A DNA stretch of 36,055 nucleotides from Lachnospiraceae bacterium (lineage in GTDB: Bacteria > Bacillota > Clostridia > Lachnospirales > Lachnospiraceae): positions 1 through 36,055 of the forward strand of contig JAFRYE010000078.1 in the NCBI GenBank assembly GCA_017441265.1. The letters are read 5' to 3'. Position numbers and translations under genes: made by a program. Positions 1-36,055 of the stretch are shown one piece after another. Numbering within the stretch: the stretch's first letter is position 1; each line of letters opens with the position of its first letter. The notes beneath the pieces are model-generated. The model made no database searches. It saw only the letters and a list, made by a program, of their open reading frames with translations, and was not told the origin of the DNA.

Positions 1-141
1 ACGACGAAAGGTATCAATCCCAGCTAAAGGGAATGGCACCAAACGAGTACTATCATTATCTGGTAACCAATGAACTGCCGTCAGCACTGACAAAATACAT
101 CTCAAAAAATCAAACTTGTCCTTGACAAAGGGTGCACTTCA
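1..141 (+). mobile_element. 3' end of an IS3-family insertion sequence
   Basis: The window opens inside an insertion sequence. Bases 3-125 encode the last 40 residues of an IS3-type transposase. Just after its stop, the sequence GGGTGCACTTCA (130-141) is the complement of TGAAGTGCACCC, which resembles the terminal inverted repeat of IS150-like IS3 elements, so the element probably ends at 141. Only this right end is inside the window, so the left repeat and target duplication cannot be examined. The assignment rests on recalled family features, not on a search. Confidence 0.7.
3..125 (+). CDS. IS3-family transposase, C-terminal fragment (partial at window edge)
   Basis: The open frame enters from the left edge and stops with TGA at 123-125, giving 40 residues. 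The segment LKGMAPNEYYHYL matches the end of the rve/integrase core of IS3-family OrfB proteins, where a 'R-x-Q-x-x-L-K-G-M-x-P-x-E-Y' stretch closes the catalytic domain. The catalytic DDE residues would lie upstream, outside the window, so whether the protein is intact cannot be judged. It reads toward the putative terminal repeat at 130-141, as expected for such elements. Confidence 0.7.
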   Translation, partial: DERYQSQLKGMAPNEYYHYLVTNELPSALTKYISKNQTCP

Positions 142-142
142 C

Positions 143-244
143 AGGCCGGGCGGCTTGATTTGTCATCGGAATTTCTGTTTTGCCCTATTTCCGATATCGA
201 CGCCAAGGCCGGGCGGCTTGATTTGTCATCGGAATTTCTGTTTT
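143..244. repeat. Two direct copies of a 39-base sequence
   Basis: Bases 143-181 and 206-244 are identical over 39 positions, starting AGGCCGGGCGGCTTGATTTG; the period is 63 bases. A shorter echo (TCATCGGAA) recurs at 289-297. The repeats lie between the end of the IS3 element and the inverted repeat behind glyQS. Their role is unknown; they may be an older repeat family into which the IS inserted. Confidence 0.85.
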
Positions 245-270
245 TCTTTTTTTTCGATGTCGTCGTTCCC

Positions 271-331
271 AACAAAAACGCCCCGCGCTCATCGGAACCT
301 GCGGTTCCGCGAGACGCGGGTGCGTTTTGTT
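271..331. terminator. Large inverted repeat, probable bidirectional terminator behind glyQS
   Basis: AACAAAAACGC at 271-281 pairs with GCGTTTTGTT at 322-331. Inside, CCGCG pairs with CGCGG and GGAACC with GGTTCC. Read on the minus strand the hairpin ends in GCGTTTTTGTT, the form expected for an intrinsic terminator of glyQS. Read on the plus strand it ends in GCGTTTTGTT and could stop transcription coming from the IS element. Confidence 0.6.
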
Positions 332-393
332 ACCGGCTTGCGCCGGTGTAAGTGCTGTGCCTGATTAATTGCCGGCTTCGCCGGCACAAGTGC
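332..393. repeat. Two REP-like hairpins (CCGGC-TT-GCCGG)
   Basis: ACCGGCTTGCGCCGGT (332-347) and TGCCGGCTTCGCCGGCA (370-386) are small GC-rich hairpins, each followed by a similar tail (GTAAGTGCT and CAAGTGCT). A related hairpin, TCCGGC-N7-GCCGGA, is at 34028-34046 behind clpB. They resemble short palindromic repeats that sit in 3' regions; no function can be assigned from sequence. Confidence 0.5.
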
Positions 394-399
394 TCTCGT

Positions 400-1788
400 T
401 TACCACTCAAACTTTTTCTCGAAGTATGCCTTCAGATCCTCGATCTTCACGCGCTCCTGCTCCATGGTGTCGCGGTCGCGAACGGTGACGCAGCCGTCAT
501 TTTCCGAATCGAAGTCGTAGGTGACGCAGAACGGCGTGCCGATCTCGTCCTGACGGCGATAGCGCTTGCCGATGTTGCCGCGGTCGTCGTACTCGCAGTT
601 GTAGTACTTCGAAAGCTCGGCGTAGATCTTGTCAGCGCCCTCGGCAAGCTTCTTCGAAAGCGGAAGTACACCGATCTTCACAGGTGCAAGTGCCGGATGG
701 AAGTGCAATACGGTACGGATGTCGCCCTCGGCGAGCTCCTCCTCGTCGTATGCCGCGCACAGGAACGCGAGAACCACACGGTCTGCGCCGAGAGACGGCT
801 CTACGACGTAAGGCGTGTAGCGCTGCTGCTTCTCGTCGTCGAAGTAGGTGAGATCCTCACCGGAAGTGTTGATGTGCTGCGTGAGGTCGTAGTCGGTACG
901 GTCCGCAATACCCCAAAGCTCGCCCCAGCCAAACGGGAATAAGAACTCGATGTCGGTCGTGCCCTTCGAGTAGAAGCAAAGCTCCTCGGGAGCATGGTCG
1001 CGAAGACGCATCTCGTCCTCCTTGATGCCGAGGGAGAGAAGCCAGTCGCGGCAGAATGCGCGCCAGTACTGGAACCACTCAAGGTCGGTGCCGGGCTCAC
1101 AGAAGAACTCAGGCTCCATCTGCTCGAACTCGCGGGTACGGAATGTGAAGTTGCCGGGCGTGATCTCGTTACGGAAACTCTTGCCGATCTGGCCGATACC
1201 GAACGGGATCTTCTTGCGGCTCGTGCGCTGCACATTCTTGAAGTTTACGAAGATACCCTGTGCGGTCTCCGGACGGAGATATACGGTGTTCTTCGCATCC
1301 TCGGTAACACCCTGGAACGTCTTGAACATCAGGTTGAACTGACGAATGTCCGTAAAATTATGCTTGCCGCAAGTCGGGCAAGGAACGTTATTTTCCTCGA
1401 TGAACGCCTTCATCTCCTCCTGAGAAAATGCGTCGATGGGCTTAGGAAGCGTGATGCCTTTCTCCTCCGCAAAATCCTCGATCAGCTTGTCCGCACGGAA
1501 GCGCTCGTGGCACTCCTTGCAGTCCATCAGAGGATCGGAGAAGCCGCCCAGATGGCCGGATGCAACCCACGTCTGCGGGTTCATCAGGATGGCGCAGTCA
1601 ACACCGACATTGTAAGGATTTTCCTGGATGAATTTCTTCCACCAGGCGCGCTTAACGTTGTTCTTAAGCTCCACGCCGAGGTTACCGTAATCCCAGGTGT
1701 TGGCCAGACCGCCGTAAATCTCGGAGCCCGGGTATACAAAGCCTCTCGCTTTCGCAAGTGCCACAATTTTGTCCATCGTCTTTTCCAT
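400..1788 (-). CDS. glyQS: Glycine--tRNA ligase (single-chain alpha2 type)
   Basis: This cytoplasmic class II synthetase charges tRNA-Gly with glycine using ATP. The 462-residue protein is the homodimeric (archaeal/eukaryotic-like) form, not the alpha2beta2 GlyQ+GlyS form. Class II motif 2 is seen as [10 protein letters not shown] (about residues 202-211) followed by [13 protein letters not shown], and motif 3 as [14 protein letters not shown] near residue 340. Four cysteines, C90-x2-C93 and C137-x2-C140, look like a zinc site. The C-terminal anticodon-binding domain starts around residue 365. GAGG lies ten bases before the ATG at 1788; an in-frame ATG four codons on is an alternative. Its promoter leaves a leader of only about 28 bases, so no T-box precedes it. 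Confidence 0.97.
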
Positions 1789-1823
1789 AGTGAAGAACCT
1801 CGTTTCTATCGTTATACCAACAT

Positions 1824-1852
1824 ATATTAGCCTTGAAGCGCCGCAATGTCAA
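1824..1852 (-). promoter_or_regulatory. Promoter of glyQS
   Basis: On the minus strand TTGACA (1852-1847) and TAATAT (1829-1824) are separated by exactly 17 bases, a near-consensus vegetative promoter. Transcription would start near 1817, about 28 bases before the ATG. Confidence 0.85.
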
Positions 1853-1867
1853 ATCTTTTTTCCGCAT

Positions 1868-1901
1868 AAGAAAGCAGGCGAAGCCTTATTGCTCCGCCTG
1901 C
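1868..1901 (-). terminator. Intrinsic terminator of ald
   Basis: Read on the minus strand, GCAGGCG (1901-1895) pairs with CGCCTGC (1880-1874), followed by TTTCTT. It lies between the ald stop at 1964 and the glyQS promoter, separating the two units. Confidence 0.75.
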
Positions 1902-1963
1902 CGACATTTCCTATTGATTTCCTGTTGACTTCCGCAGCATTCGGCCTCTGCCGGCCCGCCGGA

Positions 1964-3079
1964 TCAGCCGATCAGGCCCTTCAGGTCGGTGTACTCGTAT
2001 CCGTGCGCGTCCGCAACGTTTTTGTTCGTCAGTTTTCCTTCATAGCAGTTCACGCCGGTGCAGATGACGGGACTCTTTTTGCAGGCCGCCTCAAGACCGG
2101 CCTCCGCGATCTGCAGACCGTAGCGAAGCGTCGCGTTGGTCAGTGCGATGGTACTGGTTCTCGGAACCGCGCCGGGCATATTGCCTACGCAGTAGTGAAC
2201 AACGCCCTCCTCGATGTAGACCGGATCGTCGTGCGTCGTCACATGGCTGCTCTCGCCGCATCCGCCCTGATCGATCGCAACGTCGACAAATACCGCGCCG
2301 TTCTTCATCTCCGGCAAATACTTCTTCTTGAAGAGCTTCGGCGTGGAAGCGCCGGGGATCAATACGGAGCCGATCACAAGATCTGCCTCGCGAACCACGC
2401 GCTCGATGTTGCTGTCGGTCGAAACCAGCGTCTGAATGTGCGCGCCGAACATGTTGTCAAGCTGCTCAAGACGCTTTAAGTTGACGTCAAGGATCGTAAC
2501 GTTCGCGCCCATACCTACGGCGATCTTGCATGCATTCATACCAACGGTACCGCCGCCGAGGATCACTACATTTGCCTTGGGCGTTCCGGGAACGCCCGCG
2601 AGGAGGATGCCCTCGCCGCCGAAGCGTTTCTCGAGATATTTCGCGCCTTCCTGGATGGAAAGACGGCCTGCGATCTGCGACATCGGCGCAAGAAGCGGCA
2701 GCGACCGGTCGGTCTCCTGCAGCGTCTCGTAAGCAACTGCTTTCACTTTTCCGTTGAGAAGCGCATCCATCTGCTGCTTGTCCGCAGCCAGATGAAGGTA
2801 TGTATAAAGGATCAGCCCGTCGTGGAACAGCGGATACTCCTCCTCGAGCGGCTCCTTCACTTTGACGATCATATCGACGAGATTCCACACATCCGCCGCA
2901 TTGTCGATCAGGGATGCTCCCGCGTCCACGTATTCATTGTCCGAGAAGCCCGAGCCTACGCCCGCTCCCTTTTCCATGTACACGTGATGCCCCGCTGCCA
3001 CATAGGCCTTCACATTGTCCGGCGTAAGTCCCACGCGGAACTCGTTGTTCTTGATCTCTTTCACACATCCGATTTTCAT
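1964..3079 (-). CDS. ald: Alanine dehydrogenase
   Basis: This enzyme interconverts L-alanine and pyruvate plus ammonia with NAD(H), linking amino-acid and carbon metabolism in the cytoplasm. It has 371 residues, the usual family length. The N terminus MKIGCVKEIKNNEFRVGLTP is the family signature, with substrate Arg15. Lys75 (in VKEP) and His96 (in TYLHLA) correspond to the catalytic pair. A Rossmann NAD site follows as ILGGGTVGMNACKIA around residues 171-185, and VDVAIDQGGC lies further on. A GTG at 3091 is in frame, but it overlaps the ribosome site AGAGGG, so the ATG at 3079 is preferred. It has its own promoter and terminator. Against pyridine nucleotide transhydrogenase alpha, the length and His96 favour Ald. 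Confidence 0.95.
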   Translation of the reverse strand: MKIGCVKEIKNNEFRVGLTPDNVKAYVAAGHHVYMEKGAGVGSGFSDNEYVDAGASLIDNAADVWNLVDMIVKVKEPLEEEYPLFHDGLILYTYLHLAADKQQMDALLNGKVKAVAYETLQETDRSLPLLAPMSQIAGRLSIQEGAKYLEKRFGGEGILLAGVPGTPKANVVILGGGTVGMNACKIAVGMGANVTILDVNLKRLEQLDNMFGAHIQTLVSTDSNIERVVREADLVIGSVLIPGASTPKLFKKKYLPEMKNGAVFVDVAIDQGGCGESSHVTTHDDPVYIEEGVVHYCVGNMPGAVPRTSTIALTNATLRYGLQIAEAGLEAACKKSPVICTGVNCYEGKLTNKNVADAHGYEYTDLKGLIG

Positions 3080-3165
3080 ATTTGCACACACCCTCTAAGT
3101 TATTTGACGGGTCTTCTCCGGCGCCCCAAACTCTCAGCCGGCGAAGAAGCGCCCGCCTGTTTTTC

Positions 3166-3194
3166 ATTGTAACAGAATCCTTCCCTCATGGCAA
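3166..3194 (-). promoter_or_regulatory. Promoter of ald
   Basis: TTGCCA (3194-3189) and TACAAT (3171-3166) on the minus strand are 17 bases apart. This leaves a leader of about 80 bases that contains a GC-rich imperfect hairpin around 3121-3160. The -35 box is only ten bases past the end of the GH43 gene, so some read-through from that operon is possible. Confidence 0.8.
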
Positions 3195-3203
3195 ATACTA
3201 TTC

Positions 3204-4127
3204 TCACTCAATGCCGTCAACTCCGTCACATTTTGCGATCGTGTCGATCGTGCCGTCCTCGTTGTACGCAAACTCCGCCACGCATACGGAGCGGTGAAAC
3301 AGACTGCCGCCCGGCAGCTCGTCCGTGTGGTAGAACAGATACGAATGGCCTTTGTAATCGCACAGACCCGGATGATTCGTAAAGCACGGCCCCTCCTCCA
3401 TCAGAACGCCGCGGTAGATCCAGGGGCCGGTCGGTCCCTCTGAAGTCGCGTAGCCGAAGTGCTCATTTCTCTTCTCACCCTCGGCAAATCCCGCGAACAC
3501 CATATAGTAAAGCCCGTTTCTCTTGTAGAACCACGGTCCCTCGCCATAGGTCGTGCCGGTCATGTGGCTGCCTTTGCTGAAGGACTCGACGGTCATCGGG
3601 ATTTTCCGAACACCGACGCTCTCGTCGATGGAGACCATGTCCTCGTTGAGGAGAACATACCGAAGCTCCGGATTTCCGAAGTACAGGTAGGCCTGTCCGT
3701 CATCGTCGATGAACACCGTGGGATCGATATCGTTCCAGTCGCCCTCATCCACGAGAGGATGTCCGATGTCCGTAAACGGTCCGGTGGGGCTGTCCGACAC
3801 GCCCACCGCGATGGCCATTCCGCCGCCGGTCTTGTGTACCGGGCAGTACAGGTAGAATTTGCCGTTGCGCGCGATGCACTGCGGCGCCCATGCGCGGTCG
3901 TCGGCCCACTCGATGTCATCGAGGCCGAAGATCTTTCCGTGGTCCGTCCAGTTCACCATGTCCGTAGTGGAGTAGCATCTCCAGTCGAACATCGTGTAGA
4001 AATCGTTGATCAGCTGATCCTCATCGTGGGTCGTGTAGAGATACAGCACACCGTCATGCACCATCGGGGCGGGATCCGCCGTGTAGATCGATGTGATGAT
4101 CGGATTTTTGCTCATGAATTCAGCCAT
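3204..4127 (-). CDS. Glycoside hydrolase family 43 protein (beta-xylosidase/arabinosidase-like), intracellular
   Basis: This is a five-bladed beta-propeller glycosidase of family 43, whose members act on xylo- or arabino-oligosaccharides with inversion. The 307 residues cover one catalytic domain with no carbohydrate-binding module. The three expected acids are visible: Asp18 in TADPAPMVHDG (base), Asp135 in NDIDPTVFIDDDGQ (pKa modulator) and Glu196 in TYGEGPWFYKRNG (acid). There is no signal peptide, so it should cleave imported oligosaccharides in the cytoplasm. GGAGGAG precedes the ATG at 4127; an ATG four codons on (4115) is possible. It lies 46 bases behind the PIG-L gene and may share its transcript. 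The exact substrate cannot be set from sequence. Confidence 0.9.
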   Translation of the reverse strand: MAEFMSKNPIITSIYTADPAPMVHDGVLYLYTTHDEDQLINDFYTMFDWRCYSTTDMVNWTDHGKIFGLDDIEWADDRAWAPQCIARNGKFYLYCPVHKTGGGMAIAVGVSDSPTGPFTDIGHPLVDEGDWNDIDPTVFIDDDGQAYLYFGNPELRYVLLNEDMVSIDESVGVRKIPMTVESFSKGSHMTGTTYGEGPWFYKRNGLYYMVFAGFAEGEKRNEHFGYATSEGPTGPWIYRGVLMEEGPCFTNHPGLCDYKGHSYLFYHTDELPGGSLFHRSVCVAEFAYNEDGTIDTIAKCDGVDGIE

Positions 4128-4173
4128 ATTTTCCTTCTCCTCCGTAGGTCTTTTTTATGCGTTATGGTCGGTC

Positions 4174-6027
4174 TTACTTGTTCCGGCCCGCGCCTTCCCG
4201 CAACCTTTTGCGTCTCTTGGCCTTTCCTCTCAGAAGCCCCGCTACAACAGCCGCTGTCGCGGAAAATGCGCACACCGGTATCGCATATAACAGAGGATCA
4301 ACTTCCTTATCCTTGTTTTTGACGATGCCGCTGTCCCCGATGGCCGCTTTTTCCTCCTGCGTGGGCACCGGTGTGTCCGTCGGAATCGGTGTCGGTGTGT
4401 TTGTCGGGGTCGGTGTCGGCGTATTCGTCGGGGTCGGCGTCGGTGTGTTCGTCGGGGTCGGTGTCGGCGTGTTCGTCGGGGTCGGCGTCGGCGTGCTCGT
4501 CGGGGTCGGCGTCGGCGTATTCGTCGGGGTCGGCGTCGGTGTGTTCGTTGGGGTCAGCGTCGGGGTGCTTGTCGGCTTCGGCGTCGGCGTGCTCGTCGGC
4601 TTCGGCGTCGGCGTGCTCGTCGGCGTGGGCGTCGGCTTTGGCGTCGGCGTGCTCGTCGGCTTCGGCGTCGGTGTATTCGTCGGCTTCGGTTCTTCCGTCA
4701 CAACGGGCGTCACCGTGTCCGTCGGCTCTTCCGTCACAACAGGCGTTACCGCATCCGTCGGTCTCTCCGTAGGCGTCGGCGTAACCTGCGCCTTCTTTCG
4801 CGACGCGTGCTCCATCATATTGTTCCCGGTGTCCTTGCCGACCGTCGTGCGGAACAGACCGAATTCCGCCGCGCTGTACTCATAGTCGTCGGAGACGTAG
4901 AACCAGCACCACTGCTGCGACTCATGCTTCTTGTAGGCTTCCTTCGCCACCTCGAGCGCGGTCTTGCCTCCGAATTCGGAGAGAGGCACGCGCATGTTCA
5001 GTTTCAGTTTATTTTTCCCGTAGAGATGAAAATACGTCTTTTGCACATCCCAGGTGCCGTATTTTTCGGCCGATTCCGGCAGATAGTCCGCATCCATCGA
5101 GTGCTCGATGACTTCCTGAACAGCCGCGTTCAGGATCATGTGGCCGCCGTGGCCGTACTCGCCCTTGATGTCGTGGGTGACGATGACAAGGGGCTTGAAA
5201 CGACGGACCATCTCGCATGTGCTCTTGATCAGCTTGTTGAAATCATACTGCTTCTTGGCGGCGTCAAGGGTTTTCGAGTAATGGTCGTAAAAGTTCATGC
5301 AGACCGGGTAATTGCGGATGCCGCTCGCCCACAGGCCGTCCAGCTTCTCATGCTCGCGCACATGCGCCGTCGACCAGAATTCGCACATGTACACAACCTG
5401 CACGCGGCGTTTCTCCTGCCCGCCGTACTGCGCCAGCACACCGCCCATGAAGAGGATCTCGTCGTCCGCATGCGTCGAGAAGACCAGAATGTCCGCCTCC
5501 GTCAAGGCAGGTTTCCACACCTGTACATCCGCAGGCAATCTACCCTCGGAAAATGCCTCGATCTCACTCACATAAACGTCTTTCTCAATCTTGATCTCCA
5601 CGCTCTTCGCAGGCTCCGCGAGCTCGACATAGTCGTGCAGGAACCCCTGCTTACCGTGTTTTTCGGTTTTGTCGTTATAATGCAATGTATACGGGGAGAC
5701 CGTGGACCCCCAGCGAATGTAGATGCCGTACATCGGCTTCTCCGACGTCACGGTGAGAACTTCACCCTTCTTGTACTGAACACGCGTTTTGTTGGAGTTG
5801 TCGCGCAACTTGCTCTGCGCGCTGCCCTTGGAATTCTTTACCGTGATCTTGAGCGAAACAGCTTCTTTCGTCTCTTCCTTCGAACCGTCCGCGGTTTCCG
5901 CCCCTTTTACGCAAAGGACAAGCAAAAACGCAAGAATAACCGGTAGTGCCAGTCGCACCGCCGGACCCGCAAGCGGTCTGAGCATCCGTCGAAGCCGGCC
6001 GATCCATTGTCCCACGGAAAGATTCAT
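4174..6027 (-). CDS. Membrane-anchored surface protein with PIG-L-type deacetylase domain and long Thr/Pro linker
   Basis: The 617-residue protein has a membrane segment near residues 24-41, a beta-rich segment (about 55-165), a PIG-L/LmbE domain (about 178-390), a Thr/Pro-rich linker (about 430-560), and a C-terminal membrane segment (about 575-597) ending in a basic tail. PIG-L enzymes are zinc N-deacetylases of GlcNAc-containing glycans or glycolipids. The metal motif is STHADDE (His186, Asp189; usually HPDDE) with THDIKGEYGHGGH (about 284-296) supplying the third ligand. The catalytic part should face outward. The start codon overlaps the recO stop as ATGA, so translation is probably coupled. 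The substrate is unknown; a wall or surface polysaccharide is likely. No LPxTG motif is seen. Confidence 0.85.
   Translation of the reverse strand: MNLSVGQWIGRLRRMLRPLAGPAVRLALPVILAFLLVLCVKGAETADGSKEETKEAVSLKITVKNSKGSAQSKLRDNSNKTRVQYKKGEVLTVTSEKPMYGIYIRWGSTVSPYTLHYNDKTEKHGKQGFLHDYVELAEPAKSVEIKIEKDVYVSEIEAFSEGRLPADVQVWKPALTEADILVFSTHADDEILFMGGVLAQYGGQEKRRVQVVYMCEFWSTAHVREHEKLDGLWASGIRNYPVCMNFYDHYSKTLDAAKKQYDFNKLIKSTCEMVRRFKPLVIVTHDIKGEYGHGGHMILNAAVQEVIEHSMDADYLPESAEKYGTWDVQKTYFHLYGKNKLKLNMRVPLSEFGGKTALEVAKEAYKKHESQQWCWFYVSDDYEYSAAEFGLFRTTVGKDTGNNMMEHASRKKAQVTPTPTERPTDAVTPVVTEEPTDTVTPVVTEEPKPTNTPTPKPTSTPTPKPTPTPTSTPTPKPTSTPTPKPTSTPTLTPTNTPTPTPTNTPTPTPTSTPTPTPTNTPTPTPTNTPTPTPTNTPTPTPTNTPTPIPTDTPVPTQEEKAAIGDSGIVKNKDKEVDPLLYAIPVCAFSATAAVVAGLLRGKAKRRKRLREGAGRNK
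4366..4700 (-). repeat. Coding minisatellite, about 24-base units encoding Thr/Pro linker
   Basis: The linker of the PIG-L protein is encoded by a run of near-identical 24-base units giving eight-residue repeats of the form PTNTPTPT, with PTSTPTPK variants toward the N-terminal side. Just before it, at about 4690-4760, a 45-base unit encoding TVTPVVTEEPTD is duplicated. Such arrays change length easily, so linker length may vary between strains. Confidence 0.85.
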
Positions 6028-6830
6028 TCGGATTCCCCCTCCACCGTCAGGAGCATCTCCAGACTCCTGAATCTGTGATCCACAAATTCCTCATACCATG
6101 CCGCGGCAACTGCCCTCATTTGCGCAAGGACTTCCTCGCTCACGGAAAATGAGAACAACTTCGACGGCTGTGTCGACGCGATCACGCGAAGCGCATACCA
6201 CGTCGAATCGTCGAGGTTGTAGTAACCTCTCGCAACCGTCTGCGTCCGCAGTTCATACGCCTTGCGACCTGCCTCGTCGAACAGCTCGCCCGCGCATTTT
6301 CCGCAGAGGCACCCACCGGACGGCACGTGGAACACAAACGGTCCTTTGCGGTCGCGGCAGCGAACGCACTCGTTGAGCTGCGGTCCCTCGCCCCTCGTGT
6401 AGGCGATCTTCATCTCGTAGACCGCGCGCACCAGCCGGGGCTCCGGCTCGCCCTTCGCAAGGGCTCGCAGCCCCGCATACAGCAGCTGCAGCGTCTCGCT
6501 CTCGTCGATGTAAGCTTCTGTCGCGAACTCCGCGAGTTCGCAGAAATACAGGCCGTAGCAGGTCCTGTCGAGATCGCTTCGAAGCTCCGTAAAATAGTTG
6601 TTCACCTCGGCGCGGATCATCGTGTAGGAGCTGCGCCCCTCAACCACCGTGAACGCGCCCGTCACGAACGGCTGCGCCGCCGCCACCAGCGCGGATTTCG
6701 GCCGCTGAGCCCCCTTGGCGAACACGGAGATGCGTCCCCTCTCCTTCGTCAGGACGGACAGCCGACGGTCATACTCGCCCATCGGCATCGAGGAAAGAAC
6801 GATGCCATGCAAAATCGGATGATCGGTCAT
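6024..6830 (-). CDS. recO: DNA repair protein RecO
   Basis: RecO helps load RecA on SSB-coated gaps in the RecFOR recombination pathway. The N-terminal OB fold is seen in GIVLSSMPMGEYDRRLSVLTKERG followed by ISVFAKGAQRPKS. A helical part and a C-x2-C...C-x2-C zinc motif follow (CVRC and CLCGKC). Length is 268 residues from the ATG at 6830, which has a full AAGGAGG five bases ahead and aligns with the family start. A second in-frame ATG at 6869 also has AAGGAG and would add 13 residues. It follows era by 72 bases and overlaps the PIG-L start by four bases. Confidence 0.93.
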   Translation of the reverse strand: MTDHPILHGIVLSSMPMGEYDRRLSVLTKERGRISVFAKGAQRPKSALVAAAQPFVTGAFTVVEGRSSYTMIRAEVNNYFTELRSDLDRTCYGLYFCELAEFATEAYIDESETLQLLYAGLRALAKGEPEPRLVRAVYEMKIAYTRGEGPQLNECVRCRDRKGPFVFHVPSGGCLCGKCAGELFDEAGRKAYELRTQTVARGYYNLDDSTWYALRVIASTQPSKLFSFSVSEEVLAQMRAVAAAWYEEFVDHRFRSLEMLLTVEGESE

Positions 6831-6902
6831 GCGCTCCTCCTTCGGCTCTCCGGGCGTCTCCGCCGCCATGGTTGCTCCTTCGCGGCGTCTCCGCCGTATT
6901 CG

Positions 6903-7823
6903 TTACTCTTCCGGATCGCGGTAACCGTAATTGCGGATCAGCGAGTCGCTGTCACGCCAGTTTTCCTTCACCTTGACCCAGAGTTTTAAGTTGATCTTCG
7001 TTCCGGTCATCATCTCGATGTCCCGGCGCGCTTCGGTTCCGATCTTCTTGAGCATCGCGCCCTTCTTGCCGATGATGATCCCCTTGTGGGACTCTCTCTC
7101 GCAAATGATCGTGGCGTCGATATCGATCAGCGTCCCGCCCTCGCGCTCTTTCATCCGGTCGATCAGCACAGCCACACCGTGGGGGATCTCATCCTCCAGG
7201 TTACGAAGCGCTTTCTCACGGATCATTTCCGCCGCGATCTGGCGCTCCGGCTGGTCCGTCACGGTATCCTCATCGTAGTACTGCGGCCCTTCCGGCAAAT
7301 ACGAGAAGATGGTGTCGATCAGGTCGTCGGTGTTCTCGCCCTTGAGGGCCGAAACCGGCACGATCGCCGCAAAATCCAATTCCTTGCGGTACGTATCAAT
7401 GAAGCGGAGGATCTCCTCCTTCTTCACCTTGTCAATCTTGTTGATGACCAGAAGAACCGGCGTTTTCACGTTCTTAAGACGCGCCAGGATCGCCTGTTCG
7501 CCCGCGCCGATGAAATCGCTCGGCTCCACCAGCCACAGGATCACATCGACGTCCCCGAGCGTGCTCTCGGTCACTTCCGCCATGTACTCTCCCAGCTTGT
7601 TGCGCGCTTTGTGGATTCCCGGCGTGTCCAGGAAGATAATCTGTCCGCGCTCATCGGTAAATACCGTCTGAATCCGGTTTCTGGTTGTCTGCGGCTTGTT
7701 CGAGGTGATCGCGATCTTCTGACCGATCAACCGGTTCATCAAGGTTGATTTTCCGACGTTCGGACGGCCGATCAATGCGACAAATCCCGAGCGAAATCCG
7801 CTGTTTTCCCTGTTGTTGATCAT
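6903..7823 (-). CDS. era: GTPase Era
   Basis: Era is an essential GTPase that binds the 3' end of 16S rRNA during small-subunit assembly. The 306-residue protein shows G1 GRPNVGKST (19-27), G3 DTPGIH, G4 NKID and G5 SAL. A C-terminal KH RNA-binding domain follows, containing IGKKGAMLKKIG. The ATG at 7823 gives the normal family N terminus, and GGAG lies about ten bases ahead. The open frame continues upstream to 8021 but only as a shadow of the peptidase gene. It starts 26 bases after the M16C stop, and era-recO adjacency is common in Firmicutes. Confidence 0.96.
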   Translation of the reverse strand: MINNRENSGFRSGFVALIGRPNVGKSTLMNRLIGQKIAITSNKPQTTRNRIQTVFTDERGQIIFLDTPGIHKARNKLGEYMAEVTESTLGDVDVILWLVEPSDFIGAGEQAILARLKNVKTPVLLVINKIDKVKKEEILRFIDTYRKELDFAAIVPVSALKGENTDDLIDTIFSYLPEGPQYYDEDTVTDQPERQIAAEMIREKALRNLEDEIPHGVAVLIDRMKEREGGTLIDIDATIICERESHKGIIIGKKGAMLKKIGTEARRDIEMMTGTKINLKLWVKVKENWRDSDSLIRNYGYRDPEE

Positions 7824-7849
7824 GTATTCTATGCTCCGTAACTGTTGTC

Positions 7850-10807
7850 TTACCCTCGCAGGCTGCGGCTTTCGAGGAAGAGATCCCCGCATTCCTTCGC
7901 CGTGCTCTCCGTCGCGAGTGCCGCGCGATATCCCTGCGCCAAAACTGCTTTGATCATCGGCGCGAGCGCCTTCAATTGATCGTTCGTAACCGACAAAATC
8001 TCGTCGCGAACCTTCTGCCACTGTTCCTTCGTCAGGCCGCTGGTGTAACGGCTCATGGCCGTTCCGAGGCGCGACGCCGGCGTGAACGGAATATCCATAT
8101 CGGCGATGGTGCCGATGATGTACTTGGTGATCTCATTTTCGCTGAGAGAAAGGTTTGCGACGTAGTCCGCCGCGCCGTCGAAGGCCTTGTACGACTCGCG
8201 GCAGTTCGGGTCGCGGTACGTCACGAAGAACACGTCTCCCGAGAACATGCCGAAGCCCTGCATCGCGCCGTACGCGCCGCCGAGAACGCGGATCTTCGTC
8301 CACAGATAATCCCTCGACAGGATCGTGTTGAGGACGGCGTACGCGCCGCTGTACGTGTAGCCCGCCTTGCGGAAGTTGCCCGCCGCGCAGTTGTATTGCA
8401 CGTTGCCTGCGTAGGTGAGAACCTCATTTTTCTTCGCAAAATGATACCCGCCCTCCCAGGGCAGTATCGATCCGACCGCACCCGGCTCCTCCGGGGGCAG
8501 TTCCGCGAGAAGCTTCGGAATCTCCGACAGAGCCTCCTTCGCCAACTCGAAGCCGCTCTCATCCGCCGCGATACCGATGCTCAGACGTTCGGTGCGGAAC
8601 ACGTGGGCGCGCATGCGCTTGAGGTTCGCCACAAGGTCGTCCTTGACGCTGTCGAAATCCGCGATCCATCGGCGGATCTGCGAATAGTAGTACTCGCCCG
8701 TGCTCACGTAGTTAAAGCGGGCCGCCGGGCTGAAGTAGGAGTAGGCAAGTCCGCGGGCTGTCGTGTGTCCGCGTCCCTCCATCGCCGAGGGAAGTCTCAC
8801 GGCAAGCTCCGCCAGGATCTCGCGGAGCCGGTCGGTATCGTCGTAGTGCGTGCGGCCGACGCCCTCCCAAAGGAGTTCGACGCCCTTCGGAAGCTTGCCG
8901 TCGAACACTTTGACGTTCATGACGTAGCTTGCGCGCATTTTCCCGATCTCGCCGGGCACTGCCGTCGCCTCGAGATGTCCGCCGATGGAGCCCGTGTAGT
9001 AGTTGGACTCATCCTGCAGTTCCGAATACGTAAAATGATCCGTATCCATGTACATAAACACATCCGAGAGAAGACCCAGATACGGCAGATCCTCCTCCGG
9101 GATGTCCGTCACGTCAAATCGCAGCTGGAGATATGTGATCCCGCCCGAGAACTGATCCACATGCACGAGCGGAAGTCCTTCCGCCGTCTTCTCCACCGCA
9201 TACGGCAGAGGCAGCTGCTGCGGGTCGATGTCCTCGCGTGAGAGCATCGGGATGCAGGCAAGTTCCTCCGGTGTCTCGGTGCGGCTCTGGAACTCCTTGA
9301 GCGCTTTGGTCTTCGCAACAAGCTCCTCGATCTCCTCGTCGCTCATCGCCGCCTTGCGCGCCGCCAGTTCCTTCGCAAGCGCCTCCTTCTCCTTCGTCGC
9401 GAGTCCCTGCTCCGGCGTCATCACAACGAACGCAGCATGGTCGCTGTCAAGGAATTCCTGAAGGAGCGCCTCGAAATACCCATTTTCCAGATCACGGCGA
9501 AGCTCGTCAAAAGCCCAACCCTTGTCGAGGCCGTCAAGCGCCGCATTTTCATCATAGAGATACGCCGACAACGACGTGAAACCGAACACGATTCCCTTCG
9601 GATACCCTCCGAAGTCCGCCTCGCGATAGGAGAATTCCATGCGGTTGATCGCTGCCTCGATACTGCGCTTGTTCACGCCCTTTTTGACGATGTCCGCGAC
9701 CGTCTCGCGGATGATCCGCAGAAACTCGTCCGCCATCTCCGGCTCGGTCTCCCTCGCCGTCACAGTCAGGATCGGCTGTCTCTGATCCCCCTGAAAATAA
9801 CCGCTCACGTCATTGCCGATGCCGGCATCGATGAGCGCCTTCTTCACCGGTGCGCCCGGGATGCTGAAGAGCAGGTTCGCCAGAATCTCCCATGCCGCCG
9901 CTTTCTTGATGTCCGGACCGTCGAACACTTTGACGCCGTACTCGAAGTACGTCTTCTCGTCCGTATCCTCGTCCTCCGAGACGGAGTAGGGAATATCGAT
10001 GCGAGAAAACCCGGTGGGCTTCTGAATTCCGACTTCGGAATCCACGGGGATGATATCGAATTTCGAGAGGTACTCCCGATCTAAGAACGTGAGCATCTCG
10101 CCCATGTCCGCATTGCCGTAAAGGTAGATATAGCTGTTTGCCGGAGAGTAGTACGTGCGGTGGAACTCAAGGAAATCCTCATAGCTCAGATTCGGGATTT
10201 CCTTCGGGTCGCCGCCGGACTCCACACCATAGGTGACATCCGGGAACATCGCCTTCATCAGCGCGAGATTCATGTTGCTCTCGGGGTCGGAGAAAACGCC
10301 CTGCATCTCGCTGTAGACGACGCCGTTGATCGTCAGATCGGCGTCCTTGCTCTCCATCTCATAGCGCCAGCCCTCCTGGCGGAAAATCTCCTCGCGCCGG
10401 TAAATGAGCGGATGCATCACCGCATCCATATACACGTCCACGAGGTTTCGGAAATCCTTGTCGTTGCAGCTCGCACAAGGATACATGGTCACGTCGGGCG
10501 CCGTGAACGCATTGATAAACGTCTTCAGCGATCCCTTTTCCATCTCCATGAAAGGGTCCTTCACGGGGTATTTTTCGGATCCCGCCAGCACCGAATGCTC
10601 GATGATGTGCGGAACTCCCGTGCCGTCTTTCGGCGTCGTTCGAAAAGCGATCGCGAACACTTTGTTCGGGTCGTCATTGGCCAGCAGAACGATGCGGGCG
10701 CCGCTCTTTTTGTGGCGCATCACAAGGCCGTCCGTTCCCTGATCTTTCAGGTATCTGTGCTCAACCCGCTCATAGCCTTCGCAAGTGAACTTCTCCAAAT
10801 CTGTCAT
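7850..10807 (-). CDS. M16C family zinc metallopeptidase (presequence protease-like)
   Basis: The 985-residue protein is a full-length M16C peptidase, whose relatives (PreP/Cym1) degrade short peptides in a closed chamber made of two homologous halves. The inverted zinc motif HIIEH is at residues 67-71, and the third ligand is Glu167 in VVYSEMQG. No signal peptide is seen, so it probably clears peptides in the cytoplasm. GGAGG lies 12 bases before the ATG. It is the first gene of the packed minus-strand set leading into era and recO, and a terminator at 10847 separates it from the cohesin gene upstream. I could not find a clear promoter in the 40 bases before it. Confidence 0.93.
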   Translation of the reverse strand: MTDLEKFTCEGYERVEHRYLKDQGTDGLVMRHKKSGARIVLLANDDPNKVFAIAFRTTPKDGTGVPHIIEHSVLAGSEKYPVKDPFMEMEKGSLKTFINAFTAPDVTMYPCASCNDKDFRNLVDVYMDAVMHPLIYRREEIFRQEGWRYEMESKDADLTINGVVYSEMQGVFSDPESNMNLALMKAMFPDVTYGVESGGDPKEIPNLSYEDFLEFHRTYYSPANSYIYLYGNADMGEMLTFLDREYLSKFDIIPVDSEVGIQKPTGFSRIDIPYSVSEDEDTDEKTYFEYGVKVFDGPDIKKAAAWEILANLLFSIPGAPVKKALIDAGIGNDVSGYFQGDQRQPILTVTARETEPEMADEFLRIIRETVADIVKKGVNKRSIEAAINRMEFSYREADFGGYPKGIVFGFTSLSAYLYDENAALDGLDKGWAFDELRRDLENGYFEALLQEFLDSDHAAFVVMTPEQGLATKEKEALAKELAARKAAMSDEEIEELVAKTKALKEFQSRTETPEELACIPMLSREDIDPQQLPLPYAVEKTAEGLPLVHVDQFSGGITYLQLRFDVTDIPEEDLPYLGLLSDVFMYMDTDHFTYSELQDESNYYTGSIGGHLEATAVPGEIGKMRASYVMNVKVFDGKLPKGVELLWEGVGRTHYDDTDRLREILAELAVRLPSAMEGRGHTTARGLAYSYFSPAARFNYVSTGEYYYSQIRRWIADFDSVKDDLVANLKRMRAHVFRTERLSIGIAADESGFELAKEALSEIPKLLAELPPEEPGAVGSILPWEGGYHFAKKNEVLTYAGNVQYNCAAGNFRKAGYTYSGAYAVLNTILSRDYLWTKIRVLGGAYGAMQGFGMFSGDVFFVTYRDPNCRESYKAFDGAADYVANLSLSENEITKYIIGTIADMDIPFTPASRLGTAMSRYTSGLTKEQWQKVRDEILSVTNDQLKALAPMIKAVLAQGYRAALATESTAKECGDLFLESRSLRG

Positions 10808-10846
10808 AAACTGTATTTTCCTCCGTATCAGTCGGTTTAATCATCG

Positions 10847-10873
10847 AAAAGGGCGCTTTGCGGCGCCCTTTTT
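10847..10873 (-). terminator. Intrinsic terminator of the cohesin-protein gene
   Basis: AAAAGGGCGC (10847-10856) and GCGCCCTTTT (10863-10872) form a perfect ten-base stem with a six-base loop, flanked by A and T runs. It lies seven bases past the stop of the cohesin gene. Confidence 0.9.
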
Positions 10874-10879
10874 GCCGTA

Positions 10880-12547
10880 TCAATAATCATCGTCATCCTC
10901 GTCGTCCGGCTCCTCTTCATCGTCGTCGAACAACCGCGGATCAAAGGTCTCGTCCATCGCGTACGCCTCCCGCATCTTCATCGAGCTGCGGCTCTCTCTC
11001 TTGCGACGGCGTCCCGACAGGATCAACAAAACAAACAAAATAATACTTAAGAGCAGTAACCCCGCAATAATCGCAGCACCGATCTGCTCGCGGTTCGACA
11101 GGCTCTTGACAAGCGCCCACAGACCGCCGCCCTTCGTGTCGGCCGAGCGCGTCGGAGCAGCCTCCGAATTCGGCTCGTCCGCAGGAGTCGGTGTCTCCCC
11201 GGGCTCCTCCAAAGCGCCGGTGGGTTCGTCCTGCTCGCCCGGCGTCACCGTCGGCGAGATATCCGATCCGGGGTCCGGCGTAGGCGTCGGCTCCTGCGTT
11301 GACGGCGCACGGTAGGCGTTCTCATGGAACCGCTGAACCGTCCCGTCCTCCGTATCGTACAGATACCACCCGTTGCCGCCGGAAGGATTTCTCAGATATA
11401 CCAGGCAGAGCGTGCCGTCCGCATCCATGCGGTACACGGTCGTCTGCCCTCCGAAGAGCTCCGCGCTCTCCTCGGTAAAGCCGTCCGGAACAACCTCTCC
11501 CGCCGGCTTTTCGATGCAGATGTAGCGCCGAGCGTCGCTCTCGATCGTCCGAAGCGGATAATACGTCTTCTCTCCGGCACTGTCATCCATCACATATAAT
11601 TTTCCGTCGTCCATCTGGACGAGTTTCATCGTTCCGTCCTCATCGGATGCGACCGCCACATGAAATCCGTCAAAGTCCTGCGCCTCCGCGGAAAATCCAT
11701 CCGGAAGGTTCTGCGTGATTTCATCCGACAGCGTGCGTACCTCGCCGCCGATCGTCACCGTAAGTCCGGGAGTCGGCGAAGCGGAAGGGCTCGGCGTCGG
11801 CGTGGGGGTATTGGTCGGAGTAGGTGTATTCGTCGGTGCCGGTCCTCGGTTGACCGCAATCTTATAGATTTTCTTCGTCTTACCGTCCTCAGCCGTGACC
11901 GTAACCGTAACTGTGTTTTTGCCTTCCTTCAGGTTTTTGTTACCCGAAACGGACACTTTTGCTTTGCTGTCCTCAGCCTTTGCGGACACAGAGACAGAAC
12001 TCTTTTTTCCATCAAGATCCATGGAATACTCATAGGTTTCCTTGGAAAATGTCGGTGATATTTTTCCTTCCTCAACCGAGAGACTCTTCAAAAACGCATT
12101 TGTCGACGGTACGTAAGGCGGCTTGATAGTAATCGTGCCGTTGCTTACTTTAGTCCCACCTTCAAAAGCATCTCCACCATTTAACGGAAGGATATCAACG
12201 CCGGAAGCTTTAATGGTCGCAGTACCTTCTTTTTTTCCTTTAAACTTGTACGTATATGTTTTACTCTTCTCGGAGATGTCCGAATCCAGTTCCTGAATTG
12301 TACCGTTTTTTCCTTCGCACTCCAAAAGGGAAGTATCATACGTCAAAGTAAATCCGACAATTCCAATTGCCTCCGGAGCGCTAACTTTCACCGTTACCTT
12401 AACGGTTTCGCCAACCTCACAACTACCGCTTGAAATTGTAAGTGTCGCCGGAGTTGCTGCGAGCACTGTTCCCTTCATCTCTCCTACCATACCGACAAGT
12501 AAACAGATTGTCAGCAGGATTCCCAATAATCTTCTGTGGAGTTTCAA
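10880..12547 (-). CDS. Membrane-anchored surface protein with cohesin-like and cadherin-like domains
   Basis: Order in the 555 residues: signal peptide (1-30), cohesin-like domain (about 34-142, with SCEVGETVKVTVKV and GTATIKASGV), cadherin-like beta-sandwich of the PF12733 kind (149-235), Thr/Pro linker (236-262), a domain made of two PDGF-containing repeats (about 263-412), a second linker, a membrane helix (about 489-511) and a very acidic cytoplasmic tail. Cohesins bind dockerins, and the gene immediately upstream encodes a dockerin, so this is a likely membrane scaffold for that enzyme. I chose TTG at 12547 because AAGGGAG lies eight bases ahead and a clean signal peptide follows; an upstream ATG at 12613 has no ribosome site. 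The first half is AT-rich and the second half GC-rich. Confidence 0.8.
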   Translation of the reverse strand: MKLHRRLLGILLTICLLVGMVGEMKGTVLAATPATLTISSGSCEVGETVKVTVKVSAPEAIGIVGFTLTYDTSLLECEGKNGTIQELDSDISEKSKTYTYKFKGKKEGTATIKASGVDILPLNGGDAFEGGTKVSNGTITIKPPYVPSTNAFLKSLSVEEGKISPTFSKETYEYSMDLDGKKSSVSVSAKAEDSKAKVSVSGNKNLKEGKNTVTVTVTAEDGKTKKIYKIAVNRGPAPTNTPTPTNTPTPTPSPSASPTPGLTVTIGGEVRTLSDEITQNLPDGFSAEAQDFDGFHVAVASDEDGTMKLVQMDDGKLYVMDDSAGEKTYYPLRTIESDARRYICIEKPAGEVVPDGFTEESAELFGGQTTVYRMDADGTLCLVYLRNPSGGNGWYLYDTEDGTVQRFHENAYRAPSTQEPTPTPDPGSDISPTVTPGEQDEPTGALEEPGETPTPADEPNSEAAPTRSADTKGGGLWALVKSLSNREQIGAAIIAGLLLLSIILFVLLILSGRRRKRESRSSMKMREAYAMDETFDPRLFDDDEEEPDDEDDDDY

Positions 12548-12617
12548 GTCTTTTTCTCCCTTCACTGTACCACTTTCATGCTGATTACCCGGTTTCAGCC
12601 CTGGGCTGAGCATATCG

Positions 12618-15041
12618 TTACTGTTTTTGAACTATTGCGGAAATACCAAGAATATGACGTTTTACATACAATAAATCAAGCGCGGAAATTCCGTCCCCGG
12701 TTTTCACATCCCCGGCACTCAAGAACACACCTGAGAGACTGTTGATTCCAAGTATGTGCCTCTTAACATACAAAAGATCAAGAGCGGTAATTGCTCCGTC
12801 ACCGTTGACGTCGCCGTAAACAATTATCGGAATACTGAAATGTTCCGTTTTCAGCAACCAACCGGTTCCGATGTTACCTTCCGTCACCTCTTCTCCCTTC
12901 GCATTCAGAAGTGTCGCCTCTCCCCCGCTGATGGCTATTTCCTTAAGAAATTCTGCGACACTTGTACCGGGATCAATGTTAGATATCGACTGCTCTGTCA
13001 CCTGATATTTCTTCGATGTGATTGTCTCCTTCTCCGGTGTCGGCGTCGGCGTAAACGTTGGAGTCACCGTCGGTGAAATTGAAGGTGTCACAGGGATACT
13101 TGTTGGCTCTTCAGTAGGAGTCACCGTAGGCGAAATAATAGGAGTCGGAGGAATACTCACCGGAGCCTCGGTAGGAATCGGCGTGGGCGTCACTATTGTT
13201 TCCTCGATAGGGGTCGGTGTCACACTTGGATTCACACCCTCGCCCTTACGCAAAATCTTTAGCGTATATTTCACAACTCTTCCGTTTTGAGCCCTGCATC
13301 GGATAGTGTATGTGTTTTCCCCATACAAAATTTTAATCTCACCTGCGCCGACAATTTGAGTAGTTTTTGCCAGAGGTTTTACCTCGACATTCAGAGTTTC
13401 AACGTTTTCCTCTACAGTGAATTTGTACTCAAGTTTGTTCCACGCAAATGCCGGAGAAAGTTCCACACCCTCAATAGAGATACTTGCAAGATAAGGATTC
13501 GGATTGCCATCGCCTGTAGGGCGTGCACATGGGGTCACAGGCATATTCTTATATACCGGAATTATGAAAACAAACGGAGTCTCAATCGCAGAAGCAACTG
13601 TCTCATCACCAGTCGCATCGTCCTTAAGAAGGCCAGCGTAGTACATGTATGATTCCTCATACAACGCAGTTACCAAGGACATGTATTGATGACTGTATCG
13701 CGCATCGATCTTGCCGTTATCAGGATTTTTCTTCGGAGCAACATTATACCTCTGATAATATGGTGTATTCTGTCCCTTTTTTATGTATTCATTGGCGATA
13801 CGAATTGCGCCGCCAATAATCGCTTTGGCTCGCGTGTTCCACGGCCGCAGATCATCATAACCTTGTTTAGCGATAATATCAGGCATTTTCTCAGGCTGGG
13901 GACTCGCGAAACTCAGTCCAGACTCAATTACCCCCATACCGTTGTGCGCATACGCATTGAAGTTATAATAATTGTAAATCCCAACATATTTGAGTTTTCC
14001 ATCGTATAATGATACAACACCATTTCCTTGCATTATGACAGAATTATTGACCTCATGTACACTACGTGTAGCAAGAAAATACGGGTTCACACCAGACTGT
14101 TCCGCCGCTTGCATAAAAAGAGCTGCGTGAGTAGTCCCTTCAACCTCTTTACTAAAAGTATTCTTGCTGTCTCCTGTTGCTACGGGATCATACTTGTCGA
14201 GGATGCGCTCCACTCCTGTAATCGTCTGTACACTCGGGTTATAGTCCAACTCCTCAAACATAAAAATAGTACTCTCCGCAAGGAAATTACGGGGATCCAT
14301 ACAATAAGCAAGCATCTCTTTTGAAACCTGCGCGTACCGACTGTCTTCCAAAACCCAGCCGCCGTCTTTAAGGCCGCCGTTACCGTCAGAGACTGCATAG
14401 TTATAGTCCTTCTGTGCAAGAGATTTCCAGCTACTCAAATAATCAGTTTTATTATTTGAGATGGATGCTCCCTCGTTGAATTCGGCATTGACAGCCGTAT
14501 TCCAGTCCAAATCTAAGATTTCCGCTCGGAACGTCCATGTCGGATTCCACTGATGCACTGCCCTTAATACTTTTCTGTACGACTCAGGAAAACCTTGTGC
14601 ATCTAGCGCTGCTTCAAATTCAGCGTCATAAGCGTTTTCATCAAATTCCAACAGGGTATCCGTCTTACTGACAACCATCTTTACATATCCGGTAAGATCC
14701 TTCTCATCGCCATAGTCGAACTGGATTTGTGCCCACTCTCCACTTGTGTGGCTCACGGTTTTTAGAACATGAACAATCGTAGCAGGTGTCAATTGTATCG
14801 GATTGCCGTTTTTATCCTTAACCTGTTCACTTGCAGAACCGGGAGCTACTCTTACATTAAGGCCGTAGGGATAGTTGACATATGCAGCCATCACCTCAGA
14901 CCCCAGTTCACCTGTTTCCTCATCGGCGTTAGCAGTCCGTTCAGACGTATTCCAAATGCCACACGGAAACAGCAGCGAAATAAACATCATCGCTGTCAGC
15001 AACCACGCCCAAATCTGTTTTTTCGTTCCTTTCCGCTTCAT
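12618..15041 (-). CDS. Secreted SH3/glucosaminidase-domain protein with C-terminal dockerin
   Basis: The 807-residue protein has a signal peptide (about 1-39), a bacterial SH3-like domain (about 58-125), an N-acetylglucosaminidase domain (about 240-470; AEQSGVNPYFLATRSVHEV, with probable catalytic Glu330), a cadherin-like sandwich (515-598), a Thr/Pro linker, a small beta domain (about 678-742) and a dockerin (743-800). It should cut glycan strands of peptidoglycan outside the cell. The dockerin has two copies of GD-x-GDG-x-ISALDLLYVKRHILG type; the first loop has Asp744, Asn746, Asp748 and Asp755, while the second reads DVKTGDGISALD and lacks standard ligands at positions 3 and 5. GGAGGAG lies eight bases before the ATG at 15041. 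It follows dapF by 84 bases with no clear terminator. Confidence 0.87.
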   Translation of the reverse strand: MKRKGTKKQIWAWLLTAMMFISLLFPCGIWNTSERTANADEETGELGSEVMAAYVNYPYGLNVRVAPGSASEQVKDKNGNPIQLTPATIVHVLKTVSHTSGEWAQIQFDYGDEKDLTGYVKMVVSKTDTLLEFDENAYDAEFEAALDAQGFPESYRKVLRAVHQWNPTWTFRAEILDLDWNTAVNAEFNEGASISNNKTDYLSSWKSLAQKDYNYAVSDGNGGLKDGGWVLEDSRYAQVSKEMLAYCMDPRNFLAESTIFMFEELDYNPSVQTITGVERILDKYDPVATGDSKNTFSKEVEGTTHAALFMQAAEQSGVNPYFLATRSVHEVNNSVIMQGNGVVSLYDGKLKYVGIYNYYNFNAYAHNGMGVIESGLSFASPQPEKMPDIIAKQGYDDLRPWNTRAKAIIGGAIRIANEYIKKGQNTPYYQRYNVAPKKNPDNGKIDARYSHQYMSLVTALYEESYMYYAGLLKDDATGDETVASAIETPFVFIIPVYKNMPVTPCARPTGDGNPNPYLASISIEGVELSPAFAWNKLEYKFTVEENVETLNVEVKPLAKTTQIVGAGEIKILYGENTYTIRCRAQNGRVVKYTLKILRKGEGVNPSVTPTPIEETIVTPTPIPTEAPVSIPPTPIISPTVTPTEEPTSIPVTPSISPTVTPTFTPTPTPEKETITSKKYQVTEQSISNIDPGTSVAEFLKEIAISGGEATLLNAKGEEVTEGNIGTGWLLKTEHFSIPIIVYGDVNGDGAITALDLLYVKRHILGINSLSGVFLSAGDVKTGDGISALDLLYVKRHILGISAIVQKQ

Positions 15042-15059
15042 CACAAGGTCTCCTCCATT

Positions 15060-15080
15060 ATGCACTGCAAATGCACTGCA
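15060..15080. repeat. Two ATGCACTGCA direct repeats ahead of the dockerin gene
   Basis: ATGCACTGCA occurs at 15060-15069 and 15071-15080, so the spacing is one helical turn. They end about ten bases before the ribosome site of the dockerin gene. This could be a regulator site or chance; I see no clear -35/-10 pair here. Confidence 0.4.
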
Positions 15081-15125
15081 TATTTCCTTGCACACCGCTG
15101 ACTTTCATCGTCATTGCTTTCTCAA

Positions 15126-15971
15126 TTATTCCTCCGGCCAGTCGATCTCGCCTTCGAACACCGTAACTGCCGGTCCCGTCATAAAGACGGTATCGCTCTC
15201 CCGGTCGTACACGATCCGAAGATCGCCGCCGAGCAGATGAACCAGAACTTCCGAATCCGTAAGGCCGAGCAGGTAGCAGGCAAACGCCGAGGCGCAGGCG
15301 CCCGTGCCGCAGGCCATCGTCTCTCCCGAGCCGCGCTCCCAGACGCGCATGTTGATCTCGCCGCGGTTGAGCACCTCGACAAACTCGGTGTTCACGCCCT
15401 CGGGGAACAGCGGGGCGCGCTCCACCTGCATACCGAGGCCGCGGACGTCCGTGTCCGCCGTGCTCTCCACCGGAATTACCGCGTGGGGATTGCCCATTGA
15501 CACCGCAGTGAACGCATACTCCCGGCCGTCGAGGGTGATCGGTCGGCCGATCGCGGGATAGTCCGCATTCAGAGGGATCTCCTCGGGGCTCACCGAGGGA
15601 TGTCCCATATCCACCGTGACCTCGCTGACCAGACCGTTGTCCGTGCGAAGGGACAGCTTCTTCACGCCGGAGAGCGTCTCGACCGTGATCTCGGTCTTGT
15701 CCGTCAGCCCCTTGTCGTAGACGAATTTGCCGACGCAGCGGATACCGTTCCCGCACATGCGCCCCTGGCTTCCGTCGAGGTTGTACATCTCCATAAAGAA
15801 ATCCGCCTTGTCGCTGGGCCGGATCAAAATGATGCCGTCTCCGCCGATGCCCGTGTGCCGGTCGCTCATGGCGATCGCCGCCTCCGTGCTCCGCGGCAGC
15901 ATCTCCTTCGTACAATCAAAGTAAACGTAATCGTTGCCGCAACCGTGCATCTTCGTAAAATGCCGCTTCAT
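15126..15971 (-). CDS. dapF: Diaminopimelate epimerase
   Basis: This enzyme converts LL- to meso-diaminopimelate, the precursor of lysine and of the peptidoglycan cross-link, without a cofactor. Both catalytic cysteines are present: Cys73 in RMCGNGIRC and Cys221 in MACGTGACASA. It has 281 residues, normal for the family, starting MKRHFTKMHGCGNDY. GGGAGGAG lies seven bases before the ATG; the longer open frame to 16076 is not needed. It has its own promoter and may read on into the wall-hydrolase dockerin gene. asd, an earlier enzyme of the same pathway, is about 15 kb away. Confidence 0.97.
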   Translation of the reverse strand: MKRHFTKMHGCGNDYVYFDCTKEMLPRSTEAAIAMSDRHTGIGGDGIILIRPSDKADFFMEMYNLDGSQGRMCGNGIRCVGKFVYDKGLTDKTEITVETLSGVKKLSLRTDNGLVSEVTVDMGHPSVSPEEIPLNADYPAIGRPITLDGREYAFTAVSMGNPHAVIPVESTADTDVRGLGMQVERAPLFPEGVNTEFVEVLNRGEINMRVWERGSGETMACGTGACASAFACYLLGLTDSEVLVHLLGGDLRIVYDRESDTVFMTGPAVTVFEGEIDWPEE

Positions 15972-16047
15972 ACGCCGTCTCCTCCCGCACTTCACTTCTA
16001 TTCTAAAGGGTACACTACCACATATTATCACATACGAAACCAGTGTC

Positions 16048-16076
16048 ATTGTATGTCCTAACGCCCAAAAAGTCAA
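16048..16076 (-). promoter_or_regulatory. Promoter of dapF
   Basis: TTGACT (16076-16071) and TACAAT (16053-16048) on the minus strand are 17 bases apart. The leader to the ATG is about 70 bases, too short for a lysine riboswitch. Confidence 0.8.
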
Positions 16077-16206
16077 GCCGCTGTCACCCCGGACGCCGTT
16101 TCACCGCCGGCACATGGAGGACCCGTTTTCCGCAAAATGGTGTCGCATAATGCGTCATCCCGTGAAATTTTCCGTGTTTCTCGAGCGTTTGCGAAACAGC
16201 ATATGA

Positions 16207-16235
16207 TTGACTTTTCGCAAAATCAATGGTATTCT
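16207..16235 (+). promoter_or_regulatory. Promoter of the first CBM-like lipoprotein
   Basis: TTGACT (16207-16212) and TATTCT (16230-16235) are 17 bases apart, about 75 bases ahead of the ATG at 16311. Together with the dapF promoter this makes the 340-base gap 15972-16310 a divergent control region. The stretch 16077-16206 between the two promoters holds no convincing gene; it contains one CGGAAAAT word (16167-16174). Confidence 0.75.
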
Positions 16236-16310
16236 TGTCGCAGTGTAAGGGCTTGTTTTTCGGACATGTCCCGCATTTGCATTTTTCCATTCAAGGAGGG
16301 GTTTACCACC

Positions 16311-17147
16311 ATGAAAACGAAACTCATGTTAGTGCTGACTTTGGTTCTTCTCGTCGGCGTGCTGAGCGCTTGCGGCGACAAGAACACTACGACCAATACG
16401 ACCGGCGGAACGACTCCGCCCGCAGAGACCACACCGGTACAGGAGGCTACTCCGGCTCCTACGAATACGCCGACGGTTACGCCGACGCCTACCCCGGACC
16501 CGAACGCCTTTTTTGCGAGCGATTTTGACAACTATACGTACGGCTTGATCATCGACGATAAGGCAGAGGATGTCTCCGCTGCAGTAAAGAGCGATCCGAC
16601 GCTTGCGTACCTGTTGTTCGATCAGGTCGGTGCAGGTATGGCCGATCTCGCTGTAGGCAAGGGTGTCGACGGTTCGAACTGCCTTGTTGCAACCGCAAGA
16701 AATGCCAGCTGGAACGGTATCGCACTTGCGATCGATCCCAAGTGGTTCGGCAAGGGCTTCAAGATCAGTTTCGACGCTAAGGCCGTTTCCGAGAAGGAAG
16801 GCGTTAACGACATGCTGGTGTCCTGCACCACGAAGTTCGAGATCCTCAATCCCGATACGGGCGCTCATCCGATGAAGTATCCGGCATACAACCGTGCAAC
16901 CGGTCATTCGATCGACGGCGAGTGGGTACACTGCGAGCAGACCGTATTCTTCCCGACCGATATTTACATCAATCCGGATACCGGCGTTTCGCAGGCTCAG
17001 ATGTTCTTCGAGTGCGCAGACGGCAAGGGTCTTGAAGATGTTTACATCGACAACCTCACGATCACGGTTGTTGACGGTGTCGGCGACTGGGCAGCTTTCG
17101 AGGCTTACTGGGAAGAGCACAAGCCGGCTGAGGAAGAGGAAGAGTAA
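16311..17147 (+). CDS. Lipoprotein with carbohydrate-binding-like beta-sandwich domain
   Basis: The 278-residue protein has a lipoprotein signal ending in LSAC with Cys21 as the lipid site, a Thr/Pro linker (about 28-62), one beta-sandwich domain (about 63-262) and an acidic tail. The domain pattern (W-x-G-I-A-L, F-K-I-S-F-D-A-K, and a closing IYIDNLTITVVD-like strand) recalls CBM4/9-type carbohydrate-binding domains. The fold call is by pattern only. AAGGAGGG lies about ten bases before the ATG. It should sit on the outer face of the membrane and bind glycan. The next gene encodes a related lipoprotein. No catalytic motif is seen. Confidence 0.75.
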   Translation: MKTKLMLVLTLVLLVGVLSACGDKNTTTNTTGGTTPPAETTPVQEATPAPTNTPTVTPTPTPDPNAFFASDFDNYTYGLIIDDKAEDVSAAVKSDPTLAYLLFDQVGAGMADLAVGKGVDGSNCLVATARNASWNGIALAIDPKWFGKGFKISFDAKAVSEKEGVNDMLVSCTTKFEILNPDTGAHPMKYPAYNRATGHSIDGEWVHCEQTVFFPTDIYINPDTGVSQAQMFFECADGKGLEDVYIDNLTITVVDGVGDWAAFEAYWEEHKPAEEEEE

Positions 17148-17179
17148 GCGACTGATTGATCGCGGCTTTTGCTAACGTT

Positions 17180-17212
17180 CAAAGGAGTGGCTCCCGCCAC
17201 TCCTTTGTTTTC
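17180..17212 (+). terminator. Intrinsic terminator between the two lipoprotein genes
   Basis: CAAAGGAGTGGC (17180-17191) and GCCACTCCTTTG (17196-17207) form a perfect 12-base stem with a four-base loop, followed by TTTTC. No separate promoter is clear before the next gene, so it may act as a partial stop within one unit. Confidence 0.85.
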
Positions 17213-17271
17213 GCGAGCGGGATCATTTTCCGCACGCATATATCACCTGACGGAAGGAGGAAGAAGCGCTC

Positions 17272-18360
17272 ATGAAGAGTGTCAAAGAATACTTACGCTC
17301 ATACGCGGGGCTGATCGCCCTGCTCGTTTTGCTTTGCCCGCTCTGCGGCTGCTCCGACCTCCCCGGTTCCGAAGATCTGCCAAAAGATCTCTCACCGTCG
17401 GTTGTCCCGAGTGGGGCGCTCACCCCGTCCCTGACCCCGACGCCTTCCGCGGAGGCTCCGACCGCAAGCCCGACCTCGGCGCCCACTGCGACGCCCGTGC
17501 CGACGACTCCCACTCCGACTCCGCTGCCGGACATTTCCGGTGTAAAGGACGGCGGTTACAACGCCTGCGCAAAATGGCGTGAGAATTCCTACCTTGACTC
17601 TCCGGCCCCGGTCAAACTCGGAATGCCCGTGTACATCAATAACTTTGAGCGCGACCTCGGAAACCGCCTTGCCCACGGCAACAGCGGCAACGAAGCCGAA
17701 GTTTTCGCAACGGACAAAGTGTCCGCCACCGGATACTTCTGCTGCAAGGTCACGCGCCGTAAGCAGGATTATCACGGTCTGAGCGGCCTCGGGTTCCGCC
17801 TGGATTCCACCAACGGTCTCTCGTACGACTCGCTGGTCGGACACACGCTGCAGCTTCATTTCCGGCTTTACTACGAGGACGAGGGCTTCGGTGTCGCAGA
17901 CACCTTAAACCTTACGCTGTTTGACGCCTACCAGACGGAGGTCGTTCTCGATTACGTCTACAATCCGCGTGACGGCTCGATCATGACGGATTCCGCAGGC
18001 AACCCCGTCAAGGAGCGCAAAGAGCGGCCCGTCGCGGCCGACACCGTCGTTGTCAAACGCGGCGACTGGCAGGAATGCACGCTCTATGTTGCAGTCAAGG
18101 CAACGTCCAACAAGGACGGCTGTCTGATCCTCGGCACGCTCGACGAGCAGCCGAACTCCGTCGGATTGTACTGCTCCTACTACATCGACGATCTGATCAT
18201 CACCGTGGTCGATCCCTCGCAGGCGCCGGAGCGCGTCTATCCGGACTACACCGACCGGATCTCGTCCTGGTCGACGATCTCGGGCGTAGACATCGTTCCC
18301 CGCCCTACCATCATCGAGGAGGAGCCGGATCCGCAGGATGAGGGCGACGCGGAGGACTGA
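17272..18360 (+). CDS. Second lipoprotein with related beta-sandwich domain
   Basis: The 362-residue protein has a lipoprotein signal with lipobox LCGC (Cys27), a Ser/Thr/Pro linker (about 41-90), and a beta-sandwich domain (about 110-310). That domain ends SYYIDDLIITVVD, matching the end of the preceding lipoprotein's domain. Like that protein it has an acidic C terminus. The two are probable paralogues, this one with a longer domain. AAGGAGG lies 11 bases before the ATG. Carbohydrate binding is inferred from the fold pattern; the ligand is unknown. Confidence 0.75.
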   Translation: MKSVKEYLRSYAGLIALLVLLCPLCGCSDLPGSEDLPKDLSPSVVPSGALTPSLTPTPSAEAPTASPTSAPTATPVPTTPTPTPLPDISGVKDGGYNACAKWRENSYLDSPAPVKLGMPVYINNFERDLGNRLAHGNSGNEAEVFATDKVSATGYFCCKVTRRKQDYHGLSGLGFRLDSTNGLSYDSLVGHTLQLHFRLYYEDEGFGVADTLNLTLFDAYQTEVVLDYVYNPRDGSIMTDSAGNPVKERKERPVAADTVVVKRGDWQECTLYVAVKATSNKDGCLILGTLDEQPNSVGLYCSYYIDDLIITVVDPSQAPERVYPDYTDRISSWSTISGVDIVPRPTIIEEEPDPQDEGDAED

Positions 18361-18384
18361 TTATTTTCCGAAAAATGCACAAAG

Positions 18385-18418
18385 AAAAGAGGCATACACG
18401 CTGCATGCCTCTTTTTTT
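18385..18418. terminator. Terminator between convergent lipoprotein and acpP genes
   Basis: AGAGGCAT and ATGCCTCT form a stem with a nine-base loop followed by TTTTTTT on the plus strand. The A-rich left flank (AAAGAAAAG) would give a weaker T run on the minus strand for acpP. Confidence 0.88.
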
Positions 18419-18470
18419 CATCTCGTCTTCATCTCTCATCCGCCGAACTCCCCGGTCGGCGCGCTTTCTC

Positions 18471-18701
18471 TCACTCGATTCCGTTATCGGAGAGGTACTG
18501 AACCACATCGCCGATCGTGCGAATGCCGTCCAAATCCTCCGGCTGAATCTCGATGCCGTACTCATCCTCGAGTGCGGTAACGACCTCGTAAAGGTCAAGC
18601 GAATCAATTCGGAGATCGTCCCGGAAACTCGTATCCTCGGTAACTCCGGTAACGTCAATTGACAACTGATTTCTAAGGATCTCCAAGATCTTTTCGAACA
18701 T
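18471..18701 (-). CDS. acpP: Acyl carrier protein
   Basis: This small acidic protein of 76 residues carries growing acyl chains on a phosphopantetheine arm. The attachment site is Ser34 in RIDSLDLYEV; the usual motif is GADSLD, so the residues before it (RID) differ slightly. AAGGAG lies seven bases before the ATG. It stands alone with its own promoter and a palindrome at the transcription start, not inside a fab operon. It may serve general fatty-acid synthesis or a specialised acylation; the genome's other ACPs are not visible here. Confidence 0.93.
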   Translation of the reverse strand: MFEKILEILRNQLSIDVTGVTEDTSFRDDLRIDSLDLYEVVTALEDEYGIEIQPEDLDGIRTIGDVVQYLSDNGIE

Positions 18702-18729
18702 GTTCGTTCTCCTTTTTCGAAAAATAGCT

Positions 18730-18747
18730 CGGTACGGTTTTGTACCG
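18730..18747. promoter_or_regulatory. Palindrome at the acpP transcription start, candidate operator
   Basis: CGGTAC (18730-18735) and GTACCG (18742-18747) form a perfect inverted repeat with a six-base spacer. It covers about +1 to +17 of the predicted acpP transcript, a position typical for a repressor site. The binding protein is unknown; the sequence does not clearly match the FapR or FabT sites I know. Confidence 0.5.
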
Positions 18748-18752
18748 TTTGC

Positions 18753-18781
18753 ATCATATTCCTATGCCGGACATTTGTCAA
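18753..18781 (-). promoter_or_regulatory. Promoter of acpP
   Basis: Consensus TTGACA (18781-18776) and TATGAT (18758-18753) on the minus strand are 17 bases apart. The -35 box begins eight bases past the end of the PH-domain gene. Confidence 0.88.
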
Positions 18782-18789
18782 CAGGAAAA

Positions 18790-19245
18790 TCAGCCTTGCA
18801 TAGAACCGTCATCATCCGGGCCTTCATCGAAATCAGGCATGTCGGGAATTCCGTCACCGTCCATGTCCATCATTGGCTGCATGCCCATCATGCCGTAGAA
18901 CTCCTTGCCGACAACTTTCTTCTCGTTACGCACCTGCTCAACCAGCTGCGAGATCAGCTTCTTCACCATCTTCGGTCTCTTGATGTTGCGAAGCTCGATC
19001 ATCTTCTGCGTGTCCACACGGCTGAATACCTGAACCGTTCCCGTTCCGAACAACTTCTGGCCGAACGTCCGGATCAGACGGACATCGACGATACGGTAAA
19101 GCAACGTCTCATCGTAGGTCGTCTTAAAGAAGCCCTTGTCGATGTTGAGATGGTCTTTCGTCACGGAATATTTTGTGAACGAAAACGGAAACCACATCCA
19201 GTGTTTTCTATCCCTCCAGAGGATTTCTTCCTGCTCCAGTTCCAT
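18790..19245 (-). CDS. Bacterial PH-domain protein with acidic Met-rich tail
   Basis: The 151-residue protein has no signal peptide or membrane helix. Residues about 10-95 look like a bacterial PH domain of the YdbS kind (WFPFSFTKYSVTKDHLNI...YRIVDVRLIRTFGQKLFGTGTVQVF). A basic helix follows (about 100-115). The last 30 residues hold a Met-rich stretch and DMDGDGIPDMPDFDEG, which resembles a calcium-binding D-x-D-x-D-G loop although the protein is probably cytoplasmic. AAAGGGG precedes the ATG by six bases. It has its own promoter. Function is not known; this PH type often mediates protein-protein or membrane-surface contacts. Confidence 0.75.
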   Translation of the reverse strand: MELEQEEILWRDRKHWMWFPFSFTKYSVTKDHLNIDKGFFKTTYDETLLYRIVDVRLIRTFGQKLFGTGTVQVFSRVDTQKMIELRNIKRPKMVKKLISQLVEQVRNEKKVVGKEFYGMMGMQPMMDMDGDGIPDMPDFDEGPDDDGSMQG

Positions 19246-19313
19246 ACGCTACCCCTTTCCTCATATACCTCGTCGCAGGGCGCGTCACTTCGCGCGGCTC
19301 CCGCTCCGATTTC

Positions 19314-19342
19314 ATTATATAGTACCCATACGCAAAAAACAA
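19314..19342 (-). promoter_or_regulatory. Promoter of the PH-domain gene
   Basis: TTGTTT (19342-19337) and a perfect TATAAT (19319-19314) on the minus strand are 17 bases apart, about 60 bases before the ATG. Confidence 0.75.
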
Positions 19343-19365
19343 CATTTTCTTCCGCGGCGCTTCAG

Positions 19366-20319
19366 TCAGATCAAACCGCACGCGCGGAGCACAAACACCA
19401 TCACCGTGATCGTCACGGAGGAGAACAGCGTCGTCACGAGAACCGTTCCCGACGCCAGAGCGGAATCATTGTTCATATTCTTGGCCATGATGTAGCACGC
19501 CACCGTCGTCGGCGAGGCGAGCATCACAGCGATCGCCAGAAGCTGCGCGTCGCGGAAGCCCATCCACACGGCCGCCGGAACGAACACGGCCGGCAGAAGC
19601 ACCAGCTTCGTGATCGAGGCGCTGATGACCAGTTTTGCCTTCGAGACAGCCTGACTGCGGTCAAATGCCGCTCCGAGCACCAAAAGCGCCAGAGGCGTCG
19701 CGATACCGCCGACATTCTTTAAGAACTTATACGGTATCGTCAGCGCAGAGTACTGCGTCCAATGAAGGAACGCCGCAGGGATCGCAAGCAGCACCGCGAG
19801 GATCAGCGGGTTGGTGCATACCTCCCAGATCACCTGTTTCCCCAGATGCTTCGTCCCGTCCCCGCTGCGCGCGCTCATCGCAAGCGCAACAACGGAGAAG
19901 ATGTTGTAGAACGGAACGACCGCAACGATCATCAGCGGAGCAAATCCGACGCTTCCGTAGATGTTCGTCACAAAGGCGATTCCCAGCACGGCCGCGCTCC
20001 CGCGAAAACTCACCATCGCGTATGCTCCGATCGCCGCCCGGTCCTTGATCAATGCCCGGGACAGCCCGTAGATCACCCCGAAGGAGATGCAGGTCACCGC
20101 CATGCAAAACAGCAGAAAACGCAGCTCGATGCTGTCGCTCCAATCGACCTCAGACAGTTCCGTGAACACGTAGATCGGAAGCGTGACACGAAAAGTCAGC
20201 CGGTCTCCGACTTTCACAAACTCTTCCGTCAGGAACCCGCGCCGCCGGAGCAGGTATCCGAGCACGATGACCAGAAACACCGGCATTGTCGCGTTTAGGC
20301 TGAATACTAAATCACTCAT
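19366..20319 (-). CDS. AEC (auxin efflux carrier) family transporter
   Basis: This integral membrane protein of 317 residues has about ten hydrophobic helices and the AEC-family beginning MSDLVFSLNATMPVFLVIVLGY. Characterised bacterial members export or exchange small organic acids such as malate, or amino acids; the substrate here is unknown. The ATG at 20319 starts three bases past the greA stop. A GTG at 20325 overlaps that stop as GTGA and would add two residues. Either way translation is probably coupled to greA. The conserved helix break near AMLASPTTVACYIMAK in the C-terminal half is present. No convincing terminator follows before the promoter of the PH gene. Confidence 0.9.
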   Translation of the reverse strand: MSDLVFSLNATMPVFLVIVLGYLLRRRGFLTEEFVKVGDRLTFRVTLPIYVFTELSEVDWSDSIELRFLLFCMAVTCISFGVIYGLSRALIKDRAAIGAYAMVSFRGSAAVLGIAFVTNIYGSVGFAPLMIVAVVPFYNIFSVVALAMSARSGDGTKHLGKQVIWEVCTNPLILAVLLAIPAAFLHWTQYSALTIPYKFLKNVGGIATPLALLVLGAAFDRSQAVSKAKLVISASITKLVLLPAVFVPAAVWMGFRDAQLLAIAVMLASPTTVACYIMAKNMNNDSALASGTVLVTTLFSSVTITVMVFVLRACGLI

Positions 20320-20321
20320 AA

Positions 20322-20825
20322 TCACTCGCTGATGGTAATCGGGGGTAAGAACGGTGTTTTATCCACGGAGAGGATTGTCACGAAAAATGTCTCTCCGCTC
20401 TCCATCTGAACAAGCAACCGCTCGTTGACTTTGTGCAGGTAGATGGCCTTGCCGATCGGCGACTCGATGCTGATCATTCCCGTCAAAGGGTTTGCGCACA
20501 CCGTCGTCACGATCCGGATTGTCATATTTCTTCCGGTTTTCTCGGAAAATAAGCTGACCTTGTTGGTAATCCCGACCTGATCCTCCGCCGTCTCCGGCTC
20601 CTGCAGAATCTTCGCCGTGCGGATCATGTTGTCAAGGTAACGAACGCGGCTCTCCAGGCGGCGCAGATTGCGCTTTGCCGCCGTGTACTCGGCATTCTCA
20701 CTCAAATCCCCCTGTGCACGCGCCTCGTTGAGCGCCGTGCGGATTGCCGGAGCCTCATCAAAATTCAGGCGGTCGATCTCCGCCCGCATTTGATTGACGT
20801 CGTCCTGTGTTACAGTATCATACAT
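20322..20825 (-). CDS. greA: Transcription elongation factor GreA
   Basis: GreA rescues backtracked RNA polymerase by stimulating RNA cleavage. The 167-residue protein has the N-terminal coiled coil with the tip motif EARAQGDLSENAEYTAAK (about residues 34-51, including the acidic Asp40 and Glu43), and the C-terminal FKBP-like domain with SPIGKAIY. AGGAGGG lies six bases before the ATG at 20825; the longer frame to 20846 lacks a ribosome site. It is transcribed away from pepF and leads into the AEC transporter. Confidence 0.93.
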   Translation of the reverse strand: MYDTVTQDDVNQMRAEIDRLNFDEAPAIRTALNEARAQGDLSENAEYTAAKRNLRRLESRVRYLDNMIRTAKILQEPETAEDQVGITNKVSLFSEKTGRNMTIRIVTTVCANPLTGMISIESPIGKAIYLHKVNERLLVQMESGETFFVTILSVDKTPFLPPITISE

Positions 20826-20869
20826 AGTTTGCCCTCCTACGCGCATTTTCTGTCGCGCGTCCTCCCTTC

Positions 20870-20898
20870 ATATTACCCCGTAACCGCATCAAACGCAA
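20870..20898 (-). promoter_or_regulatory. Promoter of greA
   Basis: TTGCGT (20898-20893) and TAATAT (20875-20870) on the minus strand are 17 bases apart, about 45 bases before the ATG. Confidence 0.75.
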
Positions 20899-20942
20899 GT
20901 CTTTCTTTGGTTTCCGGCGAACAAATCACCCCCTTTGTCGTC

Positions 20943-20971
20943 TTGTTTTTTTCCTGTTTTGATGGTATACT
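20943..20971 (+). promoter_or_regulatory. Promoter of pepF
   Basis: TTGTTT (20943-20948) and TATACT (20966-20971) are 17 bases apart, about 55 bases ahead of the ATG. It forms a divergent pair with the greA promoter. Confidence 0.7.
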
Positions 20972-21032
20972 TGTCAAGATAACGCGAAGTCATTTTTCGC
21001 GTCGGAAAATGTCTTTTTACGGAGGATCACTC

Positions 21033-22835
21033 ATGGCTGAACAACCGAAAGAACGCAGTGAGATTGCGAAAGAATACCTGTGGGACCTGACGTCCCTTTT
21101 TGCCGATGACGACGCCTGGGAAGTCGAGGCCGGAAAACTCGCGGAGGATGTTGCGAAGCTCGATTCGTACCGCGGCCGTCTCGGCGAGTCCGCAGCGGTA
21201 GTCGCGGAAGCCTACAACTGCCTGTACTCCCTGAACACCCGCCTGGAGGCGATGCACGGCTACGCTTTCCAGCGCCGCACGGAGGACACGCGCAGCACCC
21301 AGTCGCAGAATATGTTCAACAAGGCACAGTCCGTCTACGTCCGCTTTCTCGGAGCGGCTTCCTTCTTCGACCCGGAGCTTCTGTCGCTCCCGACGGAAAC
21401 CCTGACGGCCTACTGCGAAGCGCCCGAGTTGGCGCCTTATCGCCACATTCTCGAGGATTCGCTCCGCTCGAAGGAGCACACCCTGACCGCTGCCGAAGAG
21501 GCGATCATCGCGGCGTACGGGGAGATCAGCGGCGCCGGCGGCAGCGTGGCCGACATGCTGATGGACGCCGACATGAAGTTCGACGACGTCCCGAACCCGG
21601 ACGATCCCGAACATCCGATCGCTCTTACGCACGCCAACTACATCGCCCTTGAGGAGAACCCGAACCGCGAGATCCGCAAAGCCGCGTTCGACAATCTCTA
21701 CAAGAGCTACAAGGGCCTCAACAACACCTTCGGCGCGACGTATCTGAACTGCCTGAAGGAGAGCTCGCTGACCGCGAAACTTCGTCATTATCCGTCGAAC
21801 CGCGCGGCCTCCCTCTCCCACTACAATATCCCCGAGTCCGTGTATGACAAGCTCGTGGAGACCGTGCATGCATTCCTTCCCGAGATGTACCGCTACCTGC
21901 GCCTGCGCAAGCGCCTTCTTGGTCTTGAGGAGCTGCACTACTACGATCTCTACACGCCGATCACGAAGGACGTGACCGTGTCCTACACCTACGACGAGGC
22001 GAAGGAACTGCTTCTCACGTCCGTAGCACCCCTCGGCGAGCACTACACCGAGACCGTCCGCAAGGGCCTTGCCTCCCGCTGGGTCGACGTCTATCCCAAC
22101 GTAGGCAAGAGAAGCGGCGCGTACTCCATCGGTTCGTGCAGGACCACGCCGCACATTTCGATGAACTTCACGGGAACACTGGATTCCGTATCGACGCTGT
22201 GCCACGAGATGGGGCATTCGATGCATACGTATCTCACCCACGAGAACCAGCCGCCGCAGTATGACGATTACTCGCTCTTCATCGCCGAGGTCGCTTCCAC
22301 GGTCAATGAAAACCTTTTGGTTGAGCACCTGCTCTCCGTGACCGAGGACAAGACGATGAAGCTGTTCCTGATCAACCAGTATCTGGAGAACTTCCGCGGA
22401 ACCATTTTCCGCCAGACCATGTTCGCCGAATTCGAGCAGATCGCGCACAGCCGCGTACAAAACGGCGAGAGCGCGTCGCCCGAGGATCTGAACAGGATCT
22501 ACCTCGACCTGATCAAACTGTATTTCGGTGACGAGCTCGTCATCGACGAGGCCGTACAATACGAGTGGTCGCGCATCCCGCACTTCTACCGCCCGTTCTA
22601 CGTTTACCAGTACGCCACCGGTTACTCCTCGGCGGTTGCTCTTTCGGAGGGCATCCTCAAGGAGGGCGCTCCCGCTGTGAAGCGCTACCTCGAGTTCCTC
22701 TCTTTAGGCAACTCGGTCTACCCGATGGAAGCACTCGCCCACGGCGGCGTCGACCTCTCCACTCCGGAGCCCGTCGCCAAGGCCCTCAGGAAGTTCAGCG
22801 AGCTTCTCGACCGGGTCGAGGAGTTGACGAAGTAA
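21033..22835 (+). CDS. pepF: Oligoendopeptidase F
   Basis: This cytoplasmic M3-family zinc endopeptidase cleaves medium-length oligopeptides. The 600-residue protein starts MAEQPKERSEIAKEYLWDLT. The zinc motif is HEMGH at residues 391-395 in TLCHEMGHSMHTYL, with the third ligand expected in the downstream EVASTVNENLL segment. Family length is about 600, so it looks complete. GGAGG lies seven bases before the ATG at 21033, and the frame upstream to 20790 is not coding. It fits with the oligopeptide transporter nearby, which would supply substrates. A strong terminator follows. Confidence 0.95.
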   Translation: MAEQPKERSEIAKEYLWDLTSLFADDDAWEVEAGKLAEDVAKLDSYRGRLGESAAVVAEAYNCLYSLNTRLEAMHGYAFQRRTEDTRSTQSQNMFNKAQSVYVRFLGAASFFDPELLSLPTETLTAYCEAPELAPYRHILEDSLRSKEHTLTAAEEAIIAAYGEISGAGGSVADMLMDADMKFDDVPNPDDPEHPIALTHANYIALEENPNREIRKAAFDNLYKSYKGLNNTFGATYLNCLKESSLTAKLRHYPSNRAASLSHYNIPESVYDKLVETVHAFLPEMYRYLRLRKRLLGLEELHYYDLYTPITKDVTVSYTYDEAKELLLTSVAPLGEHYTETVRKGLASRWVDVYPNVGKRSGAYSIGSCRTTPHISMNFTGTLDSVSTLCHEMGHSMHTYLTHENQPPQYDDYSLFIAEVASTVNENLLVEHLLSVTEDKTMKLFLINQYLENFRGTIFRQTMFAEFEQIAHSRVQNGESASPEDLNRIYLDLIKLYFGDELVIDEAVQYEWSRIPHFYRPFYVYQYATGYSSAVALSEGILKEGAPAVKRYLEFLSLGNSVYPMEALAHGGVDLSTPEPVAKALRKFSELLDRVEELTK

Positions 22836-22866
22836 GCGCAGTACCATTACAAGATTGTATTCCACC

Positions 22867-22902
22867 AAAAAAGCTCTCGACGCAATTGTCGGGAGCTTTT
22901 TT
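22867..22902. terminator. Bidirectional terminator between pepF and the opp operon
   Basis: AAAAAAGCTCTCGAC (22867-22881) pairs with GTCGGGAGCTTTTTT (22888-22902) with one mismatch. Flanking A and T runs suit termination from both converging units. Confidence 0.92.
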
Positions 22903-22912
22903 CCATCCCATA

Positions 22913-23431
22913 TCAGAATATAAACTTCTCGCCCTCATACTCGGACAGTTGACACCCTTGCGCAAAAAAGCGATAAAATACAACCGCACGCAGAAAATCC
23001 ATCCGGGACAGCTTCACTTCCTTTCTTCCCGACCTGCGCAACTCCTCCCCGTTTTGCCTCCATACGCTCTTTCTCAGAAAATACCCCGTGCACTTATGGA
23101 ACGGAATTTCTTTCTGTCCCCATCCGCGGTCAACCCACTTCCATCCGGGATAATTGCAACCGTTGAGCGTGAGCTTATCATTCCAGATTTCTTCATTGTG
23201 AACCTGGACAATCCATTGTCCGGACGCGCCCGGAATTCCGTCATCGTACTCGACGCCGAACTCCAGGTCGAACATTTCTTTGATGGAAGGATCCTTCGGA
23301 TCGAACTCCGTTTTGTATACTCCCGCCACCGTGTAGACCGACTCGGGCGACAGTTTCTCCGTCGAATACATGTAACATTTGTCCAGGAACTCATACGCCA
23401 AATGCAGGCATCCGTTCTTCTCTAAAAACAT
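22913..23431 (-). CDS. Protein of unknown function (172 aa), last gene of the opp operon
   Basis: I do not recognise this protein. It has 172 residues, no signal peptide and no membrane helix. It is rich in aromatic residues and has several cysteines. The first 120 residues look like a compact alpha/beta domain (FGVEYDDGIPGASGQWIVQV, then NYPGWKWVDRGWGQKEI). A basic C-terminal helical part follows (RRSGRKEVKLSRMDFLRAVVFYRFFAQG). GAGGTGG lies a few bases before the ATG. It starts 20 bases after the preceding gene, so it is probably co-transcribed with the oligopeptide transporter. It ends just before the shared terminator. Confidence 0.65.
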   Translation of the reverse strand: MFLEKNGCLHLAYEFLDKCYMYSTEKLSPESVYTVAGVYKTEFDPKDPSIKEMFDLEFGVEYDDGIPGASGQWIVQVHNEEIWNDKLTLNGCNYPGWKWVDRGWGQKEIPFHKCTGYFLRKSVWRQNGEELRRSGRKEVKLSRMDFLRAVVFYRFFAQGCQLSEYEGEKFIF

Positions 23432-23451
23432 GCGACCACCTCAACTTATGG

Positions 23452-24327
23452 TTATCCGTTCCGTGCGCCTTTCTTCAGGGCCTGCTCCGCCAGGTCGAGA
23501 ACCTTTCTCATCTCCTCTGTAAGGAGTACGATGTCGGTAAGCCGTTGTCTTGCGTCACTCTCCGGAAGATACCCGTAATCAACCCGGAACAACTCCCTCT
23601 TGTCGGTCCGACGGTAATTCTTTCCGGTTGCTCCCTCCAGGCTGTACTCGTGGTCGATTTTGACCGTGAGCCACAATCTCCCCGGCTCTGTCAAAACCTG
23701 CCCGTACCCGAAGCGGTCCTCCTCACTCACGTCATCCTTCAAGGAAAACTCCCGCAACGCCTGCGCGTATCGAAAGCCGTTCTCCGGCTTCTCGATCTCC
23801 GCCCGCATTGCCGCTGCGAGTTCCCCGATGCTGTAGGGGTTATTGTCCGCGACAAATGCCTTCTCCTCCTCAATCATGGCTTCCGTCGGCCACAGTTCAT
23901 TGACAAGCCTTGTGTGCTCTCTGGTCTCTTCGCCGGTAAGCCACTCTCGGCGCTCTTCGTTCTCCGCGCCGTACAACTCCAATTCCCAGCGCATCCAGAA
24001 AACCGCCTGTTGAAACATGCTCATGTAACGACTGTGGGCTGCATTTGTCTCCTCGGGGGTATTCCCCGGAAGAGGGATTTCAAAGAAATCAGCCTCCCTC
24101 TTGGACACGGTCCCGCCCATGTCGTACTCCATCGAATACGAGCCCTTCAGGACTGCCCTTTTGCTGTCATAGCCGCTTCCGATCCACGCTCCCGACGGAA
24201 GCATCAGATCCGGATCGAGCATGCGTATCTTTTCGCCGAAGCCGTACTCTTTGATTCCCGGCATTTCCCGGAAAATCGCTCGAAACGTATCCATGTCCAT
24301 GAACGATACATTGCTTCCGACTCTCAT
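23452..24327 (-). CDS. Protein of unknown function (291 aa) co-transcribed with the opp genes
   Basis: I do not recognise this protein. From the ATG at 24327 it has 291 residues, no signal peptide and no clear membrane segment. It has three parts: an N-terminal MRVGSNVSFMDMDTFRAIF region, a helical acidic middle (about 95-190), and a C-terminal part with strand-like WLTVKIDHEYSLE followed by a long charged helix (about 255-290). AAAGGAG lies six bases before the ATG and overlaps the stop of the fused transporter gene 11 bases upstream, so co-translation is likely. The open frame that continues upstream to 24732 is only a shadow of the ATPase domain. Confidence 0.7.
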   Translation of the reverse strand: MRVGSNVSFMDMDTFRAIFREMPGIKEYGFGEKIRMLDPDLMLPSGAWIGSGYDSKRAVLKGSYSMEYDMGGTVSKREADFFEIPLPGNTPEETNAAHSRYMSMFQQAVFWMRWELELYGAENEERREWLTGEETREHTRLVNELWPTEAMIEEEKAFVADNNPYSIGELAAAMRAEIEKPENGFRYAQALREFSLKDDVSEEDRFGYGQVLTEPGRLWLTVKIDHEYSLEGATGKNYRRTDKRELFRVDYGYLPESDARQRLTDIVLLTEEMRKVLDLAEQALKKGARNG

Positions 24328-24338
24328 CTGCTGCTCCT

Positions 24339-26813
24339 TTACTCTCTGTTCAGGTAAATCACCCGATGCGCCATCCGGTTCATCACGGCCTCGTCGTGCG
24401 TGATGAAGAGATACGTGAGCCCGAAGCGATCGTGGAACTCCGCCAGCAGGGCCAGTACCTGCTCCTGCACGGTGGCGTCGAGGGCCGACACCGGCTCGTC
24501 CAAGATCAAAATGTCCGGTTTGCCGAGGATTGCCATTCCGATGGCCACACGCTGGCGCTGCCCGCCGGAGAGTTCGGTGATCTTTCGCTCCGCGTATTCC
24601 CCGGAGAGTCCGACTGCCGCGAGCATCTCCTTCGCTTCCGCCCGGCGCTCTTCGTCGGCGTTTTGATACTGCGCGATCAGCTCGCGCCTGCGGCTCTTCC
24701 GCTCCGCCTTGGTGAGACTGCGGTTGCTCCACAACTCCTTAAGCGCGGCTCTGCGCTGCTTGCGCTGCCGGTTGCGGATCGGCTCCTCCAAAAGCCACTC
24801 CACCGTCTTCGCGCGGTTTAAGCTGCCGTACGGATCCTGGAACACCATGCCGATCTTCGCGTCGGTCTCGATGCGTCCGGCCTGTTTCGGGATCAGACCG
24901 GCCAGGCAGCGTGCGAGGGTTGATTTTCCGCTTCCGCTCCGCCCGATGATGCCGAGCACTTCTCCCTCGCGCAGTTCCATCGCGAAATTCTCAAGGACTT
25001 TATTCTCATAATTGAGCGGGTTGCGGCCGCGCCGCCGCCCGTAATACACATGCAAATGCTGCACCGACAGGATCACTCTGCCCTCGGGGTCGTAGTGCAT
25101 CTCGCCGCGGAAATCCGTCCCCGCCAGCGACTGCAGAAGCTGCTTTGTCTCCTCCGCCTGCGGATTCTCGAAGATTTCCCCTACGGTTCCGCTCTCGACG
25201 ATCTGACCGTTGTCCATCACCATCACCCTGCTGCAGATCCGCCGGACCACCGCGAGCTCATGGGAGATGAACAGCACCGCCATGCCGTGGCGTTTTTGAA
25301 GCTCGGACAAAAGCTTGAGGATGCCGTCCCGCGTCTCCGCGTCGAGGGCCGTCGTCGGCTCGTCGAGGATCAAAAGTCTCGGTCGCAGCAGCATCGCGAT
25401 CGCGATCATCACGCGCTGACGCTGTCCGCCGGAAAGTTCCTTCGGACGGCTTCGCAGGATCCGCTCCGTCTCGGTGAGCTCGACTTCCAAAAGCGCCTCC
25501 GTCAGACGCTTCTCCTGCTCCTCCTTCGTGAGGTGAACGTCGTTGTGCGTGAGCATCTCGAGCATTTGCCGACCGATGGGCATCGTAGGGTTTAAGGACG
25601 TCATCGGCTCCTGGAACACCATCGCCATCGAGTCGCCCCGGAGCACCGCCAGTTCCTTCTTCGTGCAGCCGCGGACATTCACCGTGCCGGCCTCCGTGTG
25701 CAGGAGGATCTCTCCGGTCACGCCCGCCGTATCCGGCAACAGTCCCATAACCGAGAGAGCCGTCATGCTCTTGCCGCTGCCGGACTCGCCCACGATGCCG
25801 AGGCGCTCTCCGGCGTGCACGGAAAATGATATTTTCCGAACTACCGGCTGCAGCGAGCCGTCCGCCCGCTCAAACCCCACCGAGAGGTTGCGAACCGACA
25901 AAACAACGTCCCCGTCCTCCGACTCGGTTTTCTCCTCGTCGACAACTCCGTCATACCCTGCCGCCGCCAGTTTTTTCGTGACGCGGGCGCGGATGCGCGA
26001 AGGGCTTCCGGTGTCGCCCTGGTTACCGGAGTAGGCGTCGCTTAACAGCGACACGCCGAGCACTGCCAACACCAGCACAAGGCCCGGGAACAGCACCGTC
26101 CAGGGTGCGCTCCGAAGATAGGACTGCCCCTCGGACAGCATGCGTCCGAGACTGGCTTTCGGCGGCTGTACGCCGAGCCCTAAGTAGCTCATGCCGGACT
26201 CCGCCAAAACTGCATTGTTGAAGCCCACCGCCATCGTCACCAGCAGGGTGGCGCGCAGATTGGGCAAAATGTGCACAAACAAGATCCTTGCGTTGGATGC
26301 GCCGAGCAGCTTTGCGTTGACCACATAGTCCGACTGCAGCTGCGTGCGCACGTCGCTTCGCACGACGCGGGCGATACTCGGCACAAACAGGATTCCCAGG
26401 GCGATGACAACATTTCGCTCGGACGGTCCGAACACGCCGACGAACACAAGCGCGAGAAGGATGCTCGGAAATGCGAGAAGGCAGTCGTTCACGCGCATGA
26501 CAACCGCGTCAAACACTCCGCCGATGTAGCCCGTCAAAGCTCCCACCAGCGTTCCGATAATACCGCCGATCACGATGGTCATCGCACCGATCAGCATCGT
26601 CGTCAGCGACCCGTGGGCCACCCGGGTGTAAATATCCCGTCCGTAGTGGTCCGTGCCGAAAAGATGTTTACAGGACGGGCCGAGATTTTTCGACGCCGCA
26701 TCCATGTCCTCCGGCCCGTAAGGCGACAAAAATAAGCCCCCCGCGATCAGCAAGACCGTCAGGAGGAGAAGCGCGCATCCGCAGATGAAATTGAAGGAGT
26801 GCTTCCGCTTCAT
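24339..26813 (-). CDS. Oligopeptide/dipeptide ABC transporter: fused permease (OppC-like) and two ATPases (OppD/OppF-like)
   Basis: In 824 residues three usually separate proteins are joined. Residues 1-265 are an OppC/DppC permease (FGTDHYGRDIYTRV; EAA-loop region near 165-190). ATPase 1 spans about 303-575, with Walker A GESGSGKS (342-349), signature LSGGQRQR (460-467) and Walker B LLILDEP. ATPase 2 spans about 582-824, with Walker A GRSGSGKS (624-631), signature LSGGQRQR (748-755) and Walker B ILILDEP. ATPase 2 carries an unusual basic, helical insertion (about 680-728) between Q-loop and signature, and stops right after the H-loop with no C-terminal peptide-transporter extension. AAGGCGG precedes the ATG. 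It follows the OppB-like gene by 23 bases. Confidence 0.9.
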   Translation of the reverse strand: MKRKHSFNFICGCALLLLTVLLIAGGLFLSPYGPEDMDAASKNLGPSCKHLFGTDHYGRDIYTRVAHGSLTTMLIGAMTIVIGGIIGTLVGALTGYIGGVFDAVVMRVNDCLLAFPSILLALVFVGVFGPSERNVVIALGILFVPSIARVVRSDVRTQLQSDYVVNAKLLGASNARILFVHILPNLRATLLVTMAVGFNNAVLAESGMSYLGLGVQPPKASLGRMLSEGQSYLRSAPWTVLFPGLVLVLAVLGVSLLSDAYSGNQGDTGSPSRIRARVTKKLAAAGYDGVVDEEKTESEDGDVVLSVRNLSVGFERADGSLQPVVRKISFSVHAGERLGIVGESGSGKSMTALSVMGLLPDTAGVTGEILLHTEAGTVNVRGCTKKELAVLRGDSMAMVFQEPMTSLNPTMPIGRQMLEMLTHNDVHLTKEEQEKRLTEALLEVELTETERILRSRPKELSGGQRQRVMIAIAMLLRPRLLILDEPTTALDAETRDGILKLLSELQKRHGMAVLFISHELAVVRRICSRVMVMDNGQIVESGTVGEIFENPQAEETKQLLQSLAGTDFRGEMHYDPEGRVILSVQHLHVYYGRRRGRNPLNYENKVLENFAMELREGEVLGIIGRSGSGKSTLARCLAGLIPKQAGRIETDAKIGMVFQDPYGSLNRAKTVEWLLEEPIRNRQRKQRRAALKELWSNRSLTKAERKSRRRELIAQYQNADEERRAEAKEMLAAVGLSGEYAERKITELSGGQRQRVAIGMAILGKPDILILDEPVSALDATVQEQVLALLAEFHDRFGLTYLFITHDEAVMNRMAHRVIYLNRE

Positions 26814-26836
26814 GCATTTTCCGCCTTATCTCTGTA

Positions 26837-27742
26837 TTATTCGGATTCCATTCCGCTGTTCACCAGCAGAACGACGATCCCGATGTACAACACGATCGCC
26901 TGAACCACGTTGTAATCGCGGTTCGAGATGGACCGGATCAGCAACCGTCCGAGTCCGTTGACGCCGAACACCTGCTCGACGACGATACTGCCCGCAATGA
27001 TCTCCGACACGATGACGCCGATAAATGTCCGAACTCCCGGAAGTGCGTTCGGCAACATGTGCAGCATCAATACCTTGCCTTCCGACAGGCCCTTGCTCCG
27101 CGCCGTGCGGACGTAATCCTTGCTCCGCTCCGTCAGAAGCGAACTTCGAAGGAACCTAACCGTCATAGCCGCCTTCGGCAGCGCGATCGCCAGCGCAGGG
27201 AAGATCAGATACGTCAGGCAGCCCGACAGGCTCTCATCGTAGGATACGAACGCGCCGGGCGTGAACATCCGAAACCACAGTCCCAGCACAACCGAGATCA
27301 GCAGTCCGAGGAAAAATGCGGGAATCGCCATCATGGTCTGGTTGACCATCGCCCCTGCGCGGTCTACCGCGGAGCCGGGAAATCTCGCATACAGAAGACC
27401 TAAAGGGAACGCGATCACGAGGATCATCAAAATCGAGATGCCGGCCATCAGCAGCGTGTTCGGAAGCACCTGCCACAGCAGTTCCGACACCGGCCGCTTG
27501 TATACCGCGGACTCACCGAGATTACCCGTGAAGACGCCGCCGATCCAGCGGCCGTAGCGGACAAGCAGAGGGTCGTTTAAGCCCATTTCCTCCCGCAGCG
27601 TCTCCAGCGCCTCCGGCGTCGCGTTGGTCCCCAACCGAAGCATCGCGGCATCACCCGGCAACACCTGGAACGCCAAAAACGTAACAAAAGAGAGCGCCAG
27701 TACCGCGATCAGTACGGCAACGCCCTTTCTGACCCACTTCAT
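26837..27742 (-). CDS. Oligopeptide/dipeptide ABC transporter permease (OppB/DppB-like)
   Basis: This 301-residue inner-membrane permease pairs with the permease half of the fused gene. It has the family features: PGDAAMLRLG after the first helix, LREEMGLNDPLLVRYG, and the EAA loop at RTARSKGLSEGKVLMLHMLPNALPG. It has six predicted helices. AAGGAGGG lies seven bases before the ATG. The C terminus stops at LLVNSGMESE directly after the last helix. Relatives usually continue with a short VDLLYALLDPRIR-like tail, which is absent here, and neither other frame restores it. Confidence 0.92.
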   Translation of the reverse strand: MKWVRKGVAVLIAVLALSFVTFLAFQVLPGDAAMLRLGTNATPEALETLREEMGLNDPLLVRYGRWIGGVFTGNLGESAVYKRPVSELLWQVLPNTLLMAGISILMILVIAFPLGLLYARFPGSAVDRAGAMVNQTMMAIPAFFLGLLISVVLGLWFRMFTPGAFVSYDESLSGCLTYLIFPALAIALPKAAMTVRFLRSSLLTERSKDYVRTARSKGLSEGKVLMLHMLPNALPGVRTFIGVIVSEIIAGSIVVEQVFGVNGLGRLLIRSISNRDYNVVQAIVLYIGIVVLLVNSGMESE

Positions 27743-27768
27743 ACCTGCGCCCTCCTTTCCCGGTTGCT

Positions 27769-27796
27769 GCGGCCGGCCGTGCTCCGGCGCGGCCGC
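27769..27796 (-). promoter_or_regulatory. Strong hairpin between oppA-like and oppB-like genes
   Basis: GCGGCCG (27769-27775) and CGGCCGC (27790-27796) pair, and inside them GCCG (27776-27779) pairs with CGGC (27785-27788) with a single bulged base. There is no T run. Such intercistronic hairpins often protect the 3' end of the abundant binding-protein message; that role is inferred. Confidence 0.55.
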
Positions 27797-27810
27797 TTAA
27801 AACCGTCAGA

Positions 27811-29343
27811 TCAGTTTTCTTTGAAGTACACGGACGCCATATCCTGTACATAAACCGGATAGAACGTGTAGCCCGCAAGCTTCGGGTTGACAGCCACCAT
27901 CAGCGACGGGCTCTGAAGGAATACCGATGCCGCATCGTCGCTCAGGCACTTCTGAAGCTTGTGATAGAGGTCAACCTTCGCCTGGGTATCCACGGTGGCG
28001 ATAGCCTTCTGATAGTTCGTATCAAAGTCCGTGCTTTGATAGTTCATAAAGTTCTTTGCGGAACCGCCGATGTAGTACTTCAGGATGTCGCTTGGCGCCA
28101 GCTGCGAGTCGAGACCGATGATGGTCGCATCGCAGTTGTGTGCCTTGTACACATCGGAGAGCCAGCTCGCCCACTCGATCTGTTCGATCTTCATGGTGAT
28201 GCCGACTTTCTTCAGCTGGTTCACCAGGATCTCCGCCGTCTGCACATGGTAGACATAGTTCGACGGAACCTTCACCGTGAAGGTGAAACCGTCGGCATAT
28301 CCGGCCTCGGCAAGAAGCTCTTTCGCCTTTGCCTCGTCGTGAGGATACGCACCCTCAAGACTCTTGTCATAGTACAGACCGAAAGTCGAGTACATACCGC
28401 TGCCGATTGCAGTACCGTAGCCGCCGTTGAGCATCGTCAGGAGCTCCTGCTTGTCAACCGCGTAATTCATCGCCTTGCGCACGCGCACGTCGTCGAACGG
28501 CTTGACCGCGTTGTTCAGGAACAGTCCCTGAACCAGGCTCATGCTGCCGGTCTCGATATTGAATTTGCCCTTGAGCTCCGACGCCTGATCGACGGTCAGA
28601 TACGGGAAAATGTCGATGTTGCCGGCCTGCAGCTTCAAAAACGCCGCGTCCGCATTTTCCGAAATGGAAAAAGTCACTTTCTGCAAATGCGCCTTGCTGC
28701 CGTAATAATCGTCGAACCGCTCCATGACAAGGCTGTCCATGGGCTTGTACGACACAAACTTGAACGGACCGGTGCCGACCGGCGAATTCGCCTGGTTCGC
28801 ATAGTCCTTCGGAATGATATTACAGGTAAAATACCCGATCAACTCCGTGTTGGGGCTCGAGAGCGTGACCGTGATCACGTCCCTGTCGCCGTCTTTCGAA
28901 GCAGTAATGTCGGAAATCACAGAAAAAGCAGGTACAACTTGAACCTCCGGATCCGAAGTCTCCAAGCGCCCTGCGCATCTCTTCAAAGAGTAAACAACGT
29001 CGTCCGCCGTAACGGTCGCTCCGTTATGAAACTTCACGCCGCTGCGAAGCACAAACTTGTAGGTCGTGCCGTCGGCCGAGATCTCATAACTCTCCGCTAC
29101 CGCGGCTACCAGCTTGCCATCCTTGTCGGGCTTAACAAGTCCTTCAAAGATGTTGTACAAGACTTCTCTGGTTCCTGCCGCTACTGCTTTGTGAGGGTCA
29201 AGACTGTCCAAATCCTGTGTTATTCCAACAACTACCGCTCCACCGTCTTTTGTTTCTCCGGGCTTCTTCGTACCGCCTTTGCAAGCGCAAAGTGCAATCA
29301 TGCAGATCGCCGGGAGGAGAAAACAAGCAAATACTTTCTTCAT
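27811..29343 (-). CDS. Oligopeptide ABC transporter substrate-binding lipoprotein (SBP family 5)
   Basis: This 510-residue extracellular lipoprotein of the OppA/DppA class delivers peptides (or nickel/other ligands in some relatives) to the permeases encoded behind it. The lipobox is LCAC, with the second Cys modified. Family-5 features include LDSLDPHKAVAAGTREVLYNIFEGLV, the YKFVLRSGVKFHNGATVTADDVVYSLKR block, and VRKAMNYAVDKQELL. I chose the ATG at 29343 because AAAGGAG lies six bases ahead and a normal lipoprotein signal follows; a GTG six codons upstream is inferior. It is the first gene of the five-gene operon. Confidence 0.94.
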   Translation of the reverse strand: MKKVFACFLLPAICMIALCACKGGTKKPGETKDGGAVVVGITQDLDSLDPHKAVAAGTREVLYNIFEGLVKPDKDGKLVAAVAESYEISADGTTYKFVLRSGVKFHNGATVTADDVVYSLKRCAGRLETSDPEVQVVPAFSVISDITASKDGDRDVITVTLSSPNTELIGYFTCNIIPKDYANQANSPVGTGPFKFVSYKPMDSLVMERFDDYYGSKAHLQKVTFSISENADAAFLKLQAGNIDIFPYLTVDQASELKGKFNIETGSMSLVQGLFLNNAVKPFDDVRVRKAMNYAVDKQELLTMLNGGYGTAIGSGMYSTFGLYYDKSLEGAYPHDEAKAKELLAEAGYADGFTFTVKVPSNYVYHVQTAEILVNQLKKVGITMKIEQIEWASWLSDVYKAHNCDATIIGLDSQLAPSDILKYYIGGSAKNFMNYQSTDFDTNYQKAIATVDTQAKVDLYHKLQKCLSDDAASVFLQSPSLMVAVNPKLAGYTFYPVYVQDMASVYFKEN

Positions 29344-29393
29344 TCTTTGCTCCTTTCCCACTTTCCAGTGGAACTATGTAATTTTACGCCCCC

Positions 29394-29422
29394 ATCTTAC
29401 ACTCCTTCTTCGGAAAATGCAA
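29394..29422 (-). promoter_or_regulatory. Promoter of the opp operon
   Basis: TTGCAT (29422-29417) and TAAGAT (29399-29394) on the minus strand are 17 bases apart, about 45 bases before the ATG. The -35 box lies inside the palindrome at 29411-29432. Confidence 0.7.
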
Positions 29423-29432
29423 GTATTTTCCG
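29411..29432. promoter_or_regulatory. CGGAAAAT palindrome over the opp -35 box, candidate operator
   Basis: CGGAAAAT (29411-29418) and ATTTTCCG (29425-29432) are perfect inverted copies with a six-base spacer. The -35 hexamer of the opp promoter (29417-29422) lies within it, so a protein bound here would block the promoter. The arms are also the word repeated 27 times across the window, so it may instead belong to that family. Confidence 0.5.
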
Positions 29433-29460
29433 CGAAAGCCTCCCCTCCGCGCGCCCGCGG

Positions 29461-29489
29461 TTGCAACCCGCGCGCACGTATGATATACT
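29461..29489 (+). promoter_or_regulatory. Promoter of the DUF2927-like lipoprotein gene
   Basis: TTGCAA (29461-29466) and TATACT (29484-29489) are 17 bases apart, about 25 bases ahead of the ribosome site GGGGAGGG. It is divergent from the opp promoter. Confidence 0.75.
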
Positions 29490-29520
29490 GAATGCACTGA
29501 CTTTTCGGGGAGGGATTTAC

Positions 29521-30339
29521 TTGAAGCGCAGATTCTATACAACTTTTGCCGTCGTTCTGACGCTGCTTTTCAGTCTTCTGCTCAGCGCCTGCTCGGGCTG
29601 GGACAGCGACCCGACGAAGCGCTATCGCAAGAACCGCACCAACAGCACCGAATCCGGCGACACCGGCGAGGATCCGGACATGCAAAGCGGCGGTTCTTCC
29701 CACGACGTGACACCGGGGCTTACGGTCCGTCTGCAGCGCCACGGCTATTCGACGGAAAAGATCATTGAATATTTCAAGGAAGTCGCACTGGGCGCGGAGT
29801 TCGGCACCAGCGTGGCCGAGATCCACAAATGGACGGATCCGATCGTCGTGTTCGTCGCCGGCACTCCGACGGCGGAGGACATCAACGTACTTCAGAGCGT
29901 ATTTTCCGCATTGAACTCCACTCACGGCTTCCCGGGCATCCGCGAGTCGCGCTGGGAGGGCGAGGCCAATCTGACCATATATTTTGAAGTCAAATCCGAA
30001 TACGATCAGCGCAAACCCTCGTCGCTCACCGGCGACACCGACGGTTACGCCTCCTGCTGGTGGGCCGACGGAACGATCTCCAGCGCGCAGATCGGCATCC
30101 GCTCGGACATCCGCCAACAGCAGCGCAACTCCGTCATCTGGGAGGAGATCGTCCAGAGCATGGGGCTTTTGAACGACTCGTACATCTACCCGGACAGCCT
30201 CTTCTACCAGGGTTACAACGAAGCGCAGCAGCCGACAACGCTGGACTGGCTCATGCTGGAGATCCTGTACCACCCGTCCGTCCGGCCGGGCATGAACTAC
30301 GACAACTGCGTCGCAGTGATCAAAACGATTCTTGAGTAG
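29521..30339 (+). CDS. Lipoprotein with DUF2927-like domain
   Basis: From a TTG start the protein has 272 residues. GGGGAGGG lies six bases ahead, and the next residues KRRFYTTFAVVLTLLFSLLLSAC make a proper lipoprotein signal with Cys24; the longer frame upstream is antisense to the opp binding protein. After a polar linker (25-65), residues about 75-270 form a domain I place by memory in DUF2927. It has the conserved R-N-S-V-I-x-E-E-x-x-Q-x-x-G-L-x-x-D-S block (about 202-220). The placement of that helix is like a zinc-peptidase HExxH helix with the histidines lost, so it may be a degenerate protease. A clear paralogue is at 32474. Confidence 0.8.
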   Translation: MKRRFYTTFAVVLTLLFSLLLSACSGWDSDPTKRYRKNRTNSTESGDTGEDPDMQSGGSSHDVTPGLTVRLQRHGYSTEKIIEYFKEVALGAEFGTSVAEIHKWTDPIVVFVAGTPTAEDINVLQSVFSALNSTHGFPGIRESRWEGEANLTIYFEVKSEYDQRKPSSLTGDTDGYASCWWADGTISSAQIGIRSDIRQQQRNSVIWEEIVQSMGLLNDSYIYPDSLFYQGYNEAQQPTTLDWLMLEILYHPSVRPGMNYDNCVAVIKTILE

Positions 30340-30357
30340 TCTAAGGAAGGAACTATC

Positions 30358-31107
30358 ATGAATATCGAAAACAAGAAAACCGCGCTGGATGACGACGCAG
30401 CCATCTATCAGCGCACACAGGCCACCGAATCCGCCAAATCCGAGCGTCAGAAACTCTCGGAACTTACATTCCGCGGAAAGATGCGCTACCTTTGGGATTA
30501 TTACGCTTTAAAGGCGTTCATCGGCCTCGCCGTCGCTGGAATCCTGATCGCCATACTCGTGCTGGCACTCAAGCCAAGACCGGAAGTCGTCACGTACGTC
30601 TCCTTCCTCGACTGCCCGTGGGCGGACAGCGAGATGACCGCATACGCCGAGGAACTCCTCGATACGCTTCAGATCGACAAATCCAAGAATGAGATTTCCA
30701 TCGACACCAAACTTTCCGCCTACGATTCCAACGATCGCATGGCGCTTTCCACCTATCTCTACGCCAACACGATCGACATCCTGCTCTGCTCCCGCGACAC
30801 CCTCGAACAGATGGCACAAAACGGCGCTCTCATCCCGCTCGACTCCCTGCCGGAGGACATTCTCACCGGCTTCTCCGCGGACGAGATTGTGGTGACACAT
30901 GTGACCAATAAAAACGCCGAAGATCAGGCGGATCATCCTTACGGCCTCTGCCTGGCCGACTCCGCATTTGCCAAGCGCATGGACCCCGAGGGGGAATATG
31001 ACCTCTCGAAGCTCTACATCGGTGTGAGCATCGTGAAGGATGTGCGCCGTGAGGATACGATCAACGTCGTTCGGCTGATGCTCGGCAAGACAATTCCGAA
31101 GCAGTGA
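30358..31107 (+). CDS. Single-pass membrane protein of unknown function
   Basis: The 249-residue protein has a cytoplasmic N terminus of about 50 residues ending in KMRYLWDYYALK, a motif I have seen just before the membrane helix in many uncharacterised Clostridia proteins. One membrane helix (about 53-72) and an outer domain of about 175 residues follow. That domain begins VVTYVSFLDCPWADSEMTAYAEEL, contains an ILLCSRDTLEQMAQNGALIPLDSL stretch, and resembles one lobe of a periplasmic-binding-protein fold. It starts 18 bases after the DUF2927 lipoprotein with AAGGAAGG ahead, so the two form an operon. I cannot assign a function. Confidence 0.7.
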   Translation: MNIENKKTALDDDAAIYQRTQATESAKSERQKLSELTFRGKMRYLWDYYALKAFIGLAVAGILIAILVLALKPRPEVVTYVSFLDCPWADSEMTAYAEELLDTLQIDKSKNEISIDTKLSAYDSNDRMALSTYLYANTIDILLCSRDTLEQMAQNGALIPLDSLPEDILTGFSADEIVVTHVTNKNAEDQADHPYGLCLADSAFAKRMDPEGEYDLSKLYIGVSIVKDVRREDTINVVRLMLGKTIPKQ

Positions 31108-31160
31108 CGCCGGAAAATGCCGATTCTCCGAAAGAAAACGAAAAAAAGTGAAATTTGTGC

Positions 31161-31189
31161 TTGCATTTTTCGTTTACCGGGAGTAGAAT
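31161..31189 (+). promoter_or_regulatory. Promoter of asd
   Basis: TTGCAT (31161-31166) and TAGAAT (31184-31189) are 17 bases apart. The leader is about 100 bases and has a small hairpin (CGGAC-AAAT-GTCCG near 31202-31215), too short for a lysine riboswitch. Confidence 0.75.
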
Positions 31190-31294
31190 AGCGCATAACC
31201 GCGGACAAATGTCCGTGACAGAAAAACAAAACAACGGAGTTCCACCCGCGGAAAATGATTCCGAAACGCGGGGCAGTCTCCGCAGGAGGTCGTT

Positions 31295-32395
31295 ATGAGC
31301 AAATTTCAACTGGACAAGAAACTGCGCGTCGGCGTGATCGGTGCAACCGGTATGGTCGGCCAGCGCTTCATCTCTCTTTTGGAGAACCATCCGTGGTTCG
31401 AGGTCGTGACTCTGGCCGCATCGCCCAGAAGCGCCGGCAAGCGCTATGAGGATGCCGTCGGCGATCGCTGGAAGATGCCGACTCCGATGCCGGAGAGCGT
31501 CAAGGATCTGATCGTGTACGACGCGAGCGACGTTGAGACGGTTGCCGCTACGGTCGATTTCGTATTTTCCGCTGTCGACCTGAAGAAGGACGAGATCCGC
31601 GCCATCGAGGAGGCTTACGCCAAGGCCGAGACGCCCGTCGTCTCCAACAACAGCGCTCACCGCTGGACGCCCGACGTTCCGATGGTCGTTCCGGAACTCA
31701 ACCCGCAGCACTATGATATCATCCCCGCGCAGAGAAAGCGCCTCGGCACGAAGCGCGGTTTCATCACCTGCAAGCCGAACTGCTCCATCCAGAGCTACAC
31801 GCCTATGCTTCACGCACTTCGCGAGTTCGAGCCCACGCAGGTCGTAGCAACCACGTACCAGGCAATCTCCGGCGCCGGCAAGACCTTCAAGGATTGGCCG
31901 GAAATGATCGACAACGTCATTCCGTACATCGGCGGCGAGGAGGAAAAGAGCGAGCAGGAACCGCTTCGCATCTGGGGTCATATTGAAAATGACGAGATCG
32001 TCAAGGCAAGTTCCCCCGTCATCACGACGCAGTGCATCCGCGTGCCCGTCTCCGACGGCCACACCGCAGCCGTGTTTGTGAATTTTGCGAAGAAGCCCAC
32101 GAAGGAACAGATCCTCGAGGCCTGGAAGAACTTCAAAGGTCTTCCGCAGGAGCTTGAGCTTCCGAGCGCACCGAAGCAGTTCATCACCTACTTCGAGGAG
32201 GACAACCGTCCGCAGTGCAAGCTCGACCGCGAGACCGAAAACGGCATGGGCGTCTGCGCCGGCCGTCTCCGTGAAGACGCTCTCTACGACTGGAAGTTCG
32301 TCGGTCTGTCGCACAACACCAAGCGCGGCGCCGCCGGCGGAGCAGTTCTTTCCGCTGAGCTTCTGGTTGCCAAGGGATACATCACCGCAAAATAA
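31295..32395 (+). CDS. asd: Aspartate-semialdehyde dehydrogenase (archaeal/fungal-like class)
   Basis: This enzyme makes aspartate semialdehyde from aspartyl phosphate with NADPH, the branch point to lysine/diaminopimelate, methionine and threonine. The 366-residue protein has the nucleotide site GATGMVGQRF (16-25), active-site Cys163 in CKPNCSIQSY, and His256 in SDGHTAAV. The motif CxPNCS and the ending NTKRGAAGGAVLSAELL place it in the class found in archaea, fungi and some Clostridia, not the usual E. coli-like class. CAGGAGG lies seven bases before the ATG. It has its own promoter and terminator. Confidence 0.95.
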   Translation: MSKFQLDKKLRVGVIGATGMVGQRFISLLENHPWFEVVTLAASPRSAGKRYEDAVGDRWKMPTPMPESVKDLIVYDASDVETVAATVDFVFSAVDLKKDEIRAIEEAYAKAETPVVSNNSAHRWTPDVPMVVPELNPQHYDIIPAQRKRLGTKRGFITCKPNCSIQSYTPMLHALREFEPTQVVATTYQAISGAGKTFKDWPEMIDNVIPYIGGEEEKSEQEPLRIWGHIENDEIVKASSPVITTQCIRVPVSDGHTAAVFVNFAKKPTKEQILEAWKNFKGLPQELELPSAPKQFITYFEEDNRPQCKLDRETENGMGVCAGRLREDALYDWKFVGLSHNTKRGAAGGAVLSAELLVAKGYITAK

Positions 32396-32420
32396 GTTCG
32401 TTCATTACTGAATCTACCTG

Positions 32421-32453
32421 CGAGCGCTGACTACGGTCGGCGCTCGACATTTT
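32421..32453 (+). terminator. Terminator of asd
   Basis: CGAGCGCTGAC (32421-32431) and GTCGGCGCTCG (32436-32446) pair with a four-base loop and one G-T pair, followed by ACATTTT. The T run is weak, so some read-through into the next gene, 20 bases on, is possible. Confidence 0.65.
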
Positions 32454-32473
32454 CAACTTTTCGGAGCGCGTAT

Positions 32474-33283
32474 ATGAAAGAGAAAAAGATGTCCACCTCG
32501 AGCAAGATTCTGGTAGGCCTCTGCCTGCTGGTAATCGTCGGTATCGCCGTATACTACCTGATCAAGGGCGTACCTTACCTGTTGCAAACCCCCGTGAATC
32601 GCCTGACGGTTCAGGAGACCGGCCTGCTTCTGCCGGAAGATTTCGATACCGGCCTTCCGCATGCCGACAGGATCAGCTGCGGAAACTACGACAAAGAGGA
32701 AGTCATCTCCTACTTTGACGAAGTCGTTCTCGCTTCCGAGTTCGCCGGCTCCAAGCCGATCCTCAAATGGACCGTGCCGGTCCTCTACCACATCTCCGGC
32801 ACTCCCACAGAGGAAGACCGCGCCACACTGGAGAACCTGATCGCCCGGATCAATCAGATTCCCGGTTTCCCCGGCCTGACGGAGACCCAAAACCGTGATG
32901 AGTCCAACTTCCGGATCCACTTCTACGAGGACGACGAGTACGCTGCCTTCTCGAAGAAATACGGCTTTGCAAACACCGACGGTTTTGCTTTCTGCTGGGA
33001 CGGTGACGGCTCCATCCTTCAGACCATCATCGGATTCCGCCTGGGCACGACGCAGTCCCGCCGGAATTCCGTCATCCTTGAGGAAACGATTCAGGGCATC
33101 GGCCTTCTGGCTGACTCCTTCCGCTACCCCGACAGCGTCGTCTACGAGGGCGTCAAGGAGCTGACGCAGCCCAAGGATCTCGACTGGATCCTCGTCCGTG
33201 CGCTCTACAGCCCGGCGGTCTTCCACGAGCAGGAATGCGGCATTTGCAACGCAATTCTCCGCTACTACCTCTTACAACCGTAA
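32474..33283 (+). CDS. Membrane-anchored protein with DUF2927-like domain
   Basis: The 269-residue protein has an N-terminal membrane anchor (about 11-30) and an outer domain that aligns clearly with the lipoprotein at 29521: GTPTEEDRATLENL versus GTPTAEDINVLQSV, NGFPG/GFPGL, TDGFAFCWDGDGSI versus TDGYASCWWADGTI, and RRNSVILEETIQGIGLLADSFRYPDSV versus QRNSVIWEEIVQSMGLLNDSYIYPDSL. It therefore belongs to the same DUF2927-like family but is held by a helix, not lipid. CGGAG precedes the ATG at 32474; an ATG five codons on is possible. It may be transcribed with asd. The function is unknown. Confidence 0.8.
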   Translation: MKEKKMSTSSKILVGLCLLVIVGIAVYYLIKGVPYLLQTPVNRLTVQETGLLLPEDFDTGLPHADRISCGNYDKEEVISYFDEVVLASEFAGSKPILKWTVPVLYHISGTPTEEDRATLENLIARINQIPGFPGLTETQNRDESNFRIHFYEDDEYAAFSKKYGFANTDGFAFCWDGDGSILQTIIGFRLGTTQSRRNSVILEETIQGIGLLADSFRYPDSVVYEGVKELTQPKDLDWILVRALYSPAVFHEQECGICNAILRYYLLQP

Positions 33284-33288
33284 CTTCT

Positions 33289-33316
33289 GCGCCGTCCTTC
33301 GGGACGGCGTTTTTTT
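33289..33316 (+). terminator. Terminator of the second DUF2927-like gene
   Basis: GCCGTCC (33291-33297) pairs with GGACGGC (33302-33308) around a short loop and is followed by seven T residues. Confidence 0.93.
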
Positions 33317-33377
33317 CAAGGGCCTGGCGAGTAGCCGGAGGGGCGGCACCGAAAGCACTCAAGCGCTGCTGAGGCGG

Positions 33378-33480
33378 ACTAAGGATGCGAGGTGTTCGCA
33401 TAGTCAAGGCCGTTTCTGCGGAACTCGCTTCGCTCAAACAGTCCTCGAAACGGCCTATGCTCTCACCTCACATCCTAAGT
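33378..33480. repeat. Long imperfect hairpin, candidate structured RNA
   Basis: Four blocks pair in nested order: ACTAAGGATG with CATCCTAAGT (nine of ten), GAGGTG (33389-33394) with CACCTC (33464-33469), GCATA with TATGC (33456-33460), and GGCCGTTT (33408-33415) with AAACGGCC (33448-33455). The apical loop is about 32 bases. Whether it is transcribed is unknown, since it lies past a strong terminator. Confidence 0.55.
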
Positions 33481-33526
33481 CGCCCTTGCGCGAGTCCCTC
33501 GCGCAAGTCGCAATGCCCTTTCGCGC

Positions 33527-33698
33527 TTTCGGTGCCGTCTCTGTGGCCGCTCGCTCAGGTCCTTGTGTGTTTCGGTTCCGTCCCTCCGGTTGCTCGCTTG
33601 GGCCCTTTCCACTTTCGGTGCCGTCCCTCCGGCTGCTTTCACGGCCGTTTCAAGCTTCGGCTCCGTCCCTCCGGTTGCCTGCTCAGGTACTTCACGTT
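33527..33698. repeat. Four tandem units of 43 bases
   Basis: Units begin at 33527, 33570, 33613 and about 33656. Each starts TTTCGGTGCCGTCCCTCCGG or a close variant, and the last is shortened by a base at its start. The first half of each unit is well kept and the second half varies. It does not encode a supported protein and is not a CRISPR, because there are no constant repeats with unique spacers. Confidence 0.75.
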
Positions 33699-33760
33699 TT
33701 AATCATGCACGCTCTCCGCAGATTACCTTGAACGGTTTTCGGCGGGGGGGGCTTCTTTCT

Positions 33761-34018
33761 TACCTGTCTCAAAAGTAGCTTTCCGAGAAAAATTCAAGGG
33801 AAATCGGTCAAAATGGAAAAATCACTTGTAAATCATGCGGATTTTTACCCGTCGCGAGTGCCGCACAGCGTTCATAGAGTCCTTTTTGTGTCCAATTCTT
33901 CGTTTTTTTCCCGTTTTTTCCTTTCAGACGGGTACTTTTTCATGGGATTCGCTCTGATTCAACAAAAAAACTTGTAAATCACCGAAATTCGCGCTTTTCA
34001 CGCTACTTCAGACAGGTA
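33761..34018. repeat. AT-rich segment with imperfect terminal inverted repeats
   Basis: TACCTGTCT-CAA-AAGTAGC (33761-33779) is mirrored by GCTACTT-C-AGACAGGTA (34002-34018), giving 16 matching bases in two blocks. Inside, ACTTGTAAATCA occurs twice in the same direction (33824-33835 and 33970-33981), and CAGACGGGTACTT at about 33925 resembles the right end. The segment is visibly richer in A+T than its flanks. It could be a small non-coding mobile element or a decayed remnant. Confidence 0.45.
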
Positions 34019-34066
34019 CAAGCGTAATCCGGCTTGCTTTGCCGGACAATCTGCCATGCGCCGAAG

Positions 34067-34152
34067 GATAAAAAAGCGGCCGGAGGGTGCATCGAAAACA
34101 TCCTTAGTCTGCCTAAGCAACCCTTGAATGCTTTCGACCGCCCCTCCGGCCG
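34067..34152 (-). terminator. Terminator of clpB with a long looped stem
   Basis: On the minus strand CGGCCGGAGGG (34152-34142) pairs perfectly over 11 bases with CCCTCCGGCCG (34087-34077), followed by CTTTTTTATCC. The 54-base loop contains most of a second, inverted copy of the element at 33335-33387 (copy at 34099-34149). Confidence 0.8.
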
Positions 34153-34158
34153 ACTGTT

Positions 34159-36055
34159 TTATTCTACATACGCACTCAGCGTTCCGTCCACGACGTCGAT
34201 GACGATCGTGTCACCGGCATGGACCTGGTCCTCGAGGATCATCCGGGCGCTCATCGTCTCGGCGTTCGTCTGCAGATAACGCTTCAACGGACGCGCGCCG
34301 TAGACCGGATCATACGCCTGGTCGCAGGCGAGATCGATGGCTGCGTCGGTGAAGCGGACGCTTACCTGACGCTCATGCAGCCGGTCGTTCAGGCGGCTTG
34401 TGAGAAGGCCGATGATCTTTCGGATATTGTCCTTTGTGAGCGGACGGAACAGAATCGTCTCGTCCAAACGGTTGAGGAACTCCGGCCGGAAATGAGCCCG
34501 CAGGTCGCGCATGACCGCACTCTCGCACTCCGGCGATATGGTGCCGTCCTCGCGGACGCCGGTGAGCAGGTATTCCGAGCCGATGTTTGAGGTCATGATC
34601 AGGATGGTGTTCTTGAAATCCACCGTACGGCCCTGCGAATCGGTGATCCGGCCGTCATCCAGAACCTGCAAAAGCACATTGAATACATCGGGATGCGCCT
34701 TCTCCACCTCGTCGAACAGGACGACGCTGTAAGGCTTGCGGCGCACGGCCTCGGTCAGCTGCCCGCCCTCGTCGTAGCCGACGTATCCGGGCGGCGCTCC
34801 GATCAGACGCGACACGGAATACTTCTCCATGTACTCGCTCATATCGATCCGGACCATGTTCGTCTCATTGTCAAACAGCGCTTCCGCCAACGCTTTCGCC
34901 AGCTCCGTCTTGCCGACGCCGGTCGGTCCGAGGAACAAAAACGATCCGATCGGACGGTTGGGGTCTTTGATGCCGGCTTTCGAGCGCATGATAGCCTCGG
35001 TCACCCGCGCCACGGCTTCGTCCTGGCCGATGACCCGGCGATGCAGCTCCTCCGCCAGATGCAGCGTCTTATTTCTCTCGCTCTCGTTGAGCTTCGATAC
35101 CGGAATTCCCGTCCATTTGGAGACGATCTTTGCAATCTCCTCCTCGTCGACGGTCTCGTGAACCATCGTATGGCCTTTCTCGCGGATGCTCTCCTCGGCG
35201 GCCGCCAATGCCTGCTTCAGCTGCGGAAGGCGTCCGTATGTGAGCTCCGCGGCGCGGTCAAGGTTGTACGAGCGCTGTGCATCGGCAATCTGCCGGTTTA
35301 CCTCCTCGATCTCCTCCTTGATCTTTCGCACGCCCTCGAGCTCCGCCTTCTCGGCGTCCCACTGTGCCTTTGCGGTTTCCCAGTCCTCACGAGCCTTCGC
35401 AAGTTCCTTCTGAAGCGCCTCCAGCCGCTCGCGGCTCAGGGCGTCCTCCTCTTTCTTGAGTGCAGCCTCCTCGATCTCGAGCTGCATCATCTCACGCTTC
35501 GCCTCGTCGAGCTCCGTCGGCATCGAATCCAGTTCCGTTTTGATGAGGGCGCACGCCTCGTCCACGAGGTCGATCGCCTTGTCCGGCAGGAACCGGTCGC
35601 TGATGTAGCGGTTCGACAAAACGGCAGCGCTCACCAGGGCTCCGTCGCTGATCTTCACGCCGTGGTACACTTCGTAGCGCTCTTTGAGGCCTCGTAAAAT
35701 GCTGATCGTATCTTCAACCGTCGGCTCATCCACCATGACCGGCTGGAACCGGCGCTCCAGCGCCGCATCCTTCTCCACATACTGGCGATACTCATTGAGC
35801 GTCGTTGCGCCGATACAGTGCAGCTCGCCTCTAGCGAGCATCGGCTTGAGCATGTTGCCGGCGTCCATGGCGCCGTCCGTCTTGCCGGCTCCGACGATCG
35901 TGTGAAGCTCGTCGATAAAGAGGATGATCTTGCCTTCGCTGTTCTTCACATCCTCAAGGACCGCCTTCAGACGCTCCTCGAACTCACCTCGGTATTTTGC
36001 GCCGGCGACCAGCGCTCCCATGTCGAGCGCGAAAATGCTCTTATTTTTCAAACCT
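34159..36055 (-). CDS. clpB: ATP-dependent chaperone ClpB (partial, N terminus beyond window)
   Basis: ClpB is a hexameric AAA+ disaggregase that works with DnaK to rescue aggregated proteins. About 632 C-terminal residues are visible; roughly 230 N-terminal residues lie beyond the right edge, and the frame is open to 36055. Seen in order are the rest of the first ATPase domain ([20 protein letters not shown], Walker [16 protein letters not shown]), the coiled-coil middle domain (about 180 residues after the edge), and the second ATPase domain with Walker [10 protein letters not shown], Walker [14 protein letters not shown] and sensor TSNIGSEYL. The middle domain identifies ClpB, as against ClpC or ClpA. 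The stop is at 34159, followed by its terminator. The apparent Met at 36051 is an internal TTG codon, not the start. Confidence 0.95.

Follow-up and report, generated by a model that had tools for sequence, protein, structure and literature searches.

A dense, non-polar eight-base word in a Lachnospiraceae genome as a likely DNA uptake word

The window, a stretch of 36,055 nucleotides from a Lachnospiraceae bacterium (contig JAFRYE010000078.1 of assembly GCA_017441265.1), carries genes for glycyl-tRNA synthetase, the GTPase Era, an ABC transporter, a substrate-binding protein and aspartate-semialdehyde dehydrogenase, and in and between its genes lie 28 copies of one eight-base word, CGGAAAAT (Table 1). 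Twelve of them are on the plus strand, as CGGAAAAT, and 16 on the minus strand, as ATTTTCCG. A preliminary description of the window had placed the copies correctly between 499 and 31571 and had counted 27 (12 and 15). Dinucleotide shuffles of the window (n = 100) gave a mean of 1.77 copies and a maximum of 5, an excess of ~16-fold; hence the excess in that description stood, and its size of about 25 times chance was too high. The copy reported inside the Walker A motif of era was confirmed, with the codons GGA-AAA-TCA for G-K-S.

Table 1. The 28 copies of CGGAAAAT in the window and the features in which they lie (gene strands given as + or - after the gene coordinates)
Position	Strand	Context
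499..506	-	within glycyl-tRNA synthetase gene 400-1788 -
3601..3608	-	within gene 3204-4127 -
4260..4267	+	within gene 4174-6027 -
5547..5554	+	within gene 4174-6027 -
6143..6150	+	within gene 6024-6869 -
6296..6303	-	within gene 6024-6869 -
7748..7755	-	Walker A codons (V-G-K-S-T) of era (GTPase Era), ORF 6903-8021 -
10380..10387	+	within gene 7850-10807 -
11599..11606	-	within gene 10880-12613 -
11689..11696	+	within gene 10880-12613 -
16167..16174	-	5' end of ORF 16137-17147 +; start uncertain
17225..17232	-	between called genes
18363..18370	-	directly past gene end at 18360
20543..20550	+	within gene 20322-20846 -
21003..21010	+	upstream end of gene 21033-22835 +; start uncertain
22404..22411	-	within gene 21033-22835 +
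24269..24276	+	within gene 23452-24300 -
24923..24930	-	within ABC transporter gene 24339-26813 -
25820..25827	+	faces 25831..25838 copy, 3-base gap; within gene 24339-26813 -
25831..25838	-	faces 25820..25827 copy
26816..26823	-	directly upstream of gene 24339-26813 -
28654..28661	-	within substrate-binding protein gene 27811-29361 -
29411..29418	+	faces 29425..29432 copy, 6-base gap
29425..29432	-	faces 29411..29418 copy
29901..29908	-	in ORF 29374-30273 -, not called as gene
31111..31118	+	between called genes
31249..31256	+	between called genes
31564..31571	-	within aspartate-semialdehyde dehydrogenase gene 31295-32395 +

The excess extends over the whole genome of the host (G000; 2.585 Mb in 79 contigs), which contains 1,644 copies of CGGAAAAT, 835 on the plus and 809 on the minus strand. 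The reversed word occurs 27 times in the same genome, and is a soft control (it begins with TAA). The fuller motif is about CGGAAAATG, and CGGAAAAT is the core of this slightly longer word. Among 245 genomes of the class, GGAAAATG reached 651 copies/Mb in the host, and none of the other 244 exceeded 197/Mb, with genome sizes rounded to 0.1 Mb. As described for the window, copies lie inside and between genes, in all frames and both orientations: within called genes 102 are sense and 107 antisense, with enrichment in all three frames, and 285 of 350 copies in a sample of 554,874 bases touch genes. The density is about threefold higher between genes (1.71/kb) than in coding sequence (0.55/kb) with the longest gene starts; our gene caller is a rough one that cuts gene starts short, and the densities are unchanged when the longest starts are used.

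Comparison with related genomes, which the preliminary description had proposed, showed a constant word density among related species, with turnover at most positions and different preferred words. In 287 kb of alignments with seven relatives, 51 word positions were shared, and 117 and 82 were private. Word positions were conserved at 30%, versus 16% for any 8-mer, at ~74% identity, and in the alignment with one named relative (L001) none of 11 positions was shared. Differences between relatives were gap-free substitutions in 166 of 199 cases and involved gaps in 33, and 14 kinds of single substitution separated word from non-word. Prophages could be compared in one relative (G005), the sole one with portal genes. 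Its two islands, in which phage genes were confirmed and whose borders were drawn after inspecting where words and GC drop, hold 3 copies in 68 kb versus 6.3 expected; host DNA of G005 holds 30 copies in 52 kb versus 3.3 expected. Enrichment is thus missing from recently acquired DNA, as represented by these two prophage islands.

Relatives use dialects of the word around a fixed core. Within the genus, relatives favor CGGCAAAT, and two other genera use different words on a common GG-N-N-AATG frame (GGGCAATG and GGTCAATG; AGGAAAATG and AGGGAAATG), the frame being 4.0 and 3.7 times expectation there and four control frames ranging from 0.6 to 1.0. The GGNNAATG frame was seen in G359 and G375. 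Two genomes of the same genus (G006, G018) showed no word enrichment (0.8 and 1.0 times expectation). Three further genomes checked for the frame (G376, G400, G473) showed little or nothing, and samples of 20 to 60 kb from seven others yielded values of 1.0 to 1.55, no higher than the control noise of 0.6 to 1.6 (G024, G025, G026, G029, G033 and G036 of other genera or families, G057 of the order). The samples of G423 (28 kb) and of G012 and G013 (20 kb each) are too small to judge. Among the named relatives (L001-L080), sampled at 6.5 to 21 kb each and hence for the most part weakly tested, only L001 reached 2.2 times expectation. The nearest named relatives of the host are uncultured rumen Lachnospiraceae.

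The host genome encodes a type IV pilus together with genes for DNA import. It has a T4aP-like locus with PilT and PilM, and PilB, PilC, pilins and a prepilin peptidase are encoded as well; PilT scores above its curated cut-off and PilB below its equivalog cut-off. ComEA is above its cut-off, DprA was found, and ComEC is present by its Pfam domain, with a ComEC/Rec2 score of 186.3 bits, just under the NCBIfam cut-off of 190.05. ComEC occurs in 58 of 61 relatives and therefore cannot tell genomes with the word from those lacking it. Moreover, the minor pilin is present along with ComEC and PilM in the two genomes of the genus without enrichment. As discriminators, ComEC and PilM were set aside, both being widespread and uninformative.

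Our candidate for the receptor is a minor pilin, P0001. A near-identical copy was modeled with a FimU/GspH fold (Foldseek and VIA-align matches), and P0001 has a prepilin N-terminus (PF07963); in the model it thus combines the two features of GspH/FimU minor pilins, prepilin N-terminus and head fold. It falls below the NCBIfam GspH cut-off (equivalog TIGR01708; 31.2 versus 80 bits), sequence identity to the four best chains is 11 to 16%, and the pilin profile matched only the N-terminal pilin part of other pilins among PDB sequences. The structure matches listed for P0004 included neither FimT nor ComP. All 13 good genomes of the genus have P0001, and in 12 of these it shares a contig with PilM. 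Six genomes of the genus lacked a full-length pilin match (five without any, G003 with a 34-residue piece), and four of the six are word-rich (G003, G010, G014 and G020; 79 to 91% complete). Clades of the pilin tree broadly match word class (CGGAAAAT/Mb: A 307-707, B 155-255, C 135-166), in a tree with 4 of 13 inner branches well supported and compared without a species tree. Closely similar pilins go with different preferred words in G007 and G002, and in both genomes the summed GG-N-N-AATG frame (1.46 and 1.43) lies below its controls or barely exceeds them (up to 1.56 and 1.29). We dropped the claim of a receptor from this tree because of its weak branches, the missing species tree and the mismatch of G007.

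We infer that CGGAAAAT is probably a DNA uptake word, a tag of the own lineage that the type IV pilus would bind, so that such DNA would be imported ahead of foreign DNA. Of the roles named in the preliminary description, an uptake-type word is well supported by density, non-polarity, dialects, prophages without enrichment and the pilus with ComEA/ComEC, and the footprint of a mobile element is disfavored. According to this proposal, a pilin of the T4aP-like pilus would bind the word on free double-stranded DNA, retraction by PilT would draw the bound molecule to the wall, one strand would pass inward through ComEA and ComEC, and DprA together with RecA (assumed here, not taken from the gene search) would recombine this strand. 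An allele with the word would enter cells more often than one without it, and the word would then accumulate by biased uptake, a molecular drive, wherever it is tolerated; it would fade where the sequence does not tolerate it and be absent from DNA of recent arrival. The dialects CGGCAAAT, GGGCAATG/GGTCAATG and AGGAAAATG/AGGGAAATG may reflect receptor specificity that shifts between species. Several observations weigh against the proposal: the two genus members that share the gene set without enrichment, the word-rich genomes with no full-length pilin match, the different words of G007 and G002 despite similar pilins, a positional conservation well under that of DUS, the lack of a strong terminator link, the prophage borders drawn after inspection, and the ComEC/Rec2 score under its cut-off.

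An abundant nucleoid-protein site, or a methylase or self-marking defense site, kept dense in the host genome, would also account for a word that is non-polar, genome-wide and denser between genes, and for phage islands without enrichment, and dialects could track a changing DNA-binding protein. However, CGGAAAAT is enriched in genes, in all three frames and against codon-pair models, the turnover of most positions suits drive better than structural need, and methylase and restriction sites are not generally known to be enriched. We therefore consider such a site improbable.

That the word has no function and merely follows from composition, codon usage or context-dependent mutation is very improbable. 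The sample of 554,874 bases contains 350 copies versus 49.0 expected from an order-2 and 59.9 from an order-3 Markov model. The preliminary description had taken 7-mer frequencies as a yardstick, and an order-6 expectation built from 7-mers does come near the count (302), but this expectation is circular because the same motif inflates the 7-mers. Codon usage, also raised there, does not explain the word: synonymous-codon shuffling predicts 26.8 copies within called genes versus 209 found, and a codon-pair model of a larger sample predicts 49.6 versus 226 seen, although the control words CGGAAAAC and CGGAAAAG agree with the same model (37 versus 39 and 47 versus 43). Over-representation of CGGAAAAT is thus genome-wide and beyond codon use, and a codon or codon-pair effect was rejected. 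Both the 14 different substitutions between word and non-word and the preference of relatives for different words on one frame also speak against a by-product.

We regard a landmark of recombination or replication, for example a Chi site read by AddAB or a word that orients FtsK, as most unlikely. Firmicutes have AddAB-type enzymes and short Chi words, and CGGAAAAT is short and frequent, but Chi, KOPS and FtsK-orienting words are strand-biased, whereas 122 copies of CGGAAAAT follow the majority gene strand and 123 oppose it, in keeping with the even splits in genes and genome-wide. In this count, 60 of 305 words, at loci without a clear majority strand, were excluded, and the majority gene strand stands in for the leading strand. 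The preliminary description had reported no strand bias and had disfavored polar words for this reason, which our counts bear out; Chi, KOPS and other polar words were thus rejected.

That the word is a terminator or another regulatory element, or was left behind by a small mobile repeat, is scarcely credible, in spite of the higher intergenic density and of close pairs that are few and mostly inverted (13 of 15). Most copies touch genes, and density is alike in convergent, tandem and divergent gaps, which shows that the word is not bound to promoters or terminators; convergent gaps tested for an excess showed no enrichment and no strong terminator link. A mobile repeat was rejected because of flanks without conservation past a few bases and of the prevalence of gap-free substitutions.

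A broader proposal seems to us evenly balanced: that rumen Lachnospiraceae have an uptake code, with GG-N-N-AATG dialects per lineage, read by the FimU/GspH-fold minor pilin of the type IV pilus, independent of DUS and USS in origin and limiting exchange to kin. Sequence-specific DNA uptake is known for Neisseria and Haemophilus. Among the open-access literature matches listed, judged by titles and abstract beginnings, none described such a word in any Gram-positive bacterium, Clostridia included, and among the titles listed for the letters of the word, none concerned a repeated genomic word. If true, the proposal would add a third origin of sequence-specific uptake, in monoderm gut bacteria and with several dialects, and thus an independent replicate for the old question of whether sex or selfish drive makes bacteria favor DNA of their own kind. 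It would also point to natural transformability in these uncultured Lachnospiraceae and, through addition of the word, provide a genetic handle on a group in which engineering is difficult.

Among known systems, Chi and KOPS are likewise short, frequent genomic words, and differ from CGGAAAAT in being polar. The uptake sequence of Pasteurellaceae (USS) resembles it in copy density and in symmetry, both orientations being equal as in DUS and USS; it is another word, CGGAAAAT lacks strong spaced AT tracts, and its uptake is putative. P0001 departs from FimU and GspH minor pilins in its low identity and score and as a putative DNA binder. Gram-positive Com pilus systems use ComEA/ComEC. The Com pilus (T4dP) of Streptococcus and Bacillus is described as without sequence specificity and without a ComP/FimT homologue (PMC12153270). 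Our host, also a monoderm, appears to share a pilus and ComEA/ComEC uptake set with these systems, and differs in its T4aP-like locus with PilT and PilM.

Neisseriaceae, the hosts of DUS, are diderm Proteobacteria, whereas Clostridia are monoderm. The two words are unrelated in sequence, uptake of CGGAAAAT is putative, and CGGAAAAT is little tied to inverted-pair terminators, which are usual, though not defining, for DUS. Positional conservation of DUS in Neisseria is given as 71% among closer genomes (PMC2397512), versus 30% for CGGAAAAT, though the species compared here are more diverged. The DUS of Neisseriaceae has thousands of copies, often in genes, is absent from recently acquired genes, and forms species dialects around a short conserved core (PMC3630211, PMC2397512). 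CGGAAAAT likewise has many copies, lies in genes, shows no enrichment in two prophage islands, varies in dialects and occurs in carriers of a type IV pilus.

The word CGGAAAAT occurs 28 times in the window (12 plus-strand and 16 minus-strand copies), one more than the 27 counted in the preliminary description; dinucleotide shuffles of the window give 1.77 copies. Across the whole genome (G000; 2,585,061 bases, 97% complete, 4% contamination, with the window on contig C56) there are 1,644 copies, divided 835 / 809 between the strands. A 554,874-base sample, 21% of this genome, holds 350 copies, and Markov models of order 2, 3 and 6 expect 49, 60 and 302. The order-6 expectation is high because the 7-mers within CGGAAAAT are themselves inflated, and the refutation by 7-mer frequencies proposed earlier is therefore circular. 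When synonymous codons of 345 called genes were shuffled, 26.8 copies were expected against 209 observed. A model preserving both protein and codon-pair use fitted the control words CGGAAAAC and CGGAAAAG and expected 49.6 copies of the word against 226 observed, so the excess holds up under both codon models.

GGAAAATG is enriched to the same degree as CGGAAAAT (344 observed, 27.4 expected at order 2). In a set of 245 genomes of the class, its density is 651 copies/Mb in G000 and never above 197/Mb elsewhere. Genome-wide, 1,042 copies read CGGAAAATG. In 235 copies with full flanks, the base directly after the word is G in 60% and the next is A or C in 76%; preceding bases lean weakly to T (32 to 38% at -5, -4, -2 and -1) and to C (38% at -3). 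The consensus is thus fairly described as TTCGGAAAATG(A/C) with the core GGAAAATG. The frame GG-N-N-AATG has 16 members; in G000, GGAAAATG reaches 12.6 times expectation, and GGTAAATG, GGCAAATG and GGGAAATG 2.3 to 3.1 times. Separately, ACGCCGAC is a second over-represented word in the window (24 copies, 2.5 expected) and has longer forms such as ACGCCGACGCC; these presumably encode Thr-Pro-rich linkers in secreted proteins. The 12-base strings GTCGGATAAGCC, GCTTATCCGACG and TCGGATAAACCT occur 10 to 12 times in the window and loci L081-L100 of G000, where about 0.1 is expected, and form a possible dispersed repeat family.

Copies in called genes are 102 sense and 107 antisense, and relative to the majority gene strand 122 lie along and 123 against it (60 of 305 words left out); the word is therefore not polar, as the absence of strand bias noted earlier had implied. 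Its density is 1.71/kb between ORFs and 0.55/kb within them. Gaps between convergent, tandem and divergent genes, however, have similar densities (1.36, 1.47 and 1.68/kb, respectively), so neither terminators nor promoters account for its placement. Copies are spaced slightly more regularly than random (CV 0.86).

The proposed comparison with related genomes was run on seven relatives at about 74% identity. In 287,045 aligned columns, 51 word positions are common to both genomes of a pair, 117 occur in G000 alone and 82 in a relative alone; one G000 site may enter several of these comparisons. The conserved fraction is 30%, compared with 16% for the average 8-mer (87th percentile among 397 common 8-mers). 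Of the relatives aligned, L001 has the highest identity (83%, over 8.5 kb); no position is shared with it, and six and five are private. The 199 differences include 33 with a gap and 49 single substitutions of 14 kinds, most commonly A versus C at position 4 (16 cases). Density is therefore maintained while most sites come and go; at such identity, either point mutation or recombination may account for this turnover.

Among the 22 genomes of the genus, phage-portal matches (PF04860) were found only in G005, which has two. Around both, word density drops sharply and GC drops at the same place. The two islands (L217-L221), among whose ten scanned genes are those for terminase, portal, major head and tape-measure proteins, hold 3 words against 6.3 expected within borders set after inspection of the word and GC drop. 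In the same genome, 52 kb of host DNA, made up of 32 kb flanking the islands and 20 kb from elsewhere, holds 30 against 3.3. New DNA thus lacks the enrichment.

Coordinates of islands, flanks and additional features
Record	Position	Strand	Feature
G005 C8	40001-56000		Flank, 10 words
G005 C8	56001-100000		Prophage island, 3 words in 44 kb
G005 C9	1-24000		Prophage island, 0 words; 9 in following 16 kb
Window	11697-16166		No words; 825-residue ORF with weak C-terminal cellobiosidase match; perhaps recently acquired DNA
Window	12001-14000		Lowest GC of window (45%)
Window	24339-26813	-	824-residue ORF, apparently a fusion of three transporter subunits; matches to peptide/nickel permease (residues 34-260), OppD/NikD-type ATPase (~325-561) and OppF-type ATPase (649-818)
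L150	10064-18185		Possible Tad/Flp-type pilus locus (gene order, one T2SSE match)
L151	8646-9704	-	Second PilT-family ATPase, apart from main pilus locus

The glycyl-tRNA synthetase encoded in the window shares 98% identity with its counterpart in L001, a Lachnospiraceae genome assembled from a water-buffalo rumen metagenome, and 85 to 90% with the other 79 kept records, 50 of them named Lachnospiraceae and many of ruminant origin. These names and habitats suggest a rumen species of Lachnospiraceae, a monoderm family. A locus for a type IV pilus (L149) lies on contig C30 of G000, with PilB (T2SSE), PilT, PilC, prepilin peptidase, PilM, a small pilin with a PF07963 leader, a second small pilin judged by eye, and three minor pilins with PF07963. 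PilT scores 481 bits (NCBIfam cut-off 319) and PilB 594 (below its 676). ComEA is above its cut-off and shares a contig with ComEC/Rec2 (186.3 bits, cut-off 190.05); DprA was also found. Such a set suits DNA import, yet it is widespread. ComEC occurs in 58 of 61 relatives, and PilM in 52 at E <=0.001, 39 above cut-off; some weak PilM matches are probably other proteins sharing that fold.

All 22 genus genomes contain the word (284 to 1,839 copies each), ten at high (480 to 707/Mb), six at intermediate (205 to 307) and six at low density (135 to 191); in the low-density group, the sampled G006 and G018 are not enriched (0.8x and 1.0x). CGGCAAAT is commoner than CGGAAAAT in G004, G007, G013, G016, G017 and G019, and in samples of G001, G004 and G017 GGAAAATG and GGCAAATG reach 2.9 to 7.4 times expectation. 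Over 200 family genomes, CGGAAAATG is densest in this genus (403/Mb in G000, 293/Mb in G002), followed by G359 (160/Mb) and G375 (116/Mb), each of a different other genus. The top words of G359 are GGGCAATG (45, 2.5 expected) and GGTCAATG (47, 3.4 expected), and those of G375 GGAAAATG and GGGAAATG. The summed 16-member frame stands at 4.0x in G359 and 3.7x in G375, with four control frames at 0.6 to 1.0. Within the window's genus, seven of ten enriched samples give 2.0 to 3.0x, and the remaining three, G002, G004 and G007, fall below that range; control frames reach 1.3 and 1.6 in the G002 and G007 samples. Of four more genera, chosen because CGGAAAATG was well above its reversed control, three gave little or nothing (G376 1.05, G400 1.6, G473 1.4), and the fourth, G423, had too little sequence to judge (28 kb).

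Symmetry, high density, mostly genic placement, turnover, dialects and the lack of enrichment in prophages together fit the pattern of an uptake word, likely maintained by biased uptake with recombination. Against this reading, two species have pilus and pilin without word enrichment. A nucleoid-protein site or a methylation site is a less likely alternative. Recent papers describe uptake by monoderms as lacking sequence specificity (PMC12153270) and uptake as sequence-independent in almost all competent species besides Neisseria and Haemophilus (PMC12040237); no uptake word in Clostridia was reported among the matches listed from open-access literature.

Positional conservation of the Neisseria DUS is reported as 71% (PMC2397512), among closer genomes than those aligned here, and the 30% for the G000 word at about 74% identity falls below it, which also counts against the uptake reading. 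Close word pairs (<60 bases apart) are inverted in 13 of 15 cases, which is faintly reminiscent of how Neisseria uptake words occur in pairs. The dialects of this genus and of G359 and G375 resemble those of Neisseriaceae, where eight words are built on one common core (PMC3630211).
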